From the NCBI GenBank assembly GCA_009844085.1, contig VYCF01000021.1, positions 124,001-188,000 of the forward strand: DNA of 64,000 bases. The letters run 5' to 3'. The stretch is from Gammaproteobacteria bacterium (GTDB lineage: Bacteria > Pseudomonadota > Gammaproteobacteria > Pseudomonadales > Pseudohongiellaceae). Both the position numbers and the translations under genes were made by a program. Position 1 is the stretch's first letter; every line of letters begins with the position of its first letter. Shown here piece by piece: positions 1 through 64,000 of the stretch. Under the pieces are notes generated by a model. That model had not been told where the DNA came from and searched no databases. It saw only the letters and a list, made by a program, of their open reading frames with translations.

Positions 1-760
1 CGCCCGTTCGACACTATCCTCCTTGCTCGACCTGGCCGCCGTTCCCGTCGTCAACGAGAACGACAGCGTGGCGACCGACGAGCTTTGCCTCGGCGACAAC
101 GACAATCTGGCGGCGCTGGTTTCCAATCTGATAAATGCAGACGTGATGGTGATCCTGACCGACCAGGACGGGCTGTTCAGCGCCGACCCGCGCAAGAACG
201 CCGAAGCTACCCTGGTTCGGACCGGGAACGCCGGCGATGCGGATCTCGAGCGCCTTGCCGGAACCGGCAGCAGTCTCGGCCGCGGCGGCATGATCACCAA
301 GTTGTCGGCGGCGCGGCTGGCGGCGCGTTCCGGTACGCATACGATCATCGCCAACGGACGCGAACCGGACCTGTTGCTGAAATTGCAAGCCGGCGAAGAA
401 CTCGGCACCTGGCTGCGCGCAGACCGCGAACCCGTCACCGCGAAGAAACAATGGCTGGCGGGTCAATTGACCTTTAAAGGCACTCTAACGCTCGACCAGG
501 GTGCGGTTTCGGTTCTGCGCAGGCATGGCAGAAGCTTGCTGGCGGTGGGCGTTACCGCGACGAGCGGCGAGTATCAGCGTGGGGAAGTCGTCGCCTGCCT
601 TGACGAATCAGGCCGGGAAATCGCCCGGGGCATGGTCAATTACAATAGCGGTGAAGTAGCGCGGCTGCTCGGCCAGGACAGCGGCCGCATCGCCGAATTG
701 CTGGGCTACGCCGGCGAAGAGGAGATCATCCACCGGGATAATCTGGTGCTGACGAAATAG
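1..760 (+). CDS. proB: Glutamate 5-kinase ProB, C-terminal part (start outside window)
   Basis: Glutamate 5-kinase phosphorylates glutamate to gamma-glutamyl phosphate, the first step of proline synthesis in the cytoplasm. The frame is open from base 2 to a TAG at 758-760, showing about 252 of the usual roughly 370 residues, so the start and N-terminal third lie upstream. Seen here are the NEND motif (bases 53-64), the kinase motif GDNDNLAAL, the segment DGLFSADPR, the glycine-rich GRGGMITKL, and a C-terminal PUA-like domain from about base 470. It converges on rpsT with a 6-base gap. Placement next to rpsT and murJ is usual in Pseudomonas-like genomes. Confidence 0.95.
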   Translation, partial: ARSTLSSLLDLAAVPVVNENDSVATDELCLGDNDNLAALVSNLINADVMVILTDQDGLFSADPRKNAEATLVRTGNAGDADLERLAGTGSSLGRGGMITKLSAARLAARSGTHTIIANGREPDLLLKLQAGEELGTWLRADREPVTAKKQWLAGQLTFKGTLTLDQGAVSVLRRHGRSLLAVGVTATSGEYQRGEVVACLDESGREIARGMVNYNSGEVARLLGQDSGRIAELLGYAGEEEIIHRDNLVLTK

Positions 761-766
761 TCGGGG

Positions 767-1030
767 TTACTGCAAAGCCTTTATCGCAGAATTCAGGCGG
801 CTCTTGTGCCTGGCGGCCTTGTTCTTGTGGATAATGCCCTTTTCCGCCATGCGATCGATGATCGGAACGGCGGCCTGGTAAGCCTCTGAGGCGGCCTTGT
901 GGTCCTTGTCGTCGATCGCCGCTCTCACTTTCTTGATATAGGTGCGGACCATGGAACGAAAGGACGCGTTATGACGGCGCCGCTTCTCGTTTTGTCGGGC
1001 GCGCTTGCGCGCCTGGGGGGAATTTGCCAA
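767..1030 (-). CDS. rpsT: 30S ribosomal protein S20
   Basis: Primary 16S rRNA-binding protein of the small subunit. It has 87 residues, the normal family length, and is very basic, with the typical start [18 protein letters not shown] and a lysine/arginine-rich helical body. The start codon is TTG (bases 1028-1030). A strong Shine-Dalgarno (GGAGACCTCC directly upstream on the minus strand) supports it and no ATG lies nearby. E. coli rpsT also starts with UUG, a feature tied to its autoregulation. A promoter with a consensus -35 lies upstream at 1084-1112. Confidence 0.97.
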
Positions 1031-1083
1031 GGAGGTCTCCTCCGTCTCGGCCTGTATTCGAACAGTCCTGAAAAAAGTGCGAC

Positions 1084-1112
1084 ACTATGCCGCTTTAGCC
1101 CGCTTGTGTCAA
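1084..1112 (-). promoter_or_regulatory. Predicted sigma-70 promoter of rpsT
   Basis: Read on the minus strand: a perfect -35 TTGACA (1107-1112), a 17-base spacer and a -10 CATAGT (1084-1089, 4 of 6 matches). Transcription would start near 1077 and give a leader of about 47 bases before the TTG start of rpsT. It lies in the divergent gap with murJ. Confidence 0.65.
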
Positions 1113-1127
1113 TAATCCCGCCGACCC

Positions 1128-2711
1128 GTGAGCCAGATTGAAGCCAGCCCGGCCAGCGCCGGGGAAACGCCCGCCAGCGACGAAGGTCTGCTGAAATCCA
1201 GCGGCGTTACCGGCTCGATGACGATGGTTTCCCGGGTGCTCGGCCTGGTGCGCGATGTCGTGATCGCCCGCCTGTTCGGCGCGGGCGAAGGCGTGGACGC
1301 ATTCTTTCTCGCCAACAAGATTCCCAATTTCATGCGCCGCCTGTTTGCCGAAGGCGCTTTCAACCAGGCTTTCGTGCCGGTGCTTTCGGAATATCGCACC
1401 CGGCGCAGTCATGCCGAAGTGCAGGATCTGGTGAACTCGGTAACCGCCTCGCTGGGAGGCCTGCTTGCGATCGTGACCGTGCTGGTCGTGGTCGCCGCGC
1501 CATTGCTGGCGATGGTCGTCGCTTACGGATTCATCGACGAACCTTACAAGTTCGACACTTTCGTACAGATGTTCCGCATCACCTTTCCCTACCTGCTGCT
1601 GATCTCGATGACGGCAATGTGCGGGGCGGTGCTGAACAGTTACGGATACTTCGCCGGACCCGCGATCACCCCGGCCATGCTCAACCTGTCGCTGATCGGC
1701 TGCTCCTTCCTGCTCGCTCCTTATCTGGGCGAGCCGGCGCTGGCCCTGGCCTGGGGCGTATTGATCGCCGGCGTCGCGCAATTGCTGTTCCAGTTGCCCT
1801 TTCTCATGCATATCCGACTCCTGCCCATGCCCAGGCCGCGGCGCGGACATGAAGGCGTGAGGCGCATCAAGCGGTTGATGCTGCCCGCGCTGTTCGGCGT
1901 TTCGGTGAGCCAGATCAATCTGCTGCTCGATACCGTCATCGCCTCGCTGCTCGTCACCGGCAGCGTTTCCTGGCTGTATTATTCCGACCGCCTGATGGAA
2001 TTGCCCCTGGGCACCTTCGGCATCGCCATCGCGATCGTGGTGCTGCCGAGCCTGTCGCGCAAGCACGCCAGTCAATCCATGGACGAGTTTTCGGCCACGC
2101 TCGACTGGGCTTTCCGACTCGTCTGCCTGATCGCCTTGCCCGCTACGCTGGCGTTGATCCTGATCGCCGAACCCTTGCTCGTAACCTTGTTCCAGAACGA
2201 GAATTTCACCGCATTCGACGTCGAGCGCTCGGCCGCCAGCCTGAGAGCCTACGCGATCGGTCTGGCGGCGTTCATGGCGGTGAAGATCTTCGCGCCGGGA
2301 TTTTATGCACGGCAGAATACGAGTACGCCGGTGCGGATCGGCGTCATCGCCATGACCGTCAACATGGTACTCAACGTGAGTTTCTACCTTTCCGGCTTCG
2401 CCCATGTAGGTCTGGCGCTGGCGACGAGCCTGGCGGCGGTGCTGAACGCGAGCCTGCTGCTGCGCGGACTGCGGCGCGACGGTGTGTTCCGGTTTCAACT
2501 GGGTTGGGGGCGTCTGCTGCTGCAGATGCTGGCGGCCAACGCGGTCATGGTCCTGGTGTTGCTGAGCCTGGCGGGGCAATGGGAGGAATGGATGGAATGG
2601 ACGATCGCCGCCAAGGTCGGCCAGCTTGCCGTACTCGTCCTGGGCGGCTTGCTGGCCTATCTGCTTTCGCTATATGTTTGCGGTCTGCGTCCGCGTCACC
2701 TGTTGCGCTGA
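1128..2711 (+). CDS. murJ: Lipid II flippase MurJ
   Basis: Moves undecaprenyl-linked peptidoglycan precursor (lipid II) across the inner membrane. The 527 residues form an almost wholly hydrophobic polytopic protein of the MVF/MOP superfamily, as expected for about 14 membrane helices. The N-terminal family signature is clear: SMTMVSRVLGLVRDVVIARL followed by FLANKIPNFMRRLFAEGAF, including the conserved arginines. The chosen start is a GTG at 1128 with only a weak ribosome site. It gives a short polar N-terminus of about 24 residues before the first helix. rpsT is divergent upstream. The riboflavin gene ribF, which often follows murJ in related genomes, is not present here. Confidence 0.95.
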   Translation: MSQIEASPASAGETPASDEGLLKSSGVTGSMTMVSRVLGLVRDVVIARLFGAGEGVDAFFLANKIPNFMRRLFAEGAFNQAFVPVLSEYRTRRSHAEVQDLVNSVTASLGGLLAIVTVLVVVAAPLLAMVVAYGFIDEPYKFDTFVQMFRITFPYLLLISMTAMCGAVLNSYGYFAGPAITPAMLNLSLIGCSFLLAPYLGEPALALAWGVLIAGVAQLLFQLPFLMHIRLLPMPRPRRGHEGVRRIKRLMLPALFGVSVSQINLLLDTVIASLLVTGSVSWLYYSDRLMELPLGTFGIAIAIVVLPSLSRKHASQSMDEFSATLDWAFRLVCLIALPATLALILIAEPLLVTLFQNENFTAFDVERSAASLRAYAIGLAAFMAVKIFAPGFYARQNTSTPVRIGVIAMTVNMVLNVSFYLSGFAHVGLALATSLAAVLNASLLLRGLRRDGVFRFQLGWGRLLLQMLAANAVMVLVLLSLAGQWEEWMEWTIAAKVGQLAVLVLGGLLAYLLSLYVCGLRPRHLLR

Positions 2712-2753
2712 AGGGTAGATTTCACTGCAAGAATGAATGATAACTAATTATTT

Positions 2754-3110
2754 ATGAAAAGAGTTTTCAGTTCTGAAATCGCCATTGATGCCTGGCAAGT
2801 CAAAAACCTGTTGGAAGTGGCCGGCATCGACTGCGTAGTGAAAAACGCCGACATGTCCTCGGCTTTCGGCGAAGTGCCTTTCGTCGAGGTAATGCCGGAA
2901 GTCTGGGTGACGAGCCCCGCGGATTACGAAGAAGCGCTTGATATCGTGGACGAATATCTGTACGGCGAAGACGACGACCGGCCCGACTGGCGCTGCTCGA
3001 AATGCCGGGAAAGAAACGACGCGGCTTTCGCGGTCTGCTGGAACTGCCAGACCCCGGCCCGCACCGATCCTCTTTCAGATTCCGGCTCGGACCCGGGTTC
3101 AGCTTCCTAG
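2754..3110 (+). CDS. DUF2007 domain protein with C-terminal zinc ribbon
   Basis: A 118-residue cytoplasmic protein of unknown role. Residues 1-70 match the DUF2007 (putative signal-transducing, PII-like fold) pattern: MKRVFSSEIAIDAWQVKNLL, then a GIDCVVKN strand and a segment running to ADYEEALDIVDEYL. Residues about 81-101 form a short ribbon with two CxxC pairs (WRCSKCRERND and VCWNCQTP), like RanBP2-type zinc fingers, which suggests one bound zinc. The last 15 residues are low-complexity Ser/Asp/Pro. The gene begins 42 bases after murJ and its 3' end overlaps the convergent aminotransferase gene by 12 bases. The domain assignments are from memory of the families; the function is unknown. 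Confidence 0.8.
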   Translation: MKRVFSSEIAIDAWQVKNLLEVAGIDCVVKNADMSSAFGEVPFVEVMPEVWVTSPADYEEALDIVDEYLYGEDDDRPDWRCSKCRERNDAAFAVCWNCQTPARTDPLSDSGSDPGSAS

Positions 3111-4295
3111 CAGTTCGGCAAGACTGCGCACGAGATAACCGATATTCGCCCGGTTGATGCCGGCGATATTGATACGGCCTGACTTTACCAGGTAGATGCT
3201 GTAGTCCCTGACCAGCGATTCGGCCTGCTCCGTCGTGACGCCGAGAAAGGAGAACATGCCTTTCTCGCGCTCGATGAAACCGAAATCCCGCTCGACGCCG
3301 GCAGTGGCCAGTTCGCGCACGAAGGCGGCGCGCAGGCCGTTGATGCGGTCGCGCACCTCCGCCAGTTCGAGTTCCCAGTCCGCGCGCAATCCGTCGTCTT
3401 CCATGATCGTTTGCACGATGGCGGCGCCATGGTCCGGCGGCATCGACCAATTCGCCCTGGCGGTGGCGGCGAGCCGGCTCATGGCCGCTTTCGCCACCGG
3501 ACCGGTGCGGCAGATCACCGACAGGGCGCCGGTACGCTCGCGGTAGAGGCCGAAATTCTTCGAACAGGAACTGACCAGCAACAATTCGGGCAATGATTCC
3601 GCGAGCAGGCGCACGCCGTAAACGTCTTCCTTGAGGCCGTCGCCGAGACCCTGGTAGGCCATGTCGATCAGGACGTTGAACCCCTTGTCCAGGGCCAGGT
3701 CGCGCATTTCCCGCCATTGTTCGCGGCCGAGATCTGCCCCGCAAGGATTGTGGCAGCAGCCGTGCAGCAGCACGACGTCGCCGGCGGCCGCCGCGGACAG
3801 GCTTTCAAACATGGCGTCGAAGCGCACCGAGTGGGAGTCGAAGTCGTAATAGGGGTATGCGGCGATTTCAAGCCCGGCCGCGCCAAGCAGCGGGCGATGA
3901 TTCGGCCAGGTGGGGTCGCTCACCCACACCGTAGCGTCGGGATTCGCCTGGGCGACGAATTCCGCCGCCAGGCGCAGGCCGCCGCAGCCGCCGGGCGTCT
4001 GCAGACTCACCCTGCGCTCGCCAAGGCTTTGCTTCAGCGTCTCGCCGAAAGCCAGCGAGGCGATCGCCTCGTTGAATCCCGCCGCGCCGCCGGCGCCGAC
4101 ATAGGCCTTGCTGTCCTGTTCGGCTAGCAGCGTCTGTTCGGCCTTCTTCACGGCGCGCATGACCGGCGTGTTGCCGTTTTCGTCCTTGTAGACGCCGGCG
4201 CCGAGATCGATCTTGTCCGGATTCGGGTCGGCCCGGTACGCCGGCGTCAGGGCCAGGATGGGGTCGGGCGGGAGCGCTTGCAATGAGTCAAACAT
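3099..4295 (-). CDS. Aspartate/aromatic amino acid aminotransferase (class I, TyrB/AspC type)
   Basis: PLP enzyme exchanging amino groups between aspartate or aromatic amino acids and 2-oxoglutarate. It has 398 residues, the standard length. Visible landmarks are the N-terminal [20 protein letters not shown], the substrate and cofactor segment [12 protein letters not shown] near 178-189, [10 protein letters not shown] near 211-220, and the Schiff-base lysine in [13 protein letters not shown] (Lys about 246). It cannot be assigned to AspC or TyrB by eye. Its start overlaps the 3' end of folD by 8 bases, so the two are probably one transcript. The 3' end overlaps the DUF2007 gene. Confidence 0.93.
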
Positions 4296-5193
4296 CGGAT
4301 TCTCGCATTCGATTGTGATAAGCCTTGAGCGTGTTTTGCAGCAGGGAGGCCCGGGTCATCGGCCCGACTCCCCCCGGCACCGGCGTGATCCACGAACATT
4401 TCGGTGCGACCTGGTCGAAATCGACGTCGCCGGCGAGGCGAAAGCCGGACTTTCGGCTCGCATCGGGCACGCGGGTAGTGCCGACATCGATCACCACGGC
4501 GCCGGACCTGACCATGTCGGCGGTGACGAAACCGGGCTTGCCGATGGCTGCGATCAGGATATCGGCGCGGGCGCACAATTCCTTCAGTCCCCGGGTTCGG
4601 CTGTGGGCGATGGTCACGGTGCAATTGCCGGGTCTGGCGTTGCGTGATAGCAGGATCGACATAGGCGTGCCGACGATATTGCTGCGGCCAAGCACGACGC
4701 AGTTTCTTCCTTCGGTCTCGATCCCGTTTCTCGTCAGCAATTCCATGACGCCGTTGGGGGTCGCCGACACGAAAGCGGGCAGCCCGAGGCACATGAGTCC
4801 GACGCTTTGCGGCCCGAAGCCGTCGACATCCTTAGCCGCATCGATCGCCAGGGTGATCCTGTGTTCGTCGATATGCGCCGGCAGCGGCAGTTGCACGATG
4901 AAACCGTCGATGTTTTCGTCCGCATTCAATTCGGCGACCCGGCCGAGCAATTCTTCCTCGCTCGTGTCCGCCTCCATCCGCACCACGGTGGAGTCGAAAC
5001 CGATCTCGTCGCAATCCCTGACCTTGTTGGCGACATAGGTTTCGCTGGCGCCGTCGTCGCCGACGAGCACCGCCGCCAGATGCGGCGCGCGGCGGCCGGA
5101 CGCGAGCAACTCGCCTACCTGTTCGCTGATTTCCCGGCGAATTTGTTCGGAACAGGTTTTTCCGTCTAATATCTGCACGGCCCCAAACCCCAT
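4288..5193 (-). CDS. folD: Bifunctional methylene-THF dehydrogenase / methenyl-THF cyclohydrolase FolD
   Basis: Interconverts 5,10-methylene- and 10-formyl-tetrahydrofolate using NADP, supplying one-carbon units. A start at the ATG of 5193 gives 301 residues, close to the usual 280-300. The open frame extends a further 41 codons upstream but that stretch does not look like FolD. Motifs: [17 protein letters not shown] with the catalytic lysine, the substrate loop QLPLPAHID, the NADP-binding stretch [18 protein letters not shown], and the C-terminal [13 protein letters not shown]. The aminotransferase gene follows in the same direction. A divergent TauE-like gene starts about 125 bases upstream. 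Confidence 0.96.
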
Positions 5194-5318
5194 GAATACT
5201 TCAGCGATCGCAAGAAACTGCCGGACCCGTTTCGACCGGAGGCCCCGGCCGGCGAAAGGTCGGCAATGATAAACAAGCGCCATGACTCGCTCAAGCGCGA
5301 ACGCAGAGGCCATCATCG

Positions 5319-6026
5319 ATGGAAGTGATAATCCCGGTGTTGATCGTCGTCGCCGGCTCCTTCGTGCAAACGGCGATCGGATTCGGCCTTGCGGTAATCG
5401 CCGCGCCGCTGCTTTTCTTCATCGATCCGGCCTATGTCCCCGCGCCGATAACGGTGGCCGCGTTGACGCTGTCCCTGGCCAATGCCTGGCGCTTCCGCCA
5501 TTCGATTTCCCTGGCCGGATTGAAGTTCGCCATTCTGGGAAGAGTGCCGGGCACAGTGGCCGGCGGACTGCTCATATTCTGGATCGACCAGCGCACCCTG
5601 GGATTATGGCTGGGGATTTCGGTACTGGCGGCGGTCTGGCTCAGTTTCGGCAAGGTCGCGTTTCGGCCCACTCACGGCGCCATGTTCTCCGCCGGATTCC
5701 TGTCCGGGTTCATGGGCACAAGTTCGTCCATCGGCGGACCGCCCATGGCGCTCGTGCTGCAGCACCAGACCGCTGATTTCATCCGCGCCAATATGGCGGC
5801 GTTCTTCGTCGTCAGTTGCATCATGAGCCTGGCGATGCTGAGTTTCGTCGGGCGTTTCGGCGAGCAGCATATCCTCCTGTCGCTTCCCTTCATGCCGGCG
5901 AGTCTGCTGGGATACTGGCTGGCCATGCGTTCGGTGCATCTGATCACTTCCCGCATGTTGCGGCTGGGATCCTTGAGCCTGTGCGCCGTCGCCGGACTTG
6001 CCGCGGTGATCTCCTACTGGATGTGA
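5319..6026 (+). CDS. TSUP (TauE/SafE) family membrane permease
   Basis: A 235-residue integral membrane protein with about 7-8 hydrophobic helices and the duplicated layout of the sulfite exporter TauE/SafE family (formerly DUF81). The N-terminal helix carries the typical [20 protein letters not shown]. The second half repeats a small-residue motif, [19 protein letters not shown]. Family members move small anions such as sulfite, sulfoacetate or organosulfonates. The substrate cannot be deduced here because no sulfur-metabolism gene is adjacent. The start ATG at 5319 follows a divergent gap with folD. Confidence 0.85.
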
Positions 6027-6051
6027 ACTCGCGAAATCGTGGCTGGATATC

Positions 6052-6079
6052 TTTACACCCCGCCCCCGGATGTTAGACT
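6052..6079 (+). promoter_or_regulatory. Candidate sigma-70 promoter of the small secreted protein gene
   Basis: TTTACA (6052-6057), a 16-base spacer and TAGACT (6074-6079), with a TG dinucleotide one base before the -10 (extended -10). It lies 33 bases upstream of the GTG start at 6112, just after the stop of the TauE-like gene. Match quality is moderate. Confidence 0.4.
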
Positions 6080-6111
6080 GACTGCCCTGTTTTGATTCAG
6101 AGGAAGTCCAG

Positions 6112-6477
6112 GTGAAAAAACTGATCGCAGCGATTCTGATTTGCGCTTTCGCGCCTTTCGTGTACGCCGACAACGACGAAGCGACCGAGGTCATAGCCGG
6201 TGTGCTGATGACCCTCAATCACTTCCCGTCAGACGATGACAAGGCCGCATTGCAGGCGCTTATCGACGATGACAGCGTCGGGCTCGCCTTCAAGGCGGTA
6301 GCGAACGCGGTCATGGGGATTGAGCATTCGGCAAGCGAAGACGGCAAGGCCGCGATGGCGCAAGTGTTGGAAGCCGAGAATGCGGATGCCCGCGCCAAGT
6401 CCCTGGCGCAAGTTGTAATGGATCTGAACCACGGCGCCAGCGACGAAGCCAAGGCGTCTGTGCAGGCATTACTGTAA
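6112..6477 (+). CDS. Small exported protein with three internal repeats, unknown function
   Basis: 121 residues beginning at GTG 6112, preceded by GAGGAAG. Residues 1-19 are a classic Sec signal peptide (MKKLIAAILICAFAPFVYA) with cleavage likely after VYA. The mature part is acidic and consists of three copies of a roughly 24-residue helical unit at about 27-51, 63-87 and 98-121. The shared pattern is VMxLNHxxSxxxKAxxQxL, with spacings of about 36 and 35 residues. It has no cysteine in the mature part and no transmembrane segment, so a soluble periplasmic protein is expected. I recognise no family. A hairpin lies downstream at 6506-6538. Confidence 0.75.
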   Translation: MKKLIAAILICAFAPFVYADNDEATEVIAGVLMTLNHFPSDDDKAALQALIDDDSVGLAFKAVANAVMGIEHSASEDGKAAMAQVLEAENADARAKSLAQVVMDLNHGASDEAKASVQALL

Positions 6478-6505
6478 GCAGCCGCTTCCGCTAACAGTTC
6501 GAACG

Positions 6506-6538
6506 ATGATCCGGCGAAGTTTCGCTTCGCCGGATCAT
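6506..6538. terminator. Perfect hairpin at convergent gene ends
   Basis: Fourteen-base arms (6506-6519 and 6525-6538) around a 5-base loop, GC-rich, in the gap between two convergent genes. The right arm contains the stop codon of the acyltransferase gene. There is no T tract on either side, so it is either a factor-assisted bidirectional end or an mRNA 3' stabiliser rather than a textbook intrinsic terminator. Confidence 0.5.
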
Positions 6539-7110
6539 GCGTTGGCCGCTTTCAGGCCGCGCTTGTCCGCATAGAATTTGCGGATTTCCGCCATGTCATG
6601 CTCCAGGTTCCCGCTGGGCTGATAGAAATCCGCGAAACCCGCTTCCTTTTTCCCCGCATCCACGTAACCGAGCAGAATCGGCACGCCCGCGTTGCTGGCG
6701 ATGTGGTAGAAACCGGTTTTCCAGTGCTGGACCTTGCTGCGCGTGCCTTCCGGCGGCACGAGTACGATCAGTTCGTCGTTCCGTTCGTATTGCCGCACGG
6801 TCTCCCGCACCACGTTGTGAGGCCGGCTGCGGTCGATGGGCAGGCCTCCGAGCCATTTCATCAATCCGGCGAAAGGGAAGGGGAACAGGGTGTGCTTGCC
6901 CATCCAGTAGACGCGCAATCTCAATATCAGCACCGCCATGATCATCAGCGGAAAGTCCCAGTTGCTCGTATGCGGCGCGCCAATCAGCACGCAGCGCTGG
7001 CGGTCGAGTTCGCGGCCGCGGACTTTCCAGCCCGTCAACGCCAGCACCAGGATCGAAATCCAGCGCAGCAGCGGCGTGACAAGCGGAGTGGAGAAAACCG
7101 TCTTTCGCAT
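6535..7110 (-). CDS. PlsC-family acyltransferase (1-acylglycerol-3-phosphate acyltransferase-like)
   Basis: Likely transfers an acyl group to a lysophospholipid or related acceptor at the inner membrane. It has 191 residues from the ATG at 7110, which is preceded by AGGGACAG. The frame is open farther upstream but that part overlaps the nitroreductase gene in another frame. The acyltransferase HX4D motif is present (HTSNWD, residues 47-52) and the PEGTRS motif lies at 120-125. A hydrophobic segment at about 10-28 would anchor it. It is shorter than canonical PlsC (about 245) and resembles the compact family seen in many proteobacteria. It sits 23 bases downstream of the nitroreductase gene. 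Confidence 0.85.
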   Translation of the reverse strand: MRKTVFSTPLVTPLLRWISILVLALTGWKVRGRELDRQRCVLIGAPHTSNWDFPLMIMAVLILRLRVYWMGKHTLFPFPFAGLMKWLGGLPIDRSRPHNVVRETVRQYERNDELIVLVPPEGTRSKVQHWKTGFYHIASNAGVPILLGYVDAGKKEAGFADFYQPSGNLEHDMAEIRKFYADKRGLKAANA

Positions 7111-7133
7111 GGACTGTCCCTGGCCGGAACTAC

Positions 7134-7688
7134 CTACCATTCCCGGAAGTAATCGGCCGGATTTTCCGGCCGCAAGTTCTTGAGATTGCCGGCGGCCGTG
7201 CCCAGATAGAGAAATCCGATAATCTTCTCGTTTCCGGCAAGTCCCAGGCCGTCCATCACGCGCCGGTCGTAAGCCATGGAGCCCGTCCGCCACATCGCCC
7301 CGACGCCCTGGGCATGCGCCGCATTCAACATGTTCTGCGCGGCGGCGCCAGCGGACAGATCCTGCTCTATCGCCGGCACCTTGGGATGCTCCACATGACT
7401 GGCGATCACGACGATGATCATCGGCGCCCGCAAAGTCTTGGCCCGCAGCCGATCTTGCTCCGCGGGCGCCATATCCGGGTCGGAAGCGAGCGCGGCCTCG
7501 ACAAACAACCCGCCGAGTCTTTCGCGCGCCTCGCCGCGAACAATCAGAAACCGCCACGGCCGCAACATCGCATGATCGGCGGCCCGCAAGGCGGCGCGAC
7601 AGATGTTCTCAAGTTGCTCCGCCGCAGGTTCCGGCTCCCCCAGGCGGGGAACCGAATTACGAGTCAAAAGAGCTTCCAGGGCATTCAT
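7134..7688 (-). CDS. Nitroreductase family protein (YdjA-like)
   Basis: FMN-dependent NAD(P)H oxidoreductase of the small nitroreductase fold. It has 184 residues from the ATG at 7688. Family features are an N-terminal helix followed by a basic segment (LLTRNSVPRL), the RPWRFLIVRG strand, and the C-terminal KIIGFLYLGTAAG with a LRPENPADYFREW tail, as in E. coli YdjA. The physiological substrate is unknown. The downstream acyltransferase is probably co-transcribed. Upstream lies the first copy of the large palindromic repeat. Confidence 0.88.
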   Translation of the reverse strand: MNALEALLTRNSVPRLGEPEPAAEQLENICRAALRAADHAMLRPWRFLIVRGEARERLGGLFVEAALASDPDMAPAEQDRLRAKTLRAPMIIVVIASHVEHPKVPAIEQDLSAGAAAQNMLNAAHAQGVGAMWRTGSMAYDRRVMDGLGLAGNEKIIGFLYLGTAAGNLKNLRPENPADYFREW

Positions 7689-7730
7689 TGCAACGGAAGC
7701 ATAAAGCATTGACAGGAACCGCGAAACCGA

Positions 7731-7872
7731 GCCTGCACAGCGTGAGTCGTCGGCGGGCGGAATGGGGTACAGCGGGCGTCCCCGACATGGATGTCGGGGC
7801 CGAAGCCTACAGGGAAGTATTTACGGCGTCCGCTGTACCCCATTCCGCCCGCCGGCGACGGTTCGAAGCCAC
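7731..7872 (+). repeat. Large palindromic intergenic repeat, copy 1
   Basis: First of three related elements in this window. The arms 7751-7775 and 7830-7854 are a perfect 25-base inverted repeat, extended outward to 7746/7859 with one G-T pair and inward by a few wobble pairs. Inside are a second perfect hairpin (about 7780-7799, arms CCCCGACA/TGTCGGGG) and an invariant core (7800-7830) containing CGAAGCCTACAGGGA and GTATTTACGGCGTCC. The unit ends GGTTCGAAGCCAC. It fills the gap between the divergent nitroreductase and radical SAM genes and touches the latter's promoter. It is probably non-coding; the family name is unknown to me. Confidence 0.85.
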
Positions 7873-7886
7873 AATTACGGCTTTAA

Positions 7887-7895
7887 TGCTATAAT
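7887..7895 (+). promoter_or_regulatory. Extended -10 promoter of the radical SAM gene
   Basis: TGCTATAAT, a perfect extended -10 element (TG at 7887-7888, TATAAT at 7890-7895). No convincing -35 lies 17 bases upstream, where repeat copy 1 ends. Transcription would start near 7902 and give a leader of about 32 bases before the ATG at 7934. Confidence 0.55.
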
Positions 7896-7933
7896 TCGCG
7901 CCATCTTGCGATTGGGCGCGATTGGGACAGAAC

Positions 7934-9532
7934 ATGAATTCCCAGGCACAAATGATCGCCGTCAGTAGTGGCGAGTCGATCTATCGCGAGGAAAAATCCC
8001 GTTATTTCGGCACGGTCACACGCAAGAAACTGCGGCTGGCCTTCTCTTTCTATTCCCCGGACGGCAACGAGATCGCCATGCCCATCGCGAGCATGTCGGC
8101 CTATCTCAAGCGCGAATTCCCCGATGTCGAAGTCCTGCTCGAACCGATCCTGATCCTGCGCGACGCCGAACGCTATTCGCCGGCGAGTTACGCCCGCATG
8201 ATCGAGTCGCTCGATGCCGATCTGATCGCATTCTCCGTCATGAGCCCGCACTGGTATCCGATGGAGCCTTACTTCGCGGAACTCAAGCGCCTGATGCCTT
8301 CGCTGCCGATCCTGATCGGCGGCTACCAGGCCATGCTGTCCCAGGAAGAGACCATCGCCAATCCGAACATCGATTACATCTGTGTCGGCGATGGCGAATA
8401 CGCCATCGGCAACATGGTGCGGCATCTGCGCGGAGAACTCGGCCCCGCCGACGGCATGTGGGAAAAACTGATCGACGGCGAGATTTTCCGCACCGAACCG
8501 CACCAGAACGGCGATCTTGCCGCGCTGCCTTTCCCGGATTACGAAATCTTCTCTCGCGACGGCAGCTTCGAAGGCGTAAATTCCTCGATTTTCGGACCGA
8601 AAGGCAAGCTCGTGCTGCCGGTCATGACCGGCCGCGGCTGTCCGTATCGTTGCACCTATTGCTGCAATACGCCGCTCCTCGAAAGCTGGAAGAGCAAGAA
8701 GACCTTTCTGCGCAAGTACGAGCCCGAGGCCATGGTGGCCGAACTCGAACGCCTGCGCGATACGTACAACGTCGGCTATTTCGAATTCTGGGACGAGTTG
8801 TTCCTGTCCAATCTGAAATTCGTGCGCGCCTTCTTCGAGATCTACAAGGAGCGCATACGCCTGCCGTTCTCGATCAATTCGCGAGTCGAAGTGATGAACG
8901 AGGATTTCTGCCGCACGGCGGCGGAAGCGGGTTGCCACACGATCTGGTTCGGCATCGAAAGCGGAGACGAGGAGTTTCGCTCGCGCATGCTCGGCCGCAA
9001 GATGGCCAATCAGCAGGTCATTGACGCCGCCGACAATTGCAGGAAGGCGGGAATCTTCCGCCTAACCTTCAACATCGTCGGCGCTCCGCTCGAGACCGCC
9101 GATGGCATGCGCAAGACGCTCGAACTCAACAAGCGCATCGCGCCGGAATTCTTCTTTTTCTTCCCCTACATCCCGCTGCGCGGAACGCCGCTATACAAGA
9201 TCGCCGAACAGGAAGGCCTGCTGATCAAGCACAAGAAGAACCTGCACTACCTGTCGGCGGTAAACGACCGCAAGTTCACCCTGAACATGAAGGAGCGCCC
9301 GGAACTGCTCACGCAGGACGAGTACAACGAGATCTGCACGGAAATGCTCGCCTTCCAGGAAGCCAACAATCGCCTGAGTTATACCGAAGGCAACGCCATG
9401 GAAGAGCCGGCCGAGGTGCAGGACAAGAGCTTCCAGCTCGTGGAAGACGCGCCGCCCCCCGTGGAGCCAACGCCCGAGGCCGAACAAAAGAAATCGCTTT
9501 TCTCCGAAGTCCGCGGCTTCTTCAGCCGCTAG
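7934..9532 (+). CDS. B12-binding-domain radical SAM protein, unknown substrate
   Basis: 532 residues with the layout of cobalamin-dependent radical SAM enzymes. An N-terminal Rossmann-like B12-binding domain spans about 33-170 (LRLAFSFYSPDGNE, then SLDADLIAFSVMSPHWYPM and PILIGGYQAML). A radical SAM barrel follows, with the cluster motif CPYRCTYC (Cys 236, 240, 243). The last 60 residues are acidic and proline-rich, ending in KKSLFSEVRGFFSR. The DxHxxG base-off cobalamin motif is not evident, so cofactor use is uncertain. The start is the ATG at 7934 after GGGACAG; a TTG four codons earlier is less likely. No cluster partner identifies the reaction. Its TAG stop overlaps the convergent MATE gene's stop. 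Confidence 0.88.
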   Translation: MNSQAQMIAVSSGESIYREEKSRYFGTVTRKKLRLAFSFYSPDGNEIAMPIASMSAYLKREFPDVEVLLEPILILRDAERYSPASYARMIESLDADLIAFSVMSPHWYPMEPYFAELKRLMPSLPILIGGYQAMLSQEETIANPNIDYICVGDGEYAIGNMVRHLRGELGPADGMWEKLIDGEIFRTEPHQNGDLAALPFPDYEIFSRDGSFEGVNSSIFGPKGKLVLPVMTGRGCPYRCTYCCNTPLLESWKSKKTFLRKYEPEAMVAELERLRDTYNVGYFEFWDELFLSNLKFVRAFFEIYKERIRLPFSINSRVEVMNEDFCRTAAEAGCHTIWFGIESGDEEFRSRMLGRKMANQQVIDAADNCRKAGIFRLTFNIVGAPLETADGMRKTLELNKRIAPEFFFFFPYIPLRGTPLYKIAEQEGLLIKHKKNLHYLSAVNDRKFTLNMKERPELLTQDEYNEICTEMLAFQEANNRLSYTEGNAMEEPAEVQDKSFQLVEDAPPPVEPTPEAEQKKSLFSEVRGFFSR

Positions 9533-10893
9533 GCCGCCTTTTCCTGCAGGCGCAATTCCGCGTTGACCGCGCGGTTAAAAGCTGCCAGCGAGATCAGTCC
9601 CATCAGCAGATTGCCGGCAACCGCCCCGCCGAAAAATCCCCATAGCCCGAAATATACGCTGCCGAGCCAGGCCAGCGGCACATAGAACACGAAGAAACGG
9701 GCGATGCTCAGCCACAGCGCGCTCATGGGCTGGTGCAAGGCGTTAAGCGAGGAGTTGGTCAGGATGATGACGCCTTGCATGCCATAGCCCAGTGGCAGAA
9801 TCCACAGAAACAGCCTGATCGTCGAAATGACTTCCGGATCGTCGGAGAAGACCTCGGCGATGACCGGGGCCAGCAGCGCCAATACGCCATAGATCAGCAA
9901 TTGCCAGACGAGTACGAAGCGGATCGCGATCCGGTAAGCTTCGGCGACCCGGCTGACGTGCCCGGCGCCGTAATTCTGGCTGATCAGCGGCGGCAGCGAA
10001 GTGGATATGGCGAGTACGAGCAGGGTGGCGATGGGTTCGATGCGCCCCCCGACGCCAAACGCCGCCACAGCGCTGTTGCCGAAACCGGCCGCGATGGCGG
10101 TCATGACGCCTGCCGCGATCGGGGTCATCATGTTCGCCCCCGCCGCCGGAATGCCGATGCGTAACATTTCCCGGCCCGAAGTCGCCATGACTTCGGGCGA
10201 TGGAAACTTTCTGCTTATCATTTCCTGTTTGAAAATCAGCAGGCGGTACAGATAGGCGAAGGCCATCGCCCAGGAGATCACCGTGGCCCAGGCCGCGCCC
10301 TGGATGCCGAGGGCGGGAAAAGGACCGAGGCCGAATATCAGCAGTGGGTCCAGCACAGCATTGGAAAAGCCCGCGAAGGCCATCAACATGCTTGGCGTCT
10401 TCGTGTTGCCGCCCGCGCGCAGGATGGCGTTGCCGGTCATCATGCATACGATCAGCAGGCTGCCCGGCAGCCAGACCACCATGAATTCGCGTATCAGCAC
10501 GAGCATGTCGTCGCCCGCTCCGAGCAGGCGGAAAATCTCGTCCAGGAATATCCAGCACAGGACGATCATCAGGCTCGCCATGGTCGCCGAAATGTAATTG
10601 ATCACCGTCGCCGCTTCCTTGGCGCGCTCGATTTCGCCGCGGCCCAGGTATTTCGCCACTACGGCGGAAGCGCCGATACCGAGGCCGATGGCCAGGCTCA
10701 AGATGGTGAAACCGACGGGAAAGGTGAAACTGATGGCGGTCAGCGGATCGGTGCCGAGGAAACTGATGAACAGCGTGTCCACTATGTTGAAGGTGAACAT
10801 CATCAGCATGCCGATGATCATCGGCGTGGTCATGCGGATGAGAGATTCTCGGACTGAACCTTCCGCCAGCTTGTGGTGGTTGCTTTGGGCCAC
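9529..10893 (-). CDS. MATE family efflux transporter
   Basis: 454-residue inner-membrane cation antiporter of the multidrug and toxin extrusion family, expected to have twelve helices. The N-terminus RESLIRMTTPMIIGMLMMF and the repeated small-residue helices in two homologous halves (first near LFISFLGTDPLTAISFTFPV, second near GNSAVAAFGVGGRIEPIATL) are typical of DinF/NorM-type proteins. The substrate cannot be predicted. The stop codon lies within a CTAG shared with the convergent radical SAM gene. Confidence 0.92.
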   Translation of the reverse strand: MAQSNHHKLAEGSVRESLIRMTTPMIIGMLMMFTFNIVDTLFISFLGTDPLTAISFTFPVGFTILSLAIGLGIGASAVVAKYLGRGEIERAKEAATVINYISATMASLMIVLCWIFLDEIFRLLGAGDDMLVLIREFMVVWLPGSLLIVCMMTGNAILRAGGNTKTPSMLMAFAGFSNAVLDPLLIFGLGPFPALGIQGAAWATVISWAMAFAYLYRLLIFKQEMISRKFPSPEVMATSGREMLRIGIPAAGANMMTPIAAGVMTAIAAGFGNSAVAAFGVGGRIEPIATLLVLAISTSLPPLISQNYGAGHVSRVAEAYRIAIRFVLVWQLLIYGVLALLAPVIAEVFSDDPEVISTIRLFLWILPLGYGMQGVIILTNSSLNALHQPMSALWLSIARFFVFYVPLAWLGSVYFGLWGFFGGAVAGNLLMGLISLAAFNRAVNAELRLQEKAA

Positions 10894-10927
10894 GTGATCC
10901 TCCTGGAAAGCCGCCCGGAAATATATC

Positions 10928-11701
10928 CTAGATTCCGCCGCGTAATTGCAACAGTTTGCGCACCATGCGCGGATTGCCGAACAGGATTTCGCCTGCGGCG
11001 GCGATATCGGGGTGGCCCGACTCGCCGACGAGCAGGCCGCCGGCTTCCGTAAGCACGAGTCCTGCTGCGAGTTGGCCGAAGCCGGTGCTTTCGCCGGACC
11101 AGCCCCCTTGCAAGCGGTTCGCGGCCGTCTGCACGATATCGAATACGGCGCAGCCGCTTTGCCGGATCAGCGCGTTTTCCGCGTGCAGCCGCTGTTGCAG
11201 TCGATGCAGCAACTGCCGTTTGCTCGAGGCCGTGTGCAGGCTCAACAGCGTGCCGTCCGGGCGTGTTTCACCGCCCACGCGGATACGGCGGCCATTCAAT
11301 TGCGCGCCCTGGCCGCGGCTGGCGCTGAATTCCTCGTTGGTCTGCGGCAGAACAACGGCGGCATGGCTCAATATGCCTTTTACGCGGCAGCCGACGGCAA
11401 CTCCGAAAGAGGGCAGGCCGGAAAAGAAATTGCGGCTGCCCGCCAGCGGCTCAAGCAGCCAGACGACGCTCTCGTCCGTACCTCCACAGACTCCCGAGAG
11501 GCGCGATTCGATTCGATGCTCGGGATAGAGTTTCCCGATCTGGTATGTCAGCGTGCGTTCCGAATCCCGATCCATGCTGGTGCTGAAACCGTCCTCGGAA
11601 TCGTCGAGCAGCTTCACCCGGTCGAGCCGGTCTACGCCATGAGCGAGATTGCGCGCGGCGGCGCGGGCCGCGATGAGTGCCACGTTGAGCAGGGATTCCA
11701 T
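10928..11701 (-). CDS. suhB: SuhB homologue (inositol monophosphatase family) lacking catalytic metal ligands
   Basis: 257 residues with the inositol monophosphatase fold and SuhB landmarks (MESLLNVALIAARAAARNLA, GQGAQLNGRRIR, ILFGNPRMVRKLL). Its position, divergent from trmJ, is the conserved suhB locus. By eye alignment with E. coli SuhB the active site is degraded. The metal-site glutamate of TEESG is replaced (RLSG, residues 67-70). The DPLDGT motif reads EPLAGS (84-89), losing both aspartates. The WDFAAG aspartate is Gln 210. A phosphatase role is therefore unlikely. A structural role, such as SuhB's part in the NusA/NusG rRNA antitermination complex, would not need these residues. The functional inference is mine. 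Confidence 0.85.
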   Translation of the reverse strand: MESLLNVALIAARAAARNLAHGVDRLDRVKLLDDSEDGFSTSMDRDSERTLTYQIGKLYPEHRIESRLSGVCGGTDESVVWLLEPLAGSRNFFSGLPSFGVAVGCRVKGILSHAAVVLPQTNEEFSASRGQGAQLNGRRIRVGGETRPDGTLLSLHTASSKRQLLHRLQQRLHAENALIRQSGCAVFDIVQTAANRLQGGWSGESTGFGQLAAGLVLTEAGGLLVGESGHPDIAAAGEILFGNPRMVRKLLQLRGGI

Positions 11702-11817
11702 GATTTGCGGAAAATCGGACGGGCGCTGACGCCGGGGTGCGGATGATAGCAGAACCGCAGCCCCGGCCCGCCGATTGGTGAGATAATGCCGCGCCAGGAC
11801 AAAAGCGATTCCCGAAC

Positions 11818-12573
11818 ATGACAGACCTCGATTTCGGCAACATATCCGTCGTGCTGGTCAACACTTCCCATCCCGGCAATATCGGCGCCAGCGCCAGGGC
11901 GATGAAGAACATGGGCCTGTCGAAGCTCGTGCTGGTGCGGCCGAAGGAGTTTCCGAGCGGTGTCGCCACGGGCCGGGCCGCGTCGGCGGTGGATCTGCTG
12001 GAACAGGCGCGGGTCGTAGACTCGCTCGACGAAGCCATCGCCGACTGCGGTCTGGTCATCGGCGCCAGCGCCCGTTCCCGCCGCATTCCCTGGCCATTGC
12101 TGACCCCCGAGCAGTGCGCGCGGCAGGCGCTGGCCGAGGTCGCCGGAAACCGGGTCGCGCTGGTATTCGGCCGAGAGGATACCGGGCTCAGCAACGAGGA
12201 ATTGCAGTTATGCCACTATCACGTGCGCATTCCCGCCAATCCCGGCTACAGTTCGCTGAATCTGGCCGCGGCGGTGCTGGTGGTCTGTTACGAACTGCAC
12301 AAGGCCGCATTGACCGAAGAAGGTGACGAAGCCGCAGCCCTCGAGCGTGAATGGGATCAGGAAATGGCCACCGGCGAAGACGTCGAGAGATTCTACGAAC
12401 ACCTGGAGCGAGTGCTGGTCGCGGTCGATTTCCACGACCCGAAAAATCCGCGCCACCTCATGCATCGCATCCGGCGCCTGTTCGGCCGCATCCGTATCGA
12501 CGTCATGGAAATGAACATCCTGCGCGGGATGCTCACGCATATCGAAAAAAATCTGAAGGGTCGCGACCGCTAG
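11818..12573 (+). CDS. trmJ: tRNA (cytidine/uridine-2'-O-)-methyltransferase TrmJ
   Basis: SPOUT-class enzyme methylating the 2'-OH of nucleotide 32 in several tRNAs. It has 251 residues, the normal length. The N-terminal motif VVLVNTSHPGNIGASARAMK, the knot motifs ALVFGREDTGLSNEEL and IPANPGYSSLNLAAAVLVV, and a C-terminal helical extension (from about residue 165) are characteristic. Divergent suhB upstream matches the E. coli arrangement. The gene that follows trmJ in E. coli, iscR, is absent and a SufR-like regulator converges on it instead. Confidence 0.96.
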   Translation: MTDLDFGNISVVLVNTSHPGNIGASARAMKNMGLSKLVLVRPKEFPSGVATGRAASAVDLLEQARVVDSLDEAIADCGLVIGASARSRRIPWPLLTPEQCARQALAEVAGNRVALVFGREDTGLSNEELQLCHYHVRIPANPGYSSLNLAAAVLVVCYELHKAALTEEGDEAAALEREWDQEMATGEDVERFYEHLERVLVAVDFHDPKNPRHLMHRIRRLFGRIRIDVMEMNILRGMLTHIEKNLKGRDR

Positions 12574-12579
12574 GTCTAC

Positions 12580-13236
12580 TCAGGCAGCCTTTTCCACTTC
12601 TGCGCTGACGCGTCTGATTCTCCAGGCGCAGCGGCGGTCGCCGGCGAGCAGGTGATCGGTCTGTTCCACCATCGCCCCGGCGCCAAGCAGATCCTGGAAC
12701 ATGCGCTGTTCGGACTTGCAGAAATGCGGGCAGTTCTCTGCGCAGGCCTGTATCGGGCAATGGTTCTGCACCAGCAGCCAGCCGTCGGGCAACAGTCGCA
12801 CTTCAGCCATGTAGCCGTCGGCGCTGCGCAGATTGACCAGATGTTCGACCTTTTGTTGCAGGTCGTCGTCCGGCCCGCGCATCGCCGCCCGGTAACGCTG
12901 TTCCACCCGGCCGGTGCGCTCCTCGACCATGCGCTCGACGCCGTCGCCGCCCCAGCAAAGATCGGCGACCTGAATCAATTCCCGCGCCAGATCCGCGCCG
13001 GAGTTCGGGAACCAGGCATGGCCTTTTTCGGTCAGTTTCCAGAGCGAAACGGGCCGGCCGCGATGTTGCCTCTCGGCAGGCAACTGTTGCACGAATCCGA
13101 TCTCGTTCAGATCGGCCAGGTGATGACGCACGCCCATGGTCGTCATTTCCAGTTGCCGCGATAGAATGCGCACCGACTGGGGGCCGCGGGTTTTCAGGCT
13201 GTGTAGAATATGCCCCTGGCTGCGCGGGAGTTGCAT
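12580..13236 (-). CDS. SufR-like winged-helix regulator with C-terminal cysteine cluster
   Basis: 218 residues from the ATG at 13236, which has an excellent Shine-Dalgarno (AGGAAGGAG). The open frame upstream of it is ignored. Residues about 5-75 form an ArsR/DeoR-like winged helix (SVRILSRQLEMTTMGVRHHL, HRGRPVSLWKLTEKG). The C-terminal half carries Cys 160, 165, 169, 173 and 203 in CPIQACAENCPHFC and RRCAWRI, the pattern of SufR-type iron-sulfur-sensing repressors. It would therefore sense Fe-S status and control Fe-S assembly or nearby genes. No suf or isc gene is in the window. It converges on trmJ and is divergent from putP, whose promoter region it could bind. Confidence 0.72.
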   Translation of the reverse strand: MQLPRSQGHILHSLKTRGPQSVRILSRQLEMTTMGVRHHLADLNEIGFVQQLPAERQHRGRPVSLWKLTEKGHAWFPNSGADLARELIQVADLCWGGDGVERMVEERTGRVEQRYRAAMRGPDDDLQQKVEHLVNLRSADGYMAEVRLLPDGWLLVQNHCPIQACAENCPHFCKSEQRMFQDLLGAGAMVEQTDHLLAGDRRCAWRIRRVSAEVEKAA

Positions 13237-13369
13237 GGCTTGCTCCTTCCTGCATTTACCCGGTATATCGGTATCAAAGGCAAAAGGTTTACTTGCGCGG
13301 CGGCATGCGGGGGGAGTCGATGACAAAAACAAGCTGGAACTTTGTTAATCGCGCGGGGGCGCCGGGATC

Positions 13370-14851
13370 ATGACGATCAACTGGCCGTTGATGACGGTTT
13401 TCATCGCCTATCTGCTGCTGATTTTCGTGCTGGGTTTCATCGCGTACCGCCGCACGCACAATCTCGGCGACTACATCCTGGGCGGGCGCAGCCTGGGAAC
13501 GTTGGTAACAGCGCTCAGCGTCGGCGCCTCGGACATGAGCGGCTGGCTGCTGCTGGGCTTGCCCGGAGCGATCTATCTGTCCGGCATCCGTGAAGTCTGG
13601 ATCGGAGTCGGGCTGGTCATCGGCGCCTGGCTCAACTGGCTGTTCGTGGCGCGCCCGCTGCGGGTCTACAGCCACCAGGCGAACAATTCGCTGACCTTGC
13701 CGGACTTCTTCGCCAACCGCTTCCGCGATCACGGCAATCTGCTGCGAGTCACTTCGGCGCTGGTGATTCTGCTGTTTTTCACTTTCTATGTCGCCGCCGG
13801 GCTCGTAGGCGGCGCCATCCTCTTCGAAAGCAGTTTCGGCCTCGATTATTACGTGGCGCTGATCGTCGGCGGCTGTATCATCGTCGCGTATACCCTGGCC
13901 GGCGGCTTTCTCGCCGTCGCCTGGACCGACGCCATCCAGGCCTTGTTGATGCTGGCGGCGCTCTTGCTTGCGCCGTTGATGGTGATCAATGCCATGGGTG
14001 GCGTCGGCGAGGTAGCCGACCGGATGCTGGCCGTAAACCCGCAAAGCACCAGCCTTTTCGGCGGCCTCGGCGCATTGGGACTGATTTCCCTGCTGGCCTG
14101 GGGGTTCGGTTACGTAGGGCAGCCGCATATTCTGGCGCGATTCATGGCGGCGAAAGACCCGGAGCGCCTGTTCGCGGCGCGCCGCACGGCGATGAGCTGG
14201 ATGATCGTCGTCCTGGTCGGCTCGGTATCGACCGGGCTGGCGGGCATCGCCTGGTTCGCGGACAGTCCGCTGGAAAATCCCGAAACCGTCTTCATCGCGC
14301 TCAGCCAGGCCCTGTTCAATCCCTGGCTGGCCGGCGTCATTACCGCCGCGATCCTGTCGGCGATCATGTCGACGATCGATTCGCAATTGCTCGTGTCCTC
14401 GAGCGTGGTCAGCAAGGATCTGTATCGCACCTTCTATCGCCGCGACGCGCAAGACCGCGAACTGGTGCTGGTCAGCCGCCTGGCGGTGGTGGCGATCGCG
14501 CTGGCCGCCATGGCCATCGCTTCCGACCGCAACAGCCTTGTGCTGGAGCTGGTCAGTTATGCCTGGGCCGGGTTCGGCGCGGCTTTCGGGCCGGTCATAT
14601 TGTTCTCTCTGTTCTGGCGCAAGACCACGGCCCCGGCTGCACTGGCGGGCATGGTGACCGGTGCGGCAACGGTAGTGGTCTGGTCCAATCTGAGTGGGGG
14701 AATTTTCGATCTGTATGAAATTCTGCCGGGATTCGTCTTCGGTTCGCTGGCGATTCTGGCGATCGGAGCATGGCAGCCCGAACGGGAAGTCTTCGTGCTC
14801 GACGGATTCGACCGGGCCTGGCGCAGTCTCGGGGGTCCCGAACCCGCCTAG
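13370..14851 (+). CDS. putP: Sodium/proline symporter PutP
   Basis: 493-residue sodium:solute symporter importing proline, expected to have 13 membrane helices. The family signature around the sodium site is present: SVGASDMSGWLLLGLPGAIY, then WNWLFVARPLR-like text (here LNWLFVARPLRVYS), and AILSAIMSTIDSQLLVSSS near residues 320-345. The length equals PutP (about 500). The start is the ATG at 13370. Its 3' end overlaps the convergent elaA-like gene by four bases (shared CTAG). The SufR-like regulator is divergent. Confidence 0.93.
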   Translation: MTINWPLMTVFIAYLLLIFVLGFIAYRRTHNLGDYILGGRSLGTLVTALSVGASDMSGWLLLGLPGAIYLSGIREVWIGVGLVIGAWLNWLFVARPLRVYSHQANNSLTLPDFFANRFRDHGNLLRVTSALVILLFFTFYVAAGLVGGAILFESSFGLDYYVALIVGGCIIVAYTLAGGFLAVAWTDAIQALLMLAALLLAPLMVINAMGGVGEVADRMLAVNPQSTSLFGGLGALGLISLLAWGFGYVGQPHILARFMAAKDPERLFAARRTAMSWMIVVLVGSVSTGLAGIAWFADSPLENPETVFIALSQALFNPWLAGVITAAILSAIMSTIDSQLLVSSSVVSKDLYRTFYRRDAQDRELVLVSRLAVVAIALAAMAIASDRNSLVLELVSYAWAGFGAAFGPVILFSLFWRKTTAPAALAGMVTGAATVVVWSNLSGGIFDLYEILPGFVFGSLAILAIGAWQPEREVFVLDGFDRAWRSLGGPEPA

Positions 14852-15357
14852 CGCAACATGTCAACATGGGGAATGCCTTCTTCGTCGTAAGGATTCGAAA
14901 CGGCGCGAAAGCCGAGAGAGGCATAAAACTCGACCAGGTACTGTTGTGCGGACAGGCCAGTCGTCGCACCGGGCCAGAGTCGTTCGCAACGCGCGAGGGT
15001 CTCACGCATGAGCAGGCGGCCCAGACCTTCGCCGCGGTATTCTTTTCTCACGAGCACGCGGCTGATCGCCGTGTAAGGCGTTTTCGTGCCAGGCGCGTTG
15101 ATGCGGGCGTAACAGGCCAGTTCGCCGTCGTACAGCCCGCAGAGATGCAAGGCGTCCTGGTCGTGGCCGTCGAGGTCCTGGTAGGCGCATTCCTGTTCGA
15201 CGACGAAGACCTCGGCGCGCAAACCGAGCATCGCGTAAAGCAGTTTGCTGTCGAGTTCCTCGAAAGAGGAGAAAATCCAGTCAGGCGCCGGCAAGCCGAA
15301 ATCTCCGGGTCTCGGGTATGCAGGCGAATGATATGGCCCGCGGCCCGCGTTTCCCAA
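14848..15357 (-). CDS. elaA: GNAT acetyltransferase, ElaA type
   Basis: Predicted acetyl-CoA-dependent N-acetyltransferase. The ElaA signature LYAMLGLRAEVFVVEQECAY lies at about 40-60, followed by YQDLDGHDQDALH. The acetyl-CoA loop VRKEYRGEGLGRLLMRE lies near 103-119. The C-terminal NPYDEEGIPHVDMLR matches the ElaA ending. The 169-residue length assumes the TTG at 15357. ElaA is normally about 150 residues, so the first 15-20 residues may not be translated; no nearby ATG offers an alternative. The substrate is not known. Confidence 0.85.
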   Translation of the reverse strand: MGNAGRGPYHSPAYPRPGDFGLPAPDWIFSSFEELDSKLLYAMLGLRAEVFVVEQECAYQDLDGHDQDALHLCGLYDGELACYARINAPGTKTPYTAISRVLVRKEYRGEGLGRLLMRETLARCERLWPGATTGLSAQQYLVEFYASLGFRAVSNPYDEEGIPHVDMLR

Positions 15358-15378
15358 TCGGCCGCCTTGGCTTATACT
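15350..15378 (+). promoter_or_regulatory. Candidate promoter of tRNA-Arg
   Basis: -10 TATACT (15373-15378), with TTTCCC (15350-15355) 17 bases upstream as a weak -35, and a GC-rich discriminator (TTGCGCC) as in stringently controlled stable-RNA promoters. Predicted start is about 7 bases before the mature tRNA. Confidence 0.45.
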
Positions 15379-15391
15379 CTTGCGCCTGCCC

Positions 15392-15468
15392 GTCCCCGTG
15401 GCACAACTGGATAGCGCGACGCCCTCCTAAGGCGTAGGTTGCAGGTTCGACCCCTGCCGGGGACACCA
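15392..15468 (+). tRNA. tRNA-Arg, anticodon CCT
   Basis: 77-base cloverleaf. The acceptor arms are GTCCCCG (15392-15398) and CGGGGAC (15458-15464), followed by A and an encoded CCA (15466-15468). The anticodon stem is ACGCC/GGCGT around the loop CTCCTAA, giving anticodon CCT, which reads AGG codons. The T arm is GCAGG TTCGACC CCTGC. All standard elements are intact. Confidence 0.96.
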
Positions 15469-15503
15469 GTTCCGGCGCAGCATGCCGCCTGAAGCTTTCC
15501 AGC

Positions 15504-17603
15504 CTAGTTTTCCGGCTTGCCGCTGTGCCGATTGAACCATTCCAGCACGGCGCTGACCTTGGCCAGCAACTGGCTGGGACGCGCGGCGATGCTGTGCGAA
15601 GCGTCCGGAATCCGCACCAGCGCGGTCTCTACGCCGCGCAACTTCAGCGCCTGGTAATACTGCTCCGATTCCCACATCGGCGTGCGCCAGTCCTGCTCCC
15701 CGGTCAGCAGCATGGTCGGTGTCGTGACCTCGCCCGCCAGCGAGAGCGGAGAGCGCTCCCAGTAGCCCATGGGATCCTCCCAGGGCAGGGCAGGGAACCA
15801 GTTCCTGGTAAAGACCGGCGCCATATCGGCGCTCAAGGCGAAGCTGATCCAGTTGATGACCGGCTTGGCCACCACCGCCGCCCGGAAACGGTCGGTCTTG
15901 CCGACGATCCAGGCTGTGAGCACACCGCCGCCGCTGCCGCCCGTCACGTAAAGCTGATCGGGATCGATAACGCCGAGATCGATCACCGCGTCCACTACCG
16001 ACATCAGGTCGTCGTAGTCCTCACTGGGGTAGTTGTGATGAATATAGCTGCCGAATGCTTCGCCGTAACTGCTGCTTCCCCGGGGGTTGGCATATACAAC
16101 CACGTAGCCGGCGGCAGCGTAGAGCTGCGCCTCTAAGGAAAAGTGCGGTCCGTACGCGGCGTGCGGACCGCCGTGGATTTCCAGCAGCAGCGGGTACTGC
16201 TGCGAGGCGTCGAAGCCGGGCGGCCATACCACCCAGGCGTGGATTTCCTCCCCGTCGTAGCTGGACGGGAACCGGAACTCCTCGACCCGGCCGAGATCGC
16301 GGTAGTCGAGGAGATTTGCGTTAAGCTGCGTCAGCCGCCGCGGCGCATCCATGCCACGGCCGACGGCAATGTCGGATGGCGCCAGGGCGTCTCCCCGGGT
16401 TATCGCGTACATGTCGCCGCCGCCAACCGCGAACTGTGCGCCCGTGTATGGCCGCGTTAGCGCCAGACCGCCCAATTCGCCGCTGATTTCCGTGAGGCCA
16501 CCATCCAGATGCGCGTAAGCCAGTTTCGTCAGACCCTCGTCTTCATAGGCGAAATACAGCCCATTGCCGTCCGCCGACCAACTGGGGAGCGTGACGTCGC
16601 GGTCCAGGTCCGGCAGCAGTTCCCGGTAGCCGCTGCCATCCACGTTCATCACGTACAGGCGGGTGATCTGGTAGCTGCGCGCGCGGTCGTCATAGCCGGT
16701 CCAGGCCAGCATCGCCCCGTCAGGCGAAACGTCGACCGAATTGTCCGGCCCCTCGCGGTCTGTGACCGCCTCGATTTCGCCACCGCCCAGCCCGACCCGA
16801 TAAATCTCGGTATTGGACGGAATGAGTTCGGCATCCTCATGGCGGTTGCCGGAGAAATATAGGCTTTGGCTGTCCGGCGACCAACTGATCGGGCCGTCGT
16901 GGTTGTAGTCGCCGGACGTAAGTTGCCGCGGCGCGCCGCCCTGCGCCGACACCACGAAAACATGATTGAAACCGTAGGGCAGCGGCCCGGCGCCGTCCAT
17001 GCGGTACACGGCGCGCTCAACCACCACGGGGGGCTCCGCCCAGTTGGCGCCCTCGGGCCTGGCGGGCAACTCGCCCATGGCCGGTGGCTGGTAGGGTACC
17101 AGCATCGTATAGGCAAGCCACTCGCCGTCCGGAGACCAGGAGAGGTTGCCGGGAGCGCGATCCAGATGGGTGACCTGCAGGGTTTCGCCGCTGTCGATCC
17201 AGCGTACGAAAATCTGCGCGCCCCCGTCATCACTGGACAGATACGCAACACGCTCGTTGTCCGGGGCAATTTGAGCGCCACTGTCGTTAACCGCCCCGGT
17301 GGTCAGCGGGCGGGCGTTCTCGCCATCGATATCGACGCGCCACAGGTTGGAGCGGCGGCGATCCTCCATGATGTCCATGAAGTTATGCGTATAGATCACA
17401 AACGAGCCGTCGGGGCTGACCTGCGGATCGCTGGCCCAGGAAAGCGAGAATACATCTTCGGGTGCGAAAACCGGCTGGGCGGCGTAAAGACCCGGGGCCG
17501 CCAACAGCAATACCAGGGCAATACGTGGTTTCAAGTTCGCGAGAAGCGTCAGCGGGGACACATTGCGGCGTTGCTTGAACAAGGGATCTTGTGGCATTTG
17601 CAT
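15504..17603 (-). CDS. Exported S9 (prolyl oligopeptidase) family peptidase
   Basis: 699-residue serine peptidase. A Sec signal peptide is visible at about 25-42 (LKPRIALVLLLAAPGLYAA), so the enzyme is periplasmic or exported. The middle is a TolB/DPP4-like beta-propeller with repeated SPDG or WSPDG units (for example SWSPDGEWLAY, SWSPDSQSLYFSG, PSWSADGNGLYFA). The C-terminal alpha/beta-hydrolase holds the catalytic triad at Ser 557 (GGSGGG), Asp 638 (GEQDWRTP) and His 670 (DASHSI). Family members cleave acylaminoacyl or dipeptidyl substrates from short peptides. The ATG at 17603 has GGGAG eight bases upstream. It stands alone between tRNA-Arg and the YbjQ gene. Confidence 0.92.
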   Translation of the reverse strand: MQMPQDPLFKQRRNVSPLTLLANLKPRIALVLLLAAPGLYAAQPVFAPEDVFSLSWASDPQVSPDGSFVIYTHNFMDIMEDRRRSNLWRVDIDGENARPLTTGAVNDSGAQIAPDNERVAYLSSDDGGAQIFVRWIDSGETLQVTHLDRAPGNLSWSPDGEWLAYTMLVPYQPPAMGELPARPEGANWAEPPVVVERAVYRMDGAGPLPYGFNHVFVVSAQGGAPRQLTSGDYNHDGPISWSPDSQSLYFSGNRHEDAELIPSNTEIYRVGLGGGEIEAVTDREGPDNSVDVSPDGAMLAWTGYDDRARSYQITRLYVMNVDGSGYRELLPDLDRDVTLPSWSADGNGLYFAYEDEGLTKLAYAHLDGGLTEISGELGGLALTRPYTGAQFAVGGGDMYAITRGDALAPSDIAVGRGMDAPRRLTQLNANLLDYRDLGRVEEFRFPSSYDGEEIHAWVVWPPGFDASQQYPLLLEIHGGPHAAYGPHFSLEAQLYAAAGYVVVYANPRGSSSYGEAFGSYIHHNYPSEDYDDLMSVVDAVIDLGVIDPDQLYVTGGSGGGVLTAWIVGKTDRFRAAVVAKPVINWISFALSADMAPVFTRNWFPALPWEDPMGYWERSPLSLAGEVTTPTMLLTGEQDWRTPMWESEQYYQALKLRGVETALVRIPDASHSIAARPSQLLAKVSAVLEWFNRHSGKPEN

Positions 17604-17631
17604 GTTGGATACTCCCGGATAGTTAATCAGT

Positions 17632-17970
17632 TCACCTGAACCTGACCGCGGTGCCGTAGCCGGCGAGGATGATCATGCCGCCCTTGTTGCCGCTGAACTC
17701 GCTATAGTCGAACTCGACCGAGACCACCGCGTCGGCGCCCGCTTCGGCGGCTTCCGCGGCAAGCTCGGCAAGGCAGGTTTCACGAGCCTTGCGCAAGGCT
17801 TCCTGGTGCGTGCCGCTGCGGCCGCCGACGATGTCGCGGATGCCGCCCATGATGTCTTTGAAAATATTGATCCCGAGCACGCATTCCGCACCGACGATGC
17901 CAAGCGACTCGCCGATTTCGCGTCCGGGAAAATACGCGGTGGTTACAATTCTGTTGATCGGAATCGCCAT
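17632..17970 (-). CDS. YbjQ (DUF74) family protein
   Basis: 112 residues. The family pattern is clear: TTAYFPGREIGESLGIVGAE near the N-terminus, then the loop DIMGGIRDIVGGRSGTHQEA and the motif EAGADAVVSVEFDYSEF. Members form pentameric beta-rich rings. The Pfam name mentions heavy-metal binding but no activity is established to my knowledge. The ATG at 17970 is chosen because AGGAGG lies 10 bases before it; the GTG three codons upstream would overlap the ribosome site. Confidence 0.88.
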   Translation of the reverse strand: MAIPINRIVTTAYFPGREIGESLGIVGAECVLGINIFKDIMGGIRDIVGGRSGTHQEALRKARETCLAELAAEAAEAGADAVVSVEFDYSEFSGNKGGMIILAGYGTAVRFR

Positions 17971-18040
17971 GGTTTCCACTCCTCCTTGACTATGTGCGAA
18001 TCAAGCCTACCGCTTGCGGCGCGGAGTTTCCACACCCCGG

Positions 18041-18970
18041 TCATGTGGGATCGGCAATGCATTCGTAGGCGAGCGGCGCCGCCTGCAAGAGCGCTTCCGC
18101 GCGGCCGTCCAGATACCATGGGCGTCCTTCGGCGACCGCCTCGATATTGGCCACGGCCAGGGCCAGATTACCGCCCCGGCTTCGGTTTACATGGGCGAGC
18201 ACCGGCTCTCCCTTTTCCGGACTGACTCCCGATCGGGCGCATACGCGGCTGTCCGCGGTGAACTCCGCCTCGCCGCTGAGCAGAAACAGGCGTTTTTTCG
18301 GCTTGCCCCGGAAATGCATGCGGGCGACGACTTCCTGGCCGGTGTAACAGCCCTTGCTGAAATTGATCACGCCGGAAATATCGTAGTTGAGCAATTGCGG
18401 CGTAAATTGCTCGCTGCTGGCCGGGCCGACGTGAGCCGTTCCGGACTTGATTTCCGCGGCCAACCAGTCACGGCCGGGATTTGACTGCCATTCACCGAAC
18501 AATTCACGCAAGGGTGGAATCACGGCCTCGTCGAGGCACCACAATTCCTGCCTCCCGCCCGGCAGCCGCAACAGGCACATCTGGGCCGAGACCGTGCTTT
18601 CGTTGACCGCGCCCGGCGGCGTGGGAAAGAGTCTGGTCAACGCGGCCTCGAAATCATCGCCCAGGATGCCGAGGACCAGCGGTGGCTCGACGCGGCGCAA
18701 TTCGACCCTGGAAAAGACCGCGTAGCGCGACAAGGTGTCGATGATTTTCCCGGCCATGCCGCCCGCTGTCTGCAGCAGGCAGGAGTCACCGGTTTGCGCC
18801 AGCCGGAAATCGGCAACGACGCGGCCTTTCAGGTTGCAGATGGCGCCCGGCAGGGAACGGGTTTCCGACAGCAGATCGACATTGCAACTCACCTGGCCTT
18901 GCAGGAACTTGCGCGCATCCGGGCCTTCGACCTGGACGAATTCGTGTTCCGGCAATGCGTAAACTGGCAT
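18041..18970 (-). CDS. ygfZ: Folate-binding tRNA-modifying protein YgfZ
   Basis: GcvT-like tetrahydrofolate-binding protein that supports assembly or repair of certain Fe-S enzymes, including MiaB. It has 309 residues from the ATG at 18970. The open frame extends upstream but that part is unlike the family. The YgfZ signature KGCYTGQE is at 206-213 with the essential cysteine at 208. The N-terminal FVQVEGPDARKFLQGQVSCN is typical. It is divergent from sdhE, a common arrangement in gammaproteobacteria. Confidence 0.95.
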   Translation of the reverse strand: MPVYALPEHEFVQVEGPDARKFLQGQVSCNVDLLSETRSLPGAICNLKGRVVADFRLAQTGDSCLLQTAGGMAGKIIDTLSRYAVFSRVELRRVEPPLVLGILGDDFEAALTRLFPTPPGAVNESTVSAQMCLLRLPGGRQELWCLDEAVIPPLRELFGEWQSNPGRDWLAAEIKSGTAHVGPASSEQFTPQLLNYDISGVINFSKGCYTGQEVVARMHFRGKPKKRLFLLSGEAEFTADSRVCARSGVSPEKGEPVLAHVNRSRGGNLALAVANIEAVAEGRPWYLDGRAEALLQAAPLAYECIADPT

Positions 18971-19101
18971 GAAGGGTACTCGCGGCTGATCGAAAAGGCG
19001 CAGTTTAGCAGCACTTGATTCATGCCGTCTTTTTCCCGGGATATCGAAAAGGTTTCGGCAAAATGCTAGCTTGCGCACACCGGTCCAGGAGACCTTCGGG
19101 C

Positions 19102-19377
19102 ATGGCGCAAGACAGCCGGATTCCCGGTGATTTACAGAAAATCTATTGGCGCAGCCGCCGGGGCATGCTCGAACTCGACTTGCTGCTCGTGCCGTTCACT
19201 CTCGAAGCCTATGCCGGCCTGTCGCCCGCGGATCAACTCCGGTACCGTCAATTGCTGGAATGCGAAGACCAGGACCTGTTTGCCTGGCTGATGCGGCGCG
19301 AAGCGGCAGCGGACCGGCAACCGCTCATCGATCGCATCCTGGCGCACAATTCGGCGCGTTCGGAGAAAGCGGACTAA
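19102..19377 (+). CDS. sdhE: FAD assembly factor SdhE
   Basis: Small helical protein promoting covalent attachment of FAD to succinate dehydrogenase and fumarate reductase (also called CptB or YgfY). It has 91 residues from the ATG at 19102, with AGGAG upstream. The flavinylation motif RGMLELD at about 20-26 is intact, and CEDQDLFAWLMRRE is the usual second half. ygfX follows 9 bases later in the same direction, as in E. coli, and ygfZ is divergent. Confidence 0.95.
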   Translation: MAQDSRIPGDLQKIYWRSRRGMLELDLLLVPFTLEAYAGLSPADQLRYRQLLECEDQDLFAWLMRREAAADRQPLIDRILAHNSARSEKAD

Positions 19378-19386
19378 GCTTTTTGC

Positions 19387-19803
19387 GTGCTTCGAATCCA
19401 TCCCGCCCCTTCCCGGCTTCGCTTCCTGCTGGCGCTGTTCCTGCACGGACTGGCGCTGACGGCGCTGTTTCATTCCGGCGCGCCATTCTGGCTCAAGTCG
19501 GCACTGGCGCCCCTGGTGTTCTGCGGGCTATGGCTTGAAGCGCAAATCGCCCTCGGCCGCAGGCAAGTCGTGGCAATGCAGATAGGCGCGCGGTCCGTGA
19601 AACTGCGGATCGACGGAGAAAGCATGGAAACCGGACCGCCACAGGTGCGCCATTGCTCGGAATGGCTGGTTATCGTCGAATTTCCGGTGCGAGGCGCCGA
19701 ATCCGGACACCGAAGATTTCATCTCGTACTGTTTCCGGATTCACTACTCACAGACGAACGGCGCAGATTGCGCCGCTGGATATACTTTTACCTTGGGAGA
19801 TAA
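19387..19803 (+). CDS. ygfX: YgfX (CptA) family membrane protein
   Basis: 138-residue inner-membrane protein starting with GTG at 19387. Two hydrophobic helices lie near the N-terminus (about 12-28 and 33-50), followed by a short soluble region with WLVIVEFPV and a basic DERRRLRRWIYFYL ending. Length, topology and position directly after sdhE match E. coli YgfX, which was described as a toxin acting on FtsZ and MreB and as SdhE's operon partner. Identification rests largely on context, because YgfX proteins diverge strongly. Confidence 0.8.
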   Translation: MLRIHPAPSRLRFLLALFLHGLALTALFHSGAPFWLKSALAPLVFCGLWLEAQIALGRRQVVAMQIGARSVKLRIDGESMETGPPQVRHCSEWLVIVEFPVRGAESGHRRFHLVLFPDSLLTDERRRLRRWIYFYLGR

Positions 19804-19813
19804 GAAGCCCGAG

Positions 19814-19851
19814 GAGATTCTGCAACTCCGCTTCGCTACGCGCAGAATGAC
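19814..19851 (+). repeat. Small hairpin repeat, copy A
   Basis: Arms ATTCTGC (19817-19823) and GCAGAAT (19842-19848) around a loop rich in CGCT/AGCG steps, flanked by GAG and GAC. A second copy in reverse orientation is at 24655-24692. Both precede a large palindromic repeat by a similar distance in the same relative orientation. Confidence 0.75.
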
Positions 19852-19860
19852 GGGCTGGCG

Positions 19861-20003
19861 AACCAGCACTGCCTGAGTCGCTGGCGGGTGGCGCGGGGTT
19901 TAGCGGGCGTCCCCGACATGGATGTCGGGGCCGAAGCGTACAGGGACGTATTCACAGCGTCCGCTAAACCCCGCGCCACCCGGCGGCGACGGATCGAAGC
20001 CAC
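19861..20003 (+). repeat. Large palindromic intergenic repeat, copy 2
   Basis: Same element as copy 1. The main arms 19885-19906 and 19961-19982 are perfectly complementary over 22 bases, extended to about 30 pairs with one G-G mismatch. The arm sequence (CGGGTGGCGCGGGGTTTAGC) differs from copy 1 (GGCGGAATGGGGTACAGC), yet pairing is kept. The inner hairpin (CCCCGACA/TGTCGGGG) and the core CAGGGAcGTATTcACaGCGTCC are nearly identical. The flanks AACCAGCACT and GGATCGAAGCCAC mark the ends. It lies between ygfX and nadB, at the 3' ends of both. Confidence 0.85.
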
Positions 20004-20009
20004 TTTCCC

Positions 20010-21698
20010 TCAAAATTCCAGCAGATCCGCATGTTCGGGCGGCGCGAGCACGGTATCCGCAGCCTCCGGCAACAGGTTCGGGTGATCCAGATTGAAATGC
20101 AGCCCGCGGCTTTCCTTGCGCAGGCCGGCGCTGCGCACGATCAGGCCCGCTACCAGCGCCAGGTTGCGCAATTCCAGCATGTCGCGGCTGATGCGATAGC
20201 TTTGGAAATGTTCATGAATTTCCTCGCGCAGCATTTCCAGGCGCCGTTCGGCCCGCCGCAGACGGCCGTCGCTGCGCACGATTCCGACGTAGTCCCACAT
20301 GCAGCGGCGCAATTCGTCCCAGTTGTGCGAAATCAGGATGTCGTCGCCCGATTCGGCGCGGCTGTCGGGCCAGCCCGGGGCGGGGCCCGCGAAATCCGTG
20401 TCGCCGATCTTGCGGCCGATCGAATCGGCCGCGCTGAAGGCGATGACGAAACATTCCGACAGCGAGTTGCTGGCGATACGGTTGGCGCCATGCAGGCCGG
20501 AGAAGGTTGTTTCGCCCACCGCGTATAGATTCTCGATGTCGGTTTCCCCGTCGCGATTGACCATCACGCCGCCGCAGGTGTAATGCGCCGCCGGAACGAC
20601 CGGAATCCGCTCGCGGGTGATGTCGATGCCGAGTTCCAGGCAGCGCCGATGGATATTCGGAAAACGTTCGCGCACCAGTTCCGCGGGCCGATGAGCGATG
20701 TTCAGATACACGCAGTCCTCGCCGAGCCGCTTGGTTTCGTGATCGATCGCCCGGGCGACGACGTCGCGCGAGGCCAGTTCGCCGCGGCTGTCGAACTGTT
20801 CCATGAATCGGGCGCCGTCGGGCAATTCGAGCCTCGCGCCTTCGCCGCGCATGGCCTCGGTGATCAGGAAACTGCGGGCATGGGGGTGGAACAGGCAGGT
20901 CGGATGGAACTGGTTGAACTCCATGTTGGCGACCCGGCAGCCGGCGCGCCAGGCCATGGCGATGCCGTCGCCGCTGGCGCTGTCGGGATTCGTCGTATAC
21001 AGATAAGCCTTGCTCGCGCCACCGGTGGCAAGCACCACGAACCTGGCCTCGATCGCCGAAACCCGGCGCGTGGCGTCGTCGAGCACGTATACTCCGCTGC
21101 AACGGCGCGAAGCGCCGCCGCCGGGCTCATGCACGACGAGATCGAGCGCGGTGCAGCCTTCCATGAAATGGATGGTCGGATTTTCGTTCGCGCGCCGGTG
21201 CAAGGTCTGAAACACCGCCTTGCCCGTGGCGTCGGTGGCATGAATGATGCGCCGGTGGCTGTGAGCGCCTTCCTGGGCAAGATGCAGGGAGCTGAGATCG
21301 ATATCGGCGTCATTGCTGCCGCCCCGCCGGACGGTCGCGCCGGGGAGGGTGCTGAAAGGAACGCCTTGTTCCACCAGCCATCTGACCGCGGCCGCGCTGT
21401 TGCCAACCACATGTTCGACCATTTCCCGATGGCAAAGCCCGCCGCCGACCGTAATCGTATCCTCGACATGCGATTCGAGACTGTCGCTGTCGTCGAGCAC
21501 CGCCGCAATGCCGCCCTGGGCGTAGAACGTCGCACCCTGTTCCAGGCTCGACTTGCTGAGCAGGCCCACGCTGGCGAACGGGGCGGCGCGCAACGCCAGC
21601 GTCAACCCGGCTGCGCCGCTGCCGATGACGAGGATGTCGAATTTGCGTGTCGAACCAGGGATCATGCGGCGGGGCGCAAGGTTGGTGCGCGGAGACAT
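20010..21698 (-). CDS. nadB: L-aspartate oxidase NadB
   Basis: FAD enzyme oxidising aspartate to iminoaspartate, the first step of de novo NAD synthesis. It has 562 residues. The dinucleotide-binding motif ILVIGSGAAGLTLAL lies near 22-36, the active-site region HTFYA-like text appears here as GATFYAQGGIAAVL, and the succinate-dehydrogenase-family motifs MEFNQFHPTCLF and HYTCGGVMVN are followed by LYAVGETTFSGLHGANRIAS. The C-terminal helical domain is present. It is divergent from rpoE, the arrangement seen in E. coli and Pseudomonas. Confidence 0.96.
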   Translation of the reverse strand: MSPRTNLAPRRMIPGSTRKFDILVIGSGAAGLTLALRAAPFASVGLLSKSSLEQGATFYAQGGIAAVLDDSDSLESHVEDTITVGGGLCHREMVEHVVGNSAAAVRWLVEQGVPFSTLPGATVRRGGSNDADIDLSSLHLAQEGAHSHRRIIHATDATGKAVFQTLHRRANENPTIHFMEGCTALDLVVHEPGGGASRRCSGVYVLDDATRRVSAIEARFVVLATGGASKAYLYTTNPDSASGDGIAMAWRAGCRVANMEFNQFHPTCLFHPHARSFLITEAMRGEGARLELPDGARFMEQFDSRGELASRDVVARAIDHETKRLGEDCVYLNIAHRPAELVRERFPNIHRRCLELGIDITRERIPVVPAAHYTCGGVMVNRDGETDIENLYAVGETTFSGLHGANRIASNSLSECFVIAFSAADSIGRKIGDTDFAGPAPGWPDSRAESGDDILISHNWDELRRCMWDYVGIVRSDGRLRRAERRLEMLREEIHEHFQSYRISRDMLELRNLALVAGLIVRSAGLRKESRGLHFNLDHPNLLPEAADTVLAPPEHADLLEF

Positions 21699-21780
21699 GG
21701 ACGGAATACAATGCGGGCGTACATTACCACACGTGCAAACCGATTGGGTCGTTTCCCGCGGGTCAACCTCATGTCCATGC

Positions 21781-21807
21781 GAACTTTTTTCCGGCTTCGC
21801 TGTCTCA
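21781..21807 (+). promoter_or_regulatory. Candidate sigma-E promoter upstream of rpoE
   Basis: GAACTT (21781-21786), a 16-base spacer, then TCTCA (21803-21807), close to the sigma-E consensus GAACTT-N16-TCTGA. The predicted start is about 60 bases before the rpoE ATG, in the divergent gap with nadB. This suggests the usual autoregulation of rpoE. Confidence 0.6.
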
Positions 21808-21870
21808 GAAACAGGGCGTCAGTGCCGCGGGCAACAATCGAAGGCCTCCGGGAAAGACTGAGAGGTACGA

Positions 21871-22440
21871 ATGTCCCGGGATACTGACCGGCAACTCGTG
21901 GAGAGGGTACTGGCCGGCGAGACGAATGCGTTCAACTTTCTGGTGTTGCGATATCAGCATCGGGTTGCGGGTTTGATCAGCCGGTTCGTGCAGAGCCCAC
22001 AGGAAATAGAGGACATCAGCCAGGAGGCGTTCGTAAAGGCTTACCGCGCCCTGTCGTTATTCAGGGGTGACAGTTCGTTCTATACGTGGCTCTACCAGAT
22101 CGCGGTGAACACCGCCAAGAACTATCTGGTATCGCGGAATCGGCGGCTGATGGCGGGAAGTCTCGACATCGAAGAGGCGGAACATGGCGAACTCGCACCG
22201 GCGCTGCGGGACATAGCCGACCCGGAAAGCGAGTTGGAGATGGAGCATCTGAAGGCGGTGATTGATGCCGCCATCGAGGAACTGCCCGAAGAATTGCGTA
22301 CGGCCTTCACCTTGCGCGAATTTTCCGGCATGAGTTACGAACAGATCACCGAGGTTATGGATTGTCCGGTGGGTACGGTAAGATCGAGGATATTCCGCGC
22401 CAGGGAGGCGATAGACAGGAAGATCCGCGAGATATTGTGA
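21871..22440 (+). CDS. rpoE: RNA polymerase sigma-E factor (RpoE/AlgU)
   Basis: Group 4 (extracytoplasmic function) sigma factor directing the envelope-stress response. It has 189 residues, the same scale as E. coli RpoE (191). Region 2 is YQHRVAGLISRFVQ to AFVKAYRALSLFRGDSSFYT, with the DISQEAF motif. Region 4 is the helix-turn-helix LREFSGMSYEQITEVMDCPV followed by GTVRSRIFRARE. GAGG precedes the ATG at 21871. rseA follows 39 bases later. A sigma-E-like promoter is upstream. Confidence 0.97.
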   Translation: MSRDTDRQLVERVLAGETNAFNFLVLRYQHRVAGLISRFVQSPQEIEDISQEAFVKAYRALSLFRGDSSFYTWLYQIAVNTAKNYLVSRNRRLMAGSLDIEEAEHGELAPALRDIADPESELEMEHLKAVIDAAIEELPEELRTAFTLREFSGMSYEQITEVMDCPVGTVRSRIFRAREAIDRKIREIL

Positions 22441-22479
22441 CACAGCAAAGCTAATTTGGATTTGGGCAAGAGGCGGAGC

Positions 22480-23043
22480 ATGAGTGAAACACGGCGGGAA
22501 ACGCTTTCCGCGATGCTCGACAACGAAACCGACGAACTTGAGTTGCGGAGGCTGCTCAAGACCGCCGACGACGATGCGGAACTCAAGCGCGTCTGGGAGC
22601 GCTACAGTCTGGCGCAGTCCCTGCTGCACGAATCCCGCGTCGGCCGATTGAGCGACGATTTTCATCTGGAAGTCGCCCGCCGCCTGCAAGCGGAACCCGC
22701 GCCGAAACGCGGCTCCGGCGTATCGGCGACGGGCCGGCAATTCGCGGGCAGGTTCGCGATCGCGGCAACAGTCGCGCTTGCCGTTTTCGTGGCATTGCAA
22801 GCCGGTCTCGACAACGAACCGGCGGCGCCGCAAATCGCGAACGAAGCGTCGGCCCCCGCGACCGCGCCGGCGGCGCAGATTGTCGAAGTCGACAACGCTC
22901 CTGTCGTTCCCGTGGACCCGGAAGCGCGGCAGCGGCTGCTCGAATATATCGAGAGCATGCGTTTCGACCCGGAAGAACCGCCACGGATGGAACACATCCA
23001 GGATTCCCCCCTCTTTCACCTGGTCAACGACCTGCAGGACTAG
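22480..23043 (+). CDS. rseA: Anti-sigma-E factor RseA/MucA
   Basis: Single-pass inner-membrane protein that holds RpoE inactive until cleaved by site-1 and site-2 proteases. It has 187 residues from the ATG at 22480 (GAGGCGGAGC upstream). The N-terminal sigma-binding domain (about 1-70) starts MSETRRETLSAMLDNETDEL. One transmembrane helix lies at about 91-109, followed by an Ala/Pro-rich periplasmic part that ends with YIESMRFDPEEPPRM. No rseB follows, and mucD comes next. The site-2 protease gene rseP is in this window at 52.6 kb. Confidence 0.92.
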   Translation: MSETRRETLSAMLDNETDELELRRLLKTADDDAELKRVWERYSLAQSLLHESRVGRLSDDFHLEVARRLQAEPAPKRGSGVSATGRQFAGRFAIAATVALAVFVALQAGLDNEPAAPQIANEASAPATAPAAQIVEVDNAPVVPVDPEARQRLLEYIESMRFDPEEPPRMEHIQDSPLFHLVNDLQD

Positions 23044-23126
23044 CCCGCCGGGGTTCATTCAACTATTTCGGCGCGTTGCGCTATGGTACATTTGACTGTT
23101 ACGTGTTCGGTCAAAGGTAAAGCCGC

Positions 23127-24503
23127 GTGCACAAGTCCTTCCGTACCGCAATGGCGTTTACGCTCGCAGTCGCCTGGTTTATTCCGGCGGCAGCGGCGGA
23201 ATTGCCGAACTTCGCCGACCTGGTGGAGCGCAGCGCGCCCGCCATCGTGGAAATTTCTACCAGCCGCGCCAACCAGCAGGGGAATCTGTTCGACGAATTC
23301 GACGACCTGTTCCGCCGGCAAATTCCGGACGGGCGGCAACCCGAGGAACCGTTCCAGCCGCGCACCGTCGGCTCCGGATTCATCGTTTCCGATGACGGCT
23401 ATGTAATCACGAATAACCATGTCGTCTACGGCGCCGACGAAATCCGCGTACATCTGAACGACCGCCGCGTATTGGTGGCGGATGTCGTCGGCCTGGACGA
23501 ACCTTCCGATCTGGCGCTGCTCAAGCTCGAGGCCGCTGACTTGCCCTTCGTCGGATTCGGCGATTCCGACGCCTTGCGGATCGGTGACTGGGTGCTCGCG
23601 ATCGGCTCGCCTTTCGGTCTTGAATTCTCGGCCTCGGCCGGCATCGTCAGCGCGAAAGGCCGCACGGTACCGCGCCGCTCGTCATATAACTACATGGCTT
23701 TCCTGCAGACCGACGTGGCGATCAACCAGGGCAATTCCGGCGGCCCGCTCTTCAACCTCGAAGGCGAGGTGGTAGGCATCAATTCGCGGATTCTGAGCAG
23801 CACCGGCGGCTCCAACGGCGTGTCCTTTGCCATTCCGAGCAATGTCGCGGTAAACGTGCTCGACCAGTTGCGGGAAACCGGAGCAGTGCAGCGCGGCCTG
23901 CTTGGCGTGCAGATGGGCGAAGTCGACTATGAAATGGCCCGTAACGTCGGTTTGCCGCGCCCGCTCGGCGCATACGTCGATCGCGTGCAACCCGCAAGTC
24001 CGGCGGAACGCGCCGGCCTGCGCGACGGCGACATCATCACCGGCTTCAACGGGCACGAAATCGGGTTCTTCACCGAATTGCCGTATTTCGTCGGACAATA
24101 CCATCCCGGCACACGCGCCGAAGTCGTCGTGCGCAGGGAAGGCGAGGAATACAGTTTCGAAGTGACTCTCGGCAGTTCGCCGACCAATGCCGCCATCGCC
24201 GCGGCCGAGCCGGCCCCGCGGCCGCGACCGGAAAATCCGCTCGGATTCCGCGTTGCCGACCTGAGCGGCGAAACCCGCCAGGTCGCCGGCATCAGCGGTG
24301 TGCGCGTCGCACAAATGGCGCCGGGCCCGGGCAGCGATTCGGGCCTGCAATTGAACGACGTAATCACCGCTCTCAACGGCGAGCCGGTCGAGTCGGCGGG
24401 AGATTTCGCGCGTATCGCCGAAGCCTTGCCCGAATCGGGCTCGATTCCGCTGGAAATCCTGCGCCAAGGCGAAAGCCGCAGCCTGTCATTGGAGTTGCCC
24501 TGA
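23127..24503 (+). CDS. mucD: Periplasmic serine protease/chaperone of the Do (DegP/MucD) family
   Basis: 458 residues from GTG 23127 (AAGGTAAAG upstream). The signal peptide is about 1-24 (AFTLAVAWFIPAAAAE). The trypsin-like protease has triad motifs with His in ITNNHVV, Asp in EPSDLALLKLE and Ser in GNSGGPLF. Two PDZ domains follow (from about residue 255 and residue 370). Position after rpoE-rseA corresponds to Pseudomonas mucD. It degrades or refolds misfolded periplasmic proteins. Large repeat copy 3 begins immediately after its TGA stop. Confidence 0.93.
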   Translation: MHKSFRTAMAFTLAVAWFIPAAAAELPNFADLVERSAPAIVEISTSRANQQGNLFDEFDDLFRRQIPDGRQPEEPFQPRTVGSGFIVSDDGYVITNNHVVYGADEIRVHLNDRRVLVADVVGLDEPSDLALLKLEAADLPFVGFGDSDALRIGDWVLAIGSPFGLEFSASAGIVSAKGRTVPRRSSYNYMAFLQTDVAINQGNSGGPLFNLEGEVVGINSRILSSTGGSNGVSFAIPSNVAVNVLDQLRETGAVQRGLLGVQMGEVDYEMARNVGLPRPLGAYVDRVQPASPAERAGLRDGDIITGFNGHEIGFFTELPYFVGQYHPGTRAEVVVRREGEEYSFEVTLGSSPTNAAIAAAEPAPRPRPENPLGFRVADLSGETRQVAGISGVRVAQMAPGPGSDSGLQLNDVITALNGEPVESAGDFARIAEALPESGSIPLEILRQGESRSLSLELP

Positions 24504-24643
24504 GTGGCTTCGATCCGTCGCTATCTGGTGAGCAGGGTTTAGCGGACGCCGTAAATACATCCCTGTAGGCTTCGGGCTCGGCGTCCTGCCTCGCACGCCC
24601 GCTAAACCCTGCTCACCAGACGGCGACTCACATAGTGCTGGTT
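24504..24643 (-). repeat. Large palindromic intergenic repeat, copy 3
   Basis: Same element on the minus strand, starting at the base after the mucD stop. The arms 24524-24545 and 24599-24620 are a perfect 22-base inverted repeat with yet another arm sequence (TCTGGTGAGCAGGG). The inner hairpin also differs from copies 1 and 2 but is again GC-rich and self-complementary in part. The core CGAAGCCTACAGGGAtGTAT and TTACGGCGTCCGCTAAACC is conserved, as are the ends (GTGAGTCGCCG and GGATCGAAGCCAC, read on the minus strand). Confidence 0.85.
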
Positions 24644-24654
24644 CCTCCCCCCAT

Positions 24655-24692
24655 GTCATTCTGCGCGGAGCATAGCGTAGTCGCAGAATCTC
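24655..24692 (-). repeat. Small hairpin repeat, copy B
   Basis: Reverse-orientation partner of the repeat at 19814-19851. Read on the minus strand it is GAGATTCTGCGACTACGCTA and then TGCTCCGCGCAGAATGAC, with arms ATTCTGC/GCAGAAT at 24683-24689 and 24658-24664. In its own orientation it lies just upstream of large repeat copy 3. Confidence 0.75.
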
Positions 24693-24761
24693 TTGGCTCG
24701 CTGACAGTCGGGGGCTGATAGAGTAGACTTGCCGGCTGATTTTTCGCCCCCCGCAGCCATC

Positions 24762-26561
24762 GTGACCGACCAGGCTTTCATTCGCAATTTTTCCATCATC
24801 GCGCATATCGATCATGGCAAGTCGACGCTGGCCGACCGTTTCATCCAGCTCTGCGGCGGACTCAGCGAACGCGAAATGGCCGCCCAGGTACTCGATACGC
24901 TCGATATCGAACGCGAACGCGGGATCACAATCAAGGCGCAAAGCGTGACGCTGTTCTACGATGCGGCCGACGGCAATCGCTACCAGTTGAATTTCATCGA
25001 CACTCCGGGCCATGTCGACTTCAGTTACGAAGTTTCACGCTCGCTGGCGGCCTGCGAAGGCGCGTTGCTCGTGGTCGACGCCTCCCAGGGCGTCGAAGCG
25101 CAATCGGTCGCCACCTGTTACACGGCTTTCGAGCAGGACGTGGAAGTCATTCCGGTGCTGAACAAGATGGATCTGGTTCATGCCGAGCCCGAGCGTGTGC
25201 GCGAGGAAATCGAGGAAATCATCGGCATCGACGCCGCCGACGCCATCGGCGCCAGCGCCAAGACCGGCGAGGGAGTGGCCGGGATTCTCGAACAGATCGT
25301 CAATCTCGTACCGCCGCCGGAAGGGTCGCCCGAGGCGGACTTGCAGGCGCTGATCATCGATTCCTGGTTCGACAACTATCTCGGCGTGGTCTCGCTCGTG
25401 CGCGTGATGAACGGCAGCATTCGCCCCGGCGAGCGGATCGTCGTCAAGACCCAGGGCAAGCCCCTGGAAGTCGACCAGGTCGGCGTCTTCACGCCCAAGC
25501 GCACGACGACGGAAGAACTGCGCGCCGGGGAAGTGGGTTTCGTCTGCGCGAGCATCAAGGACATCCATGGCGCGCCTGTCGGCGACACCATCGTTCGCGC
25601 GAAAACGCCCGATGTGCCGGCGCTGGCGGGATTTCGCCGCATATCGCCCCAGGTTTACGCGGGGCTGTATCCGGTCGATTCCGACGATCTGGAAAGTTTC
25701 CGCGAGGCCTTGTCGAAACTGTCCCTCAACGACGCCTCGCTGCAATATCAGCCGGAAAACTCGCCCGCGCTCGGCTTCGGCTTCCGCTGCGGTTTTCTCG
25801 GCATGTTGCACATGGAAATCATCCAGGAGCGGCTCGAGCGGGAATACGATCTGGACCTGATCACCACGGCGCCCACGGTTGCCTACGAGGTTGTGCGAAA
25901 GGACGGCGACACCGTCCTCGTGGACAGCCCCGCGCAATTGCCGCCGGTAAACGATATCGAGGAGATGCGCGAACCCATCGTCGAAGTCGGCATTCTCACG
26001 CCACAGCAGCATCTCGGCGCGGTAATCGGGCTATGCGAGGAAAAGCGCGGCGTGCAGAAAGACATGCAATTCGTCGGCCGGCAGGTCTCCCTGCGTTACG
26101 ACTTGCCCATGAACGAAGTCGTGATGGACTTTTTCGACCGCCTCAAGTCCGTCAGCCGGGGCTACGCCTCGATGGATTACCATTTCGCCCGCTTCGAGTC
26201 GTCAAAACTGGCCCGATTGGATATTCTTATCAACGGCGAGCGGATCGACGCCCTGGCCCTGATCGTTTTCCGCGACCACGCCCGCTCCCGGGGGCGCGAA
26301 CTCGTCGAGAAAATGCGCGAACTCATCCCCAGGCAAATGTATGATGTCGCGATCCAGGCCGCCGTCGGCGGGCAGGTCATCGCCCGATCGACGGTCAAGG
26401 CCATGCGCAAGAACGTTACCGCCAAATGCTATGGCGGCGACATAACCCGGAAGAAAAAGCTGCTCGAGAAACAGAAGGCCGGCAAGAAACGGATGAAAAA
26501 GCTGGGTAACGTGGAAGTGCCCCAGGAAGCGTTCCTGGCGGTGCTCAAGACCGATTCATGA
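24762..26561 (+). CDS. lepA: Elongation factor 4 (LepA)
   Basis: Translational GTPase that acts on ribosomes, with proposed roles in initiation, 30S assembly or back-translocation. A GTG start at 24762 gives 599 residues, the same as E. coli, with the normal N-terminus [20 protein letters not shown]. An upstream TTG at 24729 would add 11 atypical residues. G motifs: [27 protein letters not shown]. The C-terminal domain ends in the basic segment [20 protein letters not shown]. lepB follows 10 bases later. The upstream gap holds repeat copies 3 and B. Confidence 0.97.
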
Positions 26562-26571
26562 TGAGTAATCT

Positions 26572-27426
26572 ATGAATATCGATTTTTCCCTGGTGCTGGT
26601 GATTCTCGTGGCTCTCTCCGGGCTGATCTGGCTGCTCGACGTCATCCTGCTCAAGCCCGGCCGCACCGCTATCGGCGAGGAAGTCCGCAAGAGCCGGTCG
26701 GGCGCACGCAGCCAGGAGGATGTCGAGCAGGAAATCAGCGCCATTGCCCGCGAGCCGGTGGTGGTGGAGTACGCCAGGGCCTTCTTCCCGGTGCTCGTGC
26801 TCGTGCTGGTGCTGCGTTCATTCCTGTTCGAGCCATTCCAGATTCCCACGGGTTCGATGATTCCGACGCTGGAAATCGGCGATTTCATCCTCGTCAACAA
26901 GTACGCCTACGGCTTGCGCCTGCCGGTGGTCGGGACCAAGATCATGGATGTCGACGAGCCGCAGCGCGGCGAAGTCATGGTCTTCGTTCCGCCCCATGAG
27001 GACCAGTATTACATCAAGCGGGTGATTGGCCTGCCGGGCGATACGGTGCGATACGAAGACGGCGAGTTGTACATCAATCGGGAACTCGTCTACAGCGAAC
27101 CGAGCGGGACGACGACGATCAATTCCGCTTTCGGCCCCGTGCCCGGCACCCTCTACACCGAGGTGATCGGCGGGATCGAACACACGATTCAGACCAAGAA
27201 CAGCTCTCGCAGCGACCTGGCTCGCCGCAACCGGGCTCGCAGCATATGGGTCGTGCCCGCCGACAGTTATTTCATGATGGGCGACAATCGTGACGAAAGC
27301 AGCGACAGCCGCATCTGGGGCGTGGTGCCCGACGAAAACATCGTCGGCAAGGCGGTGGCCGTATGGATGCACAAGGAGCCGGGCTGGAACCTGCCCACTT
27401 TCGCGCGCGCCCACTGGATTCAGTAA
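26572..27426 (+). CDS. lepB: Signal peptidase I LepB
   Basis: Inner-membrane serine/lysine protease removing signal peptides from exported proteins. It has 284 residues with two N-terminal hydrophobic helices (about 7-27 and 69-85). The catalytic serine is Ser 95 in PTGSMIPTL and the general-base lysine is Lys 149 in YYIKRVIGLPGD. The conserved box MMGDNRDESSDSRIWG lies near the C-terminus. The gene is immediately downstream of lepA and overlaps the likely start of rnc. Confidence 0.97.
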   Translation: MNIDFSLVLVILVALSGLIWLLDVILLKPGRTAIGEEVRKSRSGARSQEDVEQEISAIAREPVVVEYARAFFPVLVLVLVLRSFLFEPFQIPTGSMIPTLEIGDFILVNKYAYGLRLPVVGTKIMDVDEPQRGEVMVFVPPHEDQYYIKRVIGLPGDTVRYEDGELYINRELVYSEPSGTTTINSAFGPVPGTLYTEVIGGIEHTIQTKNSSRSDLARRNRARSIWVVPADSYFMMGDNRDESSDSRIWGVVPDENIVGKAVAVWMHKEPGWNLPTFARAHWIQ

Positions 27427-28100
27427 TCGACCTCAGCAGCCTGCAACAGCGGATCGGCTACCAGTTCAAGGATGCTTCACTGGCGCGGCAGGCGCTGACG
27501 CATCGCAGCGCGCGTGCGGAGCACAACGAAAGACTGGAATTTCTGGGCGATGCCCTGCTCGGCTTTCTGATGGCCGAGGAGGCCTGGAATGCCTGGCCCG
27601 ACGCGAGCGAAGGCGATCTGACGATCATGCGCGCGGCGGTGATCAATCGCACCGTGCTCTCCGAGGTGGCGGTCGCTCTCGATCTCGGCAGCCTGCTCGA
27701 ACTCGGCGCCGGTGAGGCGAAAAGCGGGGGGCGGCAGCGGGAATCGGTTCTTTCAACAGCCATGGAGGCGCTCATCGCGGCGATATACCTCGACGGCGGT
27801 CTCGATGCATGCCGCGAATTCGTCAAGACCTGGTTTCCGGCGCCCGGCGAGAACTTCGGCGAGGGAGGCGTGCACAAGGACAACAAATCCCGCTTGCAGG
27901 AACTCATGCAGTCGCAGCGGCGCGCCTTGCCCGGCTACGAAGTGCTCGAGATCGGCGGCAGCGGCCACGAACAGCAATTCAGGGTGAAATGCATGCTGGC
28001 GGAACTCAAGATCGCGACCGAAGGCAGCGGCGCCTCGCGGCGCGCTGCGGAGCAGATGGCCGCAGGCAGGGCGCTGGCAGCGCTGGAGCCGGAAGAGTGA
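27363..28100 (+). CDS. rnc: Ribonuclease III
   Basis: Double-strand-specific endoribonuclease processing rRNA precursors and structured mRNAs. The nuclease signature NERLEFLGDALLGFLMAE and the second acidic site around STAMEALIAAIYLDGG are intact, and the C-terminal dsRNA-binding domain (KDNKSRLQELMQSQRRALPG onward) is complete. The only ATG, at 27363, lies 64 bases inside lepB in another frame and gives 245 residues. The family core begins only around residue 25, so initiation at a later non-ATG codon near the lepB stop is possible. The stop overlaps the era start (GTGA). Confidence 0.93.
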   Translation: MDAQGAGLEPAHFRARPLDSVIDLSSLQQRIGYQFKDASLARQALTHRSARAEHNERLEFLGDALLGFLMAEEAWNAWPDASEGDLTIMRAAVINRTVLSEVAVALDLGSLLELGAGEAKSGGRQRESVLSTAMEALIAAIYLDGGLDACREFVKTWFPAPGENFGEGGVHKDNKSRLQELMQSQRRALPGYEVLEIGGSGHEQQFRVKCMLAELKIATEGSGASRRAAEQMAAGRALAALEPEE

Positions 28101-28993
28101 ACGAACAGGCGCTGCGTTGCGGGCACGTCGCAATCATCGGCAGGCCCAATGTCGGCAAGTCCACCTTGCTCAATCACCTGGTGCGGCAGAAGATCAGCAT
28201 TACTTCGCGCAAGCCGCAGACCACGCGCAATCGTATTCTCGGCATCAGCACCGAAGGCTCGGCCCAATGCCTGTATGTCGACACTCCCGGACTCGACCGC
28301 CGCCACGGCAAGGCGATCAATCGCGTGATGAACGAGACCGTTGTGGCGGTCGTCGGCGAAGTCGACGTCATTGTGCTCGTCAGCGAGCGGCTGCTCTGGC
28401 GGGAAGAGGACGAGGCCGTGCTGGAGGCCTTGCGCAACGCCCGCGTACCGGTGCTGCTCGCGATCAACAAGGTCGATCAGATCGAAGACAAGACCAGGCT
28501 GCTGCCGCATATCGAGCGGATGTCGTCGCTGTACGACTTCGCCGAGATCATTCCGGTATCGGCCCTCGGCGGGCACAACCTCGACCTGCTTGAGCGGAAA
28601 GTCCGCGAACTGCTGCCGGAAGGCCCTTTCCTGTTCCCCGCCGACCAGGTCACCGACGCCACTTCGCGTTTTCTTGCAGCCGAACTGATTCGCGAGAAGA
28701 TCACGCGGCAACTCGGCGACGAACTGCCTTACGAGGTCATGGTCGAAATCGAGAAGTTCACCCGTGAAGACGGCGTATTGCATATCAACGGTCTGATCGT
28801 CGTCGACAAGCAGGGCCAGAAACGCATACTCATCGGCAGCGGCGGCGCGCGCCTGAAACAGATCGGCAGCGCCGCGCGCAAGGACATGGAACAGGCTTTC
28901 GAGTGCAAGGTCATGCTGGAATTATGGGTGAAAGTTCGCGGCGGCCACATGAACGAAGCGCGGGCCCTGAAGAGCCTGCGCGGCGCATCCTGA
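28097..28993 (+). CDS. era: GTPase Era
   Basis: GTPase and KH-domain protein that binds the 3' end of 16S rRNA and helps 30S assembly. It has 298 residues from the GTG at 28097, which overlaps the rnc stop. A longer frame upstream is a shadow of rnc. G1 is GRPNVGKST near residue 15, the switch region carries SRKPQTTRNRILG, G3 is DTPGLD, G4 is NKVD, and the C-terminal KH domain contains RILIGSGGARLKQIGSAARK. The tight rnc-era-recO arrangement indicates one transcript. Confidence 0.97.
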   Translation: MNEQALRCGHVAIIGRPNVGKSTLLNHLVRQKISITSRKPQTTRNRILGISTEGSAQCLYVDTPGLDRRHGKAINRVMNETVVAVVGEVDVIVLVSERLLWREEDEAVLEALRNARVPVLLAINKVDQIEDKTRLLPHIERMSSLYDFAEIIPVSALGGHNLDLLERKVRELLPEGPFLFPADQVTDATSRFLAAELIREKITRQLGDELPYEVMVEIEKFTREDGVLHINGLIVVDKQGQKRILIGSGGARLKQIGSAARKDMEQAFECKVMLELWVKVRGGHMNEARALKSLRGAS

Positions 28994-29000
28994 GGCCGCG

Positions 29001-29744
29001 GTGAACACGCGCGTCCTGTTGCAGCCGGCGTATGTAATTCACCGTCGGCCGTTCCGCAACACCAGCCTGCTGGTGGATTTCTTCTGCCCCGAACACGGCC
29101 GCATCGCCGCGGTGGCCCGCGGAGCGCGCCGCGGCAAGTCGCGCATGCACGGCCTGTTGCAGGCCTTCCAGCCCTTGCGCATTTCCTTTAGCGGCCGCGG
29201 CGACGTCAAGACTCTTACCAATGCCGAAAGCGCCGGCGCCGCTGTCCCGCTGACAGGTGAGCGCCTGTTCAGCGGCTTTTACGTCAATGAGTTGCTGAGC
29301 CGCATGTTGCACGATCATGTCGAGCATCCGCGCCTGTACGAAGTCTATCGGGAAACGCTGGATGCGTTGGCGAACACGGCCTTGCTCGAAAGAGTCCTGC
29401 GCCGTTTCGAACTCGAATTGCTCGCCGAACTCGGCTATGCCGTAAATCTGGAAAGCGACTGCCGCGAACATGAACCGATAGCGGATGACAAGTTTTACCG
29501 CTATCTGCCCGATGTAGGCTTCGAGGTAGCGCGCGAGGACGAAAACGACAGGAAACGAATCTTCGCCGGCGCGCATCTGCTCGCCCTGGGCCGCCTCGCA
29601 CTCGAAGATCCCGAGATCGCCGCTTCCGCCAAACGCCTGCTGCGCCAGGCTCTCGAAGTCCACCTAGGAGGCCGGCCCCTGCATAGCCGGGCGCTGTTCA
29701 CTTCGGCGAGCGGTGGAAAGGAAAGCAATCAAGTCGCCGATTAG
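29001..29744 (+). CDS. recO: DNA repair protein RecO
   Basis: Helps load RecA at gaps with RecF and RecR. It has 247 residues from GTG 29001. The N-terminal OB fold begins NTRVLLQPAYVIHRRPFRNT and continues with the typical FFCPEHGRIAAVARGARRGK. The helical C-terminal domain contains NELLSRMLHDHVEHPRLYEV. No four-cysteine zinc site is visible, as is common in gammaproteobacterial RecO. pdxJ, which often follows recO, is missing and the accessory cassette begins here. Confidence 0.94.
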   Translation: MNTRVLLQPAYVIHRRPFRNTSLLVDFFCPEHGRIAAVARGARRGKSRMHGLLQAFQPLRISFSGRGDVKTLTNAESAGAAVPLTGERLFSGFYVNELLSRMLHDHVEHPRLYEVYRETLDALANTALLERVLRRFELELLAELGYAVNLESDCREHEPIADDKFYRYLPDVGFEVAREDENDRKRIFAGAHLLALGRLALEDPEIAASAKRLLRQALEVHLGGRPLHSRALFTSASGGKESNQVAD

Positions 29745-29778
29745 GGTTAGAATCGCCCTTGAGACATCGGAGGCTCAT

Positions 29779-30324
29779 ATGGGCGATCAATCTGCTTCGC
29801 TTTCCCCGGATCACGTCGAGTTCATCGGCCGGCAGCATCTGTTTTTCGTCGGCACCGCGGGCGCGGACGGCCGAATCAACGTCTCGCCGAAGGGCCTCGA
29901 CACCTTGCGCGTGCTCGATTCTTCAAGAGTCGTCTGGCTGAATCTCACCGGCAGCGGCAACGAGACCGCGGCGCATGTGCTGGAGAACGGGCGGATGACG
30001 CTGATGTTCTGTTCCTTCGACAAGCAGCCGCTGATCCTGCGCGTCTACGGGCAGGCAACGATGGTTTACCCGCGTGACGAAGCAAAGTTCGGTCAATACT
30101 CGGCCTTGTTCGGACATCAGCCCGGCACGCGGCAATTTTTCGAACTCGACGTCGAACTCGTGCAGACCTCCTGCGGCTATGGCGTCCCGCATCTGGAACT
30201 CGACAGGCCAAGAGTAACGCTTGCAAAATGGGCGGCCAACAAGGGCGACGAGGGCATCGAACAATACTGGTCCGACAAGAACCGGATCAGCATTGACGGC
30301 AAGTCGACGGGTATATTCGAATAG
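29779..30324 (+). CDS. Pyridoxamine 5'-phosphate oxidase-family (FMN-binding split barrel) protein
   Basis: 181 residues from the ATG at 29779, preceded by GGAGG. The N-terminal half has the split-barrel pattern HVEFIGRQHLFFVGTAGADG then INVSPKGLDTLRVLDSS, and GRMTLMFCSFDKQPLILRVY. The family covers flavin-dependent oxidoreductases and flavin or heme-binding proteins of uncertain role. It is not PdxH itself, since substrate-binding C-terminal motifs are absent. It lies 35 bases after recO and 24 bases before the permease gene, so it may belong to the following cassette. Confidence 0.85.
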   Translation: MGDQSASLSPDHVEFIGRQHLFFVGTAGADGRINVSPKGLDTLRVLDSSRVVWLNLTGSGNETAAHVLENGRMTLMFCSFDKQPLILRVYGQATMVYPRDEAKFGQYSALFGHQPGTRQFFELDVELVQTSCGYGVPHLELDRPRVTLAKWAANKGDEGIEQYWSDKNRISIDGKSTGIFE

Positions 30325-30348
30325 TCATCCGATTCCCCGGAGTGAACA

Positions 30349-31644
30349 ATGAGCGATGATTCCCAGGAATTCGCCACCGAGCCGGTGCCGGCCGGGCACC
30401 AGGTCGGCTGGATCAGGGTCGGGTTGATCAGCGCCATGGTGGGCTTTTCGCTGCCGACCTTCGTGGCCGGCGTCGAAGTGTTCCAGGCCACGCCGAACGA
30501 CCGGGCGGCCGTGGCGGTGCTGATGGGCTGCGCGATGTTGACCTTTATCGGGGCGCTGACAGGCTCGATCGGCGCGCGCACCCATCTGAGTTCCTACATG
30601 CTCGCGCGCATCGCTTTCGGCGTGAAAGGCGCGGCCCTCGTCAATCTCGCCTTCGCCGTTTCGCTGCTGGGCTGGTTCGGCGTCAATATCGACCTGTTCA
30701 GCGCGGCGCTGCTGCGCCTGATGAACGACGTACTGGGAATGTCGGGTGTGCCCTGGCTGGTTGAGCTGTTTGCCGGCGTGGTGATGACGGTCACGACGAT
30801 TTACGGCTTCCAGGCGATCAACCGGCTGTCGATGCTGCTCGTACCGGTGATGATGGTGGTGACCGTATTGCTGATCAATACGGCGCTGGGCATCGAGCCT
30901 TTGGGGGAAATCCTGTCGGGGGCCGACGCCGGCGAGTTGTCCTTCGGCGATGCGACGTCCTCCGTGGTCGGTGGAGTGATTGTCGGCGCCGTGATCCTCC
31001 CGGACATCACCCGCTTCATCGCGCGCTGGCAGGGCGCGATCTTTACCGTCCTGCTGTCCTATCTGATCGTCAATTCGGTAGTGATGATCTCCGGCGGCAT
31101 CGCCGCGGACGTGCTGGCGAACGACGACTTTCTCGATGTCATGATCCTCATGGGCCTGGGCTGGGGCGCTTTCGCGATCATCATCGCCGGAAGCTGGGTG
31201 CTCAATACGCTCAACCTGTACAGCACCACGCTCAGCGTAGAGGCGACGATACCGCGGCTGGAGAACCGGCTGTCGATCGTCATCCTGGGCGTGATCGGCA
31301 CTGGCGCCGCCTTCCTCAACATCCTCGACTTTTTCCTGACATTCCTGTTCTATCTTGCGATCGTTTTCGTACCCGTCGCTGGGGTCATTGCCGTCGATTA
31401 CCTGTTCGCGCGGCGGTCGGCCTTTCACGAGGAACTCGAATCGGCGCAGCGGGATTTTTCGCCGCTGGCGCTTGCCGCCTGGGCAGGCGGAGCGGCCGTG
31501 GCGCTGCTCGGTTCAGCGGGCCTGCTGCGGATCAGCGGCATAGCCGCGCTTGACGCGATGCTCATCTCGGCGTTCGCCTACGCCGTGCTGAGCCGCTTTG
31601 ACACCAAAGGCGTCGCCGAGCGCGGCGAGACGGAGAGCGGATAA
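30349..31644 (+). CDS. NCS1-family permease (cytosine permease/CodB-like)
   Basis: 431-residue polytopic inner-membrane transporter of the nucleobase-cation symporter 1 family, about 12 helices. Family traits are the N-terminal GWIRVGLISAMVGFSLPTFV, then GARTHLSSYMLARIAFGVKG and VNLAFAVSLLGWFGVNIDLF. Members carry cytosine, allantoin, hydantoins or related ring compounds with sodium or protons. Linkage to a hydantoinase/oxoprolinase-like gene 6 bases downstream suggests a hydantoin-like ring compound as substrate; this is inference. Confidence 0.88.
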   Translation: MSDDSQEFATEPVPAGHQVGWIRVGLISAMVGFSLPTFVAGVEVFQATPNDRAAVAVLMGCAMLTFIGALTGSIGARTHLSSYMLARIAFGVKGAALVNLAFAVSLLGWFGVNIDLFSAALLRLMNDVLGMSGVPWLVELFAGVVMTVTTIYGFQAINRLSMLLVPVMMVVTVLLINTALGIEPLGEILSGADAGELSFGDATSSVVGGVIVGAVILPDITRFIARWQGAIFTVLLSYLIVNSVVMISGGIAADVLANDDFLDVMILMGLGWGAFAIIIAGSWVLNTLNLYSTTLSVEATIPRLENRLSIVILGVIGTGAAFLNILDFFLTFLFYLAIVFVPVAGVIAVDYLFARRSAFHEELESAQRDFSPLALAAWAGGAAVALLGSAGLLRISGIAALDAMLISAFAYAVLSRFDTKGVAERGETESG

Positions 31645-31650
31645 GGACCA

Positions 31651-33225
31651 ATGCTCAGGATCGGGATCGACGTCGGCGGAACGCATACGGACGCGGTGTT
31701 ACTCGACGGCGACGAAGTCGTCGCTTCCACGAAATCGCTGACCTCCCGCGACGTAAGCTCGGGGATTCTGGAAGCCCTGGAAACCATCCTTTCCGGGGAC
31801 AGCGGCGTCGAGAAAAAGGTGGAAGCCGTGATGCTGGGCACGACCCAGTTCACCAACGCCGTCATCGAGCGGCGTGAACTCGCCGAAGTCGCCGCCATCC
31901 GCATCGGCCTGCCTTCGGGCCGGGGCATTCCGCCGAAGACCGGCTGGCCCGGGGACATCGCCCGCTGCCTCGGCGGCAACGTATACATGTTGCGGGGCGG
32001 CTATCTTTACGACGGCTGGCTGCTGGCGCAACTCGACGACAGGGAGATCGACACGGTTATCGGCGATCTCAAGGCAAAACGCGTCGAGGCGGTGGCGATT
32101 TCCTCCGCGTTCTCGCCGATGAATCCCGAACCCGAAAGACTGCTTGCCGAACGCATTCGCGCCGTGCTGCCGGAAATCCATATCACCGAATCCCACAGCA
32201 TCGGCCGGCTCGGTATTCTCGAACGCGAAAACGCCGCCATGCTCAATGCGAGCCTGCTCGGCTTCGCCGGCCGCGTGGTCGACTCTTTCGTCGCGGCGAT
32301 CCGCGAGCGCGGCCTGAACTGCCGGTTTTTCATCAGCCAGAACGACGGCACCTTGATGGACGCCGAATTCGCGCGGCGCTATCCGGCGCTGACCTTCGCT
32401 TCCGGACCGACCAACTCGCTGCGCGGCGCCAGCAAGTTGACCGGCCTGAACGACGCCATCGTGGTCGATATCGGCGGCACGACTTCCGATTTCGGCATCC
32501 TGCAGGACGGCTTCCCGCGCGAATCGAACATCGTGATCGACGTGGGCGGCGTACGCACCAACTTCCGCATGCCCGATATCCTGTCGATCGGCCTCGGCGG
32601 CGGCAGCCTTGTCGCCGCGGACGGCGCCAGCGTGGGACCGCGTTCGGTCGGCCACGAACTAGTCAGCAAGGGCCTGGTTTTCGGCGGCGAGACATTGACC
32701 GCGACCGATATCGTCGTTGCCGCCGGACATGCCGAGATCGGCGACCCGGAGAAAGTAAGAAATCTGAAACCCGAAGTAGTTGCCGCCGCCCAAGGCGAAA
32801 TCTCCAGCATGTTCAACGCCGGCATCGAGAAAATGAAACCAAGCAGCGATCCGCTGCCGGTGGTGCTCGTAGGCGGCGGCGCGGTGCTCGTTACGGAAAA
32901 GCTCGCAGCGGCATCGAGCATGTTGCTGCCCGAACATTCCGGCGTCGCCAACGCCATCGGCGCCGCGATCGCCCAGATCGGCGGCGAAGCCGAAAGAATG
33001 ATCTCCTACGACAAGATCACGAGGCAGGACGCAATCAGCCAAGTTACCGGCGAGGCCACGAACGTCGCCCTGACCGCAGGCGCCGAAGCAGCAAGCATCC
33101 GTGTCGCCGACATCGAGGAAACCAGCATTTCCTACATGCCCGGTAACACAGTCCGCGTGCGGGTCAAGGTCGTCGGCGACATCGCCGGCATCGGGCAAAC
33201 GTCGGGCCTGGAGGCGAAGGTATGA
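31651..33225 (+). CDS. Hydantoinase/oxoprolinase family protein (HyuA-like)
   Basis: 524 residues. The N-terminal ASKHA-type nucleotide-binding motif MLRIGIDVGGTHTDAVLLDG is clear. The central HyuA-like part contains AIVVDIGGTTSDFGIL near 270-285 and the glycine-rich DILSIGLGGGSLVAADG. It is shorter than classical HyuA or 5-oxoprolinase A subunits (about 690) but fits the sub-group found beside DUF917 genes. It probably performs ATP-dependent opening of a cyclic amide. AAGGA precedes the ATG at 31651. The stop overlaps the DUF917 start (ATGA). Confidence 0.88.
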   Translation: MLRIGIDVGGTHTDAVLLDGDEVVASTKSLTSRDVSSGILEALETILSGDSGVEKKVEAVMLGTTQFTNAVIERRELAEVAAIRIGLPSGRGIPPKTGWPGDIARCLGGNVYMLRGGYLYDGWLLAQLDDREIDTVIGDLKAKRVEAVAISSAFSPMNPEPERLLAERIRAVLPEIHITESHSIGRLGILERENAAMLNASLLGFAGRVVDSFVAAIRERGLNCRFFISQNDGTLMDAEFARRYPALTFASGPTNSLRGASKLTGLNDAIVVDIGGTTSDFGILQDGFPRESNIVIDVGGVRTNFRMPDILSIGLGGGSLVAADGASVGPRSVGHELVSKGLVFGGETLTATDIVVAAGHAEIGDPEKVRNLKPEVVAAAQGEISSMFNAGIEKMKPSSDPLPVVLVGGGAVLVTEKLAAASSMLLPEHSGVANAIGAAIAQIGGEAERMISYDKITRQDAISQVTGEATNVALTAGAEAASIRVADIEETSISYMPGNTVRVRVKVVGDIAGIGQTSGLEAKV

Positions 33226-34331
33226 AACTGGCCGTTGAATCATTGCCGGATCTGTCGTCCGGCGCGGTTTTTCTCGCCACGGGCGGCGGCGGCGATCCTT
33301 ATGTGGCCTACCTCGCGACTCAGAAAGTGCTCGCCGAACACGGCCCGGCCGAACTGATCGCCGTTGACGATCTCGATGACGACGCTTTCGTCGCCGCCGT
33401 CGGCGGAGTAGGGGCGCCGACCGTCAGCCTGGAATTGCTGCATTCCATCGACGACCCGGGAATTGTGCTCGAAGCCTTCGAAAGTCATGTCGGCCGCAAG
33501 CTCGACGCCATCGTCTCCTTCGAAATCGGCGGCGGCAATTCGCTGATTCCATTGATCGCGGCGGCGGGCCGCGGCATCCCCGTGGTCGACGGCGACGGCA
33601 TGGGCCGGGCGTTGCCGGAAGCCCAGATGATGACGTATCCGATTGCCGGCATCCCGTCGACGCCCGCGGTCGCTCTCGATTACGCGGGCAACATGGCGAC
33701 TTTTACCACCGACACGACGGCGACCTACGAACGCCATATCCGCAATCTGGCCCAGGCCATGGGCGGCATGATCACGACCGTCGAACATCCGATGAGCGGC
33801 AAACAGCTCAAGTCGTCCATCGTGCCCGGAACGATTTCCTTCTCGATCGAGATCGGCCGCATATTGCGCGAACATCGCGGCAACGCGCATCGCATTCTCG
33901 GGCCGTTGCGGAAAGCGTTCGCGGACTCGCTTTACGGCGAGTTGTGCCATATCTACACCGGAAAGGTGGTCGATTATTCGAGCGCCATCATCGGCGGCTA
34001 CGATATCGGCCGCGCCGTGATCGAGTCTTTCGACGGCTCCGGCCCGGCGCTCACGATAGAAGTCAAGAACGAGTTCCTGCTTGCAAAAATCGAAGATCGG
34101 GTCGTGGCTTCGGTGCCCGATCTGATCACCGTGCTCGACTACGAGACTTCGACGCCGATCAATGCCGAACGCCTGCGTTACGGGCAGCGCGTCAGCGTCG
34201 TCGGCGTCGGCTGTCCCGATTACTATCGATCCGCCAGGGCGCTCGAAGTCGTCGCCCCCCGCTGCTTCGGATTCGACTGCGATTTCGTGCCGCTGGAGCG
34301 GTTGACCGAACATCACCAGTCTTTAATCTGA
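33222..34331 (+). CDS. DUF917 family protein
   Basis: 369 residues, full family length. The family start is recognisable (SSGAVFLATGGGGDPYVAYL), followed by FEIGGGNSLIPLIAAAGRGI and the metal- or substrate-loop region VVDGDGMGRALPEAQMMTYP. The C-terminal beta-rich domain runs from about residue 250. The family has been linked to S-methyl-thiohydantoin desulfurisation, as I recall the current Pfam naming, and usually occurs with a HyuA-like partner. The start codon overlaps the HyuA-like stop, implying translational coupling and probably a joint complex. Confidence 0.87.
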   Translation: MKLAVESLPDLSSGAVFLATGGGGDPYVAYLATQKVLAEHGPAELIAVDDLDDDAFVAAVGGVGAPTVSLELLHSIDDPGIVLEAFESHVGRKLDAIVSFEIGGGNSLIPLIAAAGRGIPVVDGDGMGRALPEAQMMTYPIAGIPSTPAVALDYAGNMATFTTDTTATYERHIRNLAQAMGGMITTVEHPMSGKQLKSSIVPGTISFSIEIGRILREHRGNAHRILGPLRKAFADSLYGELCHIYTGKVVDYSSAIIGGYDIGRAVIESFDGSGPALTIEVKNEFLLAKIEDRVVASVPDLITVLDYETSTPINAERLRYGQRVSVVGVGCPDYYRSARALEVVAPRCFGFDCDFVPLERLTEHHQSLI

Positions 34332-34393
34332 ATCGCAAACTCGCTAGACTGCTCGGCCCCGAATCGCTGATGCCAAGTCTTAACACCCGGATC

Positions 34394-35290
34394 ATGCAAT
34401 ATCCGACGATAGAAAGCCTGGTCGGCAATACGCCGCTCGTACGCCTGCAACGCATGCCGGGCGAGACGAGCAATCACGTGCTGATGAAGCTCGAAGGCGA
34501 CAATCCCGCCGGTTCGGTCAAGGACCGCCCGGCCATGAGCATGATCCAGCACGCCGAGGAACGCGGCGATATCTCGCCGGGCGACGTGCTCGTCGAGGCG
34601 ACCAGCGGCAATACCGGGATCGCCCTTGCCATGGCTGCTGCGATCAAGGGATATCGCATGAAACTCATCATGCCCGCCAACATGAGCGAGGAGCGCAAGG
34701 CTTCGATGTCCGCCTATGGCGCCGAACTGATCCTCGTGACGGAAGAGGAAGGCATGGAGGGCGCCCGGGACCTGGCTATCGAAATGAACCGGCGCGGCGA
34801 AGGCAAGTTGCTCGACCAGTTCGCCAATCCCGACAATCCGCTCGCGCATTTCGAGAAAACCGGAGAAGAGATCTGGCGCGACACGAAGGGCACGGTCACT
34901 CATTTCATCAGTTCCATGGGCACCACCGGCACCATCATGGGAGTGTCCCGCTATCTCAAGAAGATGAATCCGTCCATCGAGATCATTGGTTTGCAGCCGA
35001 GCGATTGTTCGCGCATTCCCGGAATCCGGCGTTGGCCCGAGGAATACCTGCCGAAAATCTTCGATCGCAGCCGCGTGGACCACATCGTCGATGTCAGCCA
35101 GCACGACGCCGAGACCACAATGCGCCGCCTCGCGGCCGAGGAAGGCATCTTCTGCGGGGTTTCTTCCGGCGGCGCCGCTTACGCCGCTCTGCAACTGTCT
35201 CGCGAAGTCGAGAATGCGACCATCGTCGCCATCGTCTGCGATCGCGGCGACCGCTACCTGTCGACAGGCGTCTTCGACCAAGATACTTGA
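34394..35290 (+). CDS. cysM: Cysteine synthase B (O-acetylserine sulfhydrylase, CysM)
   Basis: PLP enzyme making cysteine from O-acetylserine (or phosphoserine) and sulfide or thiosulfate. It has 298 residues from the ATG at 34394; an ATG at 34370 would add 8 residues, and the far longer open frame is a shadow of DUF917. The PLP lysine is Lys 43 in GSVKDRPA. The substrate loop TSGNTG is at 70-75. The CysM-type segment LDQFANPDNPLAHFEKTGEE and the phosphate loop SSMGTTGTIMG are present. It precedes rlmD by two bases. Confidence 0.96.
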   Translation: MQYPTIESLVGNTPLVRLQRMPGETSNHVLMKLEGDNPAGSVKDRPAMSMIQHAEERGDISPGDVLVEATSGNTGIALAMAAAIKGYRMKLIMPANMSEERKASMSAYGAELILVTEEEGMEGARDLAIEMNRRGEGKLLDQFANPDNPLAHFEKTGEEIWRDTKGTVTHFISSMGTTGTIMGVSRYLKKMNPSIEIIGLQPSDCSRIPGIRRWPEEYLPKIFDRSRVDHIVDVSQHDAETTMRRLAAEEGIFCGVSSGGAAYAALQLSREVENATIVAIVCDRGDRYLSTGVFDQDT

Positions 35291-35292
35291 AC

Positions 35293-36453
35293 GTGACTCC
35301 GGCTCCCGATCCGGTTACGCCGCGCTGCGCGGTTTTCGAAGTCTGCGGCGGCTGCAGCCGGCAAGACATCGAAAGCGGCGCGCAATCGCGGGAAAAGCAA
35401 TCGACGTTGCAGCGGCATCTGCGCGAGTCCGCGGGGATCGAACCGGATACTTATGAGCTGCTGCCGCCGGTGACCGGCCCTCAATGGAACTATCGCCGCA
35501 AGGCGCGGCTGGCCGTGCGGATGGTGCGCCGCAAGGGCCGCGTCCTGGTGGGATTCAGGGAAAAGCGCGGCAACTATGTCACGGTCATGGAAGACTGCGA
35601 GGTGCTCGCGCCCGGCCTTGCGGAACTCATCAGGCCGTTGCGCGTATTGCTCGACGGGCTGGCGGCGCGCGAGACGATTCCGCAGATCGAAGTCGCGGCG
35701 GGCGAGGCCGCGGAGCATCGCTTTCGCCCGGAAGCGGCCCTGGTGCTGCGCCATCTGCGGCCGCTGGACCCCGGAGACCTGCATCGGCTGACCGAATTCG
35801 CCGTGCGATGGAATTTGCAGATGTACCTGCAGCCGGGGGGAGTCGACGGCGTGCATCGGATTTATCCGCGGCATGGCCCGGAAAGGCTGTACTACCATCT
35901 GCCGGAATTCGGCCTGCGTCTGGCCTTCCATCCGATGGACTTCCTGCAGGTCAACGCCGCAGTCAACCGGCGGGCGGTGCGCCTGGTAACGGATTTGCTC
36001 GCACTCGGACCGGAAGACCATGTGCTCGACCTGTTTTGCGGCCTCGGCAATTTCAGCCTGCCGATCGCCGGTCTTTGCGCCGGGGTCACCGGAATCGAGG
36101 GCAGCGCCGATATGGTGGCGCGGGCCGAAGAGAACGCCCGCGCCAATGGGCTCGAAAACACCCGTTTCTTCACTGCCGACCTGTACCGCTGGAACACCGA
36201 AACGCCCTGGGCGGCCCAGGCGTATACCAGGGTTCTGCTCGATCCGCCGCGCAGCGGCGCGCTCGAAACCGTTCCGCTGATTGCCGCCGGCGGCGCCCGG
36301 AAGCTGGTCTATGTATCCTGTAATCCCGAATCCCTCGCACGGGACGCGCGGGAGTTGACCAGACGCGGTTTCCATTTGAAATCTGCCGGGGTTATGGATA
36401 TGTTCCCGCATACCTTGCATATTGAAGCGGTGGCTCTGTTCGAGCGCGCTTGA
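35293..36453 (+). CDS. rlmD: 23S rRNA (uracil-5)-methyltransferase RlmD without TRAM domain
   Basis: SAM-dependent methyltransferase for U1939 of 23S rRNA. It has 386 residues from GTG 35293, against about 430 in E. coli. The protein starts almost at the Fe-S motif (CAVFEVCGGC, Cys 12, 18, 21; the fourth ligand is in EDCEVL), so the N-terminal TRAM RNA-binding domain is missing. The upstream frame overlaps cysM and does not encode one. The methyltransferase core is intact: HPMDFLQVN, LDLFCGLGNFSLPIA, LLDPPRSGA, and the catalytic cysteine in YVSCNPESLARD. relA normally follows it in Pseudomonas, but mazG follows here. Confidence 0.92.
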   Translation: MTPAPDPVTPRCAVFEVCGGCSRQDIESGAQSREKQSTLQRHLRESAGIEPDTYELLPPVTGPQWNYRRKARLAVRMVRRKGRVLVGFREKRGNYVTVMEDCEVLAPGLAELIRPLRVLLDGLAARETIPQIEVAAGEAAEHRFRPEAALVLRHLRPLDPGDLHRLTEFAVRWNLQMYLQPGGVDGVHRIYPRHGPERLYYHLPEFGLRLAFHPMDFLQVNAAVNRRAVRLVTDLLALGPEDHVLDLFCGLGNFSLPIAGLCAGVTGIEGSADMVARAEENARANGLENTRFFTADLYRWNTETPWAAQAYTRVLLDPPRSGALETVPLIAAGGARKLVYVSCNPESLARDARELTRRGFHLKSAGVMDMFPHTLHIEAVALFERA

Positions 36454-36473
36454 ATGCGGTCATCGGGCCAGTC

Positions 36474-37989
<1,516 letters not shown>

Positions 37990-37990
<1 letters not shown>

Positions 37991-38679
37991 TGGCGTCGAT
38001 CCTGATCCTGAATACCGCCCTTGAGCGTGCCTGCGCCCTGGTCTGGCGCGATACGGGCCATGTTGCCAGACATGCGCCCGAGGCGCGGCAGTCCGCCCAG
38101 ACCATCCTGCAACTTGCGAGGGAAACTCTCGACGAGGCCGGACTGAAAAGGGCGGATGCGGTTGCCGTGGTTGCAGGGCCGGGATCCTTCACAGGCACCC
38201 GTATCGGGGTCGCGGCCGCCCAGGGTCTGTGCGCCGCCTGGAATGCGCCGGCCGTGCCTCTCTCGACCCTGGCGCTGACGGCAGCGGCTGCGCAACGGCG
38301 ACATGATGCGGACGCTTACCTGGTTGGCCTGAAGTCTAGAGCGGACGAACTTTATTTCGGCTGTTATCTTCGGGCCGGAAATGGCATGGAATTGCACGGC
38401 GCGGAGCAGGCCGGCGCCCTCGCTGACCTGCGGATGGACTCGGTCGAAGCGCAAGATCTGCTCGCGGTGGGAGACGGCTGGCCTGACGCCGGCTCGATCG
38501 AAAACCATTTCGGCATCCGGCTCGAATCGGAACCCGTCACGGCGGCGGTGGAAGATATCGACCTCGTGACCATGGCCCGGGCCCTGTGGGAGCGCGGAAA
38601 TTCAGTCGGCGCCGATCTGTTGCGGCCGAATTACGTAAACGAGGCGCCGCAATATCGCGAACAACCCGGCAGTGGCTGA
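37990..38679 (+). CDS. tsaB: tRNA threonylcarbamoyladenosine biosynthesis protein TsaB
   Basis: Partner of TsaD and TsaE in making t6A37 of ANN-decoding tRNAs. It has 229 residues from the ATG at 37990, which shares its A with the adk stop. ASKHA-fold features are the N-terminal strand ILILNTALERACALVW and the central VVAGPGSFTGTRIGVAAAQG. The C-terminal region is short and variable, ending in LLRPNYVNEAPQYREQ as is typical. uppP overlaps its last 8 bases. Confidence 0.95.
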
Positions 38680-39484
38680 ACTCGACTACCTGCAAACCGC
38701 CGTGCTGGCCCTGATCCAGGGCCTGACCGAATTTCTGCCGATTTCCTCGTCCGGCCATTTGCTGTTGCCTTCCATGTTGCTAAGCTGGCCCGATCAGGGA
38801 CTCGCCTTCGACGTCGCCTTTCACAGCGGCACCTTGCTGGCCGTAATCTGGTATTTCCGGCGCGAACTCGCGCGGATGATCGCCGGCGGACTGAGCTTTG
38901 GATCCATGAGCGAGGAAGGCAGGCTGCTCTGGCTGTTGCTGCTTGCAACCGTACCGGTGGGGCTGGCCGGACTGCTCGTGCGCGACATGGTCGAAATCCA
39001 TGCGCGTTCGGTTGCCGTGGTCGCGACGACTTCCATTGTCTTCGGTCTCCTGCTCGGCTACGCCGATTTCAGCGGCCGGCGCGATCGCGGCCCAGGTCGC
39101 AAGATAGCAACGATCGGCTGGAAAACCGCCTTGCTGATCGGCCTGGCGCAAATGCTGGCCCTGATTCCGGGCACTTCGCGTTCGGGCGTCACCATGACCG
39201 CCGCATTGCTGTGCCGGCTCGACCGCGAGTCCGCGGCGCGCTTCTCCTTTTTGCTCGCCATTCCGGTAATGCTTGCCAGCGGCGCCCTGGAGGCGCTCGA
39301 TCTGATCGCCGAGCCGCCTCCGGCGCGGCAATTGCTGCTGCTCGGTTTCGGCACGGCGCTTTCGGCGCTCGTCGCCTGGCTCAGCATTCACTGGTTCCTG
39401 CGCTGGATCGGCCGCATCAGCTTTCAGCCCTTCGTAGTCTATCGGGTCACGCTGGGAGCGTTTCTGTTGCTGTTTCTGGCCTGA
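38672..39484 (+). CDS. uppP: Undecaprenyl-diphosphatase UppP (BacA)
   Basis: Inner-membrane phosphatase recycling the undecaprenyl carrier used in peptidoglycan and O-antigen synthesis; overexpression gives bacitracin resistance in E. coli. It has 270 residues from GTG 38672. Both signature motifs are present: QGLTEFLPISSSGHLLL (about 16-32) and LIPGTSRSGVTMTAAL. About eight hydrophobic helices. uppS, which makes the same lipid, and murJ, which uses it, are elsewhere in the window. Confidence 0.96.
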   Translation: MAELDYLQTAVLALIQGLTEFLPISSSGHLLLPSMLLSWPDQGLAFDVAFHSGTLLAVIWYFRRELARMIAGGLSFGSMSEEGRLLWLLLLATVPVGLAGLLVRDMVEIHARSVAVVATTSIVFGLLLGYADFSGRRDRGPGRKIATIGWKTALLIGLAQMLALIPGTSRSGVTMTAALLCRLDRESAARFSFLLAIPVMLASGALEALDLIAEPPPARQLLLLGFGTALSALVAWLSIHWFLRWIGRISFQPFVVYRVTLGAFLLLFLA

Positions 39485-39524
39485 ACGCCCAGTACTCAAA
39501 AAAAGTACTCAAAAGAGTCAGCGA

Positions 39525-40298
39525 ATGAAAAAGGCAAAGGTTCTGCTGGCAATCGAAGGCGCCCGGGAAGTAGCTGAAGCGCCGGCGGTCGACTTCGTCC
39601 GCGCGCTGGCGCGGGAGCACGGCATTCCCGAGTTGCCTGACGGCGATCCGCCCGATGCGGCGGATTTCCTGTTGCGGGTCAATTTCACAGAATCGGCCGC
39701 GGGACTGGCCTTGCATTCGTTACGCGAGCCGAGAACGGGTCCCGTGCGGGTGGATTTCAGCGCCGATGCGATCCAGCAACGCGCCAGGGACGACTTGCGC
39801 GGCCAGCACCTTGTGCGGGCGGTCGGAACCGGCCTCGAAGTGCTTGACGCCACCGCAGGACTGGGCCGCGACGCATTCCTGCTTGCCAGCGCGGGGAATA
39901 GCCTGCATCTGCTCGAACGCGAGCCCGCGATATACGCCTTGCTCGCGGACGGGCTGCGCCGCGCCGCGGCCGACCCGGACCTGGCCCCTGTCGTCGAACG
40001 AATGCGCCCGCATTGCGCGGATTTCCGCGACTGGAGCAAAGCACGCCGTTACGACGTCGTCTATCTCGACCCGATGTTCCCGCGGCCGGAAAAACGCGCT
40101 CGCGGCAAGAAGGAAATGGTGTTCTTGCAGCGGCTTGCAGGAGAAGGGGAGGAAAGCGGCCTCCTGGCGAAGGCCCTGGGCTGCGCCCGCGGCAGGGTCG
40201 TGGTAAAGAGACCGCCAAGGGAGGCCTGGATGGATGCGGCGGAGCCGTCTTTCAGCTATCGCGGCCGCGTCAGCCGCTACGATGTCTATCAGTGTTGA
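39525..40298 (+). CDS. rsmJ: 16S rRNA (guanine-1516-N2)-methyltransferase RsmJ
   Basis: Class I SAM methyltransferase modifying G1516 of 16S rRNA. It has 257 residues. SAM motif I is LDATAGLGRDAFLLAS, the acidic motif is in VVYLDPMFPRPEKRA (NPPY-like position), and FSYRGRVSRYDVY ends the protein. The RsmJ-specific segment RVDFSADAIQQRARDDLRGQ is present. Its 3' end overlaps the convergent dapE gene by 29 bases. Confidence 0.93.
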   Translation: MKKAKVLLAIEGAREVAEAPAVDFVRALAREHGIPELPDGDPPDAADFLLRVNFTESAAGLALHSLREPRTGPVRVDFSADAIQQRARDDLRGQHLVRAVGTGLEVLDATAGLGRDAFLLASAGNSLHLLEREPAIYALLADGLRRAAADPDLAPVVERMRPHCADFRDWSKARRYDVVYLDPMFPRPEKRARGKKEMVFLQRLAGEGEESGLLAKALGCARGRVVVKRPPREAWMDAAEPSFSYRGRVSRYDVYQC

Positions 40299-41412
40299 AG
40301 CTTTCCATGATCCGCCGGTAGACGCCTGCGAGCGCGTCGAGTTCATCGAGAGCGACATTTTCGTTCACCCGGTGAATGCTCTCGTTGCAGGGCCCGAATT
40401 CGACCACCTGCGTCCCCGTCGGCGCGATGAATCTTCCGTCCGATGTCCCGCCGCTCGTGCTGCGTTCAGGGACGACGCCAAGTTCCTGCTCGATGCACGC
40501 GGCGACCTGGTCGGCGAATTCCCTGCTTTCGGTGAGAAAAGGCTGGCCGGACTCGTGCCAGTCGATCTCGTATTCGAATCCGGCCGCGTCGAGCAGTTGC
40601 GCTACCCGTTCGCGAATCCGGTCGGCGTCGATTTCGGGCGAATAACGCAAGTTGAATTGCACTTCGAGCGTGCCGGGGATCACGTTATCCGCGCCGGTGC
40701 CGGCATTGATGTTGGAAATCTGCAAGCAGGTCGGCGGAAAGGAAGCATTGCCCCGGTCCCATTCCTCTTCAATGAGCCGGGTCAGGGCCGGCAATGCCTC
40801 GTGAATCGGATTGACCGACTGTTGCGGATAAGCCACATGCCCCTGCAGTCCCTTCACCGTCAGCAAGCCGTTGATGGAGCCGCGCCGGCCGATCTTGACC
40901 GTATCGCCGAGCCGTTCCACGCAGGAAGGCTCGCCGACCAGGCAATAGTCGATTTTCTCCCCGCGCCGCTGCAGTTCGTCCATGACCCTGGCGGTGCCGT
41001 CGACGGCGGGGCCTTCCTCGTCGCTGGTAATGAGATAACCAAGTCGATGCTTTAGTATGTTGTCGGCCAGAAAATCCTCGGCGGCGGTGACCATGGCGGC
41101 GACGGCGCCTTTCATGTCCGCCGCGCCGCGGCCGTACAACTTCCCGTCGCGCACTTCCGGTTCGAAGGGGTCGCTATGCCATTGCCGCCGCGGCCCCGGC
41201 GGCACCACGTCGGTATGACCGGCGAATACGAGTAGAGGTCCCGAATCCCCCAGCGTCGCCCAGAGATTGGTCACTTCTCCGAATTGCATGGTTTCGCACG
41301 TGAAACCGAGCGCTTCGAGCCTGGCGCGCAGCAATTCCTGGCAGCCGGCGTCTTCCGGCGTGACAGAAGGCAGCCGAATCAGGTCGGCGGCAAGCTCGAA
41401 TGTCGCGCTCAC
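40270..41412 (-). CDS. dapE: Succinyl-diaminopimelate desuccinylase DapE
   Basis: Zinc hydrolase of the M20 family releasing LL-diaminopimelate for lysine and peptidoglycan synthesis. It has 380 residues. Metal-site motifs are FAGHTDVVPPG (His and catalytic Asp), GRGAADMKGAVAAMV with the bridging Asp, LITSDEEGPAVDG with the catalytic glutamates, and a C-terminal His in the tail region. dapD lies 21 bases upstream in the same direction, giving consecutive pathway steps in one operon. Confidence 0.96.
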   Translation of the reverse strand: MSATFELAADLIRLPSVTPEDAGCQELLRARLEALGFTCETMQFGEVTNLWATLGDSGPLLVFAGHTDVVPPGPRRQWHSDPFEPEVRDGKLYGRGAADMKGAVAAMVTAAEDFLADNILKHRLGYLITSDEEGPAVDGTARVMDELQRRGEKIDYCLVGEPSCVERLGDTVKIGRRGSINGLLTVKGLQGHVAYPQQSVNPIHEALPALTRLIEEEWDRGNASFPPTCLQISNINAGTGADNVIPGTLEVQFNLRYSPEIDADRIRERVAQLLDAAGFEYEIDWHESGQPFLTESREFADQVAACIEQELGVVPERSTSGGTSDGRFIAPTGTQVVEFGPCNESIHRVNENVALDELDALAGVYRRIMESFNTDRHRSG

Positions 41413-41433
41413 GAATCGAATTCCCCGAAAACG

Positions 41434-42462
41434 TCAGTTGTGCGCATGCAATTCCTCGTTCAGCGCAACGTGCGCCTTGCGCGGCAGGCATTCGATGGCC
41501 CCGGTAAGCGAATTGCGCCGGAACAGCCGATGCGCCAGGCCGGAAAGTTCCAGCGCCTTGCACGTTCTGACGAGATTGCCTTCGGCGTCGAGTTCGCGCA
41601 CCACGGCGCCGGCGGTCAGATACAGTCCCGCCTCGACGATACAGCCGTCCGCCAGGGGCATGCCTATGCCCGCGTTGGCGCCGATCAGGCAGTTCCGGCC
41701 CACGGAAACGATTTCCGTGCCGCCGCCGGACAGGGTGCCCATGGTGCTGCTGCTGCCGCCGAGGTCGCTGTTTTCCCCGACCATGACGCCGGCCGAGATG
41801 CGTCCTTCAATCATCGCCTGGCCTTCGGTGCCGGCATTGAAATTGATGAAGCCTTCGTGCATCACCGTGGTGCCTTCGCCGATATAGGCGCCGAGCCGGA
41901 TCCTGGCGCTGTCGGCCAGGCGCACTCCGGAAGGAACGACGTAATCCGACATCTTCGGAAACTTGTCCACGGAATGGACGCTGAGGGTTTCGCCTTTCTT
42001 GCGCGCTTGAAGTTGCATGCCCGGCAGGTCCTGCAGGCTGACCGGACCGCGGCTGGTCCAGGCCAGGTTGTGCAAGACGGAAAAGATCCCGTCCAGATTC
42101 TGCTCATGGGGCCTGGCCAGGCGATGGGACAGCAGGTGCAACTTGAGAAAGGCCTCGGGCACCGAAGTCGGCGGCGATTGCGACCGGGAAATGCATAACA
42201 ATACGGGCCCGTCGCTGTCCCGCAGCCGCGCCGCCGTGCGTTCCTGCTCGTGCTCGAACGCCTGGCTCGCCGCGGCGTGGAAAGATTCCAGACCTTCGGC
42301 GTCGAGCGTCCGGTAGCCGCTGTTGCCGGGCTCGAGACCGCACAGGGCGGAAAGTTCCCGCGCGAAGTCTTCGCCCGGATTCACCGCGGGCAGCGGAAAA
42401 AAGGTCTCGATGATGTCGAGGGCGGAATTCCGGCTGGCAATGCCGAGGCCAAAGGCGATCAC
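41434..42462 (-). CDS. dapD: Tetrahydrodipicolinate N-succinyltransferase DapD
   Basis: Transfers succinyl from succinyl-CoA to tetrahydrodipicolinate in the lysine/DAP pathway. It has 342 residues from GTG 42462, with CGGAG eight bases before it; the frame is open upstream but that part is not family-like. This is the long DapD form found in Pseudomonas (about 344), with an N-terminal alpha/beta domain and a left-handed beta-helix from about residue 180 (RIRLGAYIGEGTTVMHEGF, AMIEGRISAGVMVGENSDL). dapE follows and glnD precedes. Confidence 0.94.
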   Translation of the reverse strand: MIAFGLGIASRNSALDIIETFFPLPAVNPGEDFARELSALCGLEPGNSGYRTLDAEGLESFHAAASQAFEHEQERTAARLRDSDGPVLLCISRSQSPPTSVPEAFLKLHLLSHRLARPHEQNLDGIFSVLHNLAWTSRGPVSLQDLPGMQLQARKKGETLSVHSVDKFPKMSDYVVPSGVRLADSARIRLGAYIGEGTTVMHEGFINFNAGTEGQAMIEGRISAGVMVGENSDLGGSSSTMGTLSGGGTEIVSVGRNCLIGANAGIGMPLADGCIVEAGLYLTAGAVVRELDAEGNLVRTCKALELSGLAHRLFRRNSLTGAIECLPRKAHVALNEELHAHN

Positions 42463-42520
42463 TGCTTCGCTCCGATAACCGGGAACTGTTCGGGAGAGCG
42501 ATTGTATACGATTGGACCCG

Positions 42521-45259
42521 TTAGCGGGCGGCGAGCTTTTCGGCGATTCCGGCTTCGATCCGGTCCTGCAGGGATTGCGCCATGGCCGCGTCATGCAAGG
42601 GCCTGCCGTCGCCGCCGGCGATGAAGAACAGGTCTTCGACGCGTTCGCCGAGCGTGGTGATCCGCGCGTCCTTCAGGCTGATGCCGAATTCGGCGAACAC
42701 CTGGCCCACGCAGGCAAGTATTCCGGGCTGGTCCGGGCAATTGATTTCCAGCGTGGAATAGTCCTTGCCGGGAGAATTGAACAAGGTCGCGCGCACGTGG
42801 CGGCCGAAGCTCGTTTTCCGGCGGCTGCGGTGATATTCCGGGCTCGGCATCAGGCTGCCGGGATTGTCGAGATGCCTGAGCAGCATGGAGCGAATCTCCG
42901 CCACTCGTTTCGGATCGCTGCCGACCGGATTGCCGTGGGCCTCGAGCACGGTATAGGTGTTCGCGCATTGGCCGCTGCTCGAAGTGAATATCCGCGCGCT
43001 TTGCACGTTCAGTTTCAGGCGCTCGAAAGCCACCGTGCTGTTGGCGAACAGGTAATCCGCGTCGCGCGTATACGTGAAAACCAGCGTGGCGCCTTCTTCG
43101 GGGGCGTCCTCGGACATTTCGCGCAAGGATACGAGGGGATTGTCACTGGCGTGATCGATGATCGCCCTGGTATGCCAGCAGATATTGTCGACTGATTCGC
43201 GCACGAAATATTCGTCGTTCATCTGCGCCCAGACGGCGTCGATTCCCGCCTTGTTCAACCCGCCGGCGCGCAGCCGCTCCCTGGCCGATTCCTTCTTGTC
43301 GGCGATGCGTTCGCCGCGGTCGCGCGGGTTTTCGAGGCCGAGGCGCAAGGCGCGCCGCGTATCCTGATACAGGTTGCGCAGCAAGGTGGCGCGCCAGGAA
43401 TTCCACAATTCGGGGTTGGTGGCGCGAATGTCGCAAACGGTCAGCGCATAGAGGTAGTCGAGATGCAACTTGTCGCCTACCGCGCTGGCGAAATCGTGAA
43501 TCACTTCCGGATCGTCGATGTCCCTGCGCTGGGCGGTCATCGACATGAGCAAGTGATTCTCGACCAGCCAGGACACGAGCTTGGCGTCCCAGGCGCTGAG
43601 CCGGTGCCGGCGGCAGAAATTCTCCGCGTCGGTCTTGCCCAGGATCGAATGGTCGCCGCCGCGGCCCTTGGCGATATCGTGATAAAGCCCGGCGATATAG
43701 AGCAGGGCGACTTTCGGCAGGCTCTTGAAGATCTGGGCGGCGATGGGAAATTCCCTTTCGGCCTCGGGCAGGGCCAGCCGGCGCATGTTCTGCACCACCT
43801 GCAGGCTATGGGCGTCCACGGTGTAAATGTGGAAAAGGTCGTGTTGCATCTGGCCCATGATCTTGCCGAATTCGGGCAGATAGCGGCCGAGGATGCCGTA
43901 ACGCGCCATGCGCCGCAGTTGCGTGACGAGTTGATGCGGCGAATGCAGCAATTCCATGAACATGCTGACATTGCGGATGTCGTTGCGGAACTTGCGGTCG
44001 ATCAGTTTGCGATGTTCGCGCAGCAGCCGTATGGTCGAGGCGCGAATGCCCTGGATCCGCGGGTTGTTGGCCAGCAGCACGAATACCTCGAGCAGGGCCG
44101 AAGGCGTATTGCGGAAGACCTTCTCCGAACGCGCTTCGAGGTAGCCGTTGCGCACGCGAAAGCGGCGGTTCAGATCGACGATGGCGTCGCGTCTGCCGCC
44201 GCGCAGAATGGCCTCGTCCAGATGTTGCAGCAGCATGTCGTTGAGACCGCGCAAGTTGCCCACCGCGCGGTAATACTGCTGCATCAGTTTTTCCACGCCG
44301 AGACTTTCCTTGTCGTCCCTGTAGTCGAACATCGCCGCCAGGGCGCGTTGTTTGTCGAAGCGCAGGCGGTCCTCCCGGCGGCCTTCGAGCATGTGCATGC
44401 CATAACGCAGCTTCCAGAGGAAATGCTGGCCGCGCATCAGCATGATGTGCTCTCCCCGCGTCAGGAAGCCGAGATCCATCATGTCGCGGAACGAATCGGC
44501 GCCGTAGTGCCGTTTCGCCACCCAGGCGATGGTCTGGATGTCGCGCAGGCCGCCGGGAGAAGTCTTGATATTGGGTTCGAGCGCGTAATCGATGTCGTGA
44601 TACTTCTCGTGCCGGTCTATCTGCTCGTCCCATTTGGCGCGCAGGAATTTCTTGGTCGGCCAGATGGAGCGGGGACCCGTGGCGCCCAGCATCTTCTCGT
44701 GCAGGTCTTCCGGACCGGCCAGGGTGCGCGATTCCATCAAGGTGGTGGCGATCGTGATATCGTCCCGCGCGCTGGCCTTGCATTGGCGAATCGAGCGCAC
44801 GCTCTGGCCGATGTCGAGGCCGATGTCCCAGAGCAGGGCGGTGAAGCGGGCGATACTTTCGCGAAAGGCGGCGCGAAAGGCGGTCTGCCGCGACCCGCGC
44901 GTCAGGATCAGCAGGTCGACGTCGGAATGCGGCAACAGTTCTCCGCGGCCGTATCCGCCCACCGCGAGCAGGCTGATGTTTTTCGTGTCGGGCCAGGGCT
45001 GCCGTTCCCAGATCGCGATCAGCACCTGGTCGATCAGCCAGGCCCTGGCCGAGACGATTTCGCCGATACGCCGGTTCGCCAGATAGTATTCGTCGAGTTT
45101 TTTCCCCGCGGCCGCCAGCGCGTCGCGGATCAGCGCAACCTCGTTGCCGCCCTCGTCGAGGGCGGCTTTCAGGGCCGCGACGTCGAGCAAGGCGCGCCGG
45201 GAAACCGATCTGTCCTTCGTCGGCGCCGGCGCCGGGCGCGACCCGGCCGCGGCCGTCAT
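42521..45259 (-). CDS. glnD: Bifunctional uridylyltransferase/uridylyl-removing enzyme GlnD
   Basis: Senses glutamine and adds UMP to, or removes it from, PII proteins, setting nitrogen assimilation. It has 912 residues from the ATG at 45259 (E. coli 890). The nucleotidyltransferase motif LLAVGGYGRGELLPHSDVDL is followed by an HD phosphohydrolase domain (HDIAKGRGGDHS) and two C-terminal ACT domains (TLVFTYTRDADYLF and LEINCPDQPGILACVGQVFA). The start overlaps the map stop (ATGA), giving a map-glnD-dapD-dapE transcript. Confidence 0.96.
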   Translation of the reverse strand: MTAAAGSRPAPAPTKDRSVSRRALLDVAALKAALDEGGNEVALIRDALAAAGKKLDEYYLANRRIGEIVSARAWLIDQVLIAIWERQPWPDTKNISLLAVGGYGRGELLPHSDVDLLILTRGSRQTAFRAAFRESIARFTALLWDIGLDIGQSVRSIRQCKASARDDITIATTLMESRTLAGPEDLHEKMLGATGPRSIWPTKKFLRAKWDEQIDRHEKYHDIDYALEPNIKTSPGGLRDIQTIAWVAKRHYGADSFRDMMDLGFLTRGEHIMLMRGQHFLWKLRYGMHMLEGRREDRLRFDKQRALAAMFDYRDDKESLGVEKLMQQYYRAVGNLRGLNDMLLQHLDEAILRGGRRDAIVDLNRRFRVRNGYLEARSEKVFRNTPSALLEVFVLLANNPRIQGIRASTIRLLREHRKLIDRKFRNDIRNVSMFMELLHSPHQLVTQLRRMARYGILGRYLPEFGKIMGQMQHDLFHIYTVDAHSLQVVQNMRRLALPEAEREFPIAAQIFKSLPKVALLYIAGLYHDIAKGRGGDHSILGKTDAENFCRRHRLSAWDAKLVSWLVENHLLMSMTAQRRDIDDPEVIHDFASAVGDKLHLDYLYALTVCDIRATNPELWNSWRATLLRNLYQDTRRALRLGLENPRDRGERIADKKESARERLRAGGLNKAGIDAVWAQMNDEYFVRESVDNICWHTRAIIDHASDNPLVSLREMSEDAPEEGATLVFTYTRDADYLFANSTVAFERLKLNVQSARIFTSSSGQCANTYTVLEAHGNPVGSDPKRVAEIRSMLLRHLDNPGSLMPSPEYHRSRRKTSFGRHVRATLFNSPGKDYSTLEINCPDQPGILACVGQVFAEFGISLKDARITTLGERVEDLFFIAGGDGRPLHDAAMAQSLQDRIEAGIAEKLAAR

Positions 45260-46026
45260 CTTTCTTCGTCGCGCAAGGTAAGCACTTCGCAGCCATTGTC
45301 CAGAATGGCGATGGTGTGCTCCCATTGCGCGGACAGGCGGCGGTCACGCGTGGTTACGGTCCAGCCGTCCTTGCTGGAAAGGCGGGTATGGCGGGATCCC
45401 GCGTTGAGCATGGGCTCGATGGTAAAGGTCATGCCCGGCCGCAGTTCGACGCCGGTGCCCGGCGCGCCGTAGTGCAGCACCTGGGGATCTTCGTGAAAGC
45501 CGCGGCCTATGCCGTGACCGCAATATTCGCGCACGATGCCGTAATGATTCGCTTCGCCGTGCTGCTGGATGACATGGCCGATGTCGCCGAGGCGATTGCC
45601 GGGCCGGGCGGCTTCGATGCCCTTGAACAGGCACTCCCGGGTTACCCGCACCAGGCGCCGGGCGTGCTCCTTCGCCTTGCCGACCAGGAACATCTTGCTG
45701 GTGTCGCCGTGATAGCCGTCCTTGATCACGGTGATGTCGATATTGATGATGTCGCCGCTCTTCAGGATCTTGCCGTCGCTGGGAATGCCATGGCAGACGA
45801 CGTGATTGACCGAGGTGCAGATCGACTTGGGAAATCCCTTGTAATTCAGCGGCGCCGGAATCGCGTCCTGCTTGTCGACGATGTGCCGGTGGCAGATGCG
45901 GTCGAGTTCGCCGGTGGATACGCCCGGCTGCACATGCTCCCCGATCATTTCCAGCACTTCAGCGGCGAGCCGCCCGGCCACCCGCATCTTGTCGATCTCG
46001 TCAGGGGATTTCAGATGTATTTCCAT
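45256..46026 (-). CDS. map: Type I methionine aminopeptidase
   Basis: Removes the initiator methionine from nascent proteins. It has 256 residues. Metal ligands appear in the expected order: Asp in DITVIKDGYHGD (two aspartates), His in EYCGHGIGRGFHEDP, Glu in TFTIEPMLNAG, and a C-terminal Glu in AQWEHTIAI. It is divergent from rpsB across a 250-base gap, the same pairing as in E. coli and Pseudomonas. It heads the glnD operon. Confidence 0.97.
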   Translation of the reverse strand: MEIHLKSPDEIDKMRVAGRLAAEVLEMIGEHVQPGVSTGELDRICHRHIVDKQDAIPAPLNYKGFPKSICTSVNHVVCHGIPSDGKILKSGDIINIDITVIKDGYHGDTSKMFLVGKAKEHARRLVRVTRECLFKGIEAARPGNRLGDIGHVIQQHGEANHYGIVREYCGHGIGRGFHEDPQVLHYGAPGTGVELRPGMTFTIEPMLNAGSRHTRLSSKDGWTVTTRDRRLSAQWEHTIAILDNGCEVLTLRDEER

Positions 46027-46081
46027 GAATCAGGGCGCGCCCGGGTTACCAGCCAGACGGCGATTGTAAATCAACCGCCGG

Positions 46082-46110
46082 TTTATCTGCGAGACCTGTT
46101 GTGATATAAA
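46082..46110 (+). promoter_or_regulatory. Candidate extended -10 promoter of rpsB
   Basis: TGATATAAA at 46102-46110, an extended -10 with TATAAA at 46105-46110. TTTATC (46082-46087), 17 bases upstream, is a weak -35, and the discriminator after it is GC-rich. Transcription would begin near 46117. A separate 9-base-arm hairpin (46058-46066/46072-46080) lies just upstream in the divergent gap with map. Confidence 0.5.
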
Positions 46111-46276
46111 GCGACGCGCCCGGAGCGGGGCAGACCCGCGCCGGCGCAGGCAGTACCGAAATTAATGTCGCACACGCACCGTCACATGTGTTCCGGGTGC
46201 TTTCGTCAGGCCGGACGCCGGCCGGACAAGAGTTGAGCCATGGGGTGTGTGGAGGCCTAACCCGAAGGAAACAGAT
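46111..46276 (+). promoter_or_regulatory. Candidate rpsB leader RNA (S2 autoregulatory region)
   Basis: About 160 untranslated bases before the rpsB start. They contain a perfect hairpin GGCCGG-ACG-CCGGCC (46209-46223) and, near the start codon, a GGGT...ACCC segment (around 46243-46263) holding GGAGGCCTAACCC. Gammaproteobacterial rpsB mRNAs carry a structured leader through which S2 represses rpsB-tsf. The position and size fit, but I cannot confirm the consensus by eye. Confidence 0.35.
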
Positions 46277-47578
46277 ATGTCCGTAAGTATGAAAGAAATG
46301 CTGCGCGCGGGCGTGCATTTCGGCCACCAGTGCCGTTACTGGAATCCCAAGATGGAGCCGTACATCTTCGGCTCCCGCAACAAGATCCACATCATCAATC
46401 TCGAAACCACGTTGCCGGCGCTCAACGACGCGCTGCAGCAGGTTACCGAGTTCGCTTCCAGGGGCAAGAAGATCCTGTTCGTCGGCACCAAGCGCGCCGC
46501 CGCGAGGATCGTTCAGCGGGAAGCGGAGCGTTGCGAGATGCCCTATGTCAACCATCGCTGGCTTGGCGGCATGCTCACCAACTACAAGACCATCCGGGGT
46601 TCGATCCGCCGGCTCAAGGAACTCGAGGAGCAGGAACAGGACGGCACCTTCGAGCGCATGACCAAGAAGGAAGCGCTGATGCTGATGCGGGCGCGAAAGA
46701 AGCTTGAGCGCAGCATCGGCGGGATCAAGGAAATGGGCGGACTGCCGGACGCCCTGTTCGTGATCGACGTCGATCACGAGCGCATCGCCGTCACCGAAGC
46801 GAACAGCGTGAAGATTCCCGTCATCGGCGTGGTCGACACGAATGCGGACCCGGACGGCGTCCAGTATGTCATTCCCGGCAACGACGACGCGATCCGCGCC
46901 ATCGAGTTGTATGCCACCGCGGTGGCCGACGCCTGTCTCGAAGGCCGCAAGCGCGCGGCATCGCTCGAACCCGGCGGCGAGTTCATCGAAATCGATGAAG
47001 ACCCGGAGCGTGAAGTCGAAAAATCCCCGGCCAAGGTCAGGCGCAAGAAGCCGGTAGCGGAAAAGGCGCCCGAGCCTGAACCCGAACCGGAAGCAATCGA
47101 GGCTGACGCGGCCGAAGGCGATCCCGGGCAAACCGAGGCTGCCGAACAATCCGCGGAGCCCGAGGCTGAAGCAGCCGAAGCGGCGGAGTCCGAAACCGCG
47201 GAGCCTGAAGCCGGGCAAGCTGAAACCGCGGAGCCCGAGGCTGAGGAAACCGCAGCCCCGGACTCGGAAGCAGCGGAACCCGCGACCGAAGAAGCCGCGG
47301 CTGCCGAGCCCGAATCAGCCGAAGCCGAGGAAGCCGGAAAATCGGAACCGGAAGCCGCTGCAGCCGAAGAAGACAAGCCCAAGACGGCAAAGCCGAAGAC
47401 AGCCAAGTCAAAGGCAACGGCCAAGCCAAAAGCCGCAGCCAAGCCCAAGGCAGCGGCAAAGCCCAAGGCAGCGGCAAAGCCCAAGGCAGCGGCAAAGCCC
47501 AAGGCAGCGGCAAAGCCCAAGGCAGCAGCAAAGCCCAAGGCGGCCAAAGCGAAAACCACCGCGAAGAAAAGCGAGTAA
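46277..47578 (+). CDS. rpsB: 30S ribosomal protein S2 with long acidic-basic C-terminal tail
   Basis: 433 residues, against 241 in E. coli. The core (about 1-230) is standard: [59 protein letters not shown], and [20 protein letters not shown]. The added 200 residues split into a Glu/Ala/Pro-rich acidic stretch (about 265-365) and a lysine-rich tail of AAAKPK repeats ending AKTTAKKSE. The ATG at 46277 follows AAGGAAACAGAT. tsf follows 28 bases later. The tail is in frame throughout, so it is not a frameshift. Its function is unknown; a nucleic-acid-binding or flexible role is conceivable. Confidence 0.95.
47423..47545 (+). repeat. 18-bp coding tandem repeat in rpsB tail
   Basis: About six and a half units of AAGCCCAAGGCAGCGGCA. 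Units at 47441, 47459, 47477 and 47495 are identical; those at 47513 and 47531 differ at one or two bases; a degenerate unit begins at 47423. Each encodes Lys-Pro-Lys-Ala-Ala-Ala. The 18-base period keeps frame, so slippage would change tail length without disrupting the gene. Confidence 0.95.
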
Positions 47579-47606
47579 TCAGCGTAAATCCGAGGAAACC
47601 AGCCAA

Positions 47607-48479
47607 ATGGCACAGATAACAGCGAGCATGGTCCGGGAACTGCGGGAGCGCACCGGCCTGGGCATGATGGATTGCAAGAAGGCGCTGGTGGAAGTCGCCG
47701 GCGACATGGACCAGGCAATCGAACACCTGCGCAAGTCAAGCGGCCTGAAAGCGGCGAAGAAAGCCGAACGCGTCGCCGCCCAGGGCGTGGTGCTTGCCCG
47801 GCTGGCGGAGGACGGCAGTCGTGGCGTGCTGGTCGAAGTGAACTGCGAGACCGATTTCGTCGCCAAGGACGAGAATTTCCTGGCTTTTGCTGAACAATGC
47901 CTGGCGGCGGCCTTCGCGGACCCGGAACTCGACGCGGCAGCGCTGTTGGCCGGCGGGCTCGACGACCGGCGTCAGAAACTGATTCAGAAGATCGGCGAGA
48001 ACGTCAACCTGCGCCGCGTCGCCCATGTGACCGCCGACGCCGGCGGCAGGGTAGGCGACTATGTGCACGGCAATCGCAGGATCGGGGTGCTGGTTTCCCT
48101 GAGCGGCGGCGATGAATCGCTCGCCCGAGATGTCGCAATGCATGTGGCGGCGATGAATCCGCTGGTCGTGCGCGGCGACGACGTGCCGCAGGAAGTTCTT
48201 GCCAAGGAATCCGAAATCTATGCCGCCCAGGCCCGGGAATCCGGCAAGCCCGAAGCCATCATCGAAAAGATGATTTCCGGGCGTCTGCGCAAGTTCGTCG
48301 CCGAGGTCAGTCTCCTGCAGCAGCCTTTCGTCAAGAATCCCGATGAAAGCGTCGGCGATCTGGTGCGTGGCGCCGACGCAGACGTGACACGAATCCTTCG
48401 CTACGAAGCGGGCGAAGGCATGGAAAGGAAACAGGAAGATTTCGCCGCCGAGGTAGCCGCGCAACTCGAGACTGGCTGA
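47607..48479 (+). CDS. tsf: Elongation factor Ts
   Basis: Nucleotide exchange factor for EF-Tu. It has 290 residues (E. coli 283). The N-terminal domain has [20 protein letters not shown], and the [10 protein letters not shown] motif that contacts EF-Tu is intact ([16 protein letters not shown]). The C-terminal region has [29 protein letters not shown] precedes the ATG. It lies between rpsB and pyrH as usual. Confidence 0.97.
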
Positions 48480-48493
48480 ACGGAGAACCGTGC

Positions 48494-49249
48494 ATGCCCG
48501 TAAACCGGGACCAGGCCGGATCAGGCGCAAGATATCGCCGCATTCTGCTGAAATTGAGCGGTGAAGCCCTCAGCGGCGGCGCCGGTTTCGGCATTGACGC
48601 GGAAGTGTTGCGCGGCATGGCCGAACAGGTCGGAGAAATCATCGGCCTCGGCGTGCAGACCGGCATAGTCATCGGCGGCGGCAATCTATTCCGCGGCGTC
48701 AGCGGCCAGGCCAGCGGCGTGGACCGGATCACCGGCGACCACATGGGGATGCTCGCCACGATCATGAATTCCCTTGCCTTGCGCGACGCCCTGGAAAGCG
48801 CCGGAACGCCGACCCGCATCCTGGCGGCCAGAGGCATCGAAGGCGTCGTCGAGCAATTCGAGCGGCATGCCGCGATTCGCCACCTGGAAGAGGGCAGGGC
48901 CGTCATCTTTTCCGGAGGCACGGGCAATCCCCTGTTTACCACCGATTCCGCCGCCTGTCTGCGGGGAATCGAAATCGGCGCGGAAATCATCTTCAAGGCG
49001 ACCCGGGTGGACGGCGTATACTCGGCTGATCCGGAGCGGGATCCGGAAGCGGCCAAATTCGATGCATTGGGTTATGATGCGGTCATCCGGGACCAACTCG
49101 GCGTCATGGACCTGACCGCGATCTGCCTGGCCCGGGACAACGGCATGCCGATCAGGGTGTTCGATATGACCCGGCGCGGCGCATTGCGCGAGAATATCGC
49201 GGGCGAACCCAACGGCACTCTCATCGGTCCAACCGGAGGCGGGAGATGA
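48494..49249 (+). CDS. pyrH: UMP kinase
   Basis: Phosphorylates UMP to UDP; hexameric amino-acid-kinase-family enzyme controlled by GTP and UTP. It has 251 residues. Motifs are [15 protein letters not shown] near 17-31, [33 protein letters not shown] and [18 protein letters not shown]. It starts 14 bases after tsf. frr overlaps its stop (ATGA). Confidence 0.97.
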
Positions 49250-49806
49250 TCGAGGAAATCATGCAGGACGCGGAAGAGCGGATGGGCAAAAGCGTCCATG
49301 CGCTCGATAACGCATTCAAGCGAATCCGCACCGGGCGGGCGCATCCCGCAATTCTCGACAGTGTCATGGTTTCCTATTACGGCGCCGAAACCCCGCTCAA
49401 CCAGCTCGCGGCCATTCATGTGGAAGAGGGTCGATCGCTGCTGATCGCGCCCTGGGAAAAATCCATTATCGGCGATATCGAGAAGGCGATTCTCAAGTCC
49501 GACCTCGGCCTGAATCCTTCGAACAACGGCGACTCCATCCGCGTGCCGATGCCGCCGCTGACCGAAGAAACCCGCCGCGAATACGGCAAGCAGGCCAGGC
49601 ACGAAGCCGAATCCGCCCGGGTGGCGATCCGCAATATCCGCCGCGACGCCAATTCCGACTTCAAGGAACTCGCCAGGGAGAAGGACATCAGCGAAGACGA
49701 AGCCCGCCGGGCCGAAGACCGGATGCAGAAGTTGACCGACAAGTACGTCGACATCGTCGATGCCGCATACAAGTCGAAAGAATCCGACCTGCTGTCCATG
49801 AACTGA
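49246..49806 (+). CDS. frr: Ribosome recycling factor
   Basis: With EF-G splits post-termination ribosomes. It has 186 residues, the usual size. The start [20 protein letters not shown], the long-helix motif [15 protein letters not shown], and the C-terminal [20 protein letters not shown] are standard. The start codon overlaps the pyrH stop, so translation is probably coupled. Confidence 0.97.
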
Positions 49807-49839
49807 CCGGCCGCTTGCCCGCCATATTGGGTCCGAGTA

Positions 49840-50565
49840 ATGACATCCGGCCAAGCCAGATACCTGCCCGAACACATCGCCATCATCATGGACGGCAACA
49901 ATCGCTGGGCCAAGGGCAGGGGGTTGCCGGTCAAGACCGGTCACCGGCATGGAGCCGCAACTGCGAGGGAAATCGTGTTCTCCTGCGTGCGCCGCAAGAT
50001 TCCCTGCCTGACGCTGTTCGCTTTCAGCAGCGAGAACTGGATGCGGCCCTCCCACGAGGTGCAAGGCCTCATGGCGCTCTTCCTGTCGGTGCTGCGGCGC
50101 GAGGAAATCAACCAGTTGCACAAGGCCAATGTGCGGCTGTCCTTCATCGGCAACCGCGAGTCCTTTTCCGCCCGGATTCAGAACAGCATGGTGGAAGTCG
50201 AGAAACTGACCCGGGACAATTCCGGCACCAGAGTTACCGTGGCCGCCGATTACGGCGGCCGCTGGGACATCGCCAACGCCATGCGCCTGATTGCCGCAGA
50301 GGTCCGCGACAGCGGCCTGAGCACCGATTCGATCGATATCGACCTGGTACATTCCTTCACCCAGTTGAGCGAGTTGCCCGAACCCGACCTCTGCATCCGC
50401 ACCGGCGGCGAACGTCGAATCAGCAATTTTCTGCTCTGGCAGTTCGCCTACACCGAGTTCTATTTCACCGAATGTCTCTGGCCCGATTTCGACGAAACCG
50501 AATTGCAGCAGGCGATCGACGATTTCGCCAGCCGGCAGCGGCGTTTCGGCGGACACGTTTCATGA
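49840..50565 (+). CDS. uppS: Undecaprenyl diphosphate synthase UppS
   Basis: Cis-prenyltransferase extending farnesyl diphosphate to C55 undecaprenyl diphosphate, the carrier for wall precursors. It has 241 residues. The catalytic motif HIAIIMDGNNRWAKGRGLPV at 9-28 includes the essential aspartate, FAFSSENW is present, and the C-terminal box is DLCIRTGGERRISNFLLWQF followed by YTEFYFTECLWPDF. cdsA follows after 28 bases. Confidence 0.97.
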   Translation: MTSGQARYLPEHIAIIMDGNNRWAKGRGLPVKTGHRHGAATAREIVFSCVRRKIPCLTLFAFSSENWMRPSHEVQGLMALFLSVLRREEINQLHKANVRLSFIGNRESFSARIQNSMVEVEKLTRDNSGTRVTVAADYGGRWDIANAMRLIAAEVRDSGLSTDSIDIDLVHSFTQLSELPEPDLCIRTGGERRISNFLLWQFAYTEFYFTECLWPDFDETELQQAIDDFASRQRRFGGHVS

Positions 50566-50593
50566 ACGCGCCGCGATTCGCGAGGTCCGCCCC

Positions 50594-51460
50594 ATGCTGA
50601 AGCAGCGAGTCATCACGGCGGTGGTGCTGATCGCAGCCTTCGGCGCGGCCACAGTTACGCTGCCGCCGTTCTGGTTCGCGCTGCTGATCAGCGCCGTCAT
50701 ACTCGCCGCGGGCCGCGAATGGAGCGGGCTGCTCGGTGGGGATTCCTCAGCAAGACCCGTCTACCTGATGGTGATCTTCGTGGTGGGCTTCACGTTGTTC
50801 CGCTGGTTGGGAATCTCTACGTTGAGGGACTTTCCGGAACCGACCGGCACGGCAATCGTGCTCGGACTTGGACTCGCGTTCTGGCTGTCGGTGTTTTTCC
50901 TGCTGCTCGGCTATCCGGACAACCGCAAGCGCTGGGACAGCGCCAGGATAATCGCCGTGATGGGGCTTTTCGCGCTGCTGCCAAGCCTGATCGGCATCGT
51001 CTACCTGAAATACCTGGACCCAACGGGGCATCTCGTGCTGGCCCTGGTGATTCTGGTGGCAGCGGTCGATATCGGCGCCTACTTCACAGGACGACACTTC
51101 GGCAGGCGGCAGCTCGCGCCGAAAATCAGTCCGAAGAAAACCTGGGAAGGCGTCTGGGGCGGCAGCGCGCTCAGCATCGCCGTCGCCGTCGCGTTCGTCT
51201 GGATGATGCACCGCTGGCTGCGGCCGCTTGCCGGTCTTGAAATACTGCTTCTTGCCGCGCTCGCCCCCGCGCTCGTCGCGCTCTGCGTCATCGGCGATCT
51301 GCTCGAAAGCATGCTCAAGCGCAACCGCCAGGCCAAGGACAGCGGCAGCCTGCTGCCAGGCCACGGCGGTCTGCTCGACCGGGTAGACAGCCTGCTCGCG
51401 GCGACGCCGGCTTTCGTGCTCGGCATGATGTTCCTGTTCGATGAGAGCGCCGGCCCATGA
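50594..51460 (+). CDS. cdsA: Phosphatidate cytidylyltransferase CdsA
   Basis: Makes CDP-diacylglycerol, the common phospholipid precursor, in the inner membrane. It has 288 residues with about eight hydrophobic helices. The C-terminal signature is present: KDSGSLLPGHGGLLDRVDSL near 250-270, preceded by DIGAYFTGRHFGRRQLAPKI and SPKKTWEGVWGG. dxr overlaps its stop (ATGA). Confidence 0.96.
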   Translation: MLKQRVITAVVLIAAFGAATVTLPPFWFALLISAVILAAGREWSGLLGGDSSARPVYLMVIFVVGFTLFRWLGISTLRDFPEPTGTAIVLGLGLAFWLSVFFLLLGYPDNRKRWDSARIIAVMGLFALLPSLIGIVYLKYLDPTGHLVLALVILVAAVDIGAYFTGRHFGRRQLAPKISPKKTWEGVWGGSALSIAVAVAFVWMMHRWLRPLAGLEILLLAALAPALVALCVIGDLLESMLKRNRQAKDSGSLLPGHGGLLDRVDSLLAATPAFVLGMMFLFDESAGP

Positions 51461-52647
51461 GCAAGAACAAGGCGGTGGCGATTCTCGGCTCGACCGGCTC
51501 GATCGGCCGCAACACGCTGGACGTGATGCGCGGCGATCCGGACTTGCAGGTAGCCGCGCTGAGCGCGAACAACAACACGGCCATGCTGGCAGAGCAATGC
51601 CGCGAATTCGAACCGCGTTACGCGGTGATGGCGGATGCGGAACGCGCCGGGGAATTGCGCGAACGATTGCGAGGCTCACAACTGAAAACCGAGGTGCTGG
51701 CGGGCGGGGAGGAACTTGCCCGCATCGCCGGCCTGCCTGAAATCGACACCGTCATGGCCGCGATCGTCGGCGCGGCGGGACTGGAATCGACCCTGAGCGC
51801 TATCCGCGCCGGCAAGAAGGTCCTGCTCGCCAACAAGGAATCCCTGGTCATGGCCGGCGACCTGTGCATGGAAACGGCGCGCTCGGCCGGCGCCTTGCTG
51901 ATACCGGTCGACAGCGAACATAACGCCATCTTCCAGTGCCTTCCGTATTGCGACACCGCACTGGGGTCCGAACAGACCAGACATGTGAAAAAACTGGTGC
52001 TGACCTGTTCCGGCGGGCCGTTTCTGCATACTCCCGCGGACCGGTTCGAGTCGATTTCTCCCGAACAGGCCTGCAAGCACCCGAAATGGGACATGGGCGC
52101 GAAAATCTCGGTCGACTCCGCCACCCTGATGAACAAGGGCCTGGAAGTCATCGAGGCCTGTTATCTGTTCGACATGGCGCCCGAGCGGGTGGAAGTGCTG
52201 ATCCATCCCCAGTCCATCGTGCATTCCATGGTGCATTTCGAAGACGGCTCGGTGCTGGCCCAGCTCGGCACGCCGGACATGCGGATTCCGATCGCCTGCG
52301 CCCTGGCCTGGCCGGAACGCATGCCGTCGGGGGCCGACGCGATCGATCTCGCCGCTGAAGAGCCGCTCGAGTTCATGCAGCCCGACCTCGAACGATTTCC
52401 CTGTCTCGGGCTGGGACTTCAGGCCGCGCGGGAGCGGGGTCTGCGGCCGGCGGTGGTGAACGCGGCCAACGAAGTGGCCGTAGGCGCGTTTCTCGCGGGG
52501 GAATTGCCGTTTCCCCGCATTGCGAGGCTAATCGAGCTGGTTTCAGCTAAAATACCTTGTGGGGACGCGGACTCTCTGGCTATTATTCTCGAAGTTGACG
52601 GGCTTGCGCGAACCTACGCTAAGGAATTGATTCACAAACGGATTTAG
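51457..52647 (+). CDS. dxr: 1-deoxy-D-xylulose 5-phosphate reductoisomerase
   Basis: Makes 2-C-methyl-D-erythritol 4-phosphate, the committed step of the non-mevalonate isoprenoid route that feeds UppS. It has 396 residues. The NADPH motif AILGSTGSIGRNTLDVM is at the start, LLANKESLVMAGDL near 128-141, the metal-binding acidic residues lie in IPVDSEHNAIFQCL, and KISVDSATLMNKGLEVIEA follows. Only one base separates it from rseP. Confidence 0.97.
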   Translation: MSKNKAVAILGSTGSIGRNTLDVMRGDPDLQVAALSANNNTAMLAEQCREFEPRYAVMADAERAGELRERLRGSQLKTEVLAGGEELARIAGLPEIDTVMAAIVGAAGLESTLSAIRAGKKVLLANKESLVMAGDLCMETARSAGALLIPVDSEHNAIFQCLPYCDTALGSEQTRHVKKLVLTCSGGPFLHTPADRFESISPEQACKHPKWDMGAKISVDSATLMNKGLEVIEACYLFDMAPERVEVLIHPQSIVHSMVHFEDGSVLAQLGTPDMRIPIACALAWPERMPSGADAIDLAAEEPLEFMQPDLERFPCLGLGLQAARERGLRPAVVNAANEVAVGAFLAGELPFPRIARLIELVSAKIPCGDADSLAIILEVDGLARTYAKELIHKRI

Positions 52648-52648
52648 C

Positions 52649-54037
52649 ATGATGGATTTCCTGATAGCGATATTGGCATTACTGGTCACCCTGGGCATTC
52701 TGGTGACCTTCCACGAATACGGCCATTTCTGGGTCGCGCGGCGCTGCGGCGTCAAGGTGCTGCGATTTTCGGTCGGTTTCGGCAATCCGCTGAAAAGCTG
52801 GATCGGCAAGGACGGCACCGAATACGCCATCGCTCCCATCCCGCTTGGCGGTTACGTCAAGATGCAGGGCATGGAAGACACTTCTCTGGTGGACCCGGCC
52901 ACCGTGCCGGATTCCGAACGCAATACGTCCTTTGCCTGCAAACCGCTCTGGCAGCGCTCCGCCATCGTCGCCGCAGGGCCGGGCGCCAATCTGCTGCTGG
53001 CCTTCGTCATCTTCTGGCTGATCAATATCGGTTTCGGCAACACCGGCATCGCTCCGGTAGTGCAGGACGTGGTCGAAAATTCACCCGCGCAATTCGCCGG
53101 CCTGCGGGCCGGGGACCGCATTCTGGCGGTGGACGGCCGCGAGACCGCGACCTGGCGGGAAGTGAACATGCAATTTCTCGCCCGGCTCGGCGAGACCGGC
53201 GAATTGACCCTGAACGTGACGCCGGCCTCCGGATCGCAGCCGCTGGATATTCGCATACCCGTGGAAGACTGGCTCGGCGCCGAAACCGAACCGCGGCCGG
53301 TTGCCGACCTCGGCATCGTCGAACTGCTGGTGCCCGCGCGTATCGGCCTGGTCGAAACGGGAGCACCAGCCGATATCGGCGGTCTTCGGGAAGGCGATCT
53401 GGTGCTGTCGGTGGGCGGCGAACCGGTGCGCGACTGGTCTCACTGGGTGCGGATTATCCGCGCGAGTCCGGAACTTGATCTGCGCGTGGCGGTCGAAAGA
53501 GCAGGCGGGACGGTGGAATTGCCGCTTCGGCCCGCGGCCGTCGCCGCCGGGGACGGTTCCGCTTTCGGCAGAATCGGCGCCGGTGTGGCGACCGCACAGC
53601 CGCTGGATCTTCTGCCGCCGGATTCCATTTTGGAATTCCGTTACGGCCCGCTGGAAGCCATCGGTCCGGCCTTGCGCGAAACCTGGGATATGTCGCTGTT
53701 CGTGCTCGGCTCGATCCAGAAAATGATCGTGGGGCTGATTTCGGTGGAACATATCAGCGGCCCGATCACGATCGCCCAGGTAGCGGGGGAGACCGCCACC
53801 ATCGGTCTGGAAACCTATCTGGGATTCCTGGCCCTGTTGAGCGTATCCATCGCGATACTCAACCTGTTGCCGATACCGATGCTCGATGGCGGTCACCTGA
53901 TGTTTTTCCTGGTGGAGGCAGTGATCAGGAGACCCTTGCCGGATGTCGTGCAAGCCTGGAGCCTGCGTTTCGGCATGGCCATGGTGCTGGGGATCATGGT
54001 GCTGGCTTTCTATAATGATTTCAATCGCTTGCTTTGA
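52649..54037 (+). CDS. rseP: Site-2 intramembrane metalloprotease RseP
   Basis: Cuts RseA within the membrane after the first periplasmic cleavage, releasing RpoE; also clears remnant signal peptides. It has 462 residues. The zinc motif is in TFHEYGHFWVARRCGV (about 25-40) and the third ligand in LLPIPMLDGGHLMFFLVEAV near the C-terminus. Two periplasmic PDZ domains lie between (about 120-310). The start is ATG 52649 or the adjacent ATG 52652. Its substrate gene rseA is at 22.5 kb. Confidence 0.96.
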   Translation: MMDFLIAILALLVTLGILVTFHEYGHFWVARRCGVKVLRFSVGFGNPLKSWIGKDGTEYAIAPIPLGGYVKMQGMEDTSLVDPATVPDSERNTSFACKPLWQRSAIVAAGPGANLLLAFVIFWLINIGFGNTGIAPVVQDVVENSPAQFAGLRAGDRILAVDGRETATWREVNMQFLARLGETGELTLNVTPASGSQPLDIRIPVEDWLGAETEPRPVADLGIVELLVPARIGLVETGAPADIGGLREGDLVLSVGGEPVRDWSHWVRIIRASPELDLRVAVERAGGTVELPLRPAAVAAGDGSAFGRIGAGVATAQPLDLLPPDSILEFRYGPLEAIGPALRETWDMSLFVLGSIQKMIVGLISVEHISGPITIAQVAGETATIGLETYLGFLALLSVSIAILNLLPIPMLDGGHLMFFLVEAVIRRPLPDVVQAWSLRFGMAMVLGIMVLAFYNDFNRLL

Positions 54038-54082
54038 GCGGGCGGAAGTCGCAATTTACCGTCGAATGAATCCGAATCGGCC

Positions 54083-56764
54083 ATGGCAATGAAGAAAGCC
54101 CTTTTTTCCTGTATCGCGGCGATGTTTTTCGTCCCTGTCGCGCTTGCCCAGAATTTCACCATCGCCGACATAATCGTCGATGGCTATCAGCGCATTACGC
54201 CCGGCATCATCTACAACCTGTTGCCGGTGGGGATCGGCGACGAAGTCACGCCGCAGACTCCCGCCCAGATCATTCGCGATCTCGCCACTTCGGAATATTT
54301 CGACTCGGTCGAAGTTTCCCGGGAAGGCAACATCCTCGTCATCACCGTGCAGGAGAGGCCTTCGGTAGCGGAAATCAATATCGAGGGCAACAGCGTACTT
54401 GAAACCGAGGACATCATCGAAAACATGGCGACGGCGGAAATCGCCGAAGGCGAGATCTTTACCCGCGCCGCCCTCGAAGCCATCCGCCAGGGCATCCAGG
54501 AAGTGTATTCGTCGCGCGGGCGTTATGGCGCGGCGGTTGAAATCGAAGTGGAGGAGTTGCCCCGCAACCGGGTGTCGATCAGCCTCGACATCAACGAAGG
54601 CGAGGAATCGCGCATCCGCCAGATCAATGTCGTCGGCAACGAATCCTTCGAAGACGACACCCTGCTCGACCTGTTCGAACTCGGCCCCAAGCCCTGGTAC
54701 ATGTTTCTCAGCCGCAGGGACCGTTATTCGCGGGAACAGTTTTCCGGCGACCTCGAGCGGCTCGAGTCCTTCTATCTCGACAACGGCTACGTCGAATTCA
54801 ATATCGAGTCGACGCCGATCTCGATCACGCCCGACCGGCGCGAGGTGTATATCACCATCAACGTGCTGGAAGGCAACCAGTACGTGATCAACGAAGTCGA
54901 TCTTGCCGGCGACCTGGTCGACGCCGAGGCGATCCTGCGCGCGGCGATCTTCGTGCGGCCGGGGCAAATCTATTCCCAGGCCCTTGTGACCGGCACCGAA
55001 GAGATCATGGTCCAATTCCTCGGCAATCTCGGTTACGCCTTCGCCGAAGCCACCGGCGTGCCGGACGTCAACGAGGACGGCACCGTCGACGTGACCTTCG
55101 TCATCGAACCCGGTAACCGGACTTATGTGAATCGAATCAATTTCAACGGCAACGCCTCGACCGCCGACGACGTGCTGCGGCGCGAAATGCGCCAGCTCGA
55201 AGCGGCGCCGGCCTCAAGCCTGCAGATCGAACAGTCGAAGGTGCGGCTGGAACGGCTCGGCTATTTCGAAACCGTGGAAGTGGCTACCGAGGAAGTGCCC
55301 GGCACGACCGACCAGGTCGACGTCAATTTCGACGTGGTGGAGCAGAATTTCGGCGCCATCAGTTTCCAGGTGGGCACCGGCGGCAGCGGCGACTTCTTCA
55401 TCAGTTCCAACCTGCAGGCGCAGAACTTTCTCGGCACCGGGCGCACGGTGGCGGTCGGCGTCAATCGCAGCCGTTTCATCAAGTCGCTGAATTTCCAGTA
55501 CATCGACCCCTATTTCACCCCGGACGGCGTAAGCCGGGGAATGAGCCTGTACGTGCAGGAAATCGACTCGCCGTTCAACGTCGCGAACTTCAACACTTCC
55601 TCCTACGGCGCCTCGGTCAGTTTCAGTTACCCGCTCAGCGAAATCTCGGTGCTCGGTTTCGACGTCGGCTATACCCATACCGAACTCAGTTCCGGCTTCG
55701 GCTCGGTGCAGGAAATCTCCGCCTCGCCGACGCTGTTTACAGGCGTCGACAAGTACCTGATCTCGCCGGCGAACCCCAATCCGGCGGTCGGTCCGGTCAT
55801 GGACGCGGTGCTCGGAGACGTGAGCATGTTGAGCGCGGCGCAATTGCGTATGAATCCCGATCCGGGATTTGTCGATCTCTACGGCGACAATTTCGACAAC
55901 TTCACGCTGTCCGGCAACTGGTTCCGAAATACCCTCAATCGCGGCCAACTCGCCAACGACGGCATGCTGCACAACCTGGGCGTCGAAGTGACGCTACCCG
56001 GCAGCGATCTGCAATACGCGAGATTTTCCTATTCCAACCAGCTCTACTGGCCGCTGAACCAGAATCGCACCTGGGTAGTCGGCCTGCGGACAAATCTCGG
56101 TTACGGCATCGGCTATGGCGATACCGAACAGATGCCCTTTTTCAATCACTATTTTGCCGGCGGAATCAATTCGGCCGGTGTGTTGCGGGGCTTCGAGGAA
56201 AACAGTCTGGGCCCCGAGAGCACAGCCGGCGCACGCTATCTGACCGCGGGCGGCGTGTCCCTGCTGAAAGACGAAGACGGCAATATCCTGCTGAACGAAG
56301 ACGGCTCGGCGCAGGGATTCGAGAGAGATATCGCTTATCAGACCGATCCGCTGCTCGACTCCATGGGCAACCCGGTGCTCGACGGCATGGGCAATCCCGT
56401 GCCGGCGCTGGCGGTGGAGAATTTCTTCCTGCATGAGGATTACGACAGCTTTGGTGGTAACATATTGAGCGTGGCGACATTGGAACTGCTGTTTCCGGTG
56501 CCCTTTGTCGATGAGGTTTCGAACCAGTTGCGGACTTCGTTCTTTATCGATGCCGGCAATGTGTTTTCATCCCATTGCACGGAACGGCAGCGGCTGTTGC
56601 AGAACTGTTCGAATTTCGACTTCAAGGAGTTTCGCTATTCCGCCGGACTGGCGGTTACCTATTTGTCGCCCTTCGGTCCGCTGACTTTCTACCTGGCCCA
56701 GCCGTTCGGGAAGGAAGGGGACCATACCAAGAGTTTCGACTTTACCGTGGGAACCGGGTTCTAG
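54083..56764 (+). CDS. bamA: Outer membrane protein assembly factor BamA
   Basis: Core of the BAM complex that inserts beta-barrel proteins. It has 893 residues, against 810 in E. coli. The signal peptide is about 1-23, ending VALAQ. Five POTRA domains span about 24-425, starting FTIADIIVDGYQRITPG. The 16-strand barrel follows and ends with the aromatic VGTGF. The loop 6 motif VLRGF (about 699-703) is present. Extra length lies in barrel loops, chiefly about 55 residues after the RGF motif (bases 56245-56450) with a short internal repeat of MGNPVLDG. skp and the lpx genes follow. Confidence 0.96.
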   Translation: MAMKKALFSCIAAMFFVPVALAQNFTIADIIVDGYQRITPGIIYNLLPVGIGDEVTPQTPAQIIRDLATSEYFDSVEVSREGNILVITVQERPSVAEINIEGNSVLETEDIIENMATAEIAEGEIFTRAALEAIRQGIQEVYSSRGRYGAAVEIEVEELPRNRVSISLDINEGEESRIRQINVVGNESFEDDTLLDLFELGPKPWYMFLSRRDRYSREQFSGDLERLESFYLDNGYVEFNIESTPISITPDRREVYITINVLEGNQYVINEVDLAGDLVDAEAILRAAIFVRPGQIYSQALVTGTEEIMVQFLGNLGYAFAEATGVPDVNEDGTVDVTFVIEPGNRTYVNRINFNGNASTADDVLRREMRQLEAAPASSLQIEQSKVRLERLGYFETVEVATEEVPGTTDQVDVNFDVVEQNFGAISFQVGTGGSGDFFISSNLQAQNFLGTGRTVAVGVNRSRFIKSLNFQYIDPYFTPDGVSRGMSLYVQEIDSPFNVANFNTSSYGASVSFSYPLSEISVLGFDVGYTHTELSSGFGSVQEISASPTLFTGVDKYLISPANPNPAVGPVMDAVLGDVSMLSAAQLRMNPDPGFVDLYGDNFDNFTLSGNWFRNTLNRGQLANDGMLHNLGVEVTLPGSDLQYARFSYSNQLYWPLNQNRTWVVGLRTNLGYGIGYGDTEQMPFFNHYFAGGINSAGVLRGFEENSLGPESTAGARYLTAGGVSLLKDEDGNILLNEDGSAQGFERDIAYQTDPLLDSMGNPVLDGMGNPVPALAVENFFLHEDYDSFGGNILSVATLELLFPVPFVDEVSNQLRTSFFIDAGNVFSSHCTERQRLLQNCSNFDFKEFRYSAGLAVTYLSPFGPLTFYLAQPFGKEGDHTKSFDFTVGTGF

Positions 56765-56789
56765 CTCGGACGCTGGTTGGAGAAAAACT

Positions 56790-57308
56790 GTGAAACACAT
56801 CAAGTATCTGATTGCCTGCCTGGCCATGGCGGCGATTTCGCAAGGAGCCCTGGCGCAGGACACCAAGATAGGGATTCTCAATCCCCTGCGAGCCCTGTTC
56901 GCCTCGGACGCGGCCGCGGTCATCCAGCAGGAACTCGAAGCCGAACTGGCGCCTGACCAGGAAAGGGCGACCGAGTTGTCGGAGGAACTCAATGCGCTTG
57001 CCGAGGAGTTCCAGCAAAACGAAGCGATCATGACCGAAGACGAAATACGGCGCATGAACTCCAACGCGCAGGACCTGCAAGTGCAATTGCAATTGATCCA
57101 GGAGCGCGTGCAAACCGCGCTTAACGAAAGAAACCAGGCATTCCTCGAAAGCATGCAGGAGCAACTGGCCACGGCGGTGTCCGACGTCGTTGCCGAAGGC
57201 GGCTTCGATCTCATTCTCAATGCCGACAACGCGCCGTATTTCGCCCCCGTGCTCGACATAACGGCCCGGGTCACGGCGAAACTGAACGAACTTGCCCAGA
57301 ACGAATAA
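56790..57308 (+). CDS. skp: Periplasmic chaperone Skp/OmpH
   Basis: Holds unfolded outer-membrane proteins on the way to BamA. It has 172 residues from GTG 56790. The signal peptide is about 1-22 (CLAMAAISQGALAQ). The mature part has the family strand TKIGILNPLRALFASDAAA and a long coiled-coil middle (about 50-125), but it is acidic rather than basic, unlike E. coli Skp. The C-terminal strand FDLILNADNAPYFAPVLDIT is typical. It lies between bamA and lpxD as expected. Confidence 0.92.
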   Translation: MKHIKYLIACLAMAAISQGALAQDTKIGILNPLRALFASDAAAVIQQELEAELAPDQERATELSEELNALAEEFQQNEAIMTEDEIRRMNSNAQDLQVQLQLIQERVQTALNERNQAFLESMQEQLATAVSDVVAEGGFDLILNADNAPYFAPVLDITARVTAKLNELAQNE

Positions 57309-57325
57309 CGGGAGAGTTCCCGGGC

Positions 57326-58339
57326 ATGAATCTGTCGCGGCTGGCGCAATTGCTGGAAGTCGAGCTGGACGGCGACGGTGAGTGCGAAATCACCGGGCTC
57401 GGCTCCCTGGCTGACGCAGGTCCGGGCCAGGTAAGCTTCCTGTCAAATCCCGCTTACGCCGCGCAATTGGCGACGACTCGCGCATCCGCGGTCATCGTCG
57501 AAGAAAAATCCCGCGGAGACTGTCCGGTAAACAAGCTGATCAGTCCCCATCCCTATGTCAGTTTCGCCCGCGCATCGGCGATTTTCCACGTCACGGAAAA
57601 AACTCCCGCCGGCATTCACCCGTCTGCCGTCGTCGACCCGGAAGCCCGGGTCGATCCGTCGGTCAGCGTGGGCCCCCACAGCGTCATTGAAGCCGGCGCC
57701 GATATCGGCGCGAATACGGTCATCGGGCCGGGCTGCATCGTCGGGGAAGGATGCGTGCTCGGGGAGTCCTGCCATCTGCGGCGCGCGGTGGTTCTGTACC
57801 CCGGCGTTCGCCTCGGCAGCAACGTGGAGATCGACGCCAACAGCGTGATCGGCGCCGACGGTTTCGGCTATGCGTTCGACGGCGAAAAATCGATCAAGAT
57901 CCACCATGGCGGTTCGGTGGTGATCGGCGACGACGTGGAGATCGGCGCCGGCACCACCATCGACCGCGGCGCCATGGAAGACACGGTCATCGGGCGCGGA
58001 GTCAAGATCGACAACCAGGTGCAGATCGGACATAACTGCGTCATCGGCGAACATACGATAATCTGCGGCTGCACCGCGATCGCGGGCAGCGTCGTGATCG
58101 GCAAGTATTGCATCATGGGCGGCGCCTCGGGAGCGGTAGGACATATCAGCATCGCGGACCGCGTCGAAGTGAGCGCGATGTCGCTCGTCAGCCGCAGCAT
58201 CGACGAGCCGGGAAGATATTCTTCAGGCACCGGTCATATGAAAACCAGCCGCTGGAAAAGGGTCATCACCCGCTTCCAGGATCTGGACGAAATGGCTAAC
58301 CGGCTGAGACATTTGGAAAAACAGGCCAAGAAAGACTAG
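57326..58339 (+). CDS. lpxD: UDP-3-O-acylglucosamine N-acyltransferase LpxD
   Basis: Third step of lipid A synthesis, adding a hydroxyacyl chain from acyl-ACP. It has 337 residues. An N-terminal uridine-binding domain (about 1-100) precedes a hexapeptide-repeat left-handed beta-helix (for example VGPHSVIEAGADIGANTVIG) with the catalytic His in QIGHNCVIGEH. The C-terminal helical part contains HMKTSRWKRV. GGGAG precedes the ATG. Confidence 0.97.
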   Translation: MNLSRLAQLLEVELDGDGECEITGLGSLADAGPGQVSFLSNPAYAAQLATTRASAVIVEEKSRGDCPVNKLISPHPYVSFARASAIFHVTEKTPAGIHPSAVVDPEARVDPSVSVGPHSVIEAGADIGANTVIGPGCIVGEGCVLGESCHLRRAVVLYPGVRLGSNVEIDANSVIGADGFGYAFDGEKSIKIHHGGSVVIGDDVEIGAGTTIDRGAMEDTVIGRGVKIDNQVQIGHNCVIGEHTIICGCTAIAGSVVIGKYCIMGGASGAVGHISIADRVEVSAMSLVSRSIDEPGRYSSGTGHMKTSRWKRVITRFQDLDEMANRLRHLEKQAKKD

Positions 58340-58387
58340 CATTGGCTACCCTGCGGCCGGCGACGGGCGTCCCGCAGAGATCGAGGC

Positions 58388-58837
58388 ATGAAATTGGACA
58401 TCCAGGAAATCAAGGAATATCTGCCCCAGCGCTATCCTTTTCTGCTGGTGGACCGGGTTCTCGAAATGGAACTCGGCAAGTCCATTCTCGCCTGCAAGAA
58501 CGTGACCGTGAACGAGCCCTTCTTCACCGGCCATTTCCCGCACCAGCCCATCATGCCCGGCGTGCTCATCATCGAAGCGCTGGCCCAGGCGGCAGGCGTG
58601 CTCGGCTTCAAGAGCCAGGAAAAAAAGCCCGCCGACGGTTATCTCTATTATTTTGTGGGCGCGGACGAGGTGCGCCTGCGCCGCCCGGTAGTGCCCGGCG
58701 ACCAGTTGATGTTAAAGGTCGACGTGATCAGCAATCGCCGCGGCATCTACAAGTTCTATGCCGAGGCGACCGTCGACGGTCATCTGGTGGGTTCGATGAA
58801 GATCATTTGCGCCGAGAGGAAAGTGGATGTCGATTGA
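58388..58837 (+). CDS. fabZ: 3-hydroxyacyl-ACP dehydratase FabZ
   Basis: Dehydrates 3-hydroxyacyl-ACP in fatty acid elongation and competes with LpxA for hydroxymyristoyl-ACP. It has 149 residues. The hot-dog fold signature [20 protein letters not shown] includes the catalytic His and the downstream Glu. The N-terminal [17 protein letters not shown] is standard. Its last 11 bases overlap lpxA. Confidence 0.97.
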
Positions 58838-59618
58838 CAGCAGCGCCAGCATCGATCCGACGGCGCGGATAGAAGAGGATGTCGAGATCGGCGCCGATGT
58901 GATCGTCGGCCCCTGGAGCACAATCGGACCCAATGTATCCATCGGCGCGGGAACCATATTGCGTTCCCATGTCGTGATCCAGTCCAATACCCGTATCGGC
59001 TCTGGCAACCTGTTCTTCCAGTTCGCCTCGATCGGCGAAGATCCCCAGGACAAGAAGTACCAGGGCGAGGAAACCTGGCTCGAAATCGGCGAAGACAACA
59101 TATTCCGCGAAGGCGTGACCGTGCATCGGGGCACCGGCGCCGGCGGCGGCCTGACCAGCATCGGCAGCCGCAACCTGCTGATGGCCTATGCCCATGTCGC
59201 TCATGACTGCAAGCTCGGCGACGATATCGTCTGCGCCAACAATGTCGGCCTTTGCGGTCATGTGACCATCGACGATTTCGCTATACTCGGCGGCTATGCG
59301 GGAGTGCAGCAATTTCTCCGCATCGGCGCACATTCCATGGTCGGCGGCATGACCCATGTGGTAAACGACGTGCCCGCCTTCGTCATCGTCAGCGGCCAGC
59401 CCGCGCTCGCGCGCAGCATCAACTCGATCGGCATGAAACGGCGCGGCTTCGAGCGCGAAGATATCGAACTGGTTAAGAAGGCGTTCAAGATCCTGCACTT
59501 GCGCAATCTCACCGTGCAGGAAGCGGTGCCCCAGATCAGGGCGCTCAGCGAGGACAGCGCGGTGCTGAAAACGCTGATCGAGTCCGTCGAGTCTTCCTGC
59601 AAGGGCGTTCATCGCTAG
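58827..59618 (+). CDS. lpxA: UDP-N-acetylglucosamine O-acyltransferase LpxA
   Basis: First step of lipid A synthesis. It has 263 residues (E. coli 262). The hexapeptide beta-helix starts [20 protein letters not shown]. The catalytic His lies in [16 protein letters not shown] and the substrate-contacting [20 protein letters not shown] follows. The C-terminal helical domain begins around [15 protein letters not shown]. It overlaps fabZ. Confidence 0.97.
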
Positions 59619-59637
59619 CGGCCGGCCATTCCGCGGC

Positions 59638-60798
59638 ATGACCGGACCTATCCATCTAGGAATTGTCGCCGGCGAAAAATCGGGCGATATCCTCGGCGCC
59701 GGCCTCATGCGGGCCTTGCGCGATCTTTATCCGGCGGCGCATTTCAGTGGCGTCGGCGGCCCGGAAATGGAGCGACTCGGCTGCGATTCGCTGGCGCCGA
59801 TGGAGCGGCTTTCGGTAATGGGGCTCGTCGAACCGCTCGGCAGGTTGCCGGAATTGCTGCGCATCAAGCGCCGCCTCGAACGATTTTTCCTCAAGACCCG
59901 CCCGGCGGCATTCATCGGCATCGACTCGCCCGATTTCAACCTGCGCCTGTCGGGTAGCCTTCACAAGCGCGGCATCCGGACGATTCATTATGTAAGCCCC
60001 AGCGTCTGGGCCTGGCGCAAGGGCAGAATCCATGGCATTGCAAGATCGATCGACCTGATGCTGACGTTGTTTCCCTTCGAAACCGACATTTATCGCGAGC
60101 ATGGCGTTCGCGTGCAATGCGTCGGCCATCCGCTGGCCGACGAAATCGGCCTCGAGGACGGCGGAGAACGGGCACGGCGCGAACTTTCGCTCGACCCCGC
60201 GGCGCCCGTCATCGCCCTGATGCCGGGAAGCCGCAAGAGTGAAATCAGGAGAATGGCGCCGGAATTCATGGCAGCGGCTTCGGCGGCGCAAGACAAATTC
60301 CCCGACTTGCGGTTCCTGGTTCCCTGTTCGGGAGCCGAAAACCGGCGCCTGCTCGAAGAAATCATCGCGCAAGGCGGATTCGCCGGCGCCGAATTCCGCT
60401 TGCTCGATAGTTCGCACCAGGCTATCGCTGCCGCCGATTTCGTGATCCTCGCCTCGGGCACGGCGAGCCTGGAAGCCATGTTGCTGCGCCGCCCGATGGT
60501 CGCCTGCTACAAGCTTGCGCCACTGAGCTACGCGCTCGCCTCGCGCATCGTCAAGGTCGATCACATGGCGATTCCCAATCTGCTCGCCGGAGAGCGCCTC
60601 GTGCCCGAATACGTGCAAAATGACGTCAACAGGGAAAACCTCTTGCGGGAAATCGAACGCTTCATGGAGAATCGCGCACCGTGCGAGGAATTGCTGAAAA
60701 AATTCGAGCAACAGCATCGTTTCCTGCGCCGGAACGCCTCCGCCCAGGCCGCCGGCGCCATTCATGAACTGCTCACGGGGCAGGCGCATGCGAGTTGA
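59638..60798 (+). CDS. lpxB: Lipid A disaccharide synthase LpxB
   Basis: Joins UDP-diacylglucosamine and lipid X into the tetra-acyl disaccharide at the inner membrane. It has 386 residues, a GT-B (GT19) fold. The N-terminal [63 protein letters not shown], and the C-terminal [20 protein letters not shown] are all diagnostic. rnhB overlaps its last 11 bases. Confidence 0.97.
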
Positions 60799-61387
60799 GC
60801 CGGTCTGGCGCGAACCGACGGGCCTGCCGGCGCCGCGAGCCGGAGCGGACGAAGCCGGACGCGGCTGTCTGGCGGGAGACGTGGTCGCCGCCGCGGTGAT
60901 TCTCGATCCGGATGCGCCCCCCGACGGCCTGAACGATTCGAAAAAACTCACGCCGGCGCAACGCGAAGCCTGTTTCGAACAAATCGTAAACGGCTGTCTC
61001 AGCTTCGCGATAGGACGGGCGAGCGCCGCGGAAATCGATCGCCTGAACATCCTCCAGGCCAGCCTGCTCGCCATGCGCCGGTCGGTGCAACAACTTACGT
61101 TGCAGCCCCGATTCGTATACGTCGACGGCAACTTCTGCCCCGACTGGAAATACCCTTCCAGGGCCGTTATCGGCGGCGACGGCTGCATCCCGGCAATCGC
61201 CGCCGCGTCGATCCTCGCCAAGGTCACCAGGGACCGCGAAATGGCTGCCCTCGACCGCGAATACCCCGGCTACGGTTTCGCCCGCCACAAGGGCTACCCC
61301 ACCCGCGACCACCTCGAAGCCCTCGCCCGATTCGGCCCCACCCCCATCCACCGCCGAACCTTCGGACCGGTCGCGGAGTTGGTGTAA
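60788..61387 (+). CDS. rnhB: Ribonuclease HII
   Basis: Removes ribonucleotides from DNA and RNA from RNA/DNA hybrids. It has 199 residues from the ATG at 60788, with a GGGGCAGG ribosome site inside lpxB. The active-site carboxylates are visible: [19 protein letters not shown] near 19-37 (Asp, Glu), an Asp in VYVDGNF, and the later Asp in [12 protein letters not shown]. The C-terminal [14 protein letters not shown] motif is present. dnaE follows after 30 bases. Confidence 0.96.
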
Positions 61388-61417
61388 ACTAGCCGGAGCA
61401 GCCCGTTCGAGTTACCC

Positions 61418-64000
61418 ATGCCTGACCAGGATCCAGCGCAGACCTTCATCCATCTTCGCCTGCATACCGAGTTTTCCGTCAGCGACGGGCTGGTGGCCAT
61501 CGATCCGCTGATTGCAAGCCTGCGCGAGTCGCGCATGCCGGCGGTGGCGGTGACCGATCTGGTGAATCTGTTTTCACTGATCAAGTTCTACCAGGCGGCG
61601 CGGCGGGCCGGGATCAAGCCGATCTGCGGCTGCGACCTGCGAGTGGTCGACGAGGAAAGCGGTCATGCGAGCCAGCTCGCGCTGCTGGTTCGGGACGAGA
61701 CCGGCTACCGCAATCTGATCAACCTGATATCCGATCTTTACGTCGACAACGATCCCGGCGCAGAAATCCAGACCGGCAAGCGGCATCTGGCGGACTACAG
61801 CGATGGCCTGATCGCCTTGTCCGGGGCGCAACGGTCCGATATAGCGGCAGCCCTGCTTGCCGGCAAGCGGGATCTGGCCCGGCAATTGCTCGAATCCTGG
61901 CAGGCGCTGTTCCCGCAGGCGTTTTATCTCGAACTACAGCGCCTCGGGAAGCCCGGCGAGGAAGACTACATCGAAGCCGCGCTTGAGCTGGCGCGCGAAT
62001 GCGCCTGTCCGGTAGTGGCGACCAATGATGTCCGCTTTCTCGGCGCGGATGATTTCGAAGCCCACGAGGCGCGGGTCTGCATCAGCCAGCGCCGCGTGCT
62101 CGACGATTCCGGCAGGCCGCGCGACTACAGCGAACGGCAGTATCTGCGCGGCGCGGACGAGATGGTCGAACTGTTCGCGGATATTCCCGAGGCGATTCAG
62201 GCCACGCTCGATATCGCCTGCCGTTGCAATCTCGATCTCGAACTCGAACAGCGCCTGCCCGAGTTTCCGCTGCCGGAAGGCGAAACCGCGAGCCTGGAAG
62301 AATATCTGGCAAAGGTCTCGGGAGAAGGGCTGCGCCAGCGTCTGGGCGGTTTGCCCGGCGGCGAACTCGCGGCCGAAGAACAGGATCGCTACTACAAGCG
62401 CCTGCAGGAAGAACTCTACACCATCAATCAAATGGATTTCGCCGGCTACTTCCTGATCGTCATGGAATTCGTGCAATGGGCGAAGAACAACGGCATCCCG
62501 GTCGGCCCCGGCCGCGGTTCGGGCGCGGGCTCGGTCGTCGCCTGGGCGCTCGGCATCACCGATCTCGACCCAATCGAATACGACCTGCTGTTCGAGCGCT
62601 TCCTCAATCCGGAACGCGTCTCCATGCCCGACTTCGATATCGATTTCTGCATGGAAGGCCGCGACCGCGTCATCGCTCACGTGGCGGACATCTATGGCGA
62701 GGATGCGGTCTCCCAGATCATCACTTTCGGCACCATGGCGGCGAAGGCGGTAGTGCGGGACGTAGCCCGGGTGCAAGGCAAACCCTATTCGGTCGGCGAC
62801 AGGCTGTCGCGGCTGATCCCTCCGACACCGGGAATGACGCTTGCGCGGGCGATGAAAGAGCAGCCGGACCTCAAAGAATATGTGGACGGCGATGAGGATG
62901 CCCAGGAAATCCTCGAGATGGCCTACAAGCTTGAGGGCATCACGCGCAACGTCGGCAAGCACGCCGGCGGGCTCGTGATCGCGCCGGGCCGGCTCACCGA
63001 CTTCACGCCGCTGTATCGCGACCACGAACGCACCGGTTCAGGCCTGCTCACGCAATACGACAAGGACGATGTGGAAACCGCCGGCCTGGTCAAGTTCGAC
63101 TTTCTCGGCCTGCGCACCTTGACGATCATCGACTGGGCGGTGAAATCGATTAATGAGCAGGAAGGCGCGAACATCGACATCGCCGGGCTGCCGCTCGACG
63201 ACGAAAAGGTCTACCGCATGCTCGGCAAGGGCGGCACCACGGCGGTGTTCCAACTGGAATCCCGCGGCATCAGGCAACTGATCCGCAAACTCAATCCGAA
63301 TCGCTTCGACGACATGGTCGCCCTCGTCGCACTGTATCGTCCGGGCCCCCTGCAATCGGGAATGGTCGATGATTTCATCGACCGGAAACACGGCCGCACC
63401 GCGGTCAGCTATCTCCTGCCCGAACTCGAACCCATGCTTAACAGCACTTATGGCGTGATTCTCTACCAGGAACAGGTGATGAAGATCGCCCAGGTTCTCG
63501 GCAAATACACGCTGGGCGGCGCCGACATTCTGCGCAAGGCCATGGGCAAGAAGGATCCCGAGGAAATGGCCGCCCAGCGCGAGAATTTCATGAAAGGCGC
63601 CCAAGAGACGGGTGTGCCGGTAAGGGTCGCCAAGGAATTGTTCGACCTGATGGAAAAGTTCGCCGGCTACGGTTTCAACAAGTCCCACTCCGTGGCCTAT
63701 GCCTTGCTCGCCTATCAGACCGCGTGGCTGAAAACGCATTATCCTGCGCATTTCATGGCCGCGGTGCTGTCCTCGGAAATGAAGCTCACGGACAAGATCA
63801 TGGAACTCGTCGCCGAATGCCGCGAAATGGGGCTCGATGTGCTGCCGCCGAGCATCAACAGCGGCCGCTTCCGCTTCAGCGTGGATGACTCGGGCCGTAT
63901 CGTGTACGGTCTTGGCGCCATCCGCAATCTTGGGCAGGGACAAATCGAGCGCATCGCCGCGGCCCGCGAACAGGCTCCGTTCAAGTCGCTGTCGGATCTC
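61418..64000 (+). CDS. dnaE: DNA polymerase III alpha subunit, N-terminal 861 residues (end outside window)
   Basis: Replicative polymerase catalytic subunit. The frame runs open from the ATG at 61418 to the window end, showing 861 of about 1160 residues. It includes the PHP domain (FIHLRLHTEFSVSDGL near 10-25) and the C-family polymerase core with catalytic aspartates in MPDFDIDFCMEGRDRV. GPGRGSGAGSVVAWALGITD, KHAGGLVIAPGRLTDFTPLY, GVILYQEQVMKIAQVL and AKFAGYGFNKSHSVAY-like text (here EKFAGYGFNKSHSVAYALLA) follow. The beta-clamp-binding and tau-binding C-terminus lies beyond the window. Position after rnhB is canonical. Confidence 0.97.
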   Translation, partial: MPDQDPAQTFIHLRLHTEFSVSDGLVAIDPLIASLRESRMPAVAVTDLVNLFSLIKFYQAARRAGIKPICGCDLRVVDEESGHASQLALLVRDETGYRNLINLISDLYVDNDPGAEIQTGKRHLADYSDGLIALSGAQRSDIAAALLAGKRDLARQLLESWQALFPQAFYLELQRLGKPGEEDYIEAALELARECACPVVATNDVRFLGADDFEAHEARVCISQRRVLDDSGRPRDYSERQYLRGADEMVELFADIPEAIQATLDIACRCNLDLELEQRLPEFPLPEGETASLEEYLAKVSGEGLRQRLGGLPGGELAAEEQDRYYKRLQEELYTINQMDFAGYFLIVMEFVQWAKNNGIPVGPGRGSGAGSVVAWALGITDLDPIEYDLLFERFLNPERVSMPDFDIDFCMEGRDRVIAHVADIYGEDAVSQIITFGTMAAKAVVRDVARVQGKPYSVGDRLSRLIPPTPGMTLARAMKEQPDLKEYVDGDEDAQEILEMAYKLEGITRNVGKHAGGLVIAPGRLTDFTPLYRDHERTGSGLLTQYDKDDVETAGLVKFDFLGLRTLTIIDWAVKSINEQEGANIDIAGLPLDDEKVYRMLGKGGTTAVFQLESRGIRQLIRKLNPNRFDDMVALVALYRPGPLQSGMVDDFIDRKHGRTAVSYLLPELEPMLNSTYGVILYQEQVMKIAQVLGKYTLGGADILRKAMGKKDPEEMAAQRENFMKGAQETGVPVRVAKELFDLMEKFAGYGFNKSHSVAYALLAYQTAWLKTHYPAHFMAAVLSSEMKLTDKIMELVAECREMGLDVLPPSINSGRFRFSVDDSGRIVYGLGAIRNLGQGQIERIAAAREQAPFKSLSDL

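Follow-up and report, generated by a model that had tools for sequence, protein, structure and literature searches.

Why do dispersed palindromes keep covarying stems? This question is raised by three palindromes in the 64-kb stretch of DNA analysed here (the window, taken as a whole), all of them present where a preliminary description had placed them. With ends set by the common 5' GCAC..GTGAGTCG and 3' GGATCGAAGCCAC, element 1 (7735..7872, plus strand; alignment A3) and element 2 (19866..20003, plus strand) are 138 nt long, and element 3 (24504..24638, minus strand) is 135 nt long. Each copy of the element forms a three-way junction, consisting, on the strand with the GGA loops, of a long stem of variable sequence, P1 (about 30 bp), a hairpin, P2 (often 7 bp), and a bulged hairpin, P3. 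In element 1, pair counting places the P1 arms at 7746..7777 and 7828..7859; P2 occupies 7780..7799, with the loop ATGGAT at 7787-7792, and P3 occupies 7805..7827, with the loop AGGGAA at 7811-7816, both loops being closed by a C-G pair. The corresponding hairpins of element 2 are P2 at 19911..19930 (loop ATGGAT) and P3 at 19936..19958 (loop AGGGAC), and the P2 loop of element 3 is the pentaloop AGGAC. P3 typically has the form GCC-TAC-loop-GTA-TTYAC-GGC with a bulge of five bases, and reads CTACAGGGATGT or GTACAGGGATGT in many copies; the conserved GCGTCC is the inner 3' strand of P1.

A genome search finds far more than the original three copies, in keeping with the large family that had been predicted from them. 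BLAST with element 1 gave 42 matches at E ≤ 0.001 in its own genome, corresponding to about 40 copies, since one match is the palindrome finding itself on the other strand and one copy is split in two. A covariance model (R1) made from 36 copies, all from other genomes, gave 54 matches at E ≤ 0.01. Where both ends were found, 36 of 38 own-genome copies measure 135-138 nt. The copies are intergenic: by the calls of a home-made gene caller, 32 of 41 overlap no gene and eight overlap weak calls only, while in one case, L028, the overlap is with the beginning of a strong call. The element is also spread widely in the Gammaproteobacteria. It occurs in 52 of 274 genomes of a class sample at E ≤ 0.001 (five of these carriers rest solely on matches of E 3.9e-4 to 9.6e-4), in 17 of 41 genomes of a genus sample, with 0 to 78 copies per genome, and in 26 of 398 genomes of a phylum sample at E ≤ 1e-7. 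All 26 belong to the class or order from which the window comes, the sample's share of other classes not being given. The own genome, G294, G295 and G310 have 45-78 copies each, and G298 has 60. Carriers among the matches listed include Methylocucumis, Methylotuvimicrobium (including Methylotuvimicrobium buryatense 5G), Ectothiorhodospira, Stenotrophomonas, Thioalkalivibrio and Sedimenticola; that scan yielded at least 112 stretches with the P3 loop fixed beforehand as AGGGAY, so that only P2 loops can be judged there. Five copies stand head-to-tail at L198:872-2110 (G298:C1:5442371-5443609), repeating about every 287 bp, with some non-element DNA in each repeat unit, and pairs of copies in opposite orientation lie within about 350 bp of each other at G298:C1:363407-363645, G601:C6:77487-77826 and G396:C108:45281-45621. 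Judged by eye among the matches listed, with the origin assumed at coordinate 1, the copies lean to opposite replichores in G298 and G249, and thus no replichore inference is drawn.

Do the arms of these further copies still pair? The preliminary description had noted that the arms differ between the three copies and yet remain complementary, and the larger set behaves in the same way. In alignment A3, comprising the 24 copies of 138 nt among the 38 own-genome copies with both ends, 96.8% of cells are paired, against 85.8% after shuffling, and moving one arm 1-3 bases out of register lowers the figure to 35-51%. Pairing thus greatly exceeds what chance would give. Changes on both sides are seen in 22 of 45 pairs (P1 19/32, P2 3/7, P3 0/6); P3 does not covary in this set, its third pair being non-standard in 10 of 24 copies, and P2 contains two G-A pairs in 9 of 24. 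The 36 copies of R1 are 96.2% paired, with two-sided changes in 22 of 30 pairs (P1 15/17, P2 5/7, P3 2/6). These copies were picked from 61 sequences by three criteria (P2 stem of 7 bp, loop with GGA, a single P1 register), which biases the P2 pairing in this alignment, whereas P1 pairing was not selected on. In an alignment across 29 genomes (A5), 96.3% of cells are paired and 23 of 28 pairs are changed on both sides (P1 15/15, P2 5/7, P3 3/6), the rows being partly dependent since six of the genomes belong to the window's genus. A5 takes one copy per genome, at or near the best hit; of the 31 loci tried it contains 29, no core having been found within the set limit in L176 and L178. Here P3 does covary, from TAC/GTA to CCC/GGG, TCC/GGA, GAC/GTC or CAC/GTG. 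The bulge and GCGTCC are nearly invariant, and the loop letters are among the most conserved parts, staying fixed while the stems change. In the 211-nt copies L040 and L041, an insert opens P3; a similar long P3 insert, with differing P1 arms, is seen in L040:3005-3215, L041:3000-3210 and L194 (two genomes). In the G295 orthologue of L010 (L186, L197) the loop is enlarged and carries an outer inverted repeat, GGTCCGCCCCGC; both contigs stop within this copy.

A palindrome folds on either strand, and mismatches in P1 indicate which of the two is selected. Counted as distinct contexts on the GGA strand, isolated G-T mismatches outnumber A-C mismatches in the own genome (18:2), in relatives (11:3) and in the other loci (57:20), giving 86:25 overall (p=5e-9, the contexts of related copies not being fully independent); other kinds of mismatch account for 58 distinct contexts. 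If one arm merely corrected the other, or if both strands counted equally, G-T should equal A-C. We conclude from the excess that selection acts on the folded GGA strand, whether in the form of RNA or of single-stranded DNA, which bears out the earlier suggestion that a folded strand is selected. This comparison separates folded-strand selection from mere arm correction and is usable on other palindromic repeats.

What would such a strand present? Both the P2 and the P3 loop fit C-ANGGAN-G, the CsrA/RsmE consensus. The P2 count was made by folding the P2 region of copies with a P1 stem, GGA not being demanded. The form C-A(N)GGA(X)-G was found in all 40 own-genome copies that were scored (30 hexaloops and 10 pentaloops). 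It was also found in 105 of 121 other loci, most of them from other genera and a few from the genus of the window, and in 14 of 21 copies from close relatives. Excluded from scoring in the three sets were, respectively, one of 41 (for its length), three of 124 and three of 24. Among the first hairpins of shuffled P2 regions, 18 of 3,637 fit, even with the closing C-G not required. Fourteen of the 23 misses (16 in other loci, seven in relatives) have GGA in a differently formed loop, and nine have none. Since the own-genome copies were retrieved by similarity to element 1 and have a common ancestry, they do not amount to 40 independent observations, and the other loci provide the stronger test. 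In P2, the A, the GGA and the closing C-G are constant, the variable positions being N and X, and loops shorter by one base occur; in PMC4005645, RsmE is described as binding a stem-borne hexaloop, ANGGAX, from which N or X can be omitted at a certain cost. Passages of PMC7652899 give the CsrA SELEX consensus as RUACARGGAUGU and describe a CsrA dimer that bridges sites 10-63 nt apart, best above 18 nt. The GGAs of P2 and P3 are 19-22 nt apart in all 175 copies scored, of 189, taking the GGA nearest the middle of the P2 region. Some longer copies have extra C-ANGGAN-G hairpins (L200 and, in Pantoea, L224 and L231, where modules of 78 and 76 nt with such a hairpin lie inside P2).

The own genome has a CsrA gene. 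Across the class sample, however, CsrA presence tracks the element only weakly: a match is found in 48 of the 52 carriers and in 186 of the 222 genomes without the element (p=0.08) and, among good genomes, in 41 of 42 carriers against 170 of 194 others (p=0.04), both uncorrected for kinship. One carrier, G196 (98% complete, 10 element matches), has no CsrA match above the cut-off, and three less complete carriers are likewise without one. Judging from loop sequence and predicted fold, CsrA probably binds the element. The bulge and GCGTCC are not explained by CsrA, and perhaps a mobilising enzyme is the alternative.

The repeat has a known counterpart in YPAL/RU-2, the Yersinia palindromic sequence. 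When the published RU-2/YPAL sequence (PMC2759123, Table 1b) was aligned and folded, its core and fold proved to be shared with the window elements. (The alignment, A4, in which rows L134, L212 and L216 are badly cut, served only to place RU-2.) As here, P1 surrounds a P2 with the loop AAGGAT and a P3 that reads CTACATGGATGTATTTACGGC; the GGA loops of RU-2/YPAL are AAGGAT and ATGGAT. On the other hand, the P1 arms and the ends are unlike, YPAL is longer, at 167-168 bp, and the present element is also found outside Enterobacterales. Both are intergenic and multi-copy, and the present element has empty and filled sites in relatives; according to passages of PMC2229807, YPAL is intergenic and mobile, with duplications of 3-26 bp at or adjoining dyads, and part of PMC2847712 gives it 37-144 copies in 10 of 11 Yersinia species. 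The palindromes almost certainly belong to the YPAL superfamily.

Mobility, also proposed in the preliminary description, is seen in filled and empty sites. Element 1 is absent from the relative G295, while in G294 it is found at the same site with other arms and an expanded P3 (relatives being about 89-94% identical), and two sites that are filled in G295 are empty in the own genome. Carriage by phages or plasmids was considered and rejected for the window's element: element 1 had no match in the phage, plasmid or E. coli collections, and the exact core was absent from viral contigs. The Yersinia-type core matched 13 Pantoea plasmids, no phage and no E. coli record, unlike a table in the available part of PMC2847712, which gives three YPAL matches for E. 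coli. A 1.5-kb Pantoea query matched 53 plasmid records; among the 40 matches listed, ten align over 99-100% of the query and another 25 over 87%, as would be expected if the site is occupied in some plasmids and vacant in others. Nine Pantoea sites were read, of which six are filled and three empty. The empty site has one terminator-like hairpin, and at filled sites the insert is flanked on each side by an exact 28-bp copy of it (L218, L220, L221), by copies that differ by one or two bases (L217, L224) or by the right-hand copy only (L219). A second Pantoea site does not have clean ends. The duplication thus spans 28 bp across a terminator-like hairpin, compared to the 3-26 bp of YPAL. In the own genome, unlike YPAL, no target duplication is detectable: a shared word of at least 8 was found in 1 of 38 copies, which is near chance. 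A REP-like hairpin does lie 5' of 12 of the 38 own-genome copies, at exactly 14 nt in seven (it is on the 3' side in two), and looks like a preferred insertion neighbour. In the window, such hairpins are found at 19816..19851 (plus strand), ending exactly 14 nt ahead of element 2, and at 24655..24690 (minus strand), ending 16 nt ahead of element 3. With the form GATTCTGC...CGCAGAATGAC, this hairpin is a second dispersed repeat in its own right, at a near-constant spacing from the 12 elements beside which it lies.

How does the element compare with known RNAs? The sponge RNAs CsrB/CsrC and RsmX/Y/Z are single genes with many sites. Their GGA hairpins follow the same consensus, whereas the present element is scattered through the genome as a repeat, each standard copy having two sites. 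TwoAYGGAY (RF01731, Clostridia), proposed as a CsrA-binding RNA in PMC4333381, resembles the element in layout, being described there with a poorly conserved external stem, two GGA-loop hairpins and tandem G-A pairs, the last of which are also seen in the P2 subtype of 9 of 24 A3 copies; the passages on it do not mention mobility, and the TwoAYGGAY covariance model had no match at E ≤ 5 in four loci or at E ≤ 1 in twelve. The opposite strand of the element is matched by Ysr224 (Rfam RF02770, Yersinia sRNA 224), with 35 matches in the own genome at E ≤ 1, the best of which, at 34.1 bits, falls short of the 70-bit gathering score. At this E-value the control genomes match as well in five of 14 cases, and only 5 of 274 class genomes match at E ≤ 1e-6. 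Rfam lists Ysr224 as an sRNA and places it on the C-rich strand, whereas the element here is a mobile repeat whose selected strand is the GGA strand; the strand of that annotation counts against the CsrA reading. The match suggests that one strand of a mobile repeat has been catalogued as an sRNA family, with consequences for a list in PMC9029176 that includes Ysr224 among the 20 most prevalent bacterial sRNAs. No text linking YPAL or Ysr224 to CsrA was found in the open literature searched: the words CsrA and RsmA are absent from PMC2759123, PMC2267715 and PMC5193452, CsrA is absent from PMC2229807, and none of the CsrA passages in the available part of PMC9029176 is about Ysr224. Relative to these texts, the connection between the loops and CsrA appears to be new, although this is not certain.

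The explanation we favor, with moderate confidence, is that the palindromes are non-autonomous mobile elements of the YPAL/RU-2 type whose GGA strand folds to present CsrA-type loops. Insertion would take place at DNA dyads (terminator-like or REP-like hairpins, for example), either beside them or inside them, by means of an enzyme that is probably supplied in trans. Copies would then be co-transcribed from neighboring genes, and a transcript of the GGA strand would form the three-way junction, kept closed by P1, with P2 and P3 each displaying a C-ANGGAN-G loop. At about 20 nt apart, both loops could be spanned by one CsrA/RsmA dimer. The outcome might be an effect on the host, through titration of CsrA or control of host transcripts, or an effect on the element's own movement. 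More tentatively, and with somewhat less than an even chance in our estimation, the family would scatter CsrA-binding modules through genomes across much of the Gammaproteobacteria, up to 78 copies per genome searched, such that transposition rewires or buffers Csr/Rsm. On this reading movement may even pass through the folded RNA, since RNA-primed insertion would suit an element with a structured core, one selected strand and a target duplication of such length. If CsrA does bind, a repeat printed mainly from Yersinia would be a mobile layer of the Csr/Rsm network across a class, target maps that discard repeats could miss it, and the reason why such palindromes retain covarying stems would become testable.

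The strongest competitor places the function at the level of DNA: the top strand would fold as single-stranded DNA, with loops, bulge and core read by an unknown transposase or nuclease, and the likeness to CsrA sites would be coincidental. Insertion polymorphism and a duplicated dyad are in agreement with this, as are copy numbers that range so widely within one genus sample and a bulge and GCGTCC that are conserved besides the loops. The strand asymmetry also fits a strand-specific DNA enzyme, and the elements have no preferred sense relative to genes, the GGA strand running with the upstream gene in 17 of 41 copies and against it in 23 (one had none), which weighs against the CsrA reading too. 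However, the combination of fixed and free loop positions with tolerated pentaloops is the Csr/Rsm pattern, and the Y1 HUH transposase family (E ≤ 1e-5) is unmatched in 9 of 17 genus carriers, though matched in eight, including G298. A purely DNA-level element is unlikely, while retaining an appreciable chance.

It is considerably less probable that the element works mainly through its long hairpin in RNA, by determining the stability of mRNAs or by serving as a ribonuclease cleavage site in the way reported for Neisseria and Yersinia palindromic repeats, with the loops as passengers. The predicted fold of the window copy is indeed very stable (-94.8 kcal/mol), and for many copies a predicted stop codon is at most 20 nt away. 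Repeats are mentioned as mRNA stability determinants in PMC2267715, and PMC2229807 suggests that YPAL influences upstream transcripts. Passenger loops, however, should not be among the most conserved letters of the element, fixed while the stems around them change. Could the compensation in the arms be purely mutational, by template switching between them, with the fold unselected? The orthologues L039 and L200 differ by five P1 pairs changed on both sides and by no single P1 change, in flanks that are about 89% identical (the linker, loop position X and the bulge have one single change each), and at some shared sites the arms are entirely different but still complementary, just as template switching would have it. 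Acting alone it would make G-T and A-C mismatches equal, contrary to the 86:25 observed, and it leaves the fixed loops unexplained, making it very improbable. Finally, although the neighbouring REP-like hairpins recall REP/BIME elements moved by a RAYT transposase, this has next to no likelihood, since the Y1 family is unmatched in 9 of 17 genus carriers, including the own genome.

The preferred reading, a mobile repeat with CsrA-type loops, thus retains the genomic family, covariation, folded single strand and mobility of the preliminary description and drops its RAYT branch. The RAYT/Y1 mover was rejected because the own genome, G294, G295 and G310 (assemblies 92-97% complete) have no Y1 match despite the many copies that each of them carries. 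Elsewhere in the window, 46151-46261 matches the Rfam t44 RNA (RF00127) at 59.7 bits.
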